Source of the DNA: Chrysoperla carnea
Lineage: Eukaryota; Arthropoda; Insecta; Neuroptera; Chrysopidae
Assembly (NCBI RefSeq): GCF_905475395.1
Contig: NC_058337.1
Span: forward strand, 138,515,172-138,579,171
Direction: 5' to 3'
DNA length: 64,000 nucleotides
Shown here: piece by piece, positions 1-64,000 of the stretch
Layout of the letters: each line of letters opens with the position of its first letter
How positions within the stretch are numbered: the first letter of the stretch is position 1
Notes under the pieces: model-generated
Database searches by the model: none
What the model was told of the DNA's origin: nothing
The model's input: the letters and a program-made list of their open reading frames with translations, nothing else
Program-made: the position numbers and the translations under genes

Positions 1-585
1 TCCAAAATGCTCAAATATTCTTCTAATTTCCCGATTTTTGCCCTCAAACAAAATAACTTCAAGCCATGAGTTAGTGGAATTTTTCCTAAGCAACTTTATT
101 GATTGTGGATTATAAAATATTCCGTCAATTTCTAGGTTTTTATAATTACTTTTTAGTAGAAGATCAGGATTTCCGTAAGCTCTAACAGTATATACCCGTT
201 TTAACTTACTTGAGGGTAGTTCAAACTGACGAGCTAAATCACCATTATTGGTTAGTAGTAATAAACCCTCACTATTTAAATCTAGTCTACCTATCGAAAT
301 TACACGCGGTAACCCAGTTAATTGTTCGAATACAGTTTTACGAGATAGAGGATCTTTATGGGTAGTAATTAAACCAACAGGCTTGTAGTAAATCCATAGC
401 CTTGATTTTTGAGAAGAAGTAATTAATGAACCTGATACCTCAATTTGATTATCGATATCAACATTTGTAGCAGGTGACGTAACTATTACCCCGTCTACTT
501 TCACTTGTCCATCAAGAATTAGCTTTTCGGCATCTCGCCTAGAACAAACTCCTGCATTACTAATTAATTTTGCTAACCTTTGCAC
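1..585 (-). CDS. rluB: 23S rRNA pseudouridine synthase RluB, partial
   Basis: RsuA/RluB family pseudouridine synthase, which isomerises a uridine in 23S rRNA. The visible 195 residues contain an N-terminal S4 RNA-binding domain (about residues 2-45, with the run NAGVCSRRDAEKLI) and the catalytic domain with the GRLDLNSEGLLLLTNNGD block, whose Asp is the expected nucleophile. The C-terminus runs off the left edge of the window. The start is a GTG at 585, chosen because the S4 domain begins right after it; no strong ribosome site is visible. The frame is open throughout, unlike the genes just upstream of it. Confidence 0.85.
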   Translation of the reverse strand, partial: MQRLAKLISNAGVCSRRDAEKLILDGQVKVDGVIVTSPATNVDIDNQIEVSGSLITSSQKSRLWIYYKPVGLITTHKDPLSRKTVFEQLTGLPRVISIGRLDLNSEGLLLLTNNGDLARQFELPSSKLKRVYTVRAYGNPDLLLKSNYKNLEIDGIFYNPQSIKLLRKNSTNSWLEVILFEGKNREIRRIFEHFG

Positions 586-648
586 TTTATTATTTTTTTA
601 TGCTGAATTTATTTTGGTTCATGATTTTGCTGCCACGCAACAAATAAT

Positions 649-1333
649 CTAATTTACGGCTAGCTTATATTTTAAATTAACCAGTTTTATATGACAATTG
701 ATACTACATTTATTGTTTGCTAACTTAGTAGAAGAAGGTTTTTTAGGGCTTTTAGCAAGAGTCTTAGTTTGTGGTTTTTTTATATTAATATTCTTTACAA
801 ATTTTTCTGTTTCAGCATGTAAATATTCTATTTTTACTTTAGCTAAACCTTGCTTTTTAAAAGCTAAAACTTCTGCTGCTTTTGCAGATACGTCTATTAT
901 ACGATTTGGTTTATAAGGTCCACGATCATTAACCATTAAAATCACTGATTTATTATTAGCTTTGTTAGTTACTTTAACTAAACATGGAAGAGGAAGAGTT
1001 TTGTGAGCAGCAGTTAATAAATTTTTATTAAAAATATCCCCATTAGCAGTTTTTTTACCATGGAATTTGTCTCTACCTCCACCCATACCAGGAAGCATAA
1101 CCTGTTTCAGTAAAGCTTTTTGGAGCATGAGGTTTATAAGTTTTGCCCTTTATTTTATATTGGTTACCAACCTTATAATGCCCTTTATAAACTAAATTAT
1201 GAGGATCGTCTTTTGATAGTTCCTTATGTGAATGCTTACAAGAACATGGTAGCTTTTTTGAATTATTACAACCACTTAAAAAAAAACAATAAAAGATTAA
1301 TAAAATTAGTAAAACAAATTTATGATTCATCAC
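649..1333 (-). pseudogene. rlpA: RlpA-like septal ring lipoprotein, frameshifted
   Basis: Rare lipoprotein A family, peptidoglycan-binding or lytic transglycosylase proteins with a double-psi beta-barrel. The N-terminal part (1333 down to about 1073) has a lipoprotein signal with lipobox LSGC and reaches TGYASWYG. The barrel continues in another frame ([29 protein letters not shown]) to the stop at 649. One extra G in the GGG before GGAGGTAGAGAC, near 1085, explains the break. The Lys-rich tail follows the barrel. It is either a pseudogene or a sequencing error in a short G run; the rest of the coding sequence looks normal. Confidence 0.85.
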
Positions 1334-1930
1334 CCGCAGTGTTACTATTAAAATTATCTGCTATTTTAGCATAACACACAACTTTTTCAACACCTTTTAT
1401 TTTTGAGGCAAGATCAGCAAAGTTTTCTAGCTCTTCTTCTAACCTTGCAACTCCAAATAAATAAACCACATTATCTACTGTTAAAACAGTATAATTAGCA
1501 AATTTAATGTCCTTTCTGACGAGATTCTTAGCTTTAATCTGTGCTGTTATCATACTATCTCTAGTATATTGTGCTAAGTCAAAGTGATTACTATTTTTAA
1601 TTACTTTTAACTCATTAATTACTTCAGTTACGCCTTTTTTATTCCAAGCAATTTCTACTGCTTTCAACGCATCTTTCTCTTTCTGAATATTTCCTGTTAA
1701 CAGCACTCTACCTTCAGACACCTCAACTTTGATTTTAGCACCTAATTCTTTAAAATTATTTTTTACTAGACCAGCTTTAATACCAGCTGAAATTCTTGAG
1801 TCATTTAATGTTCCAGATATTGGCTGATCTTTTGAAGCAACAACACCAGTAGTGGTTGCTGCAGTAAAAATAGCCGGTAAACAACCTGAAAGATTAAAGG
1901 CTAGAGTTATGAAAAATAAATTCTTAACAT
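1320..1930 (-). pseudogene. BON-domain lipoprotein, start region frameshifted
   Basis: OsmY-like secreted lipoprotein with two BON domains (putative phospholipid-binding modules). From the ATG at 1930 the frame ends after seven codons. The signal sequence and lipobox (ITLAFNLSGC) lie in the next frame and continue without interruption to the stop at 1320, so one A appears to be missing at about 1926. BON segments are recognisable as VSEGRVLLTGNIQKEKDA and VDNVVYLFGVARLEEE. The 3' end overlaps the rlpA start by 14 bases, so the two form a small cell-envelope unit. The function in rickettsiae is not established. Confidence 0.75.
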
Positions 1931-2096
1931 AGTATTATTAATAAATGAAAAGTTGGTAGACAAGTATACCTTTAATACTTCAAGATTTGGCAAGCCAAAT
2001 TTCGGGATTCATCTTTGCTCACGTAGTTTATCTATGTTCTGCAGACTCACCGCTTATTTGACTTACCAACTTTTGAAGTATTTGTGGTATATATAA
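1931..2096. other. Intergenic region with degenerate repeat
   Basis: No gene is seen. It holds a mixed-composition stretch (about 1965-2080) with an approximate inverted relation between its ends (CAAGTATACCTTTAATACTTCAAG and CTTTTGAAGTATTTGTGGTATAT type sequences), similar to a segment before tsaB at 7740-7795. It is probably a rickettsial dispersed repeat. Confidence 0.4.
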
Positions 2097-2637
2097 CTAT
2101 ATTTTATTATCGGGTAACTTATTTTTCAATAGTAGAGGCAATTGAAGTAAAATGAATACAAAAGTAATCGGCACTACGGCGAATACTTTAAACTTAACCC
2201 ATGTTTCATCTGGGAAATTACGCCAAACTATTTCGTTAACTATAGCCATGAAAAAGAAATAAGTTGCTGTTCTGTAGCTTAAAGTAATCCAACTTTCTTC
2301 TTTGAGGCGGATTATACTTTCTCAAGCATATTTAATAAAAGGATTTTTCTTAATACCGCTTGTAAGGAAAATTATTCCAAAAATAACATAATATAGTCGG
2401 TTTGATTTTTATATACATCGAATTACCACTAATTAAAGTTATAATACCTGAAACAAGTAATACAGCTGTAGAAATAATGGAAAGCTTTGACACTTTTTTA
2501 TCTATAATATAACAAAGGGTAATACAAATAACAGAAGTAATAAGCATATAGATGGTAGCACTCTGTATGCCGCCACCATAAAAAAATCGTGCGAAGAATG
2601 GTACTACTGGACCAATTGCTGATAAAAGTTTAAACAT
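2097..2637 (-). pseudogene. yciB: Septation protein A (YciB), frameshift plus nonsense
   Basis: Inner-membrane YciB/IspZ family protein linked to cell-envelope and septum synthesis. The first 80 residues (MFKLLSAIGPVVPFFARFFYGG onward) are typical, with several hydrophobic helices. The frame shifts near 2385 after KIKPTIL. The C-terminal part is readable in another frame (LKEESWITLSYRTATYFFF, FPDETWVKFK, LPDNK) to a stop at 2097, but it also contains TGA where the family has Leu (near 2322). Two independent lesions make this a true pseudogene rather than one read error. Confidence 0.85.
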
Positions 2638-2650
2638 ATTTTGATATTTC

Positions 2651-3495
2651 TTAACTTATTTGTTGTGTATTTTCTTTTGGTAATGGTGCTAAGATATTTT
2701 TAGAGTATCTTAGTCGCACTTGTATGAAAATATTTATTAATAATATAGTGGTAAAGTAAGCAAGCACTTGTAAACCATTAGGTCTTGCAATATAACCAGT
2801 AACAATATGTAAAATTTTGCCGATCATACTTATATCTGCTACTAACCAAGAGCTATCCCAAACTTGATCAGATAAGAACATAACTAAACCAGATGAGGTT
2901 AAAATTCCTGCCGCACTCGCTGCAAAACCACCTGCGATCAACATTAATAATATATTAGAAATTTTAATAATATATTTTTAATTAAACCAAAATATATTAT
3001 TAGACCAAGTAGAAAGCCACTTGTAGCACCTATGATTAAGCCCTGTATATAGTTACTACTTGTTATAGTTTTAACTGAAGAAATACTATATACCAAAATA
3101 ATAATTTCTGCACCTTCTCGCAATATAGTGCTAGCGACTAAAAAAACCAACATTAAATAGCTGGAATTACCTTCATGAATTTTTGTTGAAATATTGTTTA
3201 TATGTTGTTTAACTTTCGTTCCATAGCCTTGCATCCATATTATTGTCCAGCTAAGTAAAATAGTGATCAATATCATAATTCCGGAATCGAATAATTCGTC
3301 CCCCATGCCGCCGAAAGATAAAGATAACTTACGAGTAAAAAAGGCAAAAATTGAAGCGGATACTACCCCAAGCATTCCACCAGCAATAATATAAATACGT
3401 GATTTTTCTATATGCTTTGTTACTGCAAGTATTATACCAACTAACAAAGATATTTCTAAACATTCACGAAATACTATTAAAGCAATTTTAAACAT
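2651..3495 (-). pseudogene. FTR1-family iron permease, frameshifted
   Basis: Multi-pass FTR1/EfeU-type iron permease. The first half (183 codons from the ATG at 3495) has RECLE near residue 10 and REGAE near residue 126, the paired R-E-x-x-E motifs that coordinate ferric iron in this family. One missing A near 2965 ends that frame; the second half continues in the next frame with SNILLMLIAGGFAASAAG and further helices to the stop at 2651. It follows the cupredoxin gene by 8 bases on the same strand, which suggests a two-gene iron-uptake operon now inactive. Confidence 0.85.
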
Positions 3496-3503
3496 ATTTT
3501 TAC

Positions 3504-3890
3504 TTAATCCTTAACAATTAAAAAACCTTGTGCTGTATCTTGGTGAAAATCTCCAAAAAAATCATATTTTCCCGGCTTTAAAGGAGCAAGTATAATTTTT
3601 ATAGAATCATGTGGCATCACGATTTTTTCTCGATGTAAATCATGACTTTCAAATTCTTCTACAGTATCATCTTCATTATGAATAACTAATCTTATTTTAG
3701 TAGATTTTGGCACTTCTACTATGTCTGGAACAAATTTATGATCCTTTATAACTATTTTTATTTCTAATATCTCATCATTATTATTGTTAGAATTTTTATT
3801 TGCTAAAATAAAAAGACTTATCCCTGCTATTAATAAAAATATTAAACTTGCCAATATAATAATATTTTTATTTTTTTGATTCGTTTGCAT
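3504..3890 (-). CDS. Cupredoxin-domain membrane-anchored protein of iron uptake
   Basis: A 128-residue protein with one N-terminal membrane segment (IIILASLIFLLIAGISLFIL) followed by a cupredoxin-like domain (DHKFVPDIVEVPKSTKIRLV to the C-terminal GFLIVKD). Such EfeO-like cupredoxin domains accompany FTR1 permeases, and here ftr1 starts 8 bases downstream. The start at 3890 is preceded by GGGAG at a good distance. The frame is open further upstream, but that extension is translated IS200 sequence and is not part of the gene. Metal binding is inferred; His and Met residues are present (HDLHREKIVMPHD). Confidence 0.7.
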   Translation of the reverse strand: MQTNQKNKNIIILASLIFLLIAGISLFILANKNSNNNNDEILEIKIVIKDHKFVPDIVEVPKSTKIRLVIHNEDDTVEEFESHDLHREKIVMPHDSIKIILAPLKPGKYDFFGDFHQDTAQGFLIVKD

Positions 3891-3903
3891 ATTAAACTCC
3901 CAG

Positions 3904-4350
3904 CTTAAATCAATTACTACCAACTGTAACAACAAAATACCCTCTAGCCCAAAGATGTTGACCCCAATATCGCTTACGAAGTAGTTCAAATTCCTGTAGC
4001 AATTTACGACTACTCTTTCCTTTAATATATTGTAACACCTTAGATATTGAGATACTCGGTGGAACTGATACTAATATATGAACATGATCAGGACTTATGC
4101 TACCACTAATTATATCTATGTAATTAGCTGCACATATTTCCTGAATTAATTCCCTTGCTCTACTTGGTATTTGCCCAGTTAAACTCTATACCTGGACTTT
4201 GTACAAAACACTATATGATACTTTAAATCATACAGGCTATGAGACCCTCTCCTATATTCCATCTCTTCCTCTAGTAACCTATTAGATAGATTATACTAGT
4301 GTTCGCCTAAAGGCGAGGGTGTTAACCCTATTCCACTTAACTACATAAAG
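3904..4350 (-). mobile_element. IS200/IS605-type element, internally deleted
   Basis: Remnant of the same IS200-like element found whole at 6690-7283. The end with the GCCTAAAGGCG hairpin is at about 4300-4350, and tnpA starts at 4262 on the minus strand. The coding region is frameshifted (one base lost in the TTTTAACTGGG block near 4180). It stops at about 3912, where sequence for the last 30 or so residues is deleted and the terminal TCAATTACTAC is joined directly. It lies just upstream of the cupredoxin gene and may have displaced that gene's native promoter. Confidence 0.8.
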
Positions 4351-4430
4351 TTTAAAACACATTTTTGTTTATAAAATTTTTAACGGTCTCACATATTAAT
4401 TAAATTTCATATCTTTAATAATTATAAAAT

Positions 4431-4547
4431 TCACCCTGCAAATTTTATTAAAGCTACAAGATATACAATAATTATCATAATGACAAGCACAGATAATAAA
4501 ATATAATTTTTTTGTTTCTTAATATCAGATATTTTTCGTTGTTTCAT
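4431..4547 (-). CDS. Small single-pass membrane protein (38 aa)
   Basis: A small open frame beginning MKQRKISDIKKQKNY and continuing into a hydrophobic helix (about residues 16-34) with a short polar end. Its shape (charged N-terminus with RN/KN-Y just before one helix) resembles the tiny proteins found beside cytochrome oxidase assembly genes in alphaproteobacteria, but this is only a resemblance. It lies 5 bases downstream of the FKBP gene on the same strand, so it may be co-transcribed. The next gene in that direction is an IS200 remnant. Confidence 0.45.
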   Translation of the reverse strand: MKQRKISDIKKQKNYILLSVLVIMIIIVYLVALIKFAG

Positions 4548-4552
4548 ATTTA

Positions 4553-5539
4553 TTATTTAAAATCATTAATTTCAAGCATTAGATATTCATTTAAAGGAAG
4601 TGATTCTTGTAAAATTATCTTATTTATATTAGACCCTAATGCCTTAAAAGTCTGTCCTTTAGCAATAACAGTTCGAGTACCAACTGGTACTTTACCTTGC
4701 AAAGCATAAGAAAAAATTAGAGGATAGGTAATATCACCAATTTTCATATCGACTTTTTGCCCTTTATCTTTTAAGTCATATAACACTTCACCATTTGCAA
4801 GGCGAGTAATTTTAGCATTAAAAGCTATCTTTTCACCACATAATAAAGGAATACGATAAGCTATTTCATTATCATAAATTTTAACTTCATTATTATTAAT
4901 AAAATTTTGTGGCAATATAGATTTGAGCATGACATTAACTCTATATGCACTATCGGCATTATCATTATTAGCACCAACACTAGTAGCATATTTAGCAGGA
5001 ATAATAGCCTCTCTTGCTTGCCCTACATTCATTCCTACTATTACGTTATCAAGACCAAGCATTACAGCACCCGAACCTATAGTAAAAGTTTTAGTATCTT
5101 CTGAGATTAAATTATTACTCATATCCGATATTTGATAAAATACTGTAACTACATGACCACAAGAAGCAGGTCCAACATTACCAGTACCAATAGTATTAAT
5201 TTTAAATAGAGAAGTTATTAAATATTTATGTACAGGAATGGTATAATCTTTAGTATCTATAGGTTTATTTAATGGCTGTAAAATATTTTCGAAGAATGCT
5301 TTACCTTCCTCAGTTTTAAGAGAATTAATTACTATTTTGGAAATTGTTCGTTCAAATAAATTGCCATTTAGAGAGACAGGAGGCTCGTTATTAATACTAA
5401 CTTGATTTTCGTTATTAGATGAGTTATTTACACTTGCTTGTTCTATAATCGTAGCATTATTATCATCAGAAGAGATGTTTAACTTTGCTATATTATAAAG
5501 TACTAAAGCTACAATTATTAAAGATAGAAGTTTTTGCAT
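4553..5539 (-). CDS. FKBP-type peptidyl-prolyl isomerase, envelope-anchored
   Basis: A 328-residue protein with a signal or anchor helix ([15 protein letters not shown]) and a low-complexity Asn/Ser-rich linker (about 25-60). A FKBP domain follows in the middle, recognisable by [32 protein letters not shown] and [13 protein letters not shown]. The C-terminal 120 residues are a second beta-rich region containing a degenerate FKBP-like pattern ([19 protein letters not shown]). It probably assists folding of exported proteins. It is open and intact, unlike much of the neighbourhood. Confidence 0.7.
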
Positions 5540-5659
5540 ATTAATAATATTAGTATTACAATTAAATTTACTATAACAATCAATTATTTAATAATCAAAT
5601 GAGAATAAAAATAATTTGATTAATATGAATAATTGTTTTAATTTGATTATAGTATAGAT

Positions 5660-5960
5660 CGGTAGTCGTCATTGCGAGGAGGCATTGCCCGCGTGGATGT
5701 CAAATCGTCATTGCGAGCGACTGCAAGGAGCGTGGCAATCCAGAAAAATAATAAAAAATGCTAACTTATAGCATTTTTTAACTGGATTGCTTCGTCAACT
5801 ACTTCATAATTTCCTCGCAATGACGGAAAAACGGATCCACGTGGGCAATGCCTTGCGAGGAGCGTAGCTTTGATACAATCTCATGAAAGATTGAAAGAAA
5901 TATAAAATTCCTAAGATTGCCGCGTCGATGCGTTGCCTCTCCTCGTAATGACGAAAAATA
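5660..5960. repeat. Rickettsia palindromic element cluster
   Basis: GC-richer imperfect palindromes with the recurring cores GTCATTGCGAG, GGCATTGCCCGCGTGGATC, GCGTGGCAATCCAG and CTCGCAATGAC in both orientations. The same cores recur at 18855, 41393, 43625, 46435 and 47897. The structure can form long hairpins. It fills most of the gap between the FKBP gene and the dioxygenase-like gene. Confidence 0.75.
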
Positions 5961-5972
5961 ACAAAAAATAAA

Positions 5973-6608
5973 GTGGTGAAAAGTGAAAAACTTACATTTT
6001 GTTTTTTATGTTTCTGGACATTAAATATATTTGCTGCTTCCAAAGGCTATCCTAATAAGCTTAATCGTTGTAAAATTACAAGAAATATATTTAATGATTA
6101 TGAACCAAAAGTTTTTGAACCTACCAATAATTTATTACGTAAGACAGGGCAGATTTCTAGATTTTATGGTGAAAAAATCATAATAAAAGGAATAGTACTA
6201 GATCAGAATTGTGTGCCAGTTGCAGATGCTAAAGTTTATTTATGGCAAGCAGGTAGCGGTGGTAAATATCCTTATGAACCTTTAAAAACACGTGTTGATA
6301 AAAGAAGATTTACCGGCAAAAAAGATTCTAGTTTTACTGGTAGCGGCACTGCTACTACTAATAATAAAGGGGAATATTACTTTGTCAGTATGTTACCTTA
6401 TAAATCTGCTGGTAATTTAAAAAGTGTTAATATAAGAGTAGAACATCCAGATCTTAAAACATTAGAAACACGTTTAGATCTATCTAATAAAAATACATGT
6501 AGCAATGAATGTGGCGAGATTAATCCCGCTTTGATTGAGCCTCAACAACATCTGAAATCATTTTGTTTTGACTTAGTATTACAAGGTACGACATTGAAGA
6601 GATATTGA
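5973..6608 (+). CDS. Intradiol ring-cleavage dioxygenase-like secreted protein
   Basis: A 211-residue protein with a probable N-terminal signal peptide ([17 protein letters not shown]). Its beta-sandwich domain resembles the core of protocatechuate 3,4-dioxygenase beta subunits: [53 protein letters not shown] and [18 protein letters not shown]. Catalytic iron ligands of true intradiol dioxygenases (two Tyr, two His) are not clearly all present, so enzymatic activity is uncertain. The start appears to be GTG, just after an RPE cluster. It may be an exported protein of unknown role. Confidence 0.6.
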
Positions 6609-6689
6609 TATCTGTCATGAGCTACGCAACTGCAAGGAGCTTGGCAATCTCATGAAACAATACTAAATTCCTGAGATTACGTGCGTACA

Positions 6690-7283
6690 ATTACTTTATG
6701 TAGTTAAGTGGGATAGGGTTAACACCCTCGCCTTTAGGCGAACACTTTAGTATAATCTATCTAATAGGTTACTAGAGGAAGAGATGGAATATAGGAGCGG
6801 GTCTCATAGAATGTATGATTTAAAGTATCATATAGTGTTTTGTACAAAGTACAGGTATAGAGTTTTAACTGGGCAAATAGCAAGTAGAGCAAGGGAAGTA
6901 ATTCAGGAAATATGTGCAGCTAATTACATAGATATAATTAGTGGCAGCATAAGTCCTGATCATGTTCATATATTAGTATCAGTTCCACCGAGTATCTCAA
7001 TATCTAAGGTGTTACAATATATTAAAGGAAAGAGTAGTCGTAAATTGCTACAGGAATTTGAACTACTTCGTAAGCGATATTGGGGTCAACATCTTTGGGC
7101 TAGAGGGTATTTTGTTGTTACAGTTGGTAATGTGAATTCAGAAGCAGTACAGAAGTATATAGAACAACAAGAAGAATATCATAAAAAAGATGATTTTAGA
7201 ATATCAAAGTTTTAGCGTTTACGCTTTTAATCTGCTTTGCAAGCGTAAACCAAACTACCGGCTTTAGACGGTAGTAATTGATT
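6690..7283 (+). mobile_element. IS200/IS605-type element, complete copy
   Basis: Begins TTTATGTAGTTAAGTGGG, with the CGCCTTTAGGCG hairpin at about 6730. It ends with the inverted GCGTTTACGCTT...AAGCGTAAAC and CTACCGGCTTTAGACGGTAG hairpins and AATTGAT. Hairpin ends without long inverted repeats or target duplication fit single-strand HUH transposition. It is inserted into an IS982 transposase gene. Confidence 0.85.
6784..7215 (+). CDS. tnpA: IS200-like transposase TnpA (Y1 HUH), intact
   Basis: A 143-residue Y1 transposase. The HUH metal site is HVHIL after SPDHVHILVSVPP. The catalytic Tyr is expected in VQKYIEQQEEYHKK near the C-terminus. The conserved WGQHLWARGYF precedes it. Full length for the IS200 group. 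It starts after GAGGAAGAG. This is the only clearly intact one of five copies of this family in the window (others at 3904, 9053, 14093 and 17283). Confidence 0.9.
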   Translation: MEYRSGSHRMYDLKYHIVFCTKYRYRVLTGQIASRAREVIQEICAANYIDIISGSISPDHVHILVSVPPSISISKVLQYIKGKSSRKLLQEFELLRKRYWGQHLWARGYFVVTVGNVNSEAVQKYIEQQEEYHKKDDFRISKF

Positions 7284-7673
7284 ACGAGAGATTCTTTTTG
7301 GATGACAAACTTCTAAAGATGTGGCGTCAATATAAGAAACTCCCGTAGATTTAGCTTTCTGCGTATACCATTCAAGTAATAAAACTAAATAACTCAAAAC
7401 TCTTGGTTTTAGAGCTATAAAACGAGTATATGATGGAAGAGTTACAAAGTCTGATTTATATAATTGTAGATAGGACATATAAAAATATTTAAAGTTTTTA
7501 CAAGGTGATTGATAGTATAAAAGCACTATTGTTAACAGCTCAGAATAGCTTATTTTAGGCTTTTTTGTAGGATATTTATTAATTAATGGTAAAAATGATT
7601 TATTAATCCATTGCTCGCTAATTTTACAAAAATCATCGACAAAACAAAATAATGCAGTAATATCTTTCTTCAT
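7281..7673 (-). pseudogene. IS982-family transposase, N-terminal part
   Basis: The first 131 residues of an IS982-family DDE transposase (MKKDITALFCFVDDFCK, YPTKKPKISYSELLTI, FVTLPSYTRFI). It reaches the first catalytic Asp (SYIDATSLEVCHPKR) and is then cut by the IS200 copy; the remaining frame is IS200 end sequence. The rest of the IS982 gene is not found on the other side of the IS200. The outer end of the element lies at about 7674-7735, where GGGATACTC and GAGTATC form an inverted pair. Confidence 0.8.
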
Positions 7674-7811
7674 GGGGATACTCTTGTTTTTTTTTGCTAA
7701 AAATTATATAGAGTATCTTCTATCCCTTGTAAATACTTACTTCCAAACCTGGAGTAATCCAGAATTCAGGTTTGAAGTATCTGCGGTATATAAATTTAGT
7801 CATTATAACTC

Positions 7812-8507
7812 ATGAAAATTCTAGCGCTTGATACGGCAAATAATACGGCATCGGTAGCACTTTTAGATAAAGACAATATCTTAGCGTATGCGGAAGAAGT
7901 ACGCCCGTCTATGCAGGCAGAAAATCTAATGCCTATGATAGAGCAGGTAATGAAAGCTGCTCAGTGTTCGTATGATGAGCTGGATTATTTAGCCGTAACA
8001 AACGGTCCTGGTAGTTTTACGGGAATTAGGATAGGGCTTGCTGTAGCTAAAGGTATATTATTTGCCAAAGAAAATATTAAAGGTGTAGCGGTTAGTAATT
8101 TTGAGCATGCTTATTTTAGAGCTATAGGGCAGGTTAAAGATTATGATAAGATATATGTATTCTTAAACGCCTATCGTAGTCAGCTTTATTTACAGATTTT
8201 TGATAAATCAGGTAAAATAAATGAGCCGTTATTAATAGATTTTGACTCTGCTATAGGACTACTTAAAAACGAAAAAGGGAATATAATTTGTTGCGGTAGC
8301 GGTCTTGAATTTATATATCCTCAAATCAAATATCTGCTGAACATAATAACTTTGCCACGCTTTGCGAGAGTTAAAGCATTTATTATTTGTAAATATGTAG
8401 CAAGCTTACTTGCAAATAAGGCGGAGTTAAATAGTGCTATAGAGCCGCTTTATATCCGCCCACCTGATGCTAAAATAATTGTCATAAATAGCAAATTACA
8501 GCAATAA
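7812..8507 (+). CDS. tsaB: tRNA t6A biosynthesis protein TsaB
   Basis: TsaB (YeaZ), the ASKHA-fold partner of TsaD in making threonylcarbamoyladenosine at position 37 of ANN-decoding tRNAs. The 231 residues show the N-terminal [16 protein letters not shown] and the hallmark [18 protein letters not shown], and run to normal length. The start at 7812 directly precedes the ASKHA motif. Upstream (7740-7800) is a degenerate repeat like that at 1965-2080. The frame is intact. Confidence 0.92.
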
Positions 8508-8528
8508 TTTACTATTTATATTAAAACT

Positions 8529-8771
8529 TTAAACCAATATTGCTTTAGAACAATACAAATCATCAATACCTAACGCTTCAATTAGAGGCATAGAATCTTC
8601 AATATAACTTGTATTGTGATATAAATTAGGTATCTGGATATTTTTTTCAATAGAGATATTTTGCATCATTTGGGGTAAATCATGATTTGAAATAGTAGTT
8701 TTCAATAATCTTTCATCTGAGGTTGTATCTAAAGCTTTTTCTAAATAAATAGCAGGAAGTATACTTTTCAA
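8529..8771 (-). CDS. Hypothetical protein (80 aa)
   Basis: Not recognised. A mostly polar, acidic 80-residue frame without signal peptide or membrane segment, convergent with tsaB and ending 21 bases from it. It could be the N-terminal remnant of a longer accessory protein. No strong ribosome site is visible. Confidence 0.3.
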   Translation of the reverse strand: MKSILPAIYLEKALDTTSDERLLKTTISNHDLPQMMQNISIEKNIQIPNLYHNTSYIEDSMPLIEALGIDDLYCSKAILV

Positions 8772-8813
8772 TTTAACTATAATAAAAAACTTTATTTTAT
8801 CAGAAGTCGTATT

Positions 8814-9023
8814 TTGTTTTTTAGATTGTTCAGCTTTATTAAATTCAATTATATTCTCTTCACCGAATATAAATTCATCATTAGCCTTAAAGGAAGGAGG
8901 TTTAAAGGATTTGTTTCTTCCAAACGAGTTAAAAAATTTTTTGTTAATCTACTTATTGCTATTATCATAATTCTATCTTATTTATTAATTTTAATAATCA
9001 GCGTTGCAATATATACAGAATAA
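8814..9023 (+). CDS. Hypothetical basic membrane protein (69 aa)
   Basis: Not recognised. A 69-residue frame rich in Phe, Lys and Ile with one strong hydrophobic helix near the C-terminus (LLIAIIIILSYLLILIISVAI). The AT-rich composition makes such frames common by chance. It ends 30 bases before an IS200 copy. Confidence 0.25.
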   Translation: MFFRLFSFIKFNYILFTEYKFIISLKGRRFKGFVSSKRVKKFFVNLLIAIIIILSYLLILIISVAIYTE

Positions 9024-9052
9024 TCAAGAAAAAAGTTAATATAATTTAATAT

Positions 9053-9644
9053 TTTATGTAGTTAAGTGGGATAGGGTTAACACCCTCGCCTTTAGGCGAA
9101 CACTTTAGTATAATCTATCTTATAGGTTACTAGAGGAAGAGATGGAATATAGGAGAGGGTCTCATAGCTTGTATGATTTAAAGTATCATATAGTGTTTTG
9201 TACAAAGTAAAGGTATAGAGTTTTAACTGGGCAAATAGCAAGTAGAGCAAGGGAAGTAATTCAGGAAATATGTGCAGCTAATTACATAGATATAATTAGT
9301 GGCAGCATAAGTCCTGATCATGTTCATATATTATAATCAGTTCCACCGAGTATCTCAATATCTAAGGTGTTACAATATATTAAAGGAAAGAGTAGTCGAA
9401 AATTGCTACAGGAATTTGAACTACTTCGTAAGCGATATTGGGGTCAACATCTTTGGGCTAGAGGGTATTTTGTTGTTACAGTTGGTAATGTGAATTCAGA
9501 AGGAGTACAGAAGTATATAGAGCAACAAGAAGAATATCATAAAAAAGATGATTTCAGAATATCAGAGTTTTAGCGTTTACGCTTTTAATCTGCTTTTCAA
9601 GCGTAAACCAAACTACCCGCTTTAGACGGTAGTAATTGATAGTT
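9053..9644 (+). mobile_element. IS200/IS605-type element with dead transposase
   Basis: Same ends as the 6690 copy. The tnpA frame (9142-9573) has the normal length of 432 bases but carries two nonsense codons: TAC to TAA in the TKYRYR block near 9208, and TAA replacing Val in HILVS near 9334. The frame after the second stop is open from about 9367. It is inserted into an IS630 orfA gene. It is non-autonomous but could be moved in trans by the 6784 transposase. Confidence 0.85.
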
Positions 9645-9962
9645 ATAACCAAGCTTTCTGATTTGTCTTAAAATAGTTACAGATGAAATATTGCCCCATT
9701 GCTTTGCTAAATCCTTTGATGTTTTATTCATATTAGCTTTGAAAAATTCTTTAAAAGATTCTGAATCTTTGATCTTATGACTATGACCTCTCTGATAACC
9801 AGTCGCTGCCTCTAAAGTACCTTGCTTATCCTTTAATTTTTTCCATTTATATATAGTATCACGACTTACATTAAATAATTTACTTACCTTACTTATTCGT
9901 ATCCCTGCTTCTACAGCTTTTATAACTCTTAGTCTTAGTTCTATTGCATATGCTCGTGCCAT
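9641..9962 (-). pseudogene. IS630-family transposase first part, cut by IS200
   Basis: Helix-turn-helix portion of an IS630-type transposase: MARAYAIELRLRVIKAVEAG, KVSKLFNVSRDTIYKWKKLKD, then TSKDLAKQWGNISSVTILRQIRKLGYNY. The last residues of the open frame are translated IS200 end sequence. No catalytic DDE part remains beyond the insertion. Confidence 0.75.
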
Positions 9963-10009
9963 ATCTCTTTATATATTTATTAATAATTGCTTAGTATAAC
10001 ATTATACTT

Positions 10010-10558
10010 TCATTTTGTCAGTACCTTAATGATTCTTACTATACCTTGATCTTCTATAACCATATGTAGCTTTTTCCATATGCGACGCTTATATTGCTTA
10101 CCATGCTTATTTTCTAGCCATTCGTTCCCTGTGTAGGCTTGTATCCCTGTACTATCCATTGAAATACAACTAAATTCTTTATCTTGATTTCCATGTAAAT
10201 ACCTAAGATCTAATGACTTCATACGCTTACTTAATGTTGTATAGTCTGGACATCTAATAGATAAACCCGAAATTTCAAAGCGCCAGTTTATAAAGCCTTG
10301 GGTTTGGCGTAACTTAAGACCGAATAAGCATCTGATCTTCAAACACTGTAATATAGCGTGATCACTATAGCGTCTAGGTCTTCCTCGTTTCATTTCCTCT
10401 CTGTAATCAGCATACCAGCCAATCGCCAAATCACTGGCAATCATAAAATCTATGCGACCCCTATTGCGTAAAAAATTATTATATTCTGACCAATGCGTTA
10501 TTTTATATTTAGAATACTTGCGTGATTTACTAAAAAGGGCTTTCTTCCGAGATCTCAT
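10010..10558 (-). pseudogene. IS5-type transposase, C-terminally truncated
   Basis: A 182-residue N-terminal half of a DDE transposase of the IS5 group. It has WSEYNNFLRNRGRIDFMIASD, the GRPRRYSDHAILQCLKIR block, YTTLSKRMKSLDLRYL and the first catalytic Asp in SMDSTGIQAYTGNEW, followed by KKLHMVIE. The second Asp and the Glu regions are missing, because the frame ends where the IS630 segment begins. It is inactive. Confidence 0.75.
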
Positions 10559-10863
10559 ATAATCAGGATTATTTTTAATTCAGGACATCTTACCAGATTA
10601 TCACCACTCTTTCTCTACAAATCTTATTTATGCAACAAAGCCGTTCTGCTCAGCATTTAGTAAGCCTAATACACGAACATTTACCTTTTCATAAAATATG
10701 TAGGGTTTAATAAGAACTCAAAGGTACAACCTTGATGGGTCACCAGCAACGCTAGTGACTAAAACAGAAATACCATCTATAATAAACAATCCTAAGTTTG
10801 TTAAAAAAGCTAAAATAGTACAGACGTTTCAAAAACTGTTAGCAATGAAATAGTACCAAAGTA
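10559..10863. other. Intergenic, IS edge and Rpn leader
   Basis: No full gene. About 10645-10710 has a short open stretch (SAQHLVSLIHEHLPFHK) ending in TAA, a possible gene relic. The last 40 bases before the Rpn gene (ACTGTTAGCAATGAAATAG) are repeated before the truncated Rpn gene at 15026, so they belong to the conserved leader of this gene family. Confidence 0.4.
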
Positions 10864-11919
10864 ATGAATGAAAAAGATATTAGTAGCAGTAAGGCAGTAG
10901 ATTCAAGTGCTACTTGCAATGATGGTTCTTCCGAGCGTCCAAGGCATGTTACATTTATTCGCAAAGCTTTTGAAAATCCAATAGTAGCTAAAGAGTTCTT
11001 TGAAATGCATCTACCCAAAGAGATTAAGGCTATGTTTTCCTCCCATACTCTTGAAATGGAAAAGGAAAGCTTTGTTGAAGCCGATCTTAAGAACTCTATA
11101 TCTGATATTCTATTTTCTGCTAAGTTTAATGATGAGAGTGGTTATTTATGGATTCTTCTGGAGCTTCAAAGTACTCCTGATCACTTCATGGCTTTTAGGC
11201 TCTTTAAATACATGATGGATATTATAGGAAGACATTTAAATTTAAACCCGAATTGTAAACATTTACCCTTTGTATACCCACTAGTGTTCTACAATGGAGT
11301 AAAACACTATAACGCCCCTGGAAACTTCTGGGACTTATTTAAAAATAAACAGTTAGTGCAAGATATTTGGAATAAAGACCATAAGCTTATTAATGTTCAT
11401 GATATTCCTGACGCAGAGCTAAAGAAAAAAACTTGGGCAGGGGTTTTGCAGTTTTTTATGAAGCATATACATGAGAGAGATTTACTAAAAAGATGGTATG
11501 AAATAGCTGATCTATTGCCTCAAATTGCACAAATGAATATCGGTATTGATTATCTAGAGCTAATTTTAACCTATACATTGATTAAAATAGAAAAAGATGA
11601 TAAAATAGAACTTGAGAAAATGCTCAAAAGCCGCTTAAATACTGAACTTGGAGAAAAACTTATGACTAGTCTTGCTCACCACTGGGAACAACAGGGAATA
11701 GAAAAAGGTATCCAACAAGGCATGCAGATTGGTAGAAATGAAGGCGTGCAGATTGGTAGAAATGAAGGCGTGCAGATTGGTAGAAATGAGGGAAAACACG
11801 AAAGAACGATAGAAGTAGCTAAAAATATGCTGACTAATAATTACTCTATCCCTGAAGTATCGCGTATTACAGGGCTTTCTATCTCAGAGATTAACAAACT
11901 TCTAAAATCTCAATCCTAA
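10864..11919 (+). CDS. Rpn-family recombination-promoting nuclease
   Basis: A 351-residue Rpn/YhgA-type PD-(D/E)xK nuclease, a family shown to nick or cut DNA and promote RecA-independent recombination. The putative active site lies in SISDILFSAKF (Asp) and LWILLELQSTPDHF (ExQ variant). A conserved middle region (FVYPLVFYNGVKHYN) follows. After a helical region there are three 8-residue QIGRNEG repeats and a C-terminal helix-turn-helix-like VAKNMLTNNYSIPEVSRITGLSISEINKL. A full open frame with an intact start. Related copies lie at 13112 and 15026. Confidence 0.85.
   Translation: MNEKDISSSKAVDSSATCNDGSSERPRHVTFIRKAFENPIVAKEFFEMHLPKEIKAMFSSHTLEMEKESFVEADLKNSISDILFSAKFNDESGYLWILLELQSTPDHFMAFRLFKYMMDIIGRHLNLNPNCKHLPFVYPLVFYNGVKHYNAPGNFWDLFKNKQLVQDIWNKDHKLINVHDIPDAELKKKTWAGVLQFFMKHIHERDLLKRWYEIADLLPQIAQMNIGIDYLELILTYTLIKIEKDDKIELEKMLKSRLNTELGEKLMTSLAHHWEQQGIEKGIQQGMQIGRNEGVQIGRNEGVQIGRNEGKHERTIEVAKNMLTNNYSIPEVSRITGLSISEINKLLKSQS
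11725..11800 (+). repeat. Three 24-bp tandem repeats inside rpn
   Basis: The unit CAGATTGGTAGAAATGAAGG plus CGTG occurs three times in near-perfect tandem (the last copy has GAGGG). Each unit is 8 codons (QIGRNEGV), so gain or loss of units keeps the frame and changes the linker length between nuclease and C-terminal motif. Confidence 0.85.
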
Positions 11920-11920
11920 C

Positions 11921-12003
11921 TTGTAAAACTCTACACTTGATCTGACAGACAGTGATTGATTAAGCAGCAAAAGAGCTGTCAGATCAAGTGTAGAGTTTTA
12001 CAA
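11921..12003. repeat. Perfect 28-bp inverted repeat hairpin
   Basis: Left arm 11921-11948 and right arm 11976-12003 are exact reverse complements over 28 bases (TTGTAAAACTCTACACTTGA at the outer end), with a 27-base loop. It begins 2 bases after the Rpn stop. It interrupts a small gene relic on the minus strand, so it behaves like a mini inverted-repeat element or fused IS ends. It could also act as a transcription terminator for the Rpn gene. Confidence 0.85.
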
Positions 12004-12147
12004 TTTAATTCTTCTCTTCTTTTTTTGTAACAAATCCTACAGTCTTCTTCCGTTAATGGTACTGCTTGCGTTTGCATCACAGTAGCATCTTGATTACTAT
12101 AATTTGTATTTAAGTGTTTCTGGAAGTTCTGATACTGTGATTTCATT
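12004..12147 (-). pseudogene. Fragment paralogous to the 60-aa gene at 12327
   Basis: From an ATG at 12147 the minus strand reads MKSQYQNFQKHLNTNY and onward to a KKRREELN block, then runs into the hairpin at 12003. The same RRREELN block followed by AIVGRHIERQKQR is present in the neighbouring frame 12327-12509, so this is a truncated paralog. Function unknown. Confidence 0.45.
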
Positions 12148-12326
12148 TTTTGAGAATTTAGGAAGTTAGTATATTTTTAATAAAATATACTAACTATTGT
12201 TTTTGGTCAAAAGCTATTGTAATCTAAATAGTACCAAAAAGGATGTCCTAAATAATATAACTATCCAAAAGTGCATTAATCTAATTTTTGGACATTAGAA
12301 TTAGATATGTCCTAAAACGTTCGTTT

Positions 12327-12509
12327 TTAGACAGCTACAGAATTTTTTTTCTGTGTTGCTCTTTGCTTTTGCCTTTCTATATGACGTCCTACTATTGCAT
12401 TTAATTCTTCACGTCTTCTCTTATAATTGTAGGTAATATTGTTCTCTGTTTTTGTATCTATATTTTGTTTTTTAATGACAGTGCTATCATATGAGCGTTG
12501 GCATTGCAT
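12327..12509 (-). CDS. Small basic hypothetical protein (60 aa)
   Basis: Not assigned. A 60-residue, strongly basic and polar protein (KRRREELNAIVGRHIERQKQR). It lies just downstream of the ProQ-like gene on the same strand (16 bases between them), and a truncated paralog follows at 12004. It probably belongs to the mobile gene set of this zone. Confidence 0.4.
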   Translation of the reverse strand: MQCQRSYDSTVIKKQNIDTKTENNITYNYKRRREELNAIVGRHIERQKQRATQKKNSVAV

Positions 12510-12525
12510 ATTTTAGTTCCTATAA

Positions 12526-13038
12526 TTATTTATAATAAAATATAAATGGAAAGGAGCAGAGCTCCTTTTCCACAAGAATATCTGTAAAGATAAGATTATT
12601 ATGACTTTTTATGTTTAAAGAATTTGTCAGTTTTTGGTGGTACTTCTTTTTAGTTACTAAAGAAACCTTCGTCCCATCTAGGTTAAAGCCTTGTTTCCCT
12701 TCGATCAATAGTTTTTTGTATCTTTTATCAGAGCAATATCTTTTAAAAAATCTGCGAATTTGTTGGTTTGAGAAATTATCTTTTTCTGCATCTATAATTT
12801 CCTTGTGAATGCCTATGGCAAGTAGTTTTGCCGGGATAGAGAAGCATAGAGGGTATTTTGTTTGTAGTAGTTTTAAAACTTGTTTGTATTCTTTTTTCCA
12901 TCGTGCAAGTTTAGCTTTTAAAGCTTCTTGTTGCTCTTGTGCTAATATTTGTGCTTTAGCGGCTTTATTGTTGCAAGCATTTTTAGTAGGTTTAGTATTA
13001 GCCGTTTTTTGCTGTAATGCACGCTTATCTATGACCAC
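12526..13038 (-). CDS. ProQ/FinO-domain RNA-binding protein
   Basis: A 170-residue protein with a basic Ala/Lys/Gln-rich helical N-terminus and a ProQ/FinO domain (about residues 60-120): LLQTKYPLCFSIPAKLLAIGI, FSNQQIRRFFKRYCSDKRYKKLLIEG and FNLDG. These domains bind structured RNAs and act as RNA chaperones. In mobile DNA they often regulate conjugation, as FinO does. The C-terminus looks ragged and may be out of its original frame. Its place among Rpn and IS genes fits an accessory origin. Confidence 0.7.
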   Translation of the reverse strand: MVIDKRALQQKTANTKPTKNACNNKAAKAQILAQEQQEALKAKLARWKKEYKQVLKLLQTKYPLCFSIPAKLLAIGIHKEIIDAEKDNFSNQQIRRFFKRYCSDKRYKKLLIEGKQGFNLDGTKVSLVTKKKYHQKLTNSLNIKSHNNLIFTDILVEKELCSFPFIFYYK

Positions 13039-13111
13039 TACTTTGAGGTAAAATAGTTTGCAGCGGCATTTTAAGCTTCAATGTAGATCTTGCAGTTTGC
13101 AAAGCGTTTTA

Positions 13112-14029
13112 CTACTCATTTCTTAGTTTGTTGATTTCAGTGATAGATAAACCAGTAACCTTGGAAATAAAATCAGGATCAGAGTCAGCTGCAAGCATAT
13201 TTTTTGCCACTTCTATTGATTTATTATATTCACCTTCAGCTTTTCCAATCTGCATACCTCTAGCTTCGCCTCTAGCTTCAGCGGATTCATTCATGAAATC
13301 TTCGACAGATTTGTTATCCATGATGCGTTTAATTTCCTGCTCATAAGCAAGGAGTTCTGCTTCATTCCAGTTAAACTGATTTAATGCTTCATAAGCACGC
13401 CCTACTACAAGATCGCTACCTATAATTTTCTGCAGGTCAGCTTCACTTGTGTTAGCAGCATATTTAAAAAAATAGCACCATTTTTCGGTAATAGTTTTTA
13501 AGTCTTCAATTTTATCTATATTAAATTTAGGTAGTTCAATAAAGCTAAAAGAGAAATCCTTTAAGTCATGTTCAAAAGCAACTTTATCAAGGATGACATG
13601 ATGAGAGAGATAATCAGCTTTATCAGGGAAGATAATATAATCACTAATAGCAATAAAGATGACTTCCTTAAGGTTAGCATAGAGCCCGTCTTGTTTTTGT
13701 CTTTGGGATAGTTGTCGTGAATAAGCTTTGGCGGCATAATATTGAGCTCTTTTCTCAACAAAGCCTTTAGAAGGGGAGACTTGCATTTCTACAATGACTT
13801 GTGTGCCATTTTGAGCTTTACATAGAACATCAACAAGAGATTGTTTTTTATAAGCAATATCAGGGTCTTGGACAGGACTTAGGAAAGTAACATCCTTTAT
13901 TTGTTCATCATCTTTAAACTCCATGATATCATTAATAAAGTGAATAAGAATGTCTTTGTGCTTTTCAGAACCAAAGATTTTCTTGAAGGCGACATCATTT
14001 TTAGGATCGAGGAACTTTGAAACTGCCAT
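13112..14029 (-). CDS. Rpn/PD-(D/E)xK nuclease family putative transposase
   Basis: A 305-residue member of the PDDEXK-type putative transposase group. It starts SKFLDPKNDVAFKKIFG, the usual opening. The active-site region is SLVDVLCKAQNGTQVIVEMQV (Asp, ExQ). A helical middle follows (KWCYFFKYAANT), then the linker GEARGMQIGKAEGEYNKS. The C-terminal VAKNMLAADSDPDFISKVTGLSITEINKL is shared with the 10864 gene. Open and apparently intact. Its N-terminal domain differs from that of the 10864 gene, so the two share mainly the tail. Confidence 0.85.
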   Translation of the reverse strand: MAVSKFLDPKNDVAFKKIFGSEKHKDILIHFINDIMEFKDDEQIKDVTFLSPVQDPDIAYKKQSLVDVLCKAQNGTQVIVEMQVSPSKGFVEKRAQYYAAKAYSRQLSQRQKQDGLYANLKEVIFIAISDYIIFPDKADYLSHHVILDKVAFEHDLKDFSFSFIELPKFNIDKIEDLKTITEKWCYFFKYAANTSEADLQKIIGSDLVVGRAYEALNQFNWNEAELLAYEQEIKRIMDNKSVEDFMNESAEARGEARGMQIGKAEGEYNKSIEVAKNMLAADSDPDFISKVTGLSITEINKLRNE

Positions 14030-14092
14030 GATTAACTACCAATATTTATATGTGCATTATATTATAGCACAAAATAGAAGATAAGTAAGTTA

Positions 14093-14672
14093 TCAATTAC
14101 TACCGTCTAAAGCCGGTAGTTTGGTTTACGCTTGCAAAGCAGATTAAAAGCGTAAACGCTAAAACTCTAAAATCATCTTTTTTATGATATTCTTCTTGTT
14201 GCTCTATATACTTCTGTACTGCTTCTGAATTCACATTACCAACTGTAACAACAAAATACCATCTAGCCCAAAGATGTTGACCCCAATATCGCTTACGAAG
14301 TAGTTCAAATTCCTGTAGCAATTTACGACTACTCTTTCCTTTAATATATTGAAACACCTTAGATATTGAGATTCTCGGTGGAACTGATACTAATATATGA
14401 ACATGATCAGGACTTATGCTGCCACTAATTATATCTATGTAATTAGCTGCACATATTTCCTGAATTACTTCCCTTGCTCTACTTGCTATTTGCCCAGTTA
14501 AAACTCTATACCTGTACTTTGTACAAAACACTATATGATACTTTAAATCATACAGGCTATGAGACCCTCTCCTATATTCCATCTCTTCCTCTAGTAACCT
14601 ATTAGATAGATTATACTAAAGTGTTCGCCTAAAGGCGAGGGTGTTAACCCTATCCCACTTAACTACATAAAT
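14093..14672 (-). mobile_element. IS200/IS605-type element
   Basis: Same ends as the copy at 6690, in reverse orientation: TCAATTACTACCGTCTAAAGCC at the low end and the CGCCTAAAGGCG hairpin plus CTTAACTACATAAA at the high end. It has removed the 5' end of an IS630 gene next to it. Confidence 0.85.
14100..14582 (-). CDS. tnpA: IS200-like TnpA with altered C-terminus
   Basis: A Y1 HUH transposase as at 6784, with HVHIL and the VQKYIEQQEEYHKK tyrosine region intact. A deletion of about 8 bases just before the normal stop replaces the last residues and extends the protein to 160 residues by reading through the right-end hairpin. Catalytic residues are kept, so activity is possible but the tail is abnormal. 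Confidence 0.8.
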   Translation of the reverse strand: MEYRRGSHSLYDLKYHIVFCTKYRYRVLTGQIASRAREVIQEICAANYIDIISGSISPDHVHILVSVPPRISISKVFQYIKGKSSRKLLQEFELLRKRYWGQHLWARWYFVVTVGNVNSEAVQKYIEQQEEYHKKDDFRVLAFTLLICFASVNQTTGFRR

Positions 14673-14730
14673 GGAAGAGCAGAGGTCAATCTCTTATATC
14701 TAAACATATTTAACTTAATTTATTATTGAT

Positions 14731-14950
14731 ATGCAGCGTGATAAAATTAAAAGCAGTAAGACTCTTAGCAAAGAAGAATTAAAAAAGTTCTAAGACCAAA
14801 ACCCTAGAAAAACATATAAAGAATTAGTCAAAATATGCCCTACACAAATCACAGAAAGTGGTATATCTAAAGCACTCAAAAGATGGAATATAAATTATCA
14901 ATCGTTCTACTATGAAAAACAACGGCAATTTAAGCAGAGATTATTATGAT
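14731..14950 (+). pseudogene. IS630-type transposase fragment
   Basis: The plus strand reads SKTLSKEELKKF, stop, DQNPRKTYKELVKICP and GISKALKRWNINYQS, a recognisable helix-turn-helix region of a second IS630-type element. It has an internal TAA and no start region or DDE domain. It is cut at its left by the IS200 copy ending at 14672. Confidence 0.55.
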
Positions 14951-15025
14951 CACTCTGCTTAATTGCTGCCATTAAAATTTTGATGATACTGAAAAAACTG
15001 TTAGCAATGAAATAGAACCAACACA

Positions 15026-15358
15026 ATGAATGAAAAAGATATTAGTAGCAAAGAAGAAGATTTAAGTGCTAATAGTGATACTTCCGAGCGTCCAAGGCAT
15101 GATGCTCTTATTCGTAAGGCTCTAGAGAACCCTATTGTTGCCCAAGAGTTCTTTGAGATGCATCTGCCAAAAGAGATTAAAGCTATGTTCTCTTCGCATA
15201 CTCTAAAGATGGAAAAGGAAAGCTTTGTTGAAGCAGATCTAAAACACTCTATATCTGATATTCTATTCTCAGCTAGGTTTAAAGATGATACTGGATATTT
15301 ATGGATACTTCTAGAGCATCAAAGTACTCCTGACCACTTCATGGCTTTAAGGCTATAT
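15026..15358 (+). pseudogene. Rpn nuclease, truncated by an IS66 element
   Basis: The first 110 residues of an Rpn nuclease close to the 10864 gene, including SISDILFSARF and LWILLEHQSTPDHFMALRL. It ends abruptly where IS66 tnpC sequence begins on the other strand (about 15355). The leader before the ATG is also shared with the 10864 gene. The nuclease core is incomplete and presumably dead. Confidence 0.85.
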
Positions 15359-16165
15359 CACTAAGGCTTGCTATTGTATCATCACCATGTATTTGCTGAC
15401 CAGAAAATATAAATTGTTGAATTGCTACTGCTATTGGCTCTAGTAGTTTAGCACATTGACCAGCCCAACTTGCCATAGTGGTTCTAGAAAGCTCGATACC
15501 TTCTCTTTGATAAATTTGTGACTGACGATTTAGTGGTAAATGATTGCAATATTTCTGAATTAATATATGTGCTAGTAATCCAGCACCCGCCTTACCTTTA
15601 TCAATAGTTTTTGATGGACGATAAGCTTGTACTATTAGTCCACAATTAGTCAAACACAGCGTGGTTTTATATGCCTTATAACCTTAAATGATGACGGAAC
15701 ATATTCTAATGTTTCTGAAATATCATCACTTATTTTACGAAATTTTGTTCCGCCACAAGAAGTACATTGATCATCAACTTCTAATAATATATCTTCTCTT
15801 GGTAAATGCTCTGGTAACTTTTGACGTTTTGGTTGTTGGTTACTACCATGATTATCTAAAGTAACTTGATCATGATTCGATGCAATATGATCGATCTTAC
15901 TTCTAAAACATGCAATAAGCTCATTTTCCTCTATTCTTAGCTCAATATTCTGTATTTGTCGCTCTAACTTTTCTGATGATTGACCATATCGTTTAGATTT
16001 TAATAACGCCAGTTGTTCCTTTAAACTATTATTTTCTTCAGTTAATGACCTATTTTCTGCATTAAGAAATTTATTTTTAATTATCAATGATTCTATATCA
16101 AGATTTAATGTTGCAACACTTTGATGCAACTCTTCTATTTCTGATAGTAAATTTTTATTAATCAC
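15358..16165 (-). pseudogene. tnpC: IS66 TnpC transposase, frameshifted and truncated
   Basis: N-terminal part of an IS66 DDE transposase. It has the coiled-coil leader (about residues 1-70, ELHQSVATLNLDIESL, ENNSLKEQLALLKSKRYGQSSEKLE), a zinc-binding CTSCGG region and then a one-base deletion at RCVCTNCG near 15655. The second frame covers AYRPSKTIDKGKAGAGLLAHIL, SRTTMASWAGQ and the first catalytic Asp in HGDDT. The rest is missing at the junction with the Rpn gene. Confidence 0.85.
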
Positions 16166-16350
16166 AAATGATATTCCAATATCTCAAATCAAGTACTAAC
16201 TTTACAGAAGCCATTTTTTATAAATAGCAAATCCAGCTACTTCTTACTAAAACAGTACACAAATGACTAATTATTATAGTAAAACTTTATAGACTAAATT
16301 ATCAAGTATATATTTGAAATTAAAACTACATTGATAAAACTAAAGCGAAT

Positions 16351-16701
16351 TTATCCAACATATTCAGGTCTATTAGACCATCTTGGATTACGCCAATCTA
16401 TACCTTCTATTAACATTGATAATTGTGCCTTGGTAATGCTAATAGATTGCTTCTCATCAACCTTAGGCCATGTGAAGTTACCACTATCAAGACATTTATA
16501 ATACAAACAAAAACCTTGACCATCCCACCATAATATTTTTATTTTGCCTGCTTGTTTACCCCTAAAAACAAATAAAATACTCTTATGAAACTGATTTAAT
16601 AATATCGATTGTGCCAATATTGATAAACCGTTAATACCCTTACGCATATCCGTACAACCAGTGCAAAGATATATCCTACTCTCTGAAGACAAATTTAACA
16701 T
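16351..16701 (-). CDS. tnpB: IS66 accessory protein TnpB
   Basis: A 116-residue IS66 Orf2 protein, full length, with the family hallmarks IYLCTGCTDMRKGINGLS, LFVFRGKQAGKIKILWWDGQGFCLYYKCL and FTWP. It is needed with TnpA and TnpC for IS66 transposition; the exact biochemical role is not settled. It lies between tnpA and tnpC on the same strand. Confidence 0.9.
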   Translation of the reverse strand: MLNLSSESRIYLCTGCTDMRKGINGLSILAQSILLNQFHKSILFVFRGKQAGKIKILWWDGQGFCLYYKCLDSGNFTWPKVDEKQSISITKAQLSMLIEGIDWRNPRWSNRPEYVG

Positions 16702-16743
16702 TGTAGCTCCAGTATTTTGATTATCTCCAGCAGTTTTGTACTT

Positions 16744-17040
16744 TTAATGTTGCCTTCCAGTACCTAACAAAGAAAAATTATTAAATACTAATTCTGCTTT
16801 ATTTAATATTATATGCTCATTGTGCTGTACTGATAATTCAACAAATTGATTATTTGAATTATTAGATACTTCCTTTTTTATCTTGTCACTCTTCTTTCTA
16901 CTACGCCAACTGTATAATGTTTTAACAGATATTCCATAAGATTTTGCAAGTTGAGATATAATACATCCTGTTTGATATGATTCACTAATGATTTGGTTCT
17001 TTTGTGCTTCTGTAATAGTGGGGATTGTGATATTCTTCAT
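16744..17040 (-). CDS. tnpA: IS66 accessory protein TnpA
   Basis: A 98-residue helix-turn-helix protein (QTGCIISQLAKSYGISVKTLYSWRSRKK) followed by a short beta-rich tail (FVELSV). It is the first gene of the IS66 set and is probably complete. The IS66 end is about 60 bases upstream. Confidence 0.85.
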   Translation of the reverse strand: MKNITIPTITEAQKNQIISESYQTGCIISQLAKSYGISVKTLYSWRSRKKSDKIKKEVSNNSNNQFVELSVQHNEHIILNKAELVFNNFSLLGTGRQH

Positions 17041-17123
17041 ACTATATTATCCTTTGCTTATGACACTATAGAATAATATGTATTGCTCACTATTTACTAG
17101 ACCGCCTTAACATGACGCTTACC

Positions 17124-18676
17124 ATTGATATCTGAATATTATAATCATTAAGAATCTGTATATGATCATTACCGGTATATTGACTACCTTGATCACTATT
17201 AAATATCTGTGGAGCTTGATACTTATTTAATGCTTCCTTCAATATATCAGTTACTAATGTCCCGTCCATGCTATTTGACAGTTTATGTAGTTAAGTGGGA
17301 TAGGGTTAACACCCTCGCCTTTAGGCGAACACTTTAGTATAATCTATCTAATAGGTTACTAGAGGAAGAGATGGATTATAGGAGAGGGTCTCATAGCCTG
17401 TATTATTTAAAGTATCATATAGTGTTTTGTACAAAGTACAGGTATAGAGTTTTAACTGGGCAAATAGCAAGTAGAGCAAGGGAAGTAATTCAGGAAATAT
17501 GTGCAGCTAATTACATAGATATAATTAGTGGCAGCATAAGTCCTGATCATGTTCATATATTAGTATCAGTTCCACCGAGTATCTCAATATCTAAGGTGTT
17601 ACAATATATTAAAGGAAAGAGTAGTCGTAAATTGCTACAGGAATTTTAACTACTTCGTAAGCGATATTGGGGTCAACATCTTTGGGCTAGAGGGTATTTT
17701 GTTATTACAGTTGGTAATGTGAATTCAGAAGCAGTACAGAAGTATATAGAGCAACAAGAAGAATATCATAAAAAAGATGATTTTAGAATATCAGAGTTTT
17801 AGCGTTTACGCTTTTAATCTGCTTTGCAAGCGTAAACCAAATTACCGGCTTTAGACGGTAGTAATTGATAGCTTAATATGGCTTTGCTATGCCAATCTAT
17901 AATGGATGCTAGATACACAAAGCCTCCGTTAGTGCGAATATATGTAATATCTCCGCGCCAGTTCTCATTAGCAGTAGGAACAACTTCTTTCTTAGTTTTA
18001 TCAGTTGTAATCCAGTATTTATCAAGTAGGTAGCTGTATATTTTATGCTCACTATCTTTTATAGTAGTTGACTTCTTTTATGAGGGTATATCGCTTCAAT
18101 ACCAATGAATCTCATAGATTTTAGCACTCGGTCTCGACCTATCTTAAAACCATCTTCTAATAATTGCTGATATATATATATATAACGATAACCAAATTCT
18201 GGATTATCTGTATATATCTCATCTATTCTATTTAATATATCTAAATTATAGCTACTAAGTCCTTCTCCTTTATAATATGTTGAAGAACGGTTAACCCCTA
18301 ATAATTCACATCGTCTTGTCTTTGGTAACTGTTCTAGCTTGGATATGACAAGACTCTTTCTATTTGATAAATCCAAGCTCCTTAGCTTTCCCACAGCCCA
18401 ATCTCTCTCAATTGTAGTTTTTCCTAATACCTTTGCCAACGCATCATTTTGCTCCTTAAGTTCTTTAATTTGTTCTTGATATTCACTCACTACCTTAGCT
18501 GGTTCAAATGCTATTGCTGCATTTGATAAAAATTGCTTCTTCCAATGTGATATACTATTGCTACTCACCTCATATTTAGACGATAACTGTGATATTGTTA
18601 CTTCTTCTTTGAATAATTCTAACACTATCTTTGTCTTCTCTTCAGCACTGAAATTCCGTATCTGTTTCTTAGTCAT
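17124..18676 (-). pseudogene. IS3-family transposase, split by IS200 and IS66
   Basis: From the ATG at 18676: an OrfA-like helix-turn-helix (FSAEEKTKIVLELFKEEVTISQLSSKYEVSSNSISHWKKQFL), then a leucine-rich region and OrfB start (CELLGVNRSSTYYK, NPEFGYRYIYIYQQL) to a frameshift near 18057. The integrase core continues in another frame (ANENWRGDITYIRTNGGFVYLASIIDWHSK) until the IS200 at 17871. On its other side it resumes (QAPQIFNSDQGSQYTG) to 17124, where IS66 begins. At least one frameshift and two insertions. Confidence 0.85.
17283..17871 (+). mobile_element. IS200/IS605-type element inside IS3
   Basis: Ends as in the 6690 copy. tnpA at 17371-17802 has the normal length, with one nonsense change (GAA to TAA in LQEFEL, near 17647). 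The HVHIL site is before the stop and the catalytic Tyr after it, so this copy is dead. It was inserted after the IS3 element was in place. Confidence 0.85.
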
Positions 18677-18854
18677 ATTATCTCCTATAAGTTATTTCTT
18701 TATTCTAACTTATTACCAAGATAACCTAACTCTTTTTTTGTCCAATTTTTTCAGTCCATTATATCTTTAAAATCGTGAATTTTATTTATTTTACTAAACA
18801 TATTTATTATTTTCTTTATTTAATTTTTTGTAATTAGCATTATTGTATGTATTA

Positions 18855-18960
18855 GCTTTTCCGTCATTGTGAGGAAAAACTATAAGTTTTGTACGTTCGC
18901 AATCTCAGGAGTCCTGCTTTACGAGATTGTCACGCTCCTTATAGTCGCTCGCAATGACAT
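18855..18960. repeat. RPE overlapping a gene 3' end
   Basis: GTCATTGTGAGG, GCAATCTCAGGAGTCCTGC, ACGAGATTGTCACGCTCC and GCTCGCAATGACA form the usual imperfect palindrome. It supplies the last ~17 codons of the hydrolase frame (DYKERDNLVKQDS), an example of an RPE read as protein. Confidence 0.75.
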
Positions 18961-19707
18961 GGATCAATTCCTCTAAAGAATTTGTCATAACCTTTAAGTC
19001 CTCTTCTCTAGATAGGTTATGTTTTGCATCTTTAACTAATTTCAGTAGTATCTGTTTACTTGTTATTTTTTCTAACAGCTTAAGAGAAATATCATAAGGT
19101 ACATCTTCATCTAACATGCCATGGATTAAATGTACCGGAATATTTATATCAATTTTGTTCTTTGTCAATAGTAAATGCTTTTTTGCATCTTCGATTAATT
19201 TATAGCTAATAGGGTATCTATATTCACAACTTCTACCTGATATTTCTAACACACTTTCTTTTTGTATTCTAGATTGATCTGTTGGCGATAGATTGTGCCA
19301 AATATCTTCCGTAAAATCAGCCGCAGGGGCTAAACAGATAAGTCCTTTAACTTTATTTGGAAACTTTAAAGCTGCAAGAAGTGCAAGCCATCCTCCTATG
19401 CTTGAGCCGACTATTATAGCTTGATCATCAATTAATTCATCTAAAACTAGTGCTACCCCTTCTAACCAACTACTAATAGTTTGATCTGTAAATTGTCCTG
19501 CAGCATGACCGTGACCAAAATTATCAAAAATAGTAAAATTATAATTGTTTTTTTTTTACAATAATCTATTAAATAGAGAGCTTTAGATGAATGCATACCT
19601 GACATTAAGCCGTGTAAAAAAATTACTGGTGGAATATTTGTATTAACAATTCTATAATTATTATAGACAACAAATTTGTCTTGTGTTCTAGTATAAAGCT
19701 TGTGCAT
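18905..19707 (-). pseudogene. Alpha/beta hydrolase, frameshifted
   Basis: Serine hydrolase of the alpha/beta fold. The N-terminal part (MHKLYTRTQDKF, PPVIFLHGLMSGM) shows the oxyanion HG motif. It is followed by a frameshift in a run of ten A (near 19551). The other frame continues with DNFGHGHAAGQF, the nucleophile elbow IIVGSSIGGWLAL, HLIHGMLDEDVP (acid) and DAKHNL (His). The triad is therefore present across frames. The extreme C-terminus is RPE-derived. It is likely an esterase or lipase-like enzyme of unknown substrate. Confidence 0.8.
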
Positions 19708-19739
19708 TTTAAATAATTATTTAAACAGATGAAATTATA

Positions 19740-20918
19740 ATGCCTTCATTAAATTCAAGTAAACGATACAATAAATATACTATTTTGCAAGTAGTTCCTG
19801 CTTTAGTTTCAGGAGGAGTTGAAAGAGGAACTATAGAAGTTGCAAAATATCTTAAAGTTCTTGGTCATACTCCAATTATAATTTCAGCTGGCGGTGCTTT
19901 AGTTAAAGAGTTAGATAATGAGGATATACTACATATTCAAACGAATAGTAGTAGTAAAAACCCTTTTGTAATTCTAAGTAATGCTAGGTTAATAGCCGAA
20001 ATAATCAAAAAATATAAAGTTGATATAGTGCATACGAGATCAAGAGCTCCGGCATGGAGTTCATATCTAGCAGCAAAATGGACGAATACTAAGTTTTTAA
20101 CAACCTTTCATGGTATTTATAACGCTCCTAATGATTTGAAGAAATATTATAATAGTATAATGTTAAAGGGAGAGAAAGTTATTGCCGTATCCAATTTTGT
20201 GAAGCAGCATTTACTTAAAAATTATAATGTTGATGAACGTAAAATAGTGGTAATTGAGCGTGGTGTAAATTGTGATTATTTCGATCCAGCAAATTTAACA
20301 CCAGAAAGGCTTAAAAAATGTCGTGATAAATATGATGCTCCAGATAATGTACCAATAATATCAATGCCCTCGAGAATGACTAACTGGAAAGGGCATCTTG
20401 TTTTAGTAGAGGCATTAAGCAAATTAAAGCACAGAAACTTTTATTGTTTCATGGTCGGTGATTTATCAAGGCATCCTAGTTTTACTAATAGAGTAAAAGA
20501 ACTTATCGCAAATTTAAAACTTCAAAATAAAATTCAAATTTTTGGTAATGATTCTGATATCATAAATCTATATGGTATTTCTGACATTATTGTTTCTGCT
20601 TCGATTGAGCCTGAAGCTTTTAGGCGTACTATTATTGAAGGGCAGGCTATGGAAAAGCTTGTTATTGCCACTAACATTGGTGGAGCTACTGAAACAATAA
20701 ATGATAATGTAACAGGTTTTCACGTAAAGCCAAATGATGCTGATGAAAAAATTGATTATTGCTTATCTATTTTAAATACTGAAGAAGCTAAAAAAATTCA
20801 AAACTCTGCAAGATATACTGTAATTAATGACTTCTCCCTTGATTTAATGCTCCGAAAAAATCTTGAAGTTTATAAAGAAGTTTTAAAAAACTCCCCTAAT
20901 TCAAAAACGATGCCGTAA
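19740..20918 (+). CDS. Glycosyltransferase family 4 protein
   Basis: A 392-residue GT4 (GT-B fold) enzyme, probably adding a sugar to lipopolysaccharide or another surface glycan. The N-terminal domain has ILQVVPALVSGGVERGTIEVAKYL; the middle has TTFHGIYN and VIAVSNFVKQHLL. The C-terminal donor-binding domain has RMTNWKGHLVLVEAL and the acidic pair region SIEPEAFRRTIIEGQAM, then GGATETI. Full length and intact. It is divergent from the broken hydrolase with only 32 bases between starts, so both promoters must sit in that gap or in the coding regions. Confidence 0.85.
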   Translation: MPSLNSSKRYNKYTILQVVPALVSGGVERGTIEVAKYLKVLGHTPIIISAGGALVKELDNEDILHIQTNSSSKNPFVILSNARLIAEIIKKYKVDIVHTRSRAPAWSSYLAAKWTNTKFLTTFHGIYNAPNDLKKYYNSIMLKGEKVIAVSNFVKQHLLKNYNVDERKIVVIERGVNCDYFDPANLTPERLKKCRDKYDAPDNVPIISMPSRMTNWKGHLVLVEALSKLKHRNFYCFMVGDLSRHPSFTNRVKELIANLKLQNKIQIFGNDSDIINLYGISDIIVSASIEPEAFRRTIIEGQAMEKLVIATNIGGATETINDNVTGFHVKPNDADEKIDYCLSILNTEEAKKIQNSARYTVINDFSLDLMLRKNLEVYKEVLKNSPNSKTMP

Positions 20919-21050
20919 ATTTAAGATTTTCTAATAAAATCACTTATTCCTCATTCCCTATAAGTGATAAAACAATTAATAATCTCTCTTTTTCTTCTAT
21001 ATTTTTATTTTACCCTTGCATTAAAGCGATTAGGCAGCTATTTTTATTTT
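20919..21050. other. Intergenic, no gene seen
   Basis: AT-rich spacer between the glycosyltransferase gene and an IS200-type element. It contains a weak hairpin (CACTTAT and ATAAGTG, near 20940-20966) that could help end transcription. Nothing else stands out. Confidence 0.35.
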
Positions 21051-21660
21051 ATTGATAGTCCCTTTGGAGGTACAAACCTCCATCTTCCAGATGGAGAAGC
21101 TTTAGCTTGCCATGTGCACGATGATGCGTTAGCATCATAAGCACTATGACACATTACAGCAGGAAATCACATACAGTTTACTATCATCGCTATCACATAG
21201 TGTGGATTACAAAGTATCGATATAAGGTATTAACTTACGATATAAAAAAGAGGGTTCGAGAAATTATTGCACAGGTAGCAACAGAATTAGGTATTAAAAT
21301 AGAAAATGGAGTAGTATCAAGCGATCATATACACATTTTTGCTAATATTCCACCTCATATAAAAATCTGTGAATTTGTACAAAAAGCGAAAGTCAGATCT
21401 TCAAAGAAGATGCAAGAGGAATTTCCAATATTAAAACAAAAATACTTGGGTAGACATTTGTGGGCACGGGGTTACCTTAGTGCTACTAGTGGTAATGTGA
21501 CTGATGATATAATTAATGAATATATTAATAAGCATACTGATGCACATGAATCAGAAATGATTTCTAACATAAGACTCGAATAAGCTTTAGCTTGATATGC
21601 GACTTCTAGTCGCTATAATCAAACTTTTATCTCTCAGATGAAAGTGGTTGATTTTTTAAA
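21050..21660 (+). mobile_element. Second IS200/IS605 family, complete copy
   Basis: Different from the 6690 family. Left end TTGATAGTCCCTTTGGAGG with the hairpin ACCTCCATCTTCCAGATGG; right end GCGACTTCTAGTCGC hairpin and AGATGAAAGTGGTTGATT. It sits just before yajC. A second copy at 25722 was split by Polinton 1. Confidence 0.8.
21146..21583 (+). CDS. tnpA: IS200-like transposase TnpA, intact
   Basis: A 145-residue Y1 HUH transposase. HUH site HIHIF in SSDHIHIFANIPP; GRHLWARGYLSATSGNV; catalytic Tyr expected in INEYINKHTDAHE. It is a divergent relative of the 6784 protein. All motifs are present and the frame is open. Confidence 0.9.
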   Translation: MTHYSRKSHTVYYHRYHIVWITKYRYKVLTYDIKKRVREIIAQVATELGIKIENGVVSSDHIHIFANIPPHIKICEFVQKAKVRSSKKMQEEFPILKQKYLGRHLWARGYLSATSGNVTDDIINEYINKHTDAHESEMISNIRLE

Positions 21661-21677
21661 CTTAAAGGAAATAATTT

Positions 21678-22117
21678 ATGTCGACAAATGGGCAAGACAG
21701 TAACACAAATAATAATGATACAATAGAGATACAAGAAACTGAAGTTGTACCTGTAGAGACTACGAATTCTTTACAATCGGGGTTAACAAGCTTAATACCT
21801 ATGGTTTTAATTTTTGCGGTATTTTATTTCTTACTGTTACGTCCACAAGAAAAACGTCGTAAAGAAAGGGAGAAGTTAGTAAGCGAAGTTAAAAAAGGTG
21901 AAGAAGTTCTAGCAAATAGCGGTATTAGCGGATCGTTACTAAAGTTAGCGAAAGTGAACCTAATATTGAAGTTGAAATAGCAAAAGATGTACGTATTAAA
22001 GTTTTAAAAAGTGCTATTGTTGATATAACTAGCCGTTCTAAAGATGTAGCAGTTAAAAAGGAAGATAATAAAAATAATAAAAAAGATAAGAAGGTAAGCG
22101 GTGCAAAATCTTCCTAA
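21678..22117 (+). pseudogene. yajC: Preprotein translocase subunit YajC, frameshifted
   Basis: YajC, the small single-pass partner of SecDF. An acidic Asn/Thr-rich N-terminus is followed by the helix SLIPMVLIFAVFYFLLLRPQEKRRKER and the SH3-like region VKKGEEVLANSGI. One base is missing in GGATCGTT (near 21937). The following frame (EIAKDVRIKVLKSAIVDITSRSKD) runs to a stop at 22117 inside the secD start region. It is preceded by AAAGGAAAT. The gene order yajC-secD is standard. Confidence 0.85.
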
Positions 22118-23643
22118 GTGGAAAATTTTCCTTTCAATTATATGTACGATTTTTGCAGTTATTTGTGCTTTGCCGAATTTTACACAGGTAGAGTCCAAAT
22201 ATTTGCCTCATGATTCAGTAAATTTAGGGCTTGACCTTAGGGGTGGGGCCCATTTATTGCTTGATGTTGATTTCGATACTTATCTCAATGACACTATGGA
22301 AAATTTAGCCGATACTTTACGTAAAAGCTTTCGTGAAGATAAAGTTGGTTATAAAAATCTGTTAGAGCAAAATAATATTCAGTTAGAGCTGAGATCGCAG
22401 GAAGAATTAAAGCCATTAAAAAAAAATAGTTAGCAACATTGATCCTGAGATCAATATTGAAGCAAATGATAACAGAATAAAGCTTTCCTATAGCGAATCT
22501 AGATTAAGTGAACTACTTAATAAAGTAGTCGATCAATCTATTGAGATTGTTAGAATGCGAGTTGATAGTACTGGCACTAAAGAGCCTATACTGCAAAAAC
22601 AAGGTGATAGGCATATATTATTACAAGTTCCTGGTGAAGAAGATCCAACCTATTTAAAAAATATCTTAGGTAAAACTGCCAAAGTAACTTTTCATTTAGT
22701 TGATGAAAATGCCAATGTTGAAGAAGCAGTAAAAGGTCATGTGCCTATGTGTTCAATGCTTGTTCAAGGGGATAGAATGGGTTATTTAGTTGTAAAGAAA
22801 AAAGCTATTTTAGGTGGTGATTCATTAACAACTGCCGCAGCCTCTTTTGACCAGAATTCACAAGCAGGTGTATCATTTTCTTTTAATAGTTTGGGTAGTA
22901 AATTATTTGGTGAAGTTACTAAAAATAATGTTGGAAAGCATCTTGCTATAGTTTTAGATAATAAGCTACTTAGTGCTCCAACAATAAATCAACCAATTAT
23001 GGGTGGTAGCGGTATAATCTCAGGTGATTTTACTGTTGAATCGGCAAATGAACTTGCGTTATTATTACGTGCCGGCTCACTGCCTGCACCGCTTAAGATT
23101 ATTGAAGAAAGAAGTATACGACCGAATCTTGGAGCTGATTCTATAGAATCGGGAAAAAAGGCAGGGATAATTGGTTTTGCAGCAGTTTGTATATTTATGG
23201 TCTGGTCTTATGGCTTGCTTGGTTTATTTGCAAATATAGCTTTAAGTCTTGCTATGCTATATGTTTTAGCATTATTGTCGCTTTTCCAAGCTACCTTAAC
23301 TCTGCCAGGGATTGCTGGGATAATACTTACTATGGGTATGGCTGTTGACGCTAATGTATTGATTTACGAGCGAATAAAGGAAGAGCTAAATAAAGGAACT
23401 TCCAACCTTTATGCTATTAAAACCGGTTTTGAGTCAGCCTTTGCTACTATTTTGGATTCTAACCTTACTACTCTGATTGTTGCTTTTCTACTTTATATAT
23501 TTGGAGTTGGAGCAATAAAAGGATTTGCTGTAGCATTAACAATCGGGATTATATCATCGATGTTTTCAGCAATTATTATTACTAAATTACTAATAGATAT
23601 TTGGGTAAAATATTTTAAACCTAAAAAACTAGGCCTTGTATAA
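22101..23643 (+). pseudogene. secD: Protein translocase subunit SecD, frameshifted
   Basis: SecD, which uses the proton-motive force to help pull proteins through SecYEG. It starts at GTG 22101, overlapping yajC. First helix WKIFLSIICTIFAVICALP, then GLDLRGGAHLLLDVD. One extra A in the poly-A at about 22425 stops the frame after 110 codons; the correct frame resumes at once. The rest is complete: the periplasmic domain, VSFSFNSLGSKLF, LLLRAGSLPAPLKIIEERSI, and the RND helices with GMAVDANVLIYERIKEEL. SecD is highly important in bacteria, so this lesion matters for judging whether the DNA is alive. Confidence 0.9.
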
Positions 23644-23661
23644 GATTTGGGGATATAAAAA

Positions 23662-24271
23662 ATGCAATCAAATGTTATAAAAATTATTATTGGAGTTAGT
23701 CTATTAATAGGTGTTGGAGCATTATATTTATTATTATCTTTAAAGACTCCAGATAAGCCTCTTGCTGGTCAGGTAAATATTTATGAAGATAACGCAGAAA
23801 TCGGTGGTGACTTTGAATTAATAGATCAAAATGGTGAAATATTTAGTAGTGATGAATTAAAAGGTAAATTAAGCCTTATATATTTTGGATTTACTAGCTG
23901 CCCTGATATATGCCCAACTTCTTTAAATAAAATAACAAAAGCGGTGGAAATTTTAAGCGAAAATAAGATAGATATAGTACCGGTTTTTATTACTATTGAT
24001 CCAAGCCGCGATACGCAGTATTAAAGGAATATTTAAAACATTTTCATCCTAAATTTATTGGACTTACAGGTGGTAAGAAGCAAATAAGAGAAGTAGCAGA
24101 TAAGTTTAAGGTTTATTATGCTAAGGCTGCTAGTGAAAATGATATGACCAGGATTATATGCTAGATCATTCCTCTTTTACTTATTTGATGAATGAAAATG
24201 GAAAATATCTAAAGCATTTTTATTTAGATTCTGCTCCTAGCGAAATTATGGAGTTTTTAAAAAGTAACTGA
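23662..24271 (+). pseudogene. SCO1/SenC copper chaperone, two frameshifts
   Basis: Membrane-anchored thioredoxin-fold protein that delivers copper to cytochrome oxidase. The N-terminal helix and the metal site [10 protein letters not shown] (CxxxC) are intact, and IDPSRDT follows. About 4 bases are missing at RDTPAV (near 24016), and one G is missing in MTRDYMLDHS (near 24152), so the essential downstream His (DHSS) is out of frame. The final TGA overlaps the ATG of ccmD. Two independent lesions indicate a real pseudogene. Confidence 0.88.
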
Positions 24272-24396
24272 TGAATAATTATTTGTTAGTAGCATATATA
24301 TTTACCTTTTTAAGTCTGGGAGTATTGTTAGTTAGTAGCTTTATAACTTATAAGAAAGAGAAAAAAAATATTGATGCAAAAAGGAGCAAAAAATAG
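24271..24396 (+). CDS. ccmD: Haem exporter protein CcmD (41 aa)
   Basis: A 41-residue single-pass protein: [20 protein letters not shown] helix followed by a basic tail ([17 protein letters not shown]). It matches the shape of CcmD, which stabilises CcmE at the CcmABC exporter. The start overlaps the sco stop and the end overlaps the ccmE start, so translation is probably coupled. Assigned from context and topology. Confidence 0.7.
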
Positions 24397-24859
24397 GTTA
24401 ATAACTATCATTATTTGCTTTTGTTCAGCAGTAATAGGAGTTAGTATAATACTTTATAATTTAGAAAAAAGTATAGTATTTTTCGTGCCGCCATCAAAAA
24501 TTAATGAAGTAGAGCAGGGGAAAGAGCTAAGAGTTGATGGGCTAGTTAAAGTAGATTCAATAAATAAAATTGCGGCTGATAAAATAAGTTTTGTTATCAC
24601 AGACAATATCAAAGACTTAGAATTATTATATCAAGGAGTGCTGCCTGCCTTATTTCCTGAGAATCAGGGTATTATCGCTATCGGTAGATTATCGAATGGC
24701 AAGTTTATAGCAAGGGAGCTGCTAGCAAAGCATGATGAGAATTACCGACCTCCGAATACTATATCATTCCCGCAGAAGCGGGAATCTAGAAAAAAATCTG
24801 TCATACCGCGGCTTGACCACGGTATCTCAAGACACGTTCTATGGCACAAGATCCCGTGA
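24374..24859 (+). CDS. ccmE: Haem chaperone CcmE with RPE-derived tail
   Basis: CcmE holds haem covalently and passes it to apocytochrome c in the periplasm. N-terminal helix ([22 protein letters not shown]), then the OB-fold: [41 protein letters not shown]. The haem-binding His is in [11 protein letters not shown]. The last ~30 residues after PPN are translated RPE sequence ([12 protein letters not shown] and onward), an unusual natural extension. The start used here is ATG 24374 after AAAAATATTG. Confidence 0.85.
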
Positions 24860-24905
24860 TCAAGTCACGGGATGGCAATATAATTGACTGAATTCCCGAT
24901 TTTGC
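24755..24905. repeat. RPE-type palindromes at ccmE 3' end
   Basis: TCATTCCCGCAGAAGCGGGAAT, CGCGGCTTGACCACGG, CCCGTGATCAAGTCACGGG and ATTCCCGATTTTGCGGGAAT are adjacent palindromes with GC-rich stems. The first part is inside the ccmE frame; the last may also terminate transcription before ppa. Confidence 0.75.
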
Positions 24906-24963
24906 GGGAATTATAAATGAGCTATTCAATAACATAAAACAATTATAACCAAAAAAATAAAAC

Positions 24964-25488
24964 ATGTTCACAGATAAAATTAAAGCAAAAGGAAATAACG
25001 ACGAAATAAATGTAATCATTGAAATACCGATGAATAGCGGTCCGATTAAGTATGAATTCGATAAAAAATCAGGAGTGGTTTTTGTGGATCGTTTCATGCA
25101 AACCACAATGAGTTACCCATGTAATTACGGTTTTATTCCGCATACTCTTTCTAATGATGGTGATCCAGTAGATGTACTTGTTGTATCGCATCATCCAGTA
25201 GTGCCTGGCTCAGTAATTAAGTGTCAAGCTGTTGGGGTATTGATGATGGAAGATGAATCGGGTTTTGATGAGAAAATTATTTCAGTTCCAACCTCTAAGC
25301 TTGATATTACCTTTGATCATATCAAGGAATTAGATGATGTATGTGAGATGCTTAAGAAACGTATAGTTCATTTCTTCGAACATTATAAAGATTAAGAAAA
25401 AGGCAAATGGGTTAAAGTTACCGGCTGGGAAAATAAATCCAAAGCTGATAGCCTGATTAATGAGGGAGTAGAGAGAGCTAAGAATTAG
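24964..25488 (+). pseudogene. ppa: Inorganic pyrophosphatase with premature stop
   Basis: Family I pyrophosphatase, which removes PPi from biosynthesis. Active-site segments are present: [32 protein letters not shown], the signature DGDPVDVLV, and [12 protein letters not shown]. At codon 144 a TAA replaces the expected Leu codon (KD-stop-EKGKWVKVTGWE). The remaining 30 codons stay in the same frame to the natural stop at 25488. A point nonsense change like this is not a homopolymer error. The truncated protein lacks the C-terminal helix; activity is doubtful. Confidence 0.9.
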
Positions 25489-25494
25489 TTTTAT

Positions 25495-25720
25495 GTCATT
25501 CTTGCCAAGGTGCATGGGTGTCATCCCGCGGCGGCATTGCCCGCGTGCATCATTTTCCCTTGTCATCCCGTGATTTATTCACGGGATCCAGTTAAAAATA
25601 CTAATAAAATTAGTATTTTTAATTATTTTCTGGATCTAGTTCCCAAGCCACGGTATGACACCGATCACGTTTCTCGCTTTATACTGGATTCCGTGGTCAA
25701 GCAACTGGATGACAGAGGAA
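25495..25720. repeat. RPE cluster before disrupted IS200
   Basis: GTCATCCCGCGGCGGCATTGCCCGCG, CCCGTGATTTATTCACGGG, AAAAATACTAATAAAATTAGTATTTTTA and CCAAGCCACGG / CCGTGGTCAAG pairs. The same AAATACTAAT...ATTAGTATTT core recurs at 47980-48010. It occupies the whole gap after ppa. Confidence 0.75.
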
Positions 25721-25721
25721 A

Positions 25722-25992
25722 AATTGATAGTCCCTTTGGAGGTACAAACCTCTATCTTCCAGATGGGGAAGCTTTAGCTTGCCATGTGCACGATAATGCG
25801 TTAGCATCATAAGCACTATGACACATTACAGCAGGAAATCACATACAGTTTACTATCATCGCTATCACATAGTGTGGATTACAAAGTATCGATATAAGGT
25901 ATTAACTTACGATATAAAAAAGAGGGTTCGAGAAATTATTGCACAGGTAGCAACAGAATTAGGTATTAAAATAGAAAATGGAGTAGTATCAA
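25722..25992 (+). pseudogene. tnpA: IS200-type tnpA, left part split by Polinton 1
   Basis: Second copy of the 21050 element: left end at about 25722, tnpA start at 25818. The gene reads as in the intact copy to ENGVVSS, just before the HUH site, where Polinton 1 is inserted. The last six bases TATCAA (25987-25992) are the target duplication, repeated at 38056-38061. Confidence 0.9.
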
Positions 25993-27170
25993 AGTAGAAG
26001 AGTCATGTATGTTTCAGCGCAAAAGAATGGTACACTTTTCAAAAAAGGGCAAACCTAGGTGAATGTTGGAAACCTCGGTTGAATGCGAAGTTGGAGGGGA
26101 TAGATGACGTCATTGACCAATAGTAAATCAAGATGGCGTTGGGAGGTGTGGTGGGGGTGAGGAATGACATAAACGGGGCTTGACCAATAGTGATGGGCGT
26201 GGTTGACAGGAGTGTGTTTCTTGGAAGTGAGGCTTAAAGGGGGCGGGAATTGGACGTTAGATGAGATAATCGAGCCCACTTTCAACCCCAAAGTATGGTA
26301 CACTTTTCCAAAAAGGGCAAACCTAGGTGAATGTTGGAAACCTCGGCATTGACCAATAGTAAATCAAGATGGCGTCGGGAGGTGTGGTGTTGGGGAATAA
26401 TGGCTGCCTAAGCATTGATGACGTCATTGGCTTTGACCAATAGTGGCGGAGAGTGAACGGGGGGCGGGACGTTGACATTAGTCAGCAATTTTCAAGAATA
26501 TGTTAATTTGACCTTGAAAAATATTGTAATTTGACACTTTATACATGATAAAATTCAAAACACGTGACCGGATGTTAATATTTTTTTATGATTAAGCAAT
26601 GTAATATGACACTTGAAATTTACATAATAAAAATACATGTTCAAACTTGTTTGAATGGACTTTGATCTTAAAATAATTTTACACGTGTCAGCAATTTTCA
26701 AGAATATGTTTGACCTTGAAAAATATGATATCATCATCTTGTAACAAGTTCAAACTTGTTTGAAATAATTTTACATGTGTCAAAACACGTGACCGGATGC
26801 TAATATTTTTTTATGATTAAGCAATGTAATATGACACTTGAACGTGTTAGATAATAATTTGCAAATCTGAATTCCAAGAAAAGAATATTATGAGTCTGCA
26901 ATTTTCAAGAATATGTTGAAATAGATATCATCTAACCTTGAAAAATATTGTAATTTGACACTTTAAGTATACATGATAAAATTCAAGATACGTGACCGGA
27001 TGTTAATATTTTTTTATTGAATCAGCAATATAATATGACACTTGAAATTTACATAATAAAAATACATGTTTAAACTTGTTTGAACTTGTTTAAACTTGTC
27101 TGAATTCCAAGAAAAAACAATTAGTTTGAATTACGATTATAAAAATATCAAATTACAAGATTTGACCTTG
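25993..27170 (+). repeat. Polinton 1 left terminal inverted repeat
   Basis: The outer ~500 bases are GC-rich and contain repeated CCAAT-type ATTGGTCAA or TTGACCAAT, CRE-type TGACGTCA (near 26104 and 26418), GC boxes (GGGGGCGGG) and the motif GGGCAAACCTAGGTGAATGT. The inner part is AT-rich with TTCAAACTTGTTTGAA palindromes and CACGTG boxes. The inner limit is judged where similarity to 36440-36500 stops. Just inside the terminus, about 30 bases differ from the other three ends. Confidence 0.85.
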
Positions 27171-27373
27171 AAAAATATGATATCATCATCCTGTTACAAG
27201 TTCAAACTTGTTTGAATAAAAATACATGTTCAAACTTGTTTGAACATGTTTAAACTTGTTTGAACATGTTTAAACTTGTTTGAATCGCATTAGATCTTCA
27301 AATAATTTTACACGTGTTATGAGATTAGATAATAATTTCTGCTGGTGGGGGATTTTTGGAGTGGTGGTAATCA

Positions 27374-27380
27374 TATAAAA
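27374..27380 (+). promoter_or_regulatory. TATA box of the 27440 gene
   Basis: TATAAAA lies 60 bases before the ATG at 27440, just inside the TIR, followed by GGCGCTCGACATTACGGTAATATCAG. The same arrangement occurs in the mirrored position of Polinton 2 (near 59390). It is a eukaryotic, not bacterial, core promoter layout. Confidence 0.6.
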
Positions 27381-27439
27381 AAGGCGCTCGACATTACGGT
27401 AATATCAGTTTTCATTAAATATTCATAATATTAATCAAA

Positions 27440-27802
27440 ATGAATAGAGCAGAATTAAAATTATTAGATAGTTGTTTAGTGCGACCATGCATAAAAATGG
27501 ACGACTTGCCACTGAAAAAAAAATTAAAAATACTAAAAATGGAGCGGATTCTAACGATACATGGGCCATCAATAAAAGTTTTACTGGATATAAGCCTAGA
27601 TGGTACAGAAAACGAGGGGGTTTTTCTACCATCTAGGTTTGCAGTGTTGACGGACAACATGATTAAATTATTTAACACAAAACCGGGGTATTTGAGGGTG
27701 GAGGAGAAAATTGGAAGAAGTCACCAACTGAGACTGCGCCTATTCGAAGACGATGGTGATAGTGATGATGACTATGTTCAAGAACATCAAAATTTTTTTT
27801 AA
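27440..27802 (+). CDS. Polinton small protein of unknown function (120 aa)
   Basis: Not recognised. A basic-to-acidic protein: Lys/Leu-rich middle (MDDLPLKKKLKILKMERIL), HGPSIKVLLDISLDGTE, FLPSRFAVLTDNMIKLF, an Arg/His-rich stretch and an acidic end (EDDGDSDDDY). The compact beta-like pattern and acidic tail would fit a single-strand DNA-binding protein, but that is only a guess. A shorter copy with an internal N-terminal deletion and another C-terminus is at 59001-59330 in Polinton 2, which shows the core is conserved. Confidence 0.65.
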   Translation: MNRAELKLLDSCLVRPCIKMDDLPLKKKLKILKMERILTIHGPSIKVLLDISLDGTENEGVFLPSRFAVLTDNMIKLFNTKPGYLRVEEKIGRSHQLRLRLFEDDGDSDDDYVQEHQNFF

Positions 27803-27925
27803 CAAATCATTCCTATATTGAATTTTATTACTGCAAGATATATATATATATTATTGTTATTGTTATAAAAAATTGTAAAGTTTATGTTTTTGATATTTAA
27901 AAAAAAAAATAATACTAAATAAATT

Positions 27926-28598
27926 ATGGATATTTTTGTAAAAAATGGTGTTTATTTTAATTCATTACAATTATGGGGTACAATGTCGCTACAAAATCAT
28001 ATTGATCTGTTTCAAAATTCGGAGATGATTTACCCAGAATATTTTAATGTGAGTATTGTTTGATAAGATCTGTTTAGAAAATTGTAGCCAAATATTTTTA
28101 TAGATGGAATTTTATCAACTTATGGAGGCATGTCGTTGGAGTATACCTACAAAGTTAATCGACACATTACGGTATTCTTATTTAGAAGTTGATGATTGCT
28201 TTCATATTGCTGCATTTATAGTAAGAAATTGTTTGGATGCAATCTTATTTGTAAATTATGCGAAAAAGTTCAACTACTTTAAAAGAGATTTCAATCAGTT
28301 TGAAATATTACTAAATGAATGTTGTGATGATCTTACTCATGGAAGTAACTTGAGAAAAAATTGGGGTACATACGATATTCGCCGAAAACAATGGATTGGT
28401 GATAGTGCTAGACATGATGAGAGAATGTTTTTATGGTATGAACAAATAGATCCTAAAATTCTCTGTAGAATGCTATACCAACAAATGGATGGTGGAAATA
28501 TACCGAAATGGTTCGAGCCATGGATATGTGCTACAAATTGTAATGAAATAGACAGATGTGATTGTGGAAGAAATAGTGATGATCATGATTGTATATAG
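27926..28598 (+). CDS. Two-exon Polinton gene of unknown function (205 aa)
   Basis: Exon 1 is 27926-28048 (41 codons from ATG), then an intron of 55 bases with GTGAGT donor and TTTTTATAG acceptor, then exon 2 28104-28598 in phase 0. The protein is rich in Trp, Cys and Asp (EACRWSIPTKLIDTL, WIGDSARHDERMFLWYEQ, EPWICATNCNEIDRCDCGR), with a Cys cluster at the C-terminus that may bind zinc. No family recognised. It is absent from Polinton 2. Confidence 0.6.
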
Positions 28599-28929
28599 AA
28601 ATAAAAACATGAATATAATTGTCTATGATAAGTTTTTTTTTAAAATGTGTTTGTATTTACAATAAAAAACACCTATAATTTAATTAATCATTGTTTTGTT
28701 TTATCTATGAAATGACCTCACCACCTTATTTTCAGGTTATAAATACACCTTGTTTGTGATAATTATATTCGCACCATCAAGTAATTTTGAGTAATAAACA
28801 TGAATCAAAAAACATTTGTATTACAACAATATTTTTATATTGTTTTGTGTTAGTTAAAAATTGCTTCAATAAAATTTCATGAACCTAGTCTAATATATAT
28901 TCATATTAAAAAAATACATTTCCTTTTTT

Positions 28930-29190
28930 AAAACACAAATATGTTCACAAAAGCGGTCCACTATGACAAAATTTTTTTGTTACAAGTATGTTCGCAAAAA
29001 CTTTCCACTATAAAAGGAGACTTTTTTTATCAATATATGAATCATGTAAAGAGTCGAACCCTAACCACGTGACTTTAACGTTAGATCCATGTTTAGCTAA
29101 GACCTTTTCCACTAAATAAATGTTTGGATCGTGAACTTTTTGTAATTCTTCAGCATAGAAACCACCCTTTATATCTTTGTTGTTGTAATC
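28930..29190 (-). pseudogene. Integrase C-terminal chromodomain remnant
   Basis: On the minus strand the sequence reads GGFYAEELQKVHDPNI-like, then VEKVLAKHGSNVKV and a GYD/RLF region close to the one at 31065, but broken by stops. This is the chromodomain tail that follows Polinton retroviral-type integrases. The catalytic core is absent. It is the inverted partner of 31065-31290. Confidence 0.6.
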
Positions 29191-29273
29191 CTTTAAAATT
29201 TACATTTTAAAAAAAATTTACAGAAAAAAATTATTATTATGAATCTGAAAAAACACACAAAGTATTGGTGACA

Positions 29274-29931
29274 CTACAGTTCAATAAATTCATCAAATCC
29301 ATTCCTATAACGACCTGCATTCATAGAGAAATTTTTCATTATTACAACAAATCCATTTGGTGAACTCCAACAATGTCGATATAAATCATGAAATTTTTGA
29401 AAATTCATATCAGAGCCAACATGATTGTAGAATATGTGTTTTAGATTCATTTCATCCGTTTTGAATAGCACCAAGCAATTAACATTGCCCCTTATGTTAT
29501 GCTTTAGAACACGTGCGTAGCTCTGACATAGGTAGAAACAATCAATTTTTCGATGACGATCCATACTAAAGTATTCTCTACTTCTCTGTTGTGAATGACA
29601 GCTCACATCATCAAAAATGAAAAGACTTTTTTCTCGAGCTTCATTCAGACTAGGAATTTCACTAGTATCACTAAGTGGAAAAATAGCCAACCCCTTTCAC
29701 TAATTTTAAAGTCTCTTCTAGTAATTGATATTTCGGTTGGTAAACAGATTTACTGTACACATAAATGTTTTCAAAGCGTAAACCATTTTCATCTTAAATT
29801 AAATTCAACATAACATTGGTTTTACCACAACCACTAGGGCCACATATAATTGTTCATAGTGAATCTGAAAATAGACGACCATGATATGTTTGTGTGTCTG
29901 TATTTTCTGGTAATAAACACTCAGAGCAGGT
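29274..29931 (-). pseudogene. Polinton FtsK/HerA-type packaging ATPase, broken
   Basis: Walker A GPSGCGKT (near 29825-29848) with hydrophobic strand IICG before it; Walker B LFIFDDVSCHSQQ (near 29600-29630); a sensor-like HNIRGNVNCLVLFK region and the typical end SMNAGRYRNGFDEFIE. Two in-frame stops flank the Walker A and a frameshift near 29690 separates the halves. Such ATPases pump DNA into capsids in Polintons and related viruses. No copy was found in Polinton 2. Confidence 0.8.
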
Positions 29932-29976
29932 TGTTGTTTATGAAAATGCAATGTAACTAAGACTAAAATTTTAATA

Positions 29977-30099
29977 CAACCCAGAGCACTTTACGATACA
30001 GATCTACATGCGTATGCTAAACAATTTAAAATTCCGTATTTTTGTGGTGTTTTTATGTGTGACACCCTACCTAAAAGATCATATTTAAACAATAAATAA
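29977..30099 (+). pseudogene. Polinton cysteine protease N-terminal remnant
   Basis: About 40 codons: LYDTDLHAYAKQFKIPYF, then CGVFMCDTLPKRSY. The pattern (acidic start, KI-x-x-F, GVFM-x-D-x-LPK) resembles the start of the adenain-like proteases of Polintons. The catalytic His, Asp and Cys regions are missing. Assigned from pattern alone. Confidence 0.45.
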
Positions 30100-30262
30100 T
30101 ATTAAAAAATTAGATGATTATGTATTTTGTTTTAATATAAAATTATAATTTTTTTAAATAAAATTTTTTTTATCTAATCTAAAGTACAAGTTGATTTATT
30201 ATATTCCATATAAAGAGCATATTATATGGGTTGATTGATGATGCTTGTTAGATTTGAAAACC

Positions 30263-30690
30263 AGACCTCTTTCTAAACAGACCAGTATTAAACAGGTTAA
30301 AACCAGTATTAAACAGATACAGACCAGTATTAAACAGGTTAAAACCAGTATAAAACAGGTACAGACCAGTATTAAACAGGTTAAAACCAGTATTAAACAG
30401 GTTAAAACCAGTATTAAACAGGTCAAAACCAGTATTAAACAGGTCAAAACCAGTATTAAACAGGTTAAAACCAGTATTAAACAGATACAGACCAGTATTA
30501 AACAGATACAGACCAGTATTAAACAGGTCAAAACCAGTATTAAACAGGTCAAAACCAGTATTAAACAGGTCAAAACCAGTATTTAACAGGTTAAAACCAG
30601 TATTAAACAGATACAGACCAGTATTAAACAGGTCAAAACCAGTATAAAACAGCTACAGACCAGTATTAAACAGATACAGACCAGTTTTAA
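30263..30690. repeat. 21-bp minisatellite, about 20 units
   Basis: Unit ACCAGTATTAAACAGGTTAA plus A, with variants (GTCAAA, ATACAG). The period of 21 bases is maintained, so both strands stay open: TSIKQVK heptads on plus, CLILVLT on minus. A longer array of the same unit, inverted, is at 57545-58508. Confidence 0.9.
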
Positions 30691-31012
30691 ACAGGTTTTC
30701 ACCGATTTTACTCCGACTTTCGCCGATTTTACTCCGGTTTTACTCTGGTTTTCACCGATTTTGCTCCGACTTTCGCCGATTTTACTCCGGCTTTCACCGA
30801 TTTTACTCTGGTTTTACTCCGGTTTTCACCGATTTTGCTCCGACTTTCGCCGATTTTACTCCGGTTTTACTCCAGTTTTCACCGATTTTGCTCCGACTTT
30901 CGCCGATTTTACACCGGTTTTACTCCGACTTTCGCCGATTTTACTCCGGTTTTACTCCAGTTTTCGTCGATTTTGCTCCGACTTTCGCCGATTTTACTCC
31001 GGCTTTTTAATT
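30690..31012. repeat. CCGATTTTACTCCGG tandem repeat block
   Basis: Degenerate array of TTTTACTCCGG, TTTTCACCGA and TTTTGCTCCGACTTTCGCC words, with higher-order units of about 40 bases. On the plus strand it reads FTDFAPTFADFTPV. The inverted counterpart is at 56757-57183. Confidence 0.85.
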
Positions 31013-31064
31013 TTTGATAAAGTTATTATAAACTTGTTATTTAATTATATTTGTTTTCCTCAAG

Positions 31065-31252
31065 TAATGGGTGGTTTCTATGCCGAAGAATTACCAAAAG
31101 TTCACGATCCGAACATTTATTTAATGGAAAAGGTCTTAGCTAAACGTGGATCCAAAGTTAAAGTCCGGTTAGGGTACGACTCTTTACACAATTCATATAT
31201 TGACAAAAAAGTCTCCTTTTATAGTGGAACGTTTTTGCGAACATACTTGTAA
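31065..31252 (+). pseudogene. Integrase chromodomain remnant (best preserved)
   Basis: MGGFYAEELPKVHDPNIYL, then MEKVLAKRGSKVKVR, then GYDSLHNSYIDKK: the short chromodomain-like tail of Polinton integrases, in one open frame of about 60 codons. No integrase catalytic core precedes it; the repeat block is directly upstream. Confidence 0.65.
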
Positions 31253-31364
31253 CAAACAAAAATTTGTCATAGTGGACCGCTTTTGTGAACATACTTGTGA
31301 TTTATAAAAAAATAAAAAATATCACATTGTAAAAATATTATTTTTATTGTAAAATTTTATCTCT

Positions 31365-31545
31365 AACATATAAAAACAGAGTTTTATTATAATAATATTT
31401 AAAAAATATATATTTATAAATTATCGAAAATACATTATAATTATTATTCTGAAAAGTATAAAAACAGAGTTGTATTATAATAATATTTAAAAAATATATA
31501 TTTATAAATTATCGAAAATACATTATAATTATTATTCTGAAAAGT
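31365..31545. repeat. Tandem duplication of about 90 bp
   Basis: ATAAAAACAGAGTTTTATTA through TTATTATTCTGAAAAGT occurs twice in direct tandem (31365-31455 and 31456-31545), nearly identical. The second copy includes the 3' end of the 31532 gene. The Polinton 2 counterpart near 54715-54790 has one copy. Confidence 0.75.
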
Positions 31546-31954
31546 GTCCATTATCATCATCATCTTTCTTCATAAGATAATTTTCAATTATTTCTTTCAC
31601 TTGAACATAGTCGGATAACTCGTTTGATGTAAATACACTGTAGTAAGATTGTTCAAAAATGGATAGTCCTACAATTCCATCTTTTTGTCCAGAGTGGATA
31701 TTTTTTAAAATCCAGTTCCAAATTTGTTTGTCTTCATCGTCTGATGATGGGGAAAATTTCACTTCTAAGTCCATTTGTTCTACCTTATCAATAAGGTAGT
31801 TTAAAGTTTCCGGTCGACCACATTTAATTGCCATATTAACCAATGTTTTAAAATACTTTGTTAACACATTGTTTAAAGTACTTAAACTACAATTATCTTT
31901 AATCATATTAACAATACAGTTGTTATCACTATTATGATTACCAAAGTCTTGCAT
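31532..31954 (-). CDS. Polinton conserved acidic protein (140 aa)
   Basis: Not recognised. Conserved in both elements, downstream of polB on the same strand. The N-terminal half is helical (STLNNVLTKYFKTLVNMAI, RPETLNYLIDKVEQMD), the middle is acidic (SSDDEDKQ), and the end has GIVGLSIFEQSYYSVF and an Asp run. In Polinton 2 the Asp run is longer. Conservation of the frame in both copies suggests a real protein. Confidence 0.65.
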   Translation of the reverse strand: MQDFGNHNSDNNCIVNMIKDNCSLSTLNNVLTKYFKTLVNMAIKCGRPETLNYLIDKVEQMDLEVKFSPSSDDEDKQIWNWILKNIHSGQKDGIVGLSIFEQSYYSVFTSNELSDYVQVKEIIENYLMKKDDDDNGHFSE

Positions 31955-32194
31955 TTTTGTATGTTTAAACTAACACTAAATTGTTTTCTACAATAATTCT
32001 ACCTAACTATCAGTTTTTTTTTACACCCCCACCACTACTCTATCAATTGTTCATGCGCACTACTCTATCAATTGTTTGTACACCTATCACAATACCGAAC
32101 CACTTTGAGGATCATCACAACAGCAGGACACATTTCTGAAACAACAGCAAAAATTAGCTAAATATTAAAAACAAAAAATATAAAATACTTACAC

Positions 32195-35100
32195 TCAACA
32201 AATAATGCTATAGTGGCCCCATGGTTTTGTTTCACATGAATTGTGAGTAATGTATCGTTTTTGGTCAAATGGTGATAAGCCCACTTTCTGCTGTTTGATG
32301 GTATGTAAGCGGTGTCGCTTGGATTGGATGCTTTGCTGAACATGGTAAAAGTTACGGTTCTCAAGCAAACACCGCTTATAGTCCTCAAAAGTAAGTTTTC
32401 GGATAGCTGACTTCTTGAGACCCTTGGATCGTTTAGTCTCTTTTTTATTTTGCACCCGAATAGCATACATTTTGCTACGTAATCCGACAAATTCTAGCAT
32501 AACATCACCATTATTTTCATCGGACATTAAACCCTTGACTTTCTTATTACGTAGTGGCATACCATAGATGTTGTCGGGTGCATAGTCAGCCGTATCAAAA
32601 CGATTAATATCCTGTTTCATGACCTCATAGACGTCAGTATTTTTCACGCTATAAATTAGACTATCGGTGTCTGTGTATAATAACCTGACATTTGTGGGGT
32701 TGTACCGTTGGTACATGTAGTTGTAGTGGAAGTCATACACAAACGTTTTCGATATGTCTAAAATTGTGAAGCCTATGTAGATGGGTTTGTTGAAACGTAT
32801 CTGTGTTTTTTTCATTTCAACAATACTGACGTCATTGTCGAGCACCATCATACTGTGAAAATTGGGATTGGCAATTAATTTCTTCACACCATGTTTTCCA
32901 TCCCAATTTTTTCGTATGTACACAACCCGATGTTTCCTCACATTCTCCATGGTTTTACCGAAGATGGCATTAATCATGAGTTTGAATAATGCTTTTTCAA
33001 ACTCATTTGAGGCGTTCTTGCGCATCTCGGTATTGAAATCAATATATGGTTTCAACCATGCAGATTGATCGAATTGTAACACACGGTGGTATTTTGTTAC
33101 CTTAACACCGAGTTGTGTATACAGTTTTAAATTCCTGTAGTGCACGACATAGTTGGTCTTATTGTAAAGGGTTGACAGAAGATATTTTTGTTTTGATCCA
33201 GGTGGTTTCGTTGTCTCCGGACATGGCGGTAAATCGCTAAAGTTATCATGTAGATGTTGGGGTATTTCAAGGTCTACTTCTAAAATGTACCCGACTGGTG
33301 AATCATCTGCAACATCCTCGATGTTTGGTGTGTCGACCCACTTAAAATTTCCTGTTGGTAGGTATCCACACATTGCTGCACCATATAGGTTCACCACATC
33401 GTAATACATAAGGTAGACATCTTCTTGAGTTTTATCATACCCCTCTTCCATGTACTTATTGTTTGCCTTAGCATAGCGATTAGAACATTGACTTACACCG
33501 CCTCTGATTCCTTTCTCGATAAACAACAAGTCATCAATATCCGTGAACAATTCCAATTTGATATTGGTGTATTTCAACATGGCGCTCCACGTATAGCCAG
33601 GAAGTGTGTAATAGTGACTAGGATCAAGACTATAGCTATGAATACAAGTGTTACGGAAATTTTCAAAAATATCCGCAAGTAGTAACACATCAGTTTTCAT
33701 ATACAGGTCTGAATAATCACCTAGTGTATGTAAATTGAATGTGTTCCATACCTGTATCGCATGGTTATAATCCTCATCCGTTATGTGTTCATCTGTTAAC
33801 ACACTGTAGAACGCCTCCTTTGGTGGTAATTTTGTCTCTTGGAGACGTCCCCAGCTACTCATGTATTCATATGGAAATACACCTTTTCTCGTCAGCAATT
33901 GAAATTGTTCATCATTACTGACCTATAAAAAATTAAAAAGCAAATTACAACCCTGTATTAAAAATTATTTATTTTTTATCATTTACCTCTTTATGTAAAA
34001 TGGATTTTTTATCATTATCTAAATATGAGGCCAGATTTTCCAACTTGTCTGCGAGAAATCGGAAGGAATCAATGAATCTTAATTGAATGTCCGAGACGTG
34101 CTTTGTGAAACTGATGTACTTTTCTTTGTTGATGGGCAACACATCAACTTGACCGTCGATTTCCGTCAGCAGAGCTTCAATAATAAAATGCGAATCGTAT
34201 CCACTTAAGTTGTGCATCACAACAGGTATCACCCTTGAATCTTGATAATGCAGATTACAAAATTGGTGTGCTGCTCCACGGTAGATACCTAAAATAGATT
34301 AATATAAAATTAGATGAAATTAAAAAAAAAATAAATAACCTGCATTACCTGTGCGATGTGAATGGTCGCGAACACGTATGGAATTGGATACGAAATCTTT
34401 ACCACAAATGTGACACTTCTCTGCTGACATAAAATCCAGTTCTTGTTCGACGGTGAGCGGATACATTGGTTTAACGTGTTTTATTTTTTGCTCTAATGAG
34501 TACGCTACTTGTTCCAGTTCATGAACAAACCACTTGACACAATCAGCACCACGGTATGCCTTATAAAACGATTGGTTGGGATCATGGGTACAATGAACAT
34601 AGTAACCTACACTGTAGGGTACATGTTTTTGAATATTTTTTGTATAAGACCCATGATCCATTTCCATGTCTTCATGATGTTGTGGTACCAATAGTGCCTC
34701 AAAGTCAGCGTACACCATATACTCAACACGTTCCTTGCTGTTGAAATCTTTGAACTCAACGAACCGCTCGTCATCAGTTTCAGGCATTCGTACCCGCACT
34801 GCTTCTTTCTCACCACAATTTACTGAATGCTGTTGGAGTTTGACTTCTGTAGCAAAATAGTTGAGACATCGATCACATAAATAAATTTGGCGGCGGTGTT
34901 TTGTTACACCCGATCGACACAACTTTGCTAAATTTTTTATCCAGCAAAAGTGGTGACTGTTCCCATTCTCCACAGCCAGTAGATGAATTTTCTGCCCCGC
35001 AGTGTTCGAACTAACGCGTACAGGGAAAATTTCTAAATCACGTAGAAACGTATCTTTGTAGCCGTACACGTTAATCGATAGCTGCGGGTTCATCTTTTCA

Positions 35101-36077
35101 AATTTATTAATTTGATCCAGAGACATGGGAAACTTTAATCCATCATATTTTAAATGATATTTATAGTGCGGGTACTTAGTTAAACGTTGAGGATCCTTTT
35201 CAACCGGGTAAAGTGCTGACATTATCGACCATAAAAAGCAATGTTGGTCTTTATTCTGGACATTAATCACAGCTTTTCTACATTTAATTGCAGATGGTAG
35301 TTCGCAAAATGTTCCAGCTGTGATCGGAGAGTACTTATTCATGTGGACTCGAATATTTATGATCATGTCAAGAGCCCAACCGCTATCGCGTTCCTGGAAT
35401 TCTTCCAATTTTTTCAGCAAATAGTTTTTGACATGATCATTGTACCACTCCTGCATGTCCGTTGTCAGATACATTTCCTTGGCCGACGTTATAAATGTTT
35501 TCAAATCCTCCTCTTTGGTGGTGGGCTTAATGAAATTGCCCGTGAACATAATATACACCTGAAAAAAAATCTCATTAGACTATTTAAATTATAAATCTTA
35601 AATTTTACTTACCTTGAGGGGATGCTTCACTAGCTCACGCCGAACGTGTCTTCTAAACATTGGAAATGCCCGGTTGAAAAATATATTTGGATCTTTATAA
35701 TCCAAATTGGTAATCATACCAGTCTTCACCCTGCCCTGGTGGTGGGTTTCAATTGTCTCCCAGATTAGATGTCGATTTTGTTTTTTGGTGACACCACCAC
35801 CTTGCTTAACTAAATCTAATCGCAGTCGGTGAAGTTGCCGCTGGTATGATTTACAAAGTCCAATATTAGCTTCAAGACGCAGAGGATTTTCTTTCTTTAA
35901 CATCAACATCTTTTTGAATAAGCGGATGTTCTGCTTATTAAGTATCATCCATCGCTCAGCTTCCTCCACCGTCTTGATGAGCCTCAACGCTCTCTCCACT
36001 TTCTTCATCATATCAGTGCTACCACCTTGAGGTACCACGTTTATCGTCTGCATAACATTTTGTTCGTAGGTGTCCAT
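32195..36077 (-). CDS. Polinton protein-primed DNA polymerase B, 4 exons
   Basis: Exons (minus): 36077-35613, 35558-34349, 34288-33987, 33922-32195; introns of 54, 60 and 64 bases with GTAAGT/GTAATG/GTAAAT donors and CAG/TAG acceptors in phases 0, 1, 0. The joined frame is 1,234 codons and open. Features in order: basic N-terminus; a Cys/His domain ([24 protein letters not shown]), possibly OTU-like; zinc-finger-like CDRCLNYF; exonuclease I YADFEALL; endonuclease-VII-like CHICGKDF with DHSHRTG; exonuclease [12 protein letters not shown]; exonuclease [12 protein letters not shown]; polymerase [11 protein letters not shown]; polymerase [15 protein letters not shown]; polymerase [10 protein letters not shown]. 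All catalytic acids are present. Confidence 0.9.
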
Positions 36078-36286
36078 CTTTCAAAAAATTATATTTAAGT
36101 TTCACAATAATATTTAAAAAATTTTGCACTTACCGTTATATTTTCAAATACTAAGCAAAATATACGTTACCGAACGTTCAACACTAAAGTTAACTTACAA
36201 CTGAGTAATATTTGTTTTTTGTATAAAATATATAGACTAAGTTTAGAATAATAAATATACCAAAACAAAAAAAAAAAACAAAAAAA

Positions 36287-36287
<1 letters not shown>

Positions 36288-36317
<30 letters not shown>
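36288..36317. repeat. (AAT)n microsatellite, about 10 units
   Basis: An AAT run preceded by A-rich tracts in the 5' untranslated region of polB. The equivalent site in Polinton 2 (49861-49944) has about 28 units. Confidence 0.9.
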
Positions 36318-36321
<4 letters not shown>

Positions 36322-36404
36322 TAACGTAAAAAATATATGCGGAAAAAACTAACTGAAGCAAAGGTGAATTTCAAAAGAGATACTTCAACAGCTACGTACA
36401 TCAC

Positions 36405-36412
36405 TTTTTATA
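36405..36412 (-). promoter_or_regulatory. TATA box of Polinton 1 polB
   Basis: TATAAAAA on the minus strand, just inside the TIR and about 330 bases before the polB ATG. The same box is at about 49771 in Polinton 2. A probable 5'-untranslated intron (CG/GTAAGT to TTGAAAG) ends directly at the ATG. Confidence 0.6.
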
Positions 36413-36439
36413 GCATTATCCCCACCACTAAAAAAGTTG

Positions 36440-38055
36440 TAATTTGATATTTTTATAATCGTAATTCAAACTAATTATTTTTTCTTGGAATTCAGACAAG
36501 TTTAAACATGTTCAAACAAGTTTGAACATGTTCAAACAAGTTTGAACTTGTAGCAGGATGATGATATCATATTTTTCAAGGTCAAATTAACATATTCTTG
36601 AGAATAGCTGACACGTGTAAAATTATTTTAAGATCAAAGTCCATTCAAACAAGTTTGAACATGTATTTTTATTATGTAAATTTCAAGTATCATATTACAT
36701 TGCTAATTCAATAAAAAAAAATATTAACATCCGGTCACGTGTTTTGACACATGTAAAATTATTTCAAACAAGTTTGAACTTGTTATAAGATGATGATATC
36801 ATATTTTTCAAGGTCAAATTAACATATTCTTGAGAATAGCTGACACGTGTAAAATTATTTTAAGATCAAAGTCCATTCAAACAAGTTTGAACATGTATTT
36901 TTATTATGTAAATTTCAAGTGTCATATTACATTGCTTAATCATAAAAAAAAATATTAACATCCGGTCACGTGTTTTGACACATGTAAAATTATTTCAAAC
37001 AAGTTTGAACTTGTAACAAGATGATGATATCATATTTTTCAAGGTCAAATTAACATATTCTTGAAAATTGCTGACACGTGTAAAATTATTTTAAGATCAA
37101 AGTCCATTCAAACAAGTTTGAACATGTATTTTTATTATGTAAATTTCAAGTGTCATATTACATTGCTAATTCAATAAAAAAAATATTAACATCCGGTCAC
37201 GTGTTTTGACACATGTAAAATTATTTCAAACAAGTTTGAACTTGTTATAAGATGATGATATCATATTTTTCAAGGTCAAATTAACATATTCTTGAGAATA
37301 GCTGACACGTGTAAAATTATTTTAAGATCAAAGTCCATTCAAACAAGTTTGAACATGTATTTTTATTATGTAAATTTCAAGTGTCATATTACATTGCTAA
37401 TTCAATAAAAAAAAAATATTAACATCCGGTCACGTATCTTGAATTTTATCATGTATATTTAAAGTGTCAAATTACAATATTTTTCAAGGTCAAATTAACA
37501 TATTCTTTAAAATTGTTGACTAATGTCAACGTCCCGCCCCCGTTCACTCTCCGCCACTATTGGTCAAAGCCAATGACGTCATCAATGCTTAGGCAGCCAT
37601 TCCTTCCCCCCCCCCCCACCACACCTCCCGACGCCATCTTGATTTTTACAGCGCTACTATTGGTCAATGACGTCCCCCCTCCAACTTCGCATTCAACCGA
37701 GGTTTGCCCTTTTTTGGAAAAGTGTACCATCCAACTGGGCTGAAAGTGGGCTCGATTATCTCATCTAACGTCCAATTCCCGCCCCCCTTTAACCCCCTTT
37801 AACCCCCACTTCCAAAACCACGCCCACCACTTTAAGCCCCACTTCCGCCAAGAAACACACTAACGCTCTGTCAGCCACGCCCCACCACACCTCCCAACGC
37901 CATCTTGATTTACTATTGGTCAATGACGTCATCTATCCCCTCCAACTTCCGAGGTTTCCAACATTCACCTAGGTTTGCCCTTTTTTGAAAAGTGTACCAT
38001 CAAAACGGGGTTACTTGAGGTCAAACTGCGCCAGGACCGCTGTGACTCTTCTACT
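36440..38055 (-). repeat. Polinton 1 right terminal inverted repeat
   Basis: The inner part (36557-37430) holds four tandem copies of a ~232-base unit, seen by GATGATGATATCATATTTTT recurring at about 36557, 36790, 37020 and 37251. Each unit has a TTCAAACAAGTTTGAA palindrome, CACGTG boxes and CATCCGGTCACG. The outer part (37520-38055) has the CCAAT/CRE/GC-box array as in the left repeat, with TGACGTCA near 37576 and 37924. It is longer than the left repeat because of the extra units. Confidence 0.88.
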
Positions 38056-38394
38056 TATCAAGCGATCATATACACATTTTTGCTAATATTCCACCTCATA
38101 TAAAAATCTGTGAATTTGTACAAAAAGCGAAAGTCAGATCTTCAAAGAAGATGCAAGAGGAATTTCCAATATTAAAACAAAAATACTTGGGTAGACATTT
38201 GTGGGCACGGGGTTACTTTAGTGCTACTAGTGTTAATGTGACTGATGATATAATTAATGAATATTTTAATAAGCATACTGATGCACATGAATCAGACATG
38301 ATTTCTAACATAAGACTCGAATAAGCTTTAGCTTGATATGCGACTTCTAGTCGCTATAATCAAACTTTTATCTCTCAGATGAAAGTGGTTGATT
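38056..38394 (+). pseudogene. tnpA: IS200-type tnpA, right part after Polinton 1
   Basis: Resumes with TATCAAGCGATCATATACAC, restoring the HUH site, and continues to the tnpA stop at 38323 and the IS right end near 38394. Compared with the 21146 copy it has a few substitutions (for example TSVNVT, NEYFNKH, where the Tyr region now reads YFNK). Two elements of sequence history meet here: IS insertion first, Polinton second. Confidence 0.88.
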
Positions 38395-38453
38395 CACCCA
38401 GGCAATATCTTTTCGCAATGACGTGCTTATGAAAACAATAAAATTATAAACTA

Positions 38454-39976
38454 GTGACATTATTCAGATCAGGGATTGTAGTAGCATTCTTCACGTTAAT
38501 TTCTCGCATATTTGGGCTTGTGCGTGAGCAATTTATTGCATCATTATTTGGCTCTACTCAAATGGGTGATAGCATAAATGTTGCCTTTAAATTACCAAAT
38601 CTATTTAGAAGAATTTTTGCCGAGGGAGCATTATCAAACGTCTTTATCCCTATTTATAATGAAAAAATGCTGATTTCTAAGAAAGTAGCAGGTAGATTTT
38701 CTGGTGAGTTCTTTACACTTTTACTACTCTCATTAATAGTTATAATAGTATTGATGCAAATATTTATGCCGCAACTAATGCTATTTATAGCTCCTGGTTT
38801 TCACGGTAAAAAAGAAAAGTTTGAGCTTACAGTATTCTTATGCCGAATCACTATACCTTACTTAATATTTGTTTCACTTACAGCTTTATTAGGTGGGATT
38901 TTAAACTCAGTAAAACGTTTTGCTGCTTTTGCTTTTTCACCCGTTATCTTAAGCGTATGCGTAATAGTCTGTACATTAATGTTGGATAATTATACAGAGT
39001 CTACCATTTCAATCAGCTTATCTTTAATAATTGCCGGAATATTACAAGTCTCTTTTATGTTTGTTTGCGTTAAAAGAGCGGATTTAAGCTTTCCGTTTAT
39101 TTTTAAGCCAAATGATCCAGATGTAAAAAAGCTTTTAATTAATATTGGACCGGCGACCATTAGCTCAGGCGTACAGCAATTAAACCTTTTTATCTCTCAA
39201 TCTATTGCTAGTTTTATTGAGGGAGCTATCTCCATACTATCTTATGCGGACCGAATTTATCAATTTCCTATATCAATAATAGGCACTAGCTTTTCAACTA
39301 TTTTATTACCTGAATTATCAAAAATATATAAATCAAATGATATAGTAGCTGCAACGAAAGTACAGAATAATGCAATTAGAATGTGGCTATTTTTGTCTCT
39401 GCCTGCGACTTTTGGAATTATAATTTTATCACATCCTATCATTAACGTGATTTACGAAAGAGGCGTTTTTACTTCCCTTGATACTTCAAATACCGCTGAG
39501 GCTATTTCTGCGTTTGCTTTAGGGCTACCTGCTTTTATTTTGGCAACAATTCTAACTCCCATTTTTTATGCTAATAGTGACACAAAAACACCTCTGAAAA
39601 TAACTCTATTTTCAATAATAATTAATACCAGCATGAATTTATTATTGATGGATTCTTTAAAGAATATCGGTATTGCGGTTGGTACTTCTATTGCAGCTTG
39701 GTATAATTTAGGTTTATTATATAGCTATACTAAAAAGCAGAATATGCTACATATAGAGCAGGATATAAAATCTTTTTGTATTAAAGTTTTATTATGCTGC
39801 ATAATTATGTCTATTATGATTGGCTCAATAAAACATTATTTCTTAGAATTTTTTTTTATTCGGAATATTTGTTAATTAAAGTTTTTGCATTAGGAGGTAC
39901 TATTACAATTGGCATTATAATCTTTTTTGGTGTAGCTTATTTATTAAAAGTAGTTAAACATGTTAGAAAGCAGTAA
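38454..39976 (+). pseudogene. murJ: Lipid II flippase MurJ, frameshifted near the end
   Basis: MurJ (MviN), the MOP-family flippase for lipid II in peptidoglycan synthesis. GTG start at 38454. Typical segments: SGIVVAFFTLISRIFGLVREQFIASLFG, NVAFKLPNLFRRIFAEGALSNVFIPIY, SYADRIYQFPISIIGTS, LPATFGIIILSHPIINVIYERG, FYANSDTKTPLKI. All but the last helix is in one frame. A run of nine T at about 39850 has changed length, putting the final 40 residues (SEYLLIKVFALGG to KHVRKQ) in another frame. The traX-like gene overlaps the original stop. Confidence 0.9.
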
Positions 39977-40703
39977 AAATAAATCAAATTATCAAGATTT
40001 GCTAAAAACCTTGGCAATCATAGCTATGATCATCGATCATATAGGTTTGTATCTATATCCTGACCTTATTATTTTGCGAATAATTGGTCGTACTGCTATG
40101 CCGGTTTTTTGCTTTTTTGCTGGCTATAATTTTCATGATAAGCCAAAATTGCGAATAATAATATGGGGTGTTTTACTACAAATTTACACTACAATATTAT
40201 TCAAGCAGTTTATCACCACAAATATTTTAATCTCTATTTATTTAGGGCAGTGCTATATTTATTGTTTTCATAAGTCGTTAACTCGTTTTTTCTATAGCGG
40301 CTACTGCCATGTTATTATAATGATAATATTATGGTATATAAGTTGGGCTATTATTGATTATGGTACAATTGTAATTGCAATTATGATACTTAGATTTATT
40401 GCAAAACATGAACCCAAAAACCTAAAACTTTGTTGTTTTGTAACAATTCTTATTAATTTAGTACATTCAGCTCTGTTCATGCTTACTATTTCTTTTAGCG
40501 ATCTTAATTTCTCCAATTTTGATTTAGTTTTAGATATTATCTTATTAATAGCTACATATATATTAATGATCAATTATTCAAAAAGAATATTTATAAATTT
40601 AAAATGGATCAGCAGAAATATTATATATATATATTGTGTGCAAATTATGATTTTGCAGTTTATATTTGTCTATAGCTACACATATGGTTTTAAAAATTGG
40701 TAA
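39960..40703 (+). CDS. TraX-family membrane protein
   Basis: A 247-residue multi-pass protein of the TraX type (acyltransferase-like; TraX acetylates F pilin in E. coli). The family opening is clear: DLLKTLAIIAMIIDHIGLYLYPDL, LRIIGRTAMPVFCFFAGYNFH. About eight hydrophobic helices follow. It overlaps the murJ end by 17 bases. Rickettsial chromosomal copies are not tied to a conjugation locus here, so the substrate is unknown. Intact. Confidence 0.75.
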   Translation: MLESSKNKSNYQDLLKTLAIIAMIIDHIGLYLYPDLIILRIIGRTAMPVFCFFAGYNFHDKPKLRIIIWGVLLQIYTTILFKQFITTNILISIYLGQCYIYCFHKSLTRFFYSGYCHVIIMIILWYISWAIIDYGTIVIAIMILRFIAKHEPKNLKLCCFVTILINLVHSALFMLTISFSDLNFSNFDLVLDIILLIATYILMINYSKRIFINLKWISRNIIYIYCVQIMILQFIFVYSYTYGFKNW

Positions 40704-40781
40704 ATAAAAATTAATAATTTTAGCGGTATTTATCTCCTGTTAATATTAATATATTCAAACAATAAATTAACATTAACAACT

Positions 40782-41387
40782 ATGAATGTAATAGATCGTT
40801 TAATTTTATACAATGAAAAATATAAAGAAAGATTTAAACAAAATAAGTTATTTAAAATTAATGTAGAAAGTGACGCACAAAAAAATAAATTTCTTGATTA
40901 CTTCCAAATCTGGTCAAATGAATTTCACAAAATGGTGCTTGCAAGGGTAGTATTTTCAGAACATAAAAAATTTACAAAACTTGCTTGGGAACATTTACTT
41001 GATGAATTCGGTCACAATATAGAACTCTCAAAAGATAGAAAAAATAATACCGAAGTGGAAGATCCTATCTTTGTGGCACTTGGTTCTTGGTTTACTTTAA
41101 AAATGATGACACTTGGTGATAGTGAGCGAGCGGTGCTTGTGCATATGATAATAGAATCGTGTGCTACTATATTTTATGAGAAATTAGGCTCAATATTTTT
41201 AAGTTGTAAAAAAGCAGAAAAGCACTTTAAAACCCACCTGCACCTTGACCCCGAGCATGAACAAATGGGAGTAGATTTATTAAAACAGTTAAATGTTAAT
41301 GATCTTTTACTACTTAATATTCAGAAAAAAGGCTGGGACATGATTGAGGCTCTATTCACTAGACTTGCAGATATTGTAGATGGTTGA
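40782..41387 (+). CDS. Haem-oxygenase-fold iron-dependent enzyme-like protein
   Basis: A 201-residue helical protein. Possible metal ligands are in SEHKKFTKLAWEHLLDEFGHN, ESCATIFYEKLG and HLHLDPEHEQMGVDLL, a pattern of paired His/Glu seen in the PqqC/TenA/CADD-like haem-oxygenase fold. The substrate cannot be told from sequence. Open and intact, preceded by an AT-rich leader. Moderate confidence in the fold, low in the role. Confidence 0.5.
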   Translation: MNVIDRLILYNEKYKERFKQNKLFKINVESDAQKNKFLDYFQIWSNEFHKMVLARVVFSEHKKFTKLAWEHLLDEFGHNIELSKDRKNNTEVEDPIFVALGSWFTLKMMTLGDSERAVLVHMIIESCATIFYEKLGSIFLSCKKAEKHFKTHLHLDPEHEQMGVDLLKQLNVNDLLLLNIQKKGWDMIEALFTRLADIVDG

Positions 41388-41392
41388 CTGTT

Positions 41393-41720
41393 TTCCCGTC
41401 ATTGCCAGGAGAAATTGTTGCGTGGATCGAAATTCGTCATTGCGAGCGACTGCAAGGAGCGTGGCAATCCAGAAAAAATAATAAAAAATACTATAAATTT
41501 GTATTTTTTAGCTGGATCACTTCGTCAATTACTTCGTAATTTCCTTAGCTCAGAAGGAAAAAAACCGATCTACGCAACAATGCCTTGCGAGGAGCGAAGC
41601 TTTGCTGCAATCTAATATTAAATCCTGAGATTGCCACGTCGATACTTCGTATCTCATCGCAATGACAACTTGTTATCCATGCGACAAAGCCGGTTTTTCC
41701 TCGTAATGACGTCACTCAAC
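41393..41720. repeat. RPE cluster
   Basis: GTCATTGCCAGGAG, CGTCATTGCGAGCGACTGCAAGGAGCGTGGCAATCCAG cores and their complements, closely matching the arrangement at 5660-5960, with an AAAAATACT...AGTATTTTT-like centre. It fills the gap before ogt. Confidence 0.75.
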
Positions 41721-41846
41721 TTAAATACTCATCTTGCTAAATTCTGTTCTATCTATTTTAATCGCTTAGAATTATTAGTTTAAAAAAAATAAAATTGTTA
41801 AATAAAGAAATCAATATATAATACTAAAAAAATTTTAGGTAAAAAA

Positions 41847-42359
41847 GTGAGTTTAAAATCCACTTTGCTTGATACGCCGCTTGGTTCGATGCTTGCTATT
41901 AGTGATGAAGAGAAACATTATTTGCTTGATTTTGCTGAAAGTAAAGGCTTAGAACGTAAAATTCAAATGCTTAAAGTTAAGACTAAATTGTCTATTATTG
42001 ATGGCAATACCAAACCTATTTCATCAGTTGAAAAAGAACTTAAGTCATATTTTGACGGCAATTTACAAAAATTTAATACATCTTTACGCCTTGTAGGAAG
42101 CGAGTTTCAGAAATTAGTATGGGAAAAGCTAATGAATGTGCCATATTGCGAAACAAGGAGCTACTTTACACAAGCTAAGGCAGTGGGTAAAGAAACTGCT
42201 TATAGAGCTGTTGAAAATGCTAACGGAGCAAATAGATTTGCTATAATTATTCCATGCCACCGCATTATTAATAATAATGGCGAGCTTGGCGGATATGGTT
42301 CAGGATTACATCGCAAAAAATGGCTTATTGAACATGAAAGAAAATTTACAAGAAATTAG
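41847..42359 (+). CDS. ogt: Methylated-DNA-protein cysteine methyltransferase
   Basis: A 170-residue O6-alkylguanine DNA alkyltransferase, a suicide repair protein. The active-site block is FAIIIPCHRIINNNGELGGYGSGLHRKKWLI (acceptor Cys in PCHR); the helix-turn-helix region is VWEKLMNVPYCETRSYFTQAKAVG, with YRAVENANGANR. GTG start at 41847. The 3' end overlaps the alkD start by 26 bases, forming a two-gene alkylation-repair unit. Confidence 0.9.
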   Translation: MSLKSTLLDTPLGSMLAISDEEKHYLLDFAESKGLERKIQMLKVKTKLSIIDGNTKPISSVEKELKSYFDGNLQKFNTSLRLVGSEFQKLVWEKLMNVPYCETRSYFTQAKAVGKETAYRAVENANGANRFAIIIPCHRIINNNGELGGYGSGLHRKKWLIEHERKFTRN

Positions 42360-43038
42360 AAATATTTTACTTAATTCGGCGACTATTCCGGTAGAACGTT
42401 TAACAATCTTTTTTAAGACTAAAGAAGGGCAGTATGGTGAGCATGATAGATTTATAGGGGTGACTGTACCGACTTTACGTAAAATAGCTAAAACTTATTA
42501 TAATTTAAGTAAGGATGATTTAGGTGGGCTTATTAAATCAAGATTTAATGAAGAAAGACTTTTAGCATTAGTTATCCTTATCAATCAATATCAAAAAGCT
42601 TCTGATAATGATAAGAAATTTTTTTATGAATTCTATATAGATAATATAAAATATGTTAATAATTGGAACTTGGTTGATGCTTCAGCTCATTATATTATCG
42701 GAGCTTATTTATGGGATAAAGATAAGGAATATCTTTTTAAATTAGCAAAATCTGAAAATCTTTGGGAAAGAAGAATAGCAATGGTTGCAACTTGGTATTT
42801 TATTCGCAAAAATGAACTCAATTTAACTTTTAAAATAGCACAATTATTACTGAACGATAAGCATGATTTAATTCATAAAGCGGTAGGGTGGATGCTACGC
42901 GAAGCAGGAAAAAAGGACGAAAAGCAGCTGATAGATTTTCTAAATCAACATATATCGCAAATGCCTAGAACTACATTGCGTTATGCGATTGAGAGATTTC
43001 CTAAAGAAACACGCAGGCATTATATTCTAAAAAACTAG
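42334..43038 (+). CDS. DNA alkylation repair protein (AlkD-like)
   Basis: A HEAT-like-repeat DNA glycosylase of the AlkC/AlkD superfamily that removes alkylated bases. It has the usual opening (FFKTKEGQYGEHDRFIGVTVPTLRKIAK), RFNEERLLALVILINQY, NWNLVDASAHYIIG, ENLWERRIAMVATWYFIRK, DLIHKAVGWMLREAGKKD and MPRTTLRYAIERFPKE. Asp in NLVDAS and Arg in WERRIA are conserved catalytic or binding positions of the family. The start at ATG 42334 lies inside ogt. Intact. Confidence 0.88.
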   Translation: MKENLQEIRNILLNSATIPVERLTIFFKTKEGQYGEHDRFIGVTVPTLRKIAKTYYNLSKDDLGGLIKSRFNEERLLALVILINQYQKASDNDKKFFYEFYIDNIKYVNNWNLVDASAHYIIGAYLWDKDKEYLFKLAKSENLWERRIAMVATWYFIRKNELNLTFKIAQLLLNDKHDLIHKAVGWMLREAGKKDEKQLIDFLNQHISQMPRTTLRYAIERFPKETRRHYILKN

Positions 43039-43089
43039 ATTTATATAAAATTTATGCTAGTATTTTATAAAACTATTAAAAGGTTAATT

Positions 43090-43617
43090 ATGAAACAAAC
43101 TTTATTGGCTGGTTTAATAGCTTTTGCTAGTATAACAAGCTATGCTAGCCCTAATACTCAGCCAGCCCAAAATACTAAACCTACAGATTCATCTGTTACT
43201 TTATCTACGTTAAATGCAGCAGGAGCTGTACAATTTGCACAACCTAGGGTAAGACCTACAACAAATGTTAATAATGTACTAAGCAATTCTGCTATGTATT
43301 TTACATTAGTAAATACTAGACCGGCTAGCTATAATGTAGTTAATATATCTTCAGATCAAATAGGTAGAATAGAGATGCACCAAACAGTTACCGACAGTAA
43401 TGGTGTTAGTCAAATGGTGAAAGTAGATTATCCGTTTTTAATTTCTGGTTATCTTAACGTTGGCTTTGTACCTGGAGGTAAGCAAATAATGCTTTATGAT
43501 ATAAGGAAAGATCTAAAAGTTGGTGACACAGTTGATATAACTTTTTTCTTTGATGATAATAGTGTAAAAACTGTTACTGCTCAAGTTGCAAGTAATAACC
43601 CGTATCCTCAACAGTAA
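43090..43617 (+). CDS. PCuAC-type periplasmic copper chaperone
   Basis: A 175-residue protein with signal peptide (MKQTLLAGLIAFASITSYAS) and a DUF461/PCuAC domain: SNSAMYFTLVNTR, IGRIEMHQTVTDSNGVSQM, FLISGYLNVGFVPGGKQIMLYDIRKDLKVGDTVDITFFFDD. Such proteins deliver Cu(I) to cytochrome oxidase. The family has an H...M...H...M ligand set; here the second His is replaced (PGGKQIM), so binding may be altered. The start at 43090 is preferred over upstream in-frame codons because it begins the signal peptide. Confidence 0.75.
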   Translation: MKQTLLAGLIAFASITSYASPNTQPAQNTKPTDSSVTLSTLNAAGAVQFAQPRVRPTTNVNNVLSNSAMYFTLVNTRPASYNVVNISSDQIGRIEMHQTVTDSNGVSQMVKVDYPFLISGYLNVGFVPGGKQIMLYDIRKDLKVGDTVDITFFFDDNSVKTVTAQVASNNPYPQQ

Positions 43618-43621
43618 AAGA

Positions 43622-43812
43622 AAATTTTAATAGACCGTCATTGCGAGTAGGCATTGCCCGCGTGGATCAGTTTCCCCTCATTGCGAGGAAAAACTGTAAG
43701 TTTTGACAAAGCATTATCATCATTATTTCCTGCGATTGCCACGTCGCTTTGCTCCTCGCAATGACAACTCTCGATCTACGCAAGCAAGCCTTAAGCGGGA
43801 ATGACATAGAAT
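43622..43812. repeat. RPE cluster
   Basis: CGTCATTGCGAGTAGGCATTGCCCGCGTGGATC, CTCATTGCGAGG, GCGATTGCCACGTCGC and CTCCTCGCAATGACA. It separates the PCuAC gene from the convergent rnd gene. Confidence 0.75.
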
Positions 43813-43827
43813 AATAACTTTTCGGTG

Positions 43828-44689
43828 CTATTCTATTTTATGCATATAGCTATTGCATAGTTGTATTAGCTCTTCTTTGTATCTTGGTTTTAGTAAATGT
43901 CTACTTTTTAGGTTTAGATTTTTAAAATCTTGTTCAGTTAAAGGTAGATATTTACACAACTTCATTAAGTCTTCATCTGAAATGAAATGTTTTCGTGGAA
44001 TATTTATAGTTTGAGCTTTTTCTTCACGATAGGCTGCAAGCATTTGTATTTTAGTATTAAAATCTTTAATCTAAATTCTAAATTTTACTTTTTTCCAAGC
44101 ATCTTCGGGTTTTACCTCATAGTTTTTAATATTAAATAAAAACTGAAGCATGGATTGATATTGATTTGTTAAATTATTATCCCAAATTATCTTATTTAGC
44201 TGTTTATATATTTTGTCCAAATATTCAACATCTAAAAATGCGTAATTCAGCATATCTTCAGTAATAGGGCGTTTTAACCAGTTAGATTTTTGATGTGTTT
44301 TATCAATATTGATTTTGAAAAGTTTATAACAAAGATCATCATAGCTTAGTTGACTACCAAAACCGCAAATATTTGCCGCAAATTTGTACATCAAAAATAT
44401 TAGAAGGTAGAGTTTTAAACAAATTATAGAAAATTTCAAAATCTTCACGAGGTGCATGAAATATTTTAATAATATTATTATCTATAAGTAGCATGTTAAA
44501 GACATTTAAATTTAGGTTATTTATTGCATCAATTATTATCCTGCAACCCTCTGCTTTTACTTGGATTATACTAAGTTTAGCATAATAGGTATAACGACGT
44601 TCCAATTCTGTATCTATACTCAACCATTTTTTGGTGGATAATTCCCTACAAAACTCTTCTAATACTTTTTGACTATTAATAATTTGCAT
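43828..44689 (-). pseudogene. rnd: Ribonuclease D, two frameshifts
   Basis: 3'-5' exoribonuclease of the DEDD group, for tRNA maturation. Exo I LSIDTELERR, exo II IIKIFHAPREDFEIF and exo III AFLDVEYLDKIY are present. One extra T near 44388 (VQI/CGKYL instead of VQIAANICGFG) breaks the first frame and a second indel near 44065 separates the HRDC-like C-terminus (EEKAQTINIPRKHFISDEDLMKL). The three segments align end to end. Confidence 0.88.
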
Positions 44690-44701
44690 AAATGAAGCTA
44701 T

Positions 44702-45531
44702 TTACAAAGCTCCAATAATTTTTAGAAAAAGATTGGTATGAGATAAAGAAAATACTAATTCAAGACCAATTAATATAATAATAATCCACTCAAGTTTAGT
44801 AGAATGTTTATAATTAGGGTCATTTGAAAGGATATCGAGCAACTCATGAATCATATTGAGGCGATGATTCATTATATTTTGCCTTATTTCTATGTCTTGA
44901 AATTCTGCCGTCATAAGATATGGGGGTTCATAGCTAGGACGACGCCAAAAAAATTCAGGAGTATCGAATATATCACTATGTAAGCTGATTGAATAGCGTT
45001 CACTAAATAATATTCCTACTTGTTGTAATATCTCTTTTTTAGATAGAGAGACACTACCGGTTCTAGCTAATTCCTGTTGTATAGGAGTGGTTTGGGATAT
45101 CAAATTACTTACAGATTGCTCAAGAACGCTAAGCTTAACAGATTGAGCAAGTGCATGAGAAATAGATAGCTTAACAAAAACCGATTTATCAGCTAAAATT
45201 ATTTTGTTTTTTTCTTCGTCAATAAAAGTTTTTTCGTGTTCTTCATTATATTCAAAATAAATATAATCGGATACAGATTCAGCAAGTCTATTTATCGTTA
45301 CTAAATCAGTATCATTTAAAATTACTTTTTCCTGAATTTCGTCACCACCCCAAATAGTTACACAACCAAATGGAAAGAAAATATATCTATATAATCAGAA
45401 TCTTTATTTATTTCTTTCCGAATATATAAAACATCATCAAAATGCTGAGGTTCAAGCTCTATCTTTTTTAAATTAGTAACTAGATCACTCATCTTATATT
45501 CAGAAGAAATGCAGTAAGATGAACATCTCAT
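44702..45531 (-). pseudogene. RMND1/Sif2 (DUF155) family protein, frameshifted
   Basis: Homologue of the family of mitochondrial RMND1 and yeast Sif2/Rmd1. N-terminal part from ATG 45531 (SDLVTNLKKIELEPQHFDDVLYIRKEINKDS), frameshift near 45375, then FGCVTIWGGDEIQEKVIL, RLAESVSDYIYFEY, SHALAQSVKLSVLEQSV, PEFFWRRPSYEPPYLMTAEFQDIEIRQNIMNHRLNMIHELLDIL and a C-terminal membrane helix. The family's WRRP and helical end are intact. Role in bacteria unknown. Confidence 0.75.
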
Positions 45532-45605
45532 AATTATTTAAGTTTAATTTACATAAATTTAAAGTATAGTAGTGTGGAGCATAGAAAGTCAATAATGTTA
45601 TAATT

Positions 45606-46427
45606 ATGTACGAAATATTAAACAATAGAGAGGTTATTAAAATAGCGGGTTCAGATTCGTTAAAGTTCCTGCAAAACCTTACAACTAATGATATCAATAA
45701 GAGTAATTATTGTTATACTTATTTACTTAATAATCAAGGTAGATATTTATTTGATTTCTTTGTATATATACATAACCTTGAAGAAATTTATATTGATATT
45801 GATGAGAAAAGTAAAACTGCCTTAATAGATCACTTAAATTTTTATAAGTTCCGCTCTAAAATAGAAATAGTAGATTGTAAAGATGAGTATAAAATTGCTT
45901 ATTTTCATCAAGAATTAAATATGGATTCGTTAGTCACAGCTCGTGATCCTCGATATAATTTGTTGGGATTTCGCTCAATAACACAAAGCCAATCATGTCA
46001 TTCCCGCATAGGCGGGAATCTAAGTAAAAAATTATATTTAGATGATAAATATAATTTTGCCATAGTAGATGGGGTAGATGATCTAATTGTTGGTAAATCT
46101 ATACCCACTTTATATGGTATTGAGGAGCTAAAGGGAGTTAGCTATGATAAAGATTGTTATGTAGGGCAGGAAGTTATTTCAAGGGCTAAATATCAAGGAG
46201 CTATAAGAAGAAAGATATACAAAATTATAGCTGAGGAAGATTTATCATCCTTGATTAAAGATGAGGAAATACTTGCAGGAAATGATTCAATAGGCATAAT
46301 ATGTTCCAGCTATCAAAATAAAGCTATAGCTTTAGTTAAAGAAGAGAAATATCTTGCTAGTAAGGAAGAAGATATTACTGTGAGGGGGATTAAGATAGGC
46401 TTGTCTCTTGCTCCTTGGTATGTTTAA
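45606..46427 (+). CDS. ygfZ: YgfZ/GcvT-domain iron-sulfur maintenance protein
   Basis: A 273-residue folate-binding YgfZ protein, which supports Fe-S cluster enzymes. N-terminal GcvT-like domain (LKFLQNLTTNDINK, YTYLLNNQGRYLFDFFVY) and the hallmark YDKDCYVGQEVISRAKYQG, whose Cys is the redox residue of the family (usually KGCYVGQE). An in-frame RPE (45990-46030, SCHSRIGGNLSKK) is inserted in the middle. The 3' end is part of a 458-bp tandem duplication. Open frame. Confidence 0.85.
   Translation: MYEILNNREVIKIAGSDSLKFLQNLTTNDINKSNYCYTYLLNNQGRYLFDFFVYIHNLEEIYIDIDEKSKTALIDHLNFYKFRSKIEIVDCKDEYKIAYFHQELNMDSLVTARDPRYNLLGFRSITQSQSCHSRIGGNLSKKLYLDDKYNFAIVDGVDDLIVGKSIPTLYGIEELKGVSYDKDCYVGQEVISRAKYQGAIRRKIYKIIAEEDLSSLIKDEEILAGNDSIGIICSSYQNKAIALVKEEKYLASKEEDITVRGIKIGLSLAPWYV
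45988..46030 (+). repeat. RPE inserted in frame in ygfZ
   Basis: CATTCCCGCATAGGCGGGAA is a near-perfect palindrome within the coding sequence. It adds about 13 residues with no counterpart in the YgfZ fold; both sides keep the frame. Confidence 0.75.
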
Positions 46428-47244
46428 GATTAAAAACGTCATTGCGAGGAGAGGCAACGCATCGACGAAGCAATCTCAGGAGTTCTGCTTCATAAGATTG
46501 CCACGCTCATGTCATTCGCTCGCAATGACATAATGATAAAAATCAAAATATATGAATAATAATTCTCCGAAAATATCAATAGTTTTACCAGTTTATAACA
46601 GAGAGAAGTTATTGCCGAGAGCTATTGAGAGCTGTCTTAATCAAACATTTAAAGATTTTGAGCTTATTATAATCGATGATTGCTCTAAAGATAAAAGCTT
46701 TGAAATAGCAAAGGAATATGCAAAGCAGGATCAGCGTATTAAAGTAATAAGAAATGAGCCTAATAAAAAATTGCCAGCTAGTCTTAGCTTTAGTTAAAGA
46801 AGAGAAATATCTTGCTAGTAAGGAAGAAGATATTACTGTGAGGGGGATTAAGATAGGCTTGTCTCTTGCTCCTTGGTATGTTTAAGATTAAAAACGTCAT
46901 TGCGAGGAGAGGCAACGCATCGACGAAGCAATCTCAGGAGTTCTGCTTCATAAGATTGCCACGCTCATGTCATTCGCTCGCAATGACATAATGATAAAAA
47001 TCAAAATATATGAATAATAATTCTCCGAAAATATCAATAGTTTTACCAGTTTATAACAGAGAGAAGTTATTGCCGAGAGCTATTGAGAGCTGTCTTAATC
47101 AAACATTTAAAGATTTTGAGCTTATTATAATCGATGATTGCTCTAAAGATAAAAGCTTTGAAATAGCAAAGGAATATGCAAAGCAGGATCAGCGTATTAA
47201 AGTAATAAGAAATGAGCCTAATAAAAAATTGCCAGCTAGTCCTA
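46329..47244. repeat. 458-bp direct tandem duplication
   Basis: The block from GCTTTAGTTAAAGAAGAG (46329) to the TTGCCAGCTAGT region (about 46786) is repeated at once (46787-47244), with no differences noticed. It contains the ygfZ 3' end, an RPE, and the first ~80 codons of the GT2 gene. The equality suggests a recent event. Confidence 0.88.
46552..46797 (+). pseudogene. Glycosyltransferase GT2, truncated duplicate
   Basis: The first 76 codons are the same as those of the gene at 47010 (ISIVLPVYNREKLLPRAIES, FELIIIDDCSKDKSF), then it runs into the second copy of the ygfZ tail and stops (LSFS). It is a product of the 458-bp duplication and lacks the acceptor domain. Confidence 0.9.
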
Positions 47245-47852
47245 ATATTGCTTTTAAAGAGGCTAAGGGGCAGTATTTTACTTGGACTTTCGATGATAAT
47301 TTTCTGCACGAAGATGCTTTAGCAAGAATGAATAATGTTTTAGATAATTCACCGGATATAGGGCTTGTTTATACCGATTATACTTTAATTGATGAGCAGG
47401 GCAAAATAGGGGCAAGACTCTATCAAGAATCTCCGGAATTTTTGCCTATTCGTGATTGTGTTGGAGCATGCTTTTTATACAGAGCAGATATAGCAAAGAG
47501 AGTAGGTGGATATAACGAAAACATGCATTTAGTTGATGATTATGAATATTGGCTTCGGTTTGGGCTTGTTACGAAATTTGCTCATATACCAGAGTCGTTA
47601 TATTTTTATATGGTGCATGATCAGAGCCTAACAACTGAACGTAAAGCAGAAGCCAAAAAAGCTAAAAGAGCTTTGCAAGAATTATTTAAAGATAAATATA
47701 CTATTCCTGATAAGATTAAGCCTATAGATGATTTATATAGCTGGTTTATTGAGGATAAAAATTTAAATTCTTATCTCAAATTATTAAAAATAATAATTTA
47801 TAATCCTATCATTACCCTTTCTTATATTCTAAAAAACCTTAAAAGAATTTGA
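47010..47852 (+). CDS. Glycosyltransferase family 2 protein
   Basis: A 280-residue GT-A enzyme, probably for a surface polysaccharide. VLPVYNREKLLPRAIESCLNQT and FELIIIDDCS bind the nucleotide; the DxD-like metal site is in FTWTFDDNFLHEDALARM; acceptor-side residues are in VDDYEYWLRFGL. It was left complete by the duplication, and has a full promoterless copy of its upstream region including the ygfZ tail. The C-terminal 50 residues are helical. Confidence 0.85.
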   Translation: MNNNSPKISIVLPVYNREKLLPRAIESCLNQTFKDFELIIIDDCSKDKSFEIAKEYAKQDQRIKVIRNEPNKKLPASPNIAFKEAKGQYFTWTFDDNFLHEDALARMNNVLDNSPDIGLVYTDYTLIDEQGKIGARLYQESPEFLPIRDCVGACFLYRADIAKRVGGYNENMHLVDDYEYWLRFGLVTKFAHIPESLYFYMVHDQSLTTERKAEAKKAKRALQELFKDKYTIPDKIKPIDDLYSWFIEDKNLNSYLKLLKIIIYNPIITLSYILKNLKRI

Positions 47853-47889
47853 TAAATTTTTATTGATAAAAGGGTATTATTGGGTATTA

Positions 47890-48065
47890 TGTTATTCACT
47901 GTCATCCCGTGGCTTGTCCGGCTTTGTTGCATGGATCAGTTCCACCATTGTCATCCCGCGACTTAATCGCGGGATCCAGTTAAAAATACTAATAATATTA
48001 GTATTTTTATTTATTTTCTGGATGCCGTGGTCAAGCCACGGCATGACATCGAGCAGGCTTTTCAA
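47890..48065. repeat. RPE cluster upstream of uvrD
   Basis: GTCATCCCGTGGCTTGTCCGGC, GTCATCCCGCGACTTAATCGCGGGATCCAG, AAAATACTAATAATATTAGTATTTT and GCCGTGGTCAAGCCACGGCATGAC palindromes. Very similar to 25495-25720. Confidence 0.75.
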
Positions 48066-48100
48066 GCCCTACAACAAACTGGACTAAATAAATATATTAT

Positions 48101-48439
48101 ATGCCAAATCACGATTTCCTACATTCATTAAACGAGCAGCAGCAAAAAGCAGTTCTTCATACCGAAGGACCGCTTCTTTTGCTTGCAGGGGCAGGTACGG
48201 GTAAGACGAAAGTACTAACCTCAAGAATTGCAAATATTATTCATCAAAATTTAGCATCCCCTCAAAATATTTTAGCTGTTACTTTCACGAATAAAGCAGC
48301 AAAAGAGATGCAGGAAAGAGTCCATAATTTGGTTAGCTCTTACGGTCTTAATATTGGTACTTTCCACTCAATGGCAGCAAGGATATTGCGTGATCAAATA
48401 GAGCATTTAAATCTTGGTTTAAATAGCAGATTCACTATT
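48101..48439 (+). pseudogene. uvrD: UvrD/PcrA helicase, 5' part before Polinton 2
   Basis: Superfamily 1 DNA helicase. The N-terminal 113 codons have the Q motif [11 protein letters not shown], Walker [16 protein letters not shown] (motif I), motif Ia [14 protein letters not shown] and [12 protein letters not shown]. The frame is interrupted after SRFTI at the target duplication ACTATT (48434-48439). It continues at 61633 in the same frame. Confidence 0.93.
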
Positions 48440-49740
48440 AGTAGAAGAGTCAAGTCACTCCTGGCACAGTTTGACCTCAAGTAACCCCGGATGGTACACT
48501 TTTCAAAAAAGGGCAAACCTAGGTGAATGTTGGAAACCTCGGAAGTTGGAGGGGATAGATGACGTCATTGACCAATAGTAAATCAAGATGGCGTTGGGAG
48601 GTGTGGTGGGGGTGAGGAATGACATAAACGGGGCTTGACCAATAGTGATGGGCGTGGTTGACAGGAGTGTGTTTCTTGGAAGTGGGGCTTAAAGGGGGCG
48701 GGAATTGGACGTTAGATGAGATAATCGAGCCCACTTTCAACCCCAAAGAATGGTACACTTTTCCAAAAAGGGCAAACCTCGGTTGAATGCGAAGTTGGAG
48801 GGGGGACATCATTGACCAATAGTAGCGCTGTAAAAATCAAGATGGCGTCGGGAGGTGTGGTGGGGGAAGGAATGGCTGCCTAAGCATTGATGACGTCATT
48901 GGCTTTGACCAATAGTGGCGGAGAGTGAACAGGGGGCGGGACGTAAGGGCAAACCTAGGTGAATGTTGGAAACCTCGACATTGGCCAATAGTAAATCAAG
49001 ATGGCGTCGGGAGGTGTGGTGGAGGAGAATAATGGCTGCCTAAGCATTGATGACGTCATTGGCTTTGACCAATAGTGGTGCTTGACGGGGAGTGAACGGG
49101 GGGCGGGACGTTGACATTAGTTAGCAATTTTCAAGAATATGTTAATTTGACCTTGAAAAATATTGTAATTTGACACTTTAAATATACATGATAAAATTCA
49201 AGATACGTGACCGGATGTTAATATTTTTTTTTTTTTATTGAGTCAGCATTGTAATATGACACTTGAAATTTACATAATAAAAATACATGTTCAAACTTGT
49301 TTGAATGGACTTTGATCTTAAAATAATTTCACACGTGTCAGCATTTTTCAAGAATATGTTAATTTGACCTTGAAAAATATGATATCATCATCTTGTAACA
49401 AGTTCAAACTTGTTTGAAATAATTTTACATGTGTCAAAACACGTGACCGGATGCTAATATTTTTTTATGATTAAGCAATGTAATATGACACTTGAAATTT
49501 ACATAATAAAAATACATGTTCAAACTTGTTTGAATGGACTTTGATCTTAAAATAATTTTACACGTGTCAGCTATTTTCAATAATATGTTAATTTGACCTT
49601 GAAAAATATGATATCATCATCCTGCTACAAGTTCAAACTTGTTTGAACATGTTCAAACTTGTTTGAACATGTTTAAACTTGTCTGAATTCCAAGAAAAAA
49701 TAATTAGTTTGAATTACGATTATAAAAATATCAAATTACA
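48440..49740 (+). repeat. Polinton 2 left terminal inverted repeat
   Basis: Outer part to ~49130 with CCAAT, TGACGTCA (near 48560, 48890, 49058), GC boxes and repeated GGGCAAACCTAGGTGAATGT blocks; inner part with TTCAAACTTGTTTGAA palindromes, CACGTG, and about two ~230-base satellite units. Matches the right repeat of element 1 and 59.5-61.6 kb inverted. Confidence 0.88.
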
Positions 49741-49770
49741 ACTTTTTTAGTGGTGGGGATAATGCTATAA

Positions 49771-49778
49771 AAAGTGAT
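49771..49778 (+). promoter_or_regulatory. TATA box of Polinton 2 polB
   Basis: TATAAAAA just inside the TIR, the same context as at 36405 in element 1 (GGGGATAATGC before it, GTGATGTACGTAGCTG after it). Confidence 0.6.
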
Positions 49779-49856
49779 GTACGTAGCTGTTGAAGTATCT
49801 CTTTTGAAATTCACCTTTGCTTCAGTTAGTTTTTTCCGCATATATTTTTTACGTTA

Positions 49857-49860
<4 letters not shown>

Positions 49861-49944
<84 letters not shown>
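49861..49944. repeat. (TAT)n microsatellite, about 28 units
   Basis: Pure trinucleotide run in the 5' untranslated region of polB. The open frame of Tyr codons over it is not a gene. Confidence 0.95.
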
Positions 49945-49945
<1 letters not shown>

Positions 49946-50082
49946 TTGTTTTTGATATATTTATTATTCTAAACTTAGTCTATATATTTTATAAAAAAAA
50001 CAAATATTACTCATTTGCTAGTTAACTCTAGTGTTGAACGGTTCGGTAACGTATATTTTGCTTATTATTTGAAAATATAACG

Positions 50083-50140
50083 GTAAGTGTAAAATTTTTT
50101 AAATATTATTGTGAAACTTAAATATAATTTTTTTTGAAAG
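50083..50140 (+). other. Probable 5'-UTR intron ending at the polB ATG
   Basis: CG/GTAAGTGT donor and T-rich TTTTTTTGAAAG acceptor directly before ATG 50141. The same layout is in element 1 (about 36078-36135). Inferred from splice consensus only. Confidence 0.4.
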
Positions 50141-53100
50141 ATGGACACCTACGAACAAAATGTTATGCAGACGCTAAACGTGGTACCTCAAGGTGGTAGC
50201 ACTGATATGATGAAGAAAGTGGAGAGAGCGTTGAGGCTCATCAAGACGGTGGAGGAAGCTGAGCGATGGATGATACTTAATAAGCAGAACATCCGCTTAT
50301 TCAAAAAGATGTTGATGTTAAAGAAAGAAAATCCTCTGCGTCTTGAAGCTAATATTGGACTTTGTAAATCATACCAGCGGCAACTTCACCGACTGCGATT
50401 AGATTTAGTTAAGCAAGGTGGTGGTGTCACCAAAAAACAAAATCGACATCTAATCTGGGAGACAATTGAAACCCACCACCAGGGCAGGGTGAAGACTGGT
50501 ATGATTACAAATTTGGATTATAAAGATCCAAATATATTTTTCAACCGGGCATTTCCAATGTTTAGAAGACACGTCCGGCGTGAGCTAGTGAATCATCCCC
50601 TCAAGGTAAGTAAAATTTAAGATTTATAATTTAAATAGTCTAATGAGATTTTATTTCAGGTGTATATTATGTTCACGGGCAATTTCATTAAGCCCAGCAC
50701 CAAAGAGGAGGATTTGAAAACTTTTATAACGTCGGCTAAGGAAATGTATCTGACAACGGACATGCAGGAGTGGTACATTGATCATGTCAAAAACTATTTG
50801 TTGAAAAAATTGGAAGAATTCCAGGAACGCGATAGTGGTTGGGCTCTTGACATGATCATAAATATTCGAGTCCACATGAATAAGTACTCTCCGATCACAG
50901 CTGGAACATTTTGCGAACTACCATCTGCAATTAAATGTAGAAAAGCTGTGATCAATGTCCAGAATGATGACCAACATTGCTTTTTATGGTCGATAATGTC
51001 AGCACTTTACCCGGTTGAAAGGAATCCTCATCGTTTAACTAAGTACCAGCACTATAAATATCATTTAAAATATGATGGATTAAAGTTTCCCATGTCTCTG
51101 GATCAAATTAATAAATTTGAAAAGATGAACCCGCATTTATCGATTAACGTGTACGGCTACAAAGATACGTTTATACATGGTTTGGAAATTTTCCCTGTAC
51201 GCGTTAGTTCGAACACTGCGGGGCAGAAAATTCATCTATTGGCTGTGGAGAATGGGAACAGTCACCACTTTTGCTGGATAAAAAATTTAGCAAAGTTGGC
51301 TCGATCGGGTGTAAAGAGTAATAGACATAAAATTTATTTATGTGATCGATGTCTCAACTATTTTGCTACAGAAGTCAAACTCCAACAGCATTCAGTAAAT
51401 TGTGGTGAGCAAGAAGCAGTGCGGGTACGAATGCCTGAAACTGATGACGAGCGGTTCGTTGAGTTCAAAGATTTCAACAGCAAGGAACGTGTTGAGTATA
51501 TGGTGTACGCTGACTTTGAGGCACTATTGGTACCACAACATCATGAAGACATGGAAATGGATCATGGGTCTTATACAAAAAATATTCAAAAACATGTACC
51601 CTACAGTGTAGGTTACTATGTTCATTGTACCCATGATCCCAACCAATCGTTTTATAAGGCATACCGTGGTGCTGATTGTGTCAAGTGGTTTGTTCATGAA
51701 CTGGAACAAGTAGCGTACTCATTAGAGCAAAAAATAAAACACGTTAAACCAATGTATCCGCTCACCGTCGAACAAGAACTGGATTTTATGTCAGCAGAGA
51801 AGTGTCACATTTGTGGTAAAGATTTCGTATCCAATTCCATACGTGTTCGCGACCATTCACATCGCACAGGTAATGCAGGTTATTTATTATTTTTTAGTTT
51901 CATCTAATTTTATATTAATCTATTTTAGGTATCTACCGTGGAGCAGCACACCAATTTTGTAATCTGCATTATCAAGATTCAAGGGTGATACCTGTTGTGA
52001 TGCACAACTTAAGTGGATACGATTCGCATTTTATTATTGAAGCTCTGCTGACGGAAATCGACGGTCAAGTTGATGTGTTGCCCATCAACAAAGAAAAGTA
52101 CATCAGTTTCACAAAGCACGTCTCGGACATTCAATTAAGATTCATTGATTCCTTCCGATTTCTCGCAGACAAGTTGGAAAATCTGGCCTCATATTTAGAT
52201 AATGATAAAAAATCCATTTTACATAAAGAGGTAAATGATAAAAAATAATTAATTTTTAATACAGGGTTGTAATTTGTTTTTTAATTTTTTATAGGTCAGT
52301 AATGATGAACAATTTCAATTGCTAACGAGAAAAGGTGTATTTCCATATGAATACATGAGTAGCTGGGGACGTCTCCAAGAGACAAAATTACCACCAAAGG
52401 AGGCGTTCTACAGTGTGTTAACAGATGAACACATAACGGATGAGGATTATAACCATGCGATACAGGTATGGAACACATTCAATTTACATACACTAGGTGA
52501 TTATTCAGACCTGTATATGAAAACTGATGTGTTACTACTTGCGGATATTTTTGAAAATTTCCGTAACACTTGTATTCATAGCTATAGTCTCGATCCTAGT
52601 CACTATTACACACTTCCTGGCTATACGTGGAGCGCCATGTTGAAATACACCAATATCAAATTGGAATTGTTCACGGATATTGATGACTTGTTGTTTATCG
52701 AGAAAGGAATCAGAGGCGGTGTAAGTCAATGTTCTAATCGCTATGCTAAGGCAAACAATAAGTACATGGAAGAGGGGTATGATAAAACTCAAGAAGATGT
52801 CTACCTTATGTATTACGATGTGGTGAACCTATATGGTGCAGCAATGTGTGGATACCTACCAACAGGAAATTTTAAGTGGGTCGACACACCAAACATCGAG
52901 GATGTTGCAGATGATTCACCAGTCGGGTACATTTTAGAAGTAGACCTTGAAATACCCCAACATCTACATGATAACTTTAGCGATTTACCGCCATGTCCGG
53001 AGACAACGAAACCACCTGGATCAAAACAAAAATATCTTCTGTCAACCCTTTACAATAAGACCAACTATGTCGTGCACTACAGGAATTTAAAACTGTATAC

Positions 53101-54022
53101 ACAACTCGGTGTTAAGGTAACAAAATACCACCGTGTGTTACAATTCGATCAATCTGCATGGTTGAAACCATATATTGATTTCAATACCGAGATGCGCAAG
53201 AACGCCTCAAATGAGTTTGAAAAAGCATTATTCAAACTCATGATTAATGCCATCTTCGGTAAAACCATGGAGAATGTGAGGAAACATCGGGTTGTGTACA
53301 TACGAAAAAATTGGGATGGAAAACATGGTGTGAAGAAATTAATTGCCAAACCCAATTTTCACAGTATGATGGTGCTCGACAATGACGTCAGTATTGTTGA
53401 AATGAAAAAATCACAGATACGTTTCAACAAACCCATCTACATAGGCTTCACAATTTTAGACATATCGAAAACGTTTGTGTATGACTTCCACTACAACTAC
53501 ATGTACCAACGGTACAACCCCACAAATGTCAGGTTATTATACACAGACACCGATAGTCTAATTTATAGCGTGAGAAATACTGACGTCTATGAGGTCATGA
53601 AACAGGATATTAATCGTTTTGATACGGCTGACTATGCACCCGACAACGTCTATGGTATACCACTACGTAATAAGAAAGTCAAGGGTTTAATGTCCGATGA
53701 AAATAATGGTGATGTTATGCTAGAATTTGTCGGATTACGTAGCAAAATGTATGCTATTCGGGTGCAAAATAAAAAAGAGACTAAACGATCCAAGGGTCTC
53801 AAGAAGTCAGCTATCCGAAAACTTACTTTTGAGGACTATAAGCGGTGTTTGCTTGAGAACCGTAACTTTTACCGTGTTCAGCAAAGCATCCAATCCAAGC
53901 GACACCGCTTACATACCATCAAACAGCAGAAAGTGGGCTTATCACCATTTGACCAAAAACGACACATTACTCACAATTCATGTGAAACAAAACCATGGGG
54001 CCACTATAGCATTATTTGTTGA
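50141..54022 (+). CDS. Polinton protein-primed DNA polymerase B, 4 exons
   Basis: Exons 50141-50605, 50660-51869, 51929-52230, 52295-54022 (465, 1210, 302 and 1728 bases, identical in length to element 1); introns 54, 59 and 64 bases in phases 0, 1, 0. The joined frame is 1,234 codons and open. The same domain order and all exonuclease and polymerase motifs as in element 1. Exon 4 differs by few residues, but exon 2 (about residues 200-400) has a cluster of changes. The endonuclease-VII-like Cys/His motif is split by intron 2. Just after the stop there is another donor-like GTAAGT with a TTGTTTCAG acceptor near 54081, perhaps a 3'-UTR intron. Confidence 0.9.
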
Positions 54023-54262
54023 GTGTAAGTATTTTATATTTTATGTTTTTAATATTTAGCTAATTTTTGCTGTTGTTTCAGAAATGTGTCCTGCTGTTGT
54101 TGTGATGATCCTCAAAGTGGTTCGGTATTGTGATAGGTGTACAAACAATTGATAGAGTAGTGCGCATGAACAATTGATAGAGTAGTGGTGGGGGTGTCAA
54201 AAAATTGATAGTTAGGTTGAATTATTATAGAAAACAATTTAGTGTTAGTTTAAACATACAAA

Positions 54263-54712
54263 ATGCAAGACTTTGGTAATCATAATAGTGATAACAACTG
54301 TATTGTTAATATGATTAAAGATAATTGTAGTTTAAGTACTTTAAACAATGTGTTAACAAAGTATTTTAAAACATTGGTTAATATGGCAATTAAATGTGGT
54401 CGACCGGAAACTTTAAACTACCTTATTGATAAGGTAGAACAAATGGACTTAGAAGTGAAATTTTCCCCATCATCAGACGATGAAGACAAACAAAATTGGA
54501 ACTGGATTTTAAAAAATATCCACTCTGGACAAACAGATGGAATTGTAGGACTATCCATTTTTGAACAATCTTACTACAGTGTATTTACATCAAACGAGTT
54601 ATCCGACTATGTTCAAGTGAAAGAAATGACTGAAAATTATCTTATGAAGAAAGATGATGATGATGATGATGATGATGAGGATGATGATAACAATAGACAC
54701 TTTTCAGAATAA
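54263..54712 (+). CDS. Polinton conserved acidic protein (149 aa)
   Basis: Counterpart of 31532-31954, nearly identical except near the end, where a GAT repeat encodes a longer Asp run (about 9 Asp plus EDDDNN). No family recognised. Conservation and position after polB suggest a common function in both elements. Confidence 0.65.
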   Translation: MQDFGNHNSDNNCIVNMIKDNCSLSTLNNVLTKYFKTLVNMAIKCGRPETLNYLIDKVEQMDLEVKFSPSSDDEDKQNWNWILKNIHSGQTDGIVGLSIFEQSYYSVFTSNELSDYVQVKEMTENYLMKKDDDDDDDDEDDDNNRHFSE

Positions 54713-54714
54713 TA

Positions 54715-55370
54715 ATTATAATGTATTTTCGATAATTTATAAATATACATTTTTTAAATATTATTATAATACAACTCTGTTTTTATATGTTATAGATAAA
54801 ATTTTATAATAAATAGTTTTACATCCTTAACTTTTATTTTTAATCATTTAAAACCCTTTTTTTGTTTCATTTTTGTTGGTTGACTTGCGTTTGTCTTTTA
54901 TCCATCTATTAATTTATATTTTATACCAATGTCAACATATAGTAACATGGAATCGGGGTTTTTAGTCATGAAACTTTTAGTTCAGCTTTATAATAATTTT
55001 GTTCTTCTCGGTCCATTTTTATATTTTATTTTTTTCATGAAAAATTGAACTGTTTTATTATGTAAAATAAACTAATATTTATCGTTATTAACTTTTTTAT
55101 ATGATTATCCGCCACAAAGAAATTATCTCATAGCACGTGTCGAATTATTCTTAGACCAAAACTCAGTTGAAACTTATTTTCAATTTTACCGTCAATTGCA
55201 CTCTCTCTTGACACTTCTGCCAGCATGGTGTAATCTGATATTTTTATTTTTATCAAATTAGATAACTCAATACAGATAATGTTACTTGACACTGTTATAT
55301 AAATATGCATGATGAAACTTGTTCGAAGACACCGAATGCCGGTCTAAAATAAAATAATAAGACCCGCGAC
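54715..55370. other. AT-rich interior, no gene seen
   Basis: Follows the acidic protein gene. It starts with the ~90-base region duplicated in element 1, then unknown AT-rich DNA with no convincing frame. Near 55100-55370 it begins to show TIR-like words (CACGTG, GACCGG). Confidence 0.45.
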
Positions 55371-55745
55371 CGGTTGTAAATATTTTTTTAATGAAATAAG
55401 ATGATTCGGCAAATGTAATTTGACACTTTAAATATACATGATAAAATCTAAGACACGTGACCGGATGTTAATATTTTTATAATAGAATATGATGATTCAG
55501 CGATGTAATATGTCACTTGAAATTTACATGATAAAAATCGTTCAAGGACACGTGACCGGATGTTAATATTTTTTTATTGAATCAGCAAATATTTTTTTTT
55601 TTTTTTTTTTTTTTTTTAATGAAATAAGATGAATCAGCAGTGTAATATGACACTTGAAATTTACATAATAAAAATACATGTTTAAACTTGTTTGATCTTA
55701 AAATAATTTTACACGTGTTAGATAATAATTTGCAAGTCTGAACAA
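55370..55745. repeat. Internal copy of TIR satellite units
   Basis: Three divergent copies of the TIR unit core (GACACGTGACCGGATGTTAA, AATATGACACTTGAAATTTA) within the element interior, plus a poly-T of about 26. It suggests an embedded end of another Polinton or an ectopic duplication. Confidence 0.7.
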
Positions 55746-55751
55746 GTCTGA

Positions 55752-55860
55752 ATTTTTAAAATCTATGTATTTTTATTTTTAAATATTTATAATACAACAC
55801 TGTTTTTTTAAATAAGAAACTTACAATAAAAATAATATTTTTACAATGTGAAATTTTTTA
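55752..55860. repeat. Left arm of internal inverted repeat
   Basis: AAATCTATGTATTTTTATTT to AAAATAATATTTTTACAATG is nearly the reverse complement of 58800-58905. The two arms enclose 3 kb with the poly-A, the minisatellites and the PolB and integrase relics. Confidence 0.7.
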
Positions 55861-56550
55861 TTTCATACCACTCTAATTTATTCAAAATTATTATGGAATG
55901 TATCTGGTGTTGTGATTTATCATACATTTATCCTCATTCTTAATTCTGAAAATCATATCGTTAGATTTGTATTTAGAGTCAGTGTGGTGAAATTTTAGTT
56001 CAAAGAACAAAAAAAATATTAAAATTTATGTAAAATTAATAGTTTCTTAGACATTTTTCATCAAAAACATCAAAGTAAACCATTTTTCATGCAAATTTTA
56101 TGTTTCTTCCACCTTATTGTCACTCACAAAAATAATAAGAAACAAATAATCGGGATTTACAACATAATGTATCATTGAAACACAATAGCTACTCCTTTTT
56201 TATGTGAAGTTTTTGTTTTTGAATGTTTTTTGTCATTTGAATAAATAATATGACACAAAACTAGAAAAATTATTACAACCATCAATTACTACCTGTAAAG
56301 TTGTCAATTATGTCTAAATTATTTGCACATTTACAAACTAAATTATCATTGAAACACAGAAAAATGTGGATATTTTGTGGAAAATTTGGGTTTTTTCCTA
56401 ACTTTTTTGTCATTTTAAAAATACTATGAACTGAACTTATGGTAGAATATCAATTTTACCTATTAAGAGGCAACTAAATACCTAAAACACAAATTTATTT
56501 ATATATTTTAATGAAATTTTGTTTTTTTCAACCTAGTATTGAAAACTTAT
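55861..56550. other. AT-rich interior, no gene seen
   Basis: No convincing frame or repeat; about 75-80% A+T with scattered stops on both strands. Not present in element 1. Confidence 0.4.
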
Positions 56551-56551
56551 G

Positions 56552-56605
<54 letters not shown>
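56552..56605. repeat. Poly-A tract of 54 bases
   Basis: Uninterrupted A run followed by a short frame (SNSDRNILIDKLRRLHSTN). It might mark a retrocopy tail or simply a slippage-prone run. Length in the assembly is likely unreliable. Confidence 0.9.
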
Positions 56606-56610
<5 letters not shown>

Positions 56611-56756
56611 TCCAATAGTGATCGTAATATATTAATTGATAAATTAAGAAGGCTACATTCTACAAACATCGGAAGAGAAATACTATCTATAATCCTTTAC
56701 TTGAGGAAAACAAATATAATTAAATAACAAGTTTATAATAACTTTATCAAAAATTA

Positions 56757-57183
56757 AAAAGCCGGAGTAAAATTGGTGAAAGCCGGAGTAAAACCGGAGT
56801 AAAATCGGCGAAAGTCGGAGCAAAATCGGTGAAAGCCGGAGTAAAACCGGAGTAAAATCGGCGAAAGTCGGAGCAAAATCGGTGAAAACCGGAGTAAAAC
56901 CGGAGTAAAATCGGCGAAAGTCGGAGTAAAATCGGTGAAAACCGGAGTAAAACCGGAGTAAAATCGGCAAAAGTCGGAGTAAAATCGGTGAAAACCGGAG
57001 TAAAACCGGAGTAAAATCGGCGAAAGTCGGAGTAAAATCGGTGAAAACCGGAGTAAAATCGGCAAAAGTCGGAGTAAAATCGGTGAAAACCGGAGTAAAA
57101 CCAGAGTAAAATCGGTGAAAACCGGAGCAAAATCGGTGAAAACCGGAGTAAAATCGGCGAAAGTCGGAGCAAAATCGGAATAA
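56757..57183. repeat. CCGGAGTAAAATCGG tandem repeat block
   Basis: The inverted counterpart of 30690-31012 (words CCGGAGTAAAA, TCGGTGAAA, TCGGCGAAAGTCGGAGCAAA). The unique flank at 56690-56756 also matches 31012-31055 in reverse, so the whole segment was inverted as a unit. Confidence 0.85.
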
Positions 57184-57242
57184 AATTGATAAAATGAATA
57201 CATGTATGTAGATCTAATGAATTTTATATAGCAAAATACACC

Positions 57243-57545
57243 TCGTTTTCAACCATTACTCACATGATGATGCTGCATTTGAACATGGGAATATTGTAAA
57301 AGAATCTAATAATATTGGGTTAACAAAAGAGGCTAAGGGAGTTAAAAGGTCGGTTCTTAGTACGAAAATAACATTTGAAGATTAGTTGAATGTTTGGAGA
57401 ACTTTAAAGAGATATCGGTTAATCAAAATCTTATTAAATCTGAAAAACTTAAACTTTATACTCAAACTCAAACAAAAATTGCTCTTAGCCTTTATGATGA
57501 CAAGCGATACATTATACTTGGTTCCTATAATACACTACCTCGGGG
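57243..57545 (+). pseudogene. C-terminal relic of a different Polinton PolB
   Basis: Reads HDDAAFEHGNIVKESN, EAKGVKRSVLSTKITFED, frameshift, then NQNLIKSEKLKLYTQTQTKIALSLYDDKRYI and LGSYNTLPRG. This aligns in pattern with the C-terminus of the intact PolB ([37 protein letters not shown]) but is clearly another lineage. The rest is replaced by minisatellite. Confidence 0.7.
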
Positions 57546-58508
57546 TCTGGTCTGTATCTGTTTAATACTGGTTTTGGCCTGTTTAATACTGGTCTGTATC
57601 TGTTTAATACTGGTTTTTGACCTGTTTAATACTGGTCTGTATCTGTTTAATACTGGTTTTGACCTCTTTAATACTGGTTTTGACCTGTTTAATACTGGTC
57701 TGTATCTGTTTAATACTGGTTTTGACCTGTTTAATACTGGTCTGTATCTGTTTAATACTGGTTTTGACCTGTTTAATACTGATCTGTATCTGTTTAATAC
57801 TGGTTTTGACCTGTTTAATACTGGTCTGTATCTGTTTAATACTGGTTTTGACCTGTTTAATACTGGTCTGTATCTGTTTAATACTGGTCTGTATCTGTTT
57901 AATACTGGTTTTAACCTGTTTAATACTGGTCTGTATCTGTTTAATACTGGTTTTAACCTGTTTAATACTGGTTTTGACCTGTTTAATACTGGTTTTGACC
58001 TGTTAAATACTGGTCTGTACCTGTTTAATACTGGTTTTAACCTGTTTAATACTGGTTTTGACCTGTTTAATACTGGTCTGTATCTGTTTAATACTGGTTT
58101 TGACCTGTTTAATACTGGTCTGTATCTGTTTAATACTGGTCTGTAGCTGTTTAATACTGGTCTGTATCTGTTTAATACTGGTCTGTATCTGTTTAATACT
58201 GGTTTTGACCTGTTTAATACTGGTTTTGACCTGTTTAATACTGGTCTGTATCTGTTTAATACTGGTCTGTAGCTGTTTAATACTGGTCTGTATCTGTTTA
58301 ATACTGGTCTGTATCTGTTTAATACTGGTTTTAACCTGTTTAATACTGGTTTTGACCTGTTTAATACTGGTTTTGACCTGTTAAATACTGGTCTGTATCT
58401 GTTTAATACTGGTTTTAACCTGTTTAATACTGGTTTTGACCTGTTTAATACTGGTCTGTATCTGTTTAATACTGGTTTTAATCTGTTTAATACTGGTCTG
58501 TATCTGCT
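57545..58508. repeat. 21-bp minisatellite, about 46 units
   Basis: Unit CTGTTTAATACTGGTTTTGA plus C with GTCTGTAT variants, the inverse of 30263-30690. Blocks of several units are themselves repeated (for example 58080-58250 against 58250-58400), showing recent expansion. Confidence 0.92.
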
Positions 58509-58695
58509 TACAAACCCAAGAACATATTTACTAAAGGACTACAACAACGATGATATAAAGGGTGGTTTTATGCCGAAGAATTACAAAAAGTTTACGATCC
58601 AAACATTTATTTAGTGGAAAAGGTCTTAGCTCCAAATTTAAAGTCCGGTGGTTAGGGTTCGACTCTTTACATGACTCATATATTGATAAAAAATA
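58509..58695 (+). pseudogene. Integrase tail and chromodomain relic
   Basis: TNPRTYLLKDYNNDDIKGGF, one base missing, then AEELQKVYDPNIYL and VEKVLA, then stops. The region joins the integrase core to its chromodomain in Polintons. It is more complete at its left than the copy at 31065. Confidence 0.65.
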
Positions 58696-58799
58696 GTCTC
58701 CTTTTATAGTGGAACGTTTTTGCGAACATACTTGTAACAAACAAAAATTTGTCATAGTGGACCGCTTTTGTGAACATACTTGTGATTTATAAAAAAATA

Positions 58800-58905
58800 A
58801 AAAATTTCACATTGTAAAAATATTATTTTTATTGTAAGTTTCTTATTTAAATAAACAGTGTTGTATTATAAATATTTAAAAATAAAAATACATAGATTTT
58901 ATAAA
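58800..58905. repeat. Right arm of internal inverted repeat
   Basis: AAATTTCACATTGTAAAAAT to AAATACATAGATTTTATAAA, reverse complement of 55752-55860 with few differences. Related sequence also follows the integrase remnant in element 1 (31310-31360). Confidence 0.7.
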
Positions 58906-59000
58906 ATGATTTTTTATTCAGAAATTTCTGATGTATTTAATACAAAACGTCTGTTGTATTAGAATTACCCATGGGATTAATTCGCTTGGTTGATCAGGCT

Positions 59001-59330
59001 CTATTTGTTCAACATTGGGTTGATCTGGTTGCCATCTTCGTTAACATCATCTTCGAATAGGCGCAGCGTTAATTGGTGACTTCTTCCAATTTTCTCCTCC
59101 ACCCTCAAATACCCCGGTTTTGTGTTAAATAATTTAATCATGTTGTCCGTCAACACTGCAAACCTAGATGGTAGAAAAACTCCCTCGTTTTCTGTACCAT
59201 CTAGGCTTATATCCAGTAAAACTTTTATTGATGGCCCATGTATCGTTAGAATCCGCTCCATTTTTAGTATTTTTAATTTTTTTTTCAGTGGCAAGTCGTC
59301 CATTTTTATGCATGGTCGCACTCTATTCAT
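59001..59330 (-). CDS. Polinton small protein, variant copy (109 aa)
   Basis: Counterpart of 27440-27802. The N-terminus lacks about ten residues (MNRVRPCIKMDD) and the C-terminus after LFEDD is different (NEDGNQINPML). The core is the same. TATA-like sequence lies just upstream near 59390. Function unknown. Confidence 0.6.
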   Translation of the reverse strand: MNRVRPCIKMDDLPLKKKLKILKMERILTIHGPSIKVLLDISLDGTENEGVFLPSRFAVLTDNMIKLFNTKPGYLRVEEKIGRSHQLTLRLFEDDVNEDGNQINPMLNK

Positions 59331-59499
59331 TTTGATTAATATTATGAATATTTAATGAAAACTGATATTACCGTAATGTCGAGCGCCTTTTTTATATGAT
59401 TACCACCACTCCAAAAATCCCCCACCAGCAGAAATTATTATCTAACACGTGTAAAATTATTTTAAGATCTAATGCGATTCAAACAAGTTTAAACATGTT

Positions 59500-61626
59500 C
59501 AAACAAGTTTGAACATGTATTTTTATTCAAACAAGTTTGAACTTGTAGCAGGATGATGATATTATATTTTTCAAGGTCAAATCTATTTCAACATATTCTT
59601 GAGAATAGCTGACACGTGTAAAATTATTTTAAGATCAAAGTCGATTGAAACAAGTTTGAACATGTATTTTTATTATGTAAATTTCAAGTGTCATATTACC
59701 CTGCTGATTCAATAAAAAAAATTATTAACATCCGGTCACGTGTTTTGACACATGTAAAGTCGATTCAAACAAGTTTGAACTTGTAGCAGGATGATGATAT
59801 CATATTTTTCAAGGTCCAATCTATTTCAACATATTCTTGAAAATTGCTGACACGTGTAAAATTATTTTAAGATCAAAGTCCATTCAAACAAGTTTGAACA
59901 TGTATTTTTATTATGTAAATTTCAAGTGTCATATTACATCGCTGACTCAATAAAAAAAAAAAATATTAACATCCGGTCACGTATCTTGAATTTTATCATG
60001 TCTACTTAAAGTGTCAAATTACAATATTTTTCAAGGTTAGATGATATCTATTTCAACATATTCTTGAAAATTGCAGACTCATAATATTCTTTTCTTGGAA
60101 TTCAGACTTGCAAATTATTATCTAACACGTTCAAGTGTCATATTACATTGCTTAATCATAAAAAAAAATATTAACATCCGGTCACGTGTTTTGACATATG
60201 TAAAATTATTTCAAACAAGTTTGAACTTGTTACAAGATGATGATGATATCATATTTTTCAAGGTCAAATTAACATATTCTTGAAAATAGCTGACACGTGT
60301 AAAATTATTTTAAGATCAAAGTCCATTCAAACAAGTTTGAACATGTATTTTTATTATGTAAATTTCAAGTGTCATATTACATCGCTGACTCAATAAAAAA
60401 AAAAAAATATTAACATCCGGTCACGTATCTTGAATTTTATCATGTCTACTTAAAGTGTCAAATTACAATATTTTTCAAGGTTAGATGATATCTATTTCAA
60501 CATATTCTTGAAAATTGCAGACTCATAATATTCTTTTCTTGGAATTCAGACTTGCAAATTATTATCTAACACGTTCAAGTGTCATATTACATTGCTTAAT
60601 CATAAAAAAAATATTAACATCCGGTCACGTGTTTTGACACATGTAAAATTATTTCAAACAAGTTTGAACTTGTTACAAGATGATGATATCATATTTTTCA
60701 AGGTCAAATTAACATATTCTTGAAAATAGCTGACACGTGTAAAATTATTTTAAGATCAAAGTCCATTCAAACAAGTTTGAACATGTATTTTTATTATGTA
60801 AATTTCAAGTGTCATATTACATTGCTTAATCATAAAAAAAAATATTAACATCCGGTCACGTATCTTGAATTTTATCATGTATATTTAAAGTGTCAAATTA
60901 CAATATTTTTCAAGGTTAAATTAACATATTCTTGAAAATTGCTAACTAATGTCAACGTCCCGCCCCCCGTTCACTCCCCGTCAAGCACCACTATTGGTCA
61001 AAGCCAATGACGTCATCAATGCTTAGGCAGCCATTATTCTCCTCCACCACACCTCCCGACGCCATCTTGATTTACTATTGGCCAATGTCGAGGTTTCCAA
61101 CATTCACCTAGGTTTGCCCTTACGTCCCGCCCCCTGTTCACTCTCCGCCACTATTGGTCAAAGCCAATGACGTCATCAATGCTTAGGCAGCCATTCCTTC
61201 CCCCACCACACCTCCCGACGCCATCTTGATTTTTACAGCGCTACTATTGGTCAATGATGTCCCCCCTCCAACTTCGCATTCAACCGAGGTTTGCCCTTTT
61301 TGGAAAAGTGTACCATTCTTTGGGGTTGAAAGTGGGCTCGATTATCTCATCTAACGTCCAATTCCCGCCCCCTTTAAGCCCCACTTCCAAGAAACACACT
61401 CCTGTCAACCACGCCCATCACTATTGGTCAAGCCCCGTTTATGTCATTCCTCACCCCCACCACACCTCCCAACGCCATCTTGATTTACTATTGGTCAATG
61501 ACGTCATCTATCCCCTCCAACTTCCGAGGTTTCCAACATTCACCTAGGTTTGCCCTTTTTTGAAAAGTGTACCATCCGGGGTTACTTGAGGTCAAACTGT
61601 GCCAGGAGTGACTTGACTCTTCTACT
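59500..61626 (-). repeat. Polinton 2 right terminal inverted repeat
   Basis: Inner part 59.5-60.9 kb with about five ~230-base satellite units (TTCAAACAAGTTTGAA, CATCCGGTCACGT); outer part 60.95-61.63 kb mirrors 48440-49130, with TGACGTCA near 61008, 61158 and 61498. It has more units than the left repeat. Confidence 0.85.
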
Positions 61627-61632
61627 ACTATT

Positions 61633-63248
61633 ATTAATCAAGATGATCAACTAAGATTGATTAAGGATATAGTAAAGCTCAAAAATATTGATACTAAAAA
61701 ATATGCTCCTAAATTAATACATATCGTAATCTCACGTTGGAAAGATCAAGGTTTATTGCCAAATAAGCTTTCAAGCTCTGATACTAATTTACCGCTGCAA
61801 CGTCTGGCAAAACTTGTTTATGAAGAATATCAGCAAAATTTACTGATCTCTAACGTAGTGGATTTTGGGGATTTACTGCTTTATAATAATGAGCTTTTCA
61901 TTAAAAACCCTGAGATATTAAAATATTATCAAGAAAAATATCGTTATATTTTAATTGATGAGTATCATTATACTAATGTCGTACAATATTTGTGGGTAAG
62001 AATGCTTGCAAGCTTAAGTAAAAATATCTGTTGTGTTGGTGATGATGATCAGTCTATTTATGGTTGGCAGAAGTAGGTAATATATTACGTTTTGAAAAAG
62101 ATTTTTTAAATGCCACGATTATTAAATTAGAGCAGAATTATACATCAACTCTGCCAATTCTTGCGGCTGCTTCAAATTTTATCAATAACAATAAAAATCG
62201 TCATGGCAAAACCTTATGGACTGATAAGGAAAGTGGTGAAAAGATCAAGATTATATCTTGTTGGAACGATAAAGAGGAAGCAATATATATTGCCTCCGAA
62301 ATAGCTAGGTTAGTGCGAGAGGGAAGATATAGTGCAGGAAATATTGCTATATTAGTAAGGGCAGGGTTTCAAACTAGAAGCTGTGAAGAAGCCTTTATAA
62401 ATAGTGCTATGCCTTATAAAATTATCGGCGGTTTGCGGTTCTATGAACGTATGGAAATAAGAGACGTGCTTGCTTATATCCTTATTGCCTTAAACCAGAA
62501 TGATAATTTAGCATTAGAGCGTATTATTAACGTACCGAAAAGATCAATAGGAGCAGCTACTTTAAATAAAATTAAAACGTATGCTATAGAAAAAAATATC
62601 TCTAATTTCGCTGCTATTAAAGAAATGCTAGAAAATGGTGAGATAAAAACAAAATCCTATGAAACTTTAAAAGATTTAGTTACCAAAATTAGCAATTGGC
62701 ATGAAAGATTTAGCTTTGATGCTCCAATAAATGTAACTAAAGCAATACTTGATGATTCCGGATATTTAGAAATGCTTCAGGAAGAGAAAACTGAAGAAGC
62801 TTTAGGCAGGATCGAGAATATCAACGAAATGCTAAGAGCTATTGCTGAGTTTAATGATATTCATGATTTTATTGAGCATTCTAGCTTAGTTATGGAAAAT
62901 GAAGTTTTAGAAACCAATTATGGTGGTTCTATAACAATAATGACACTACACGGTGCTAAGGGTCTTGAATTTGATGTAGTATTTTTGCCAGGTTGGGAAG
63001 AGGGGGTGTTTCCGTCTCAAAGATCTTTAGATGAAGAGGGTGAAAAAGGTTTGGAAGAAGAACGCCGCATTGCTTATGTTGGTATAACTAGAGCTAAAAA
63101 AGAGCTTTACATCACCCATGCTGAAAGCTGTAAAATATTCTACGAAATAGTCAGATCATACCCATCAAGGTTCATAACCGAAATCCCAGATGAAATAACT
63201 ATCCGCACATCTTCTATGAAAAAATACGATTCTTTTTATAAATTTTAA
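61633..63248 (+). pseudogene. uvrD: UvrD/PcrA helicase, 3' part after Polinton 2
   Basis: Continues from 48439 in frame ([14 protein letters not shown]). Motif II reads [15 protein letters not shown] where the family has DEYQDTN, so two conserved residues are changed. About 7 bases are missing after DDDQSIYGW (near 62067), shifting the frame. The rest is open: [11 protein letters not shown] (family EQNYRST, motif IV), [57 protein letters not shown] and [20 protein letters not shown] (motif VI). Dead even without the Polinton. Confidence 0.92.
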
Positions 63249-63335
63249 CTAATTTTTTTTCTAGAATTAAAAATTAATTTGGCATTTTTTCTATTATGTT
63301 TATTATTATTTAAAATAAATTAAAAAAGGAATAAT

Positions 63336-63905
63336 ATGACAGAGAATTTGAAAGTTGATGACAGAGTTCAGCAACTGAAAGACATAATGGATATTCAAGA
63401 AAAGGATTTAAATATTAATGATCAAGCTCAGCAATTACCAAAGAAAGATGTAGCTGATGATAAAATTAATGAGATGGAAGAAGCAAAAAATTTAAAAATT
63501 GATGATCAGAACCAGCAATCATCAAATACAAATGTAGTAAATAACAAAATCAACGATATTACAGGAGTAATTAGAAAGTTTGATCAATATCAGTCATTAG
63601 TACCTAAAGATCTTTCTTTTTTTGATCAACCGCTTCAATATGAACAAAATTTTGGTGGAGCGTTAGATTTAGGTTATGACCTTATAAGGTCCTATCTTAA
63701 AGAAGACAGAATTCAAAATCTTGTTGATAGTATAAATGAAAATGCAAAACAAAATGCTGCAATAACTACAAAGCAAAATAGAGATAAAATTAAACTTTAT
63801 GCTGCAAAAATTGAAGGTAATTTAAAAGGATTTAGGGTAAGTTTAGATTTAGAATCAATGAAACCTGTACTAAATGAATTTAATGATCAAGATATAAATA
63901 ATTGA
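63336..63905 (+). CDS. Rickettsial hypothetical protein with N-terminal repeats
   Basis: A 189-residue soluble, polar protein starting after AAAAAAGGAATAAT. The first 75 residues contain three loose repeats of NLK(I/V)DD-x-x-QQ followed by VVNNKINDI-like text; the second half has FDQPLQYEQNFGGALDLGYDLIRSYL and a helical region. No signal peptide. Not assigned; secreted or effector-like roles cannot be judged from this alone. Confidence 0.6.
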   Translation: MTENLKVDDRVQQLKDIMDIQEKDLNINDQAQQLPKKDVADDKINEMEEAKNLKIDDQNQQSSNTNVVNNKINDITGVIRKFDQYQSLVPKDLSFFDQPLQYEQNFGGALDLGYDLIRSYLKEDRIQNLVDSINENAKQNAAITTKQNRDKIKLYAAKIEGNLKGFRVSLDLESMKPVLNEFNDQDINN

Positions 63906-64000
63906 TTGTTGAGAGCTTCAATTTGTGGAAGTCCATGATAATTGTTATTTTGTTTAAAGGTAAAATAAATTAATTTTACAACTTTTTGTTTTTAGTTTGC
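63906..64000. other. Window end, no gene seen
   Basis: Short AT-rich spacer after the hypothetical gene; nothing recognisable. Confidence 0.3.

What the first reader, a model, noticed from the sequence alone, without database searches (positions are those of the whole stretch)
25993..61626. Two eukaryotic Polintons inside rickettsial DNA
Seen: two elements with AG...CT termini, long inverted repeats, perfect 6-bp target duplications (TATCAA, ACTATT) and intron-containing PolB genes, each splitting a rickettsial gene. Known: Polintons are eukaryotic, integrate by a retroviral-type integrase and make 6-bp duplications. Inference: this is a bacterial segment moved into an animal nuclear genome and then used as transposon target; a chance assembly join would not give matched target duplications twice.
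Basis: partly seen in the sequence, partly recalled or inferred. Interest (0 to 1): 0.95.

Follow-up and report, generated by a model that had tools for sequence, protein, structure and literature searches.

The report
Lacewing transposons inside transferred Rickettsia DNA
A piece of a bacterial symbiont's chromosome appears to have moved into the genome of a green lacewing, decayed there, and then been hit twice by the lacewing's own large Polinton transposons; this is a clean example of a known kind of event, not a new biological system.

Summary
E1 (25993-38055) and E2 (48440-61626) have AG...CT ends and perfect 6-bp duplications. E1 splits an IS200-like tnpA; an uninterrupted copy lies in the same window. 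E2 splits uvrD, uninterrupted in Rickettsia sp. MEAM1. PolB is in pieces with GT-AG boundaries; E1's match a gene model of the lacewing Chrysoperla carnea at 97-99% with the same joints at two of three introns. The rickettsial DNA is decaying: of 17 genes compared with MEAM1, 9 are interrupted (2 only at the tail), among them secD, yajC and ppa; the nearest comparison genome has 0 of 7, others 0-2 of 8-11. Best reading: Rickettsia DNA entered the lacewing nucleus, lost function, and was then a target for host Polintons. E2 probably came after decay began, since its 709-bp arms are identical. No intact integrase or capsid gene was found. New member of a known kind.

The parts
1..18959 (.). Bacterial block rich in transposase genes, taken as Rickettsia-derived: bacterial gene families and short repeats shared with the Rickettsia loci; no long alignment to the loci held
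18960..25722 (.). Decaying Rickettsia-derived DNA colinear with MEAM1 apart from an IS insertion
21051..21653 (+). Uninterrupted IS200-like (Y1_Tnp) copy; empty-site control for E1
21678..24271 (+). yajC, secD and sco1, each frameshifted relative to MEAM1 and seven other Rickettsia loci
24964..25488 (+). ppa (inorganic pyrophosphatase) with an internal stop
25723..25992 (+). Left part of the split IS200-like element, ending with TSD TATCAA (25987-25992)
25993..38055 (-). E1: degenerate Polinton, 12,063 bp, AG...CT ends
29277..29907 (-). E1 packaging ATPase in two overlapping pieces in different frames (about 29277-29696 and 29680-29907), together matching residues 27-238 of a 238-aa homologue
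30281..31007 (.). E1 21-bp and related tandem arrays (E2 equivalents 56758-57186 and 57547-58497)
32195..33922 (-). E1 PolB last exon piece (TDTDS motif)
33969..34298 (-). E1 PolB exon piece
34320..35579 (-). E1 PolB exon piece
35598..36077 (-). Possible first PolB exon of E1 (or a separate gene); no match to P0005, P0006 or P0008
38056..38394 (+). TSD TATCAA (38056-38061) and right part of the split IS200-like element
38395..48439 (+). Rickettsia-derived block: murJ, traX-like, 6-O-methylguanine methyltransferase-like, DNA alkylation repair, PCuAC, broken rnd and DUF155 genes, GCV_T-like, glycosyltransferase; ends with TSD ACTATT (48434-48439)
48101..48439 (+). uvrD 5' part, cut by E2
48440..61626 (+). 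E2: degenerate Polinton, 13,187 bp, terminal arms identical for 709 bp
50141..54022 (+). E2 PolB pieces (50141-50620, 50660-51907, about 51928-52239, about 52295-54022)
57379..57546 (+). Fragment of the C-terminal end of a second, different PolB inside E2
61627..63248 (+). TSD ACTATT (61627-61632) and uvrD 3' part, which also has a 7-bp deletion relative to MEAM1

Best explanation
A segment of the chromosome of a Rickettsia symbiont (MEAM1/Diachasma-type clade by MurJ) became part of the genome of the green lacewing Chrysoperla carnea. Without selection its genes collected frameshifts and stops. Later, two copies of a lacewing Polinton family integrated into it. Each integration would be a retroviral-type staggered joining that duplicates 6 bp of target: one went into a rickettsial IS200-like element, the other into uvrD. 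Because the two copies carry PolB (E1 also a broken packaging ATPase gene) but no recognisable intact integrase, the integrase was probably supplied in trans by complete relatives. Shown: the element boundaries, target duplications, both empty sites, lacewing PolB identity and introns, lacewing assembly, gene decay. Inferred: nuclear location, order of events, integrase in trans.
For: Perfect 6-bp duplications at both elements, with both empty sites found. E1's PolB pieces match C. carnea LOC123301296, on a 76,427,138-bp contig, at 97-99% with the same joints at two introns; E2's match at 95-99.8%; the other 119 of 120 listed hits are 60% or less. E1, E2 and this protein form a 100/100 clade among 22 rows. 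Assembly G000 has contigs of 139,979,878 and 76,427,138 bp, equal to chromosomes 1 and 5 of inChrCarn1.1, and a sampled G000 contig encodes a histone H4-like sequence (named by recall). The assembly is from HiFi reads polished with 10X data, so most small indels are unlikely to be read errors (inference). Decay: 9 of 17 genes have an internal frameshift or stop against MEAM1, 2 of these trivial (murJ tail, last codon of a glycosyltransferase); on shared genes the window has 5 of 7 (one of them murJ) and L002 has 0 of 7. Six frameshifts, in yajC, secD, sco1 (two), ccmE and murJ, are private to the window; five were checked against seven outgroups and the ccmE one against L002 alone; those in ccmE and murJ lie near the gene end. 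The ppa stop is absent from all seven. Substitutions on the window branch are shifted to codon positions 1+2: 50:27 against 19:30 on the MEAM1 branch, Fisher P 0.006. E2's identical 709-bp arms against about 8.5 expected differences (bootstrap 2.9-14.3) suggest E2 arrived after decay began.
Against: The scaffold that holds the window was not located (genome search failed in all 22 calls), so a contaminant scaffold left in the lacewing assembly is not excluded by position. No host-bacterium junction outside the Polintons was seen; both window ends look bacterial. The codon-position shift is not significant when polarised with L002 alone (44:73 against 21:52, P 0.27). The lesions in rnd, the DUF155 gene, the hydrolase and uvrD (7-bp deletion) could be compared with MEAM1 only. 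Some comparison Rickettsia also have broken genes in this set: L004 2 of 8, L007 2 of 11, L008 1 of 8. Several genes are still open (traX-like, methyltransferase-like, DNA alkylation repair), so the transfer would be recent. Gene conversion could also keep E2's arms identical.
Confidence: 0.92

Rival explanations
1. The Polintons sit in the chromosome of a living Rickettsia in the lacewing, so a eukaryotic self-synthesising transposon integrated into a bacterial genome.
For: Both window ends look bacterial; from 18960 to 62356 gene order follows about 17.7 kb of MEAM1; several genes are open; C. carnea is known to carry Rickettsia (PMC5557424, abstract and passages).
Against: secD, yajC, ppa and sco1 are broken; PolB has introns of eukaryotic type; the sequence sits in a curated lacewing assembly. 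An unbroken second copy elsewhere could not be searched for.
Confidence: 0.03
2. Assembly chimera: unrelated lacewing and Rickettsia reads were joined.
For: Host and symbiont DNA would be extracted together from a whole insect.
Against: Two independent perfect target duplications, each with a matching empty site, and both elements ending exactly at their inverted termini. Misjoins do not produce these.
Confidence: 0.02
3. A Polinton integrated into rickettsial DNA in the cytoplasm or during transfer, and the joined DNA then entered the nucleus.
For: Nothing here dates E1. Polintons have virus-like genes, here a packaging ATPase remnant.
Against: E2's identical arms suggest a later arrival; ordinary nuclear insertion needs no extra step.
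Confidence: 0.03

Closest known systems
Polinton/Maverick self-synthesising transposons of insects
   Same: 6-bp target duplications and AG...CT termini (family rules recalled), long inverted ends in E2, PolB whose named relatives in the listing are nearly all insect proteins, Pox_A32-type packaging ATPase in E1 (the name of PF04665 is recalled)
   Different: 12-13 kb with 21-bp tandem arrays; no intact integrase, capsid or protease gene found; ATPase gene in two frames in E1 and not found in E2; E1 arms not identical
Nuclear Wolbachia inserts, e.g. Glossina morsitans insertions A-C (PMC3998919, passages read)
   Same: Large rickettsial-order DNA in an insect genome, with many genes broken by small indels and substitutions; a passage says more than 60% of transferred genes on average are pseudogenised
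   Different: Donor is Rickettsia; two Polinton-derived copies with exact empty sites lie inside the insert; the two text passages on transposable elements seen in that paper describe no such insertion
Rickettsia sp. MEAM1 chromosome (Bemisia tabaci symbiont), L001
   Same: Colinear genes over about 17.7 kb of MEAM1, 94-97% nucleotide identity in the aligned blocks
   Different: MEAM1 has open versions of the broken genes, no Polintons in the 21.4 kb held, and lacks the two IS200-like copies at these places

Membership tests
Polinton/Maverick | 6-bp target-site duplication with an empty site | tested here: met
   the 6-bp rule is recalled
Polinton/Maverick | Inverted termini beginning AG and ending CT, long arms | tested here: met
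   E2 709 bp exact; E1 13 bp exact then about 85% over 500 bp. The AG...CT rule is recalled
Polinton/Maverick | Protein-primed family B DNA polymerase | tested here: met
   Many homologues bear PF03175; clade with lacewing P0005. Pfam did not report it on five pieces; protein priming itself not tested
Polinton/Maverick | Packaging ATPase (Pox_A32 type) | tested here: inconclusive
   E1: present in two frames, 13 of 16 homologues carry PF04665; E2: 0 hits in five pieces
Polinton/Maverick | Retroviral-type integrase encoded by the element | tested here: inconclusive
   No integrase in Pfam scans of ten non-PolB ORFs and no other ORF of 120 aa or more outside PolB and repeat arrays. An exon-split integrase is not excluded. 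Hence filed as non-autonomous derivatives
Polinton/Maverick | Major and minor capsid proteins and protease | tested here: inconclusive
   None recognised; no ORF large enough for an intact major capsid protein outside PolB
Nuclear insert of symbiont DNA | Lies in the host assembly | tested here: met
   G000 contig lengths equal inChrCarn1.1 chromosomes; scaffold of the window unknown
Nuclear insert of symbiont DNA | Genes decayed relative to free symbionts | tested here: met
   one of two codon-position tests not significant
Nuclear insert of symbiont DNA | Junctions with host single-copy DNA and host-like read depth | not testable with these tools
   The genome search unavailable in all 22 calls; no reads

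The most novel reading that the evidence does not exclude
Polinton integration into the bacterial DNA may have happened before that DNA was a settled nuclear locus, for instance on extrachromosomal rickettsial DNA in the host cell, or such naked, non-chromatinised foreign DNA may be a preferred Polinton target. Two insertions in 38.75 kb of bacterial DNA would then reflect targeting, and Polintons could help fix transferred symbiont DNA.
Probability: 0.05. Interest if true: 0.8.

Novelty: new member of a known kind. Interest (0 to 1): 0.42.

Why it matters
It is an unusually clean case of layered mobile DNA: a bacterial IS inside a Rickettsia segment inside an insect genome, hit by insect Polintons, with both empty sites available. 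It gives a partial order of events, a sign of recent Polinton activity in lacewings, and a warning that a curated insect assembly can hold symbiont-derived stretches that a scan may take for a bacterial genome. In print, from listings only: Polinton with Neuroptera, 2 papers, neither on this by title and abstract start; Polinton with Rickettsia, 11, none on such an insertion by title and abstract start; Chrysoperla carnea with Rickettsia and horizontal gene transfer, 0; Chrysoperla with Rickettsia and Darwin Tree of Life, 0. The library holds open-licence papers only.

Tried and rejected
Whole-genome search for other copies, for unbroken secD/uvrD and for the scaffold of the window: the genome search failed every time (22 calls). 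Sampling G000 contigs (21 stretches of 10 kb, four wholly and five partly masked; 11 of 600 bases, one masked) met neither the window nor Rickettsia-like DNA; two of the 600-base samples gave weak repeat matches to the elements. Viral contigs: no PolB relative confirmed. PDB: no PolB match. Rfam and tRNA scans of the window: none. Plasmids: no match for one glycosyltransferase gene. I considered the three small pieces around 28924-29195, 31065-31311 and 58532-58796 to be integrase C-terminal (chromodomain-like) remnants, from recall. Pfam (three ORFs overlapping these pieces), PHROGs and PDB (the 29008-29199 piece only) did not support this, so it is not claimed. I first took E1's ATPase as truncated; a piecewise check showed the rest in another frame. 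I considered using E1's unequal arms as a clock and rejected it: the two IS copies differ by only about 1%, so the arms must have been unequal at insertion. MurJ's longer branch in the tree (0.04 against 0.0088 for MEAM1) is not used as decay evidence because its frameshifted tail inflates it. Paper searches with no listing. Papers looked at only as passages and not otherwise used: PMC2836005, PMC12693587, PMC13389597.
Full report
WHAT IS THERE. E1 runs from 25993 to 38055 (12,063 bp) between two copies of TATCAA; E2 from 48440 to 61626 (13,187 bp) between two copies of ACTATT. Both elements begin AGTAGAAGAGTCA and end with its reverse complement. They lie in opposite orientations and share a core with 71 mismatches in 4,803 ungapped columns (69 further gap columns). 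E2's arms are identical for 709 bp; E1's arms are exact for 13 bp and then about 85% identical over 500 bp. So the statement about long inverted repeats holds fully for E2 and loosely for E1.

EMPTY SITES. E1 sits in an IS200-like element (Y1_Tnp). A second copy of that element at 21051-21653 is uninterrupted. It matches E1's two flanks at 98.9% (270 bp) and 98.8% (339 bp), overlapping by exactly the six duplicated bases. E2 sits in uvrD (UvrD N- and C-terminal domains on either side). Rickettsia sp. MEAM1 has the gene uninterrupted with a single ACTATT. These two controls rule out chance and misassembly far better than the duplications alone.

WHOSE ELEMENTS. PolB lies in pieces with GT...AG boundaries at three places. 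The lacewing protein confirms two of the joints; the first piece (159 aa) matched none of the three PolB proteins compared, so it may be a first exon or a separate gene. Five PolB pieces were among the ten element ORFs of the first Pfam scan, and none hit a DNA polymerase family. The search of the largest piece against 5.8 billion proteins scored 7,977 candidates and listed 120 of 7,529 matches: first the lacewing protein LOC123301296 of Chrysoperla carnea (99% over 84% of the query, on a 76,427,138-bp contig), then 119 at 53-60%, mostly ant, wasp, bee and beetle proteins and unnamed metagenome entries, many with PF03175. The lacewing protein is a third copy, not identical to E1 or E2. In a 22-row tree E1, E2 and that protein form a clade with 100/100 support. 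E1 also has a packaging ATPase gene: 16 homologues, 13 with PF04665 (Pox_A32, name recalled). It lies in two overlapping pieces in different frames, together matching residues 27-238 of a 238-aa homologue; none was found in five pieces covering E2. No intact integrase or capsid gene was recognised among the ORFs tested. E2 holds the tail end of a second, different PolB at 57379-57546. Both elements are therefore best called degenerate, non-autonomous Polintons.

WHOSE ASSEMBLY. The window's assembly G000 has contigs of 139,979,878 and 76,427,138 bp. The C. carnea genome note (PMC10116181, whole text read in two parts) gives 139,979,878 bp for its longest scaffold and 76.43 Mb for chromosome 5. 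Two other contigs (C3, C6) are slightly shorter than the published values, so the held version is not identical to the first release. A sampled contig encodes a histone H4-like peptide (recognised by recall). The assembly was made from HiFi reads, polished with 10X data, scaffolded with Hi-C and checked for contamination. I could not learn which scaffold carries the window: the genome search failed in all 22 calls.

STATE OF THE BACTERIAL DNA. 38,750 bp of the window lie outside the two elements. From 18,960 to 62,356 they are colinear with about 17.7 kb of MEAM1 at 94-97% identity in eight aligned blocks. The first 18.9 kb have bacterial gene families and short repeats shared with the Rickettsia loci, but no long alignment to the loci held, so their rickettsial origin is inferred. 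Of 17 MEAM1 genes of at least 100 aa covered to 80% or more, 12 show some frameshift or stop and 9 an internal one. Two of those 9 are trivial (murJ near its end, a glycosyltransferase at its last codon). The clear cases are an alpha/beta hydrolase, yajC, secD, sco1, ppa, rnd and a DUF155 gene (names). uvrD, not among the 17, is split by E2 and also has a 7-bp deletion relative to MEAM1, not polarised. On shared genes, interrupted in the window against the comparison genome: L002 5 and 0 of 7; L003, L005 and L006 5 and 0 of 8 each; L004 5 and 2 of 8; L008 5 and 1 of 8; L007 5 and 2 of 11; the 5 include murJ. Six frameshifts are private to the window: five against all seven outgroups, the ccmE one against L002 only. 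The hydrolase, rnd and DUF155 lesions had no outgroup. Substitutions polarised by unanimous outgroups fall 29, 21, 27 on codon positions 1, 2, 3 in the window and 12, 7, 30 in MEAM1 (151 ambiguous sites dropped), Fisher P 0.006 for positions 1+2 against 3. With L002 alone the direction is the same but P is 0.27.

ORDER OF EVENTS. The excess of window substitutions at positions 1+2 over MEAM1 is 0.0060 per site (44 against 21 in 3,856 sites; block bootstrap 0.0020-0.0101). If E2 had come with the transferred DNA, its arms should differ at about 8.5 places (2.9-14.3); none is seen. P is 0.0002, or 0.06 at the lower bound. Gene conversion or unequal bacterial branches would weaken this. E1 cannot be dated.

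READING. Rickettsia DNA entered the lacewing genome, lost function, and served as an ordinary target for host Polintons. A live Rickettsia carrying Polintons would need to live without unbroken secD, yajC and ppa, or have second copies that I could not search for. A chimera would not produce two duplications with two empty sites. Lacewings of this species group carry Rickettsia (PMC5557424, abstract and passages), so a donor is at hand. Inserts of Wolbachia DNA in insect genomes with widespread pseudogenes are known (PMC3998919, passages), so the kind of event is not new. The exactness of the record, with empty sites and nested bacterial and eukaryotic mobile elements, is what makes it worth keeping. 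After rechecking, confidence was lowered from 0.93 to 0.92, because one PolB joint and the origin of the first 18.9 kb are inferred rather than shown.

Noticed in passing
P0236: A protein of the fungus gnat Pseudolycoriella hygida with MurJ and TraX domains lies on a 192.8-Mb contig, suggesting another nuclear rickettsial-type insert with the same murJ-traX neighbourhood.
   Followed up: no
P0020: A PolB of this family is labelled Enterobacter cloacae complex sp. 2DZ2F20B on a 2,387-bp contig; probably insect DNA in a bacterial assembly.
   Followed up: no
46327-47241: A 457/457-identical tandem duplication (period 458) in the rickettsial part, single in MEAM1; very recent, or an assembly duplicate.
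   Followed up: partly
57379-57546: Tail of a second, divergent PolB inside E2, joined to the 21-bp repeat array; E2 looks like a composite of two Polinton lineages.
   Followed up: partly
29277-29907: E1's packaging ATPase gene is in two overlapping pieces in different frames: a frameshift or a small intron.
   Followed up: partly
30281-31007, 56758-57186 and 57547-58510: Large 21-bp and related tandem arrays in both elements, with open frames on both strands; role unknown.
   Followed up: no
28924-29195, 31065-31311, 58532-58796: Three copies of a short coding-like piece that by recall resembles a Gypsy/Polinton integrase tail; Pfam, PHROGs and PDB searches gave no support.
   Followed up: partly
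G000 contigs C3 and C6: Held lengths (94,120,854 and 38,561,639) are shorter than the published 94.41 and 38.62 Mb, hinting at sequence removed in a later version.
   Followed up: no
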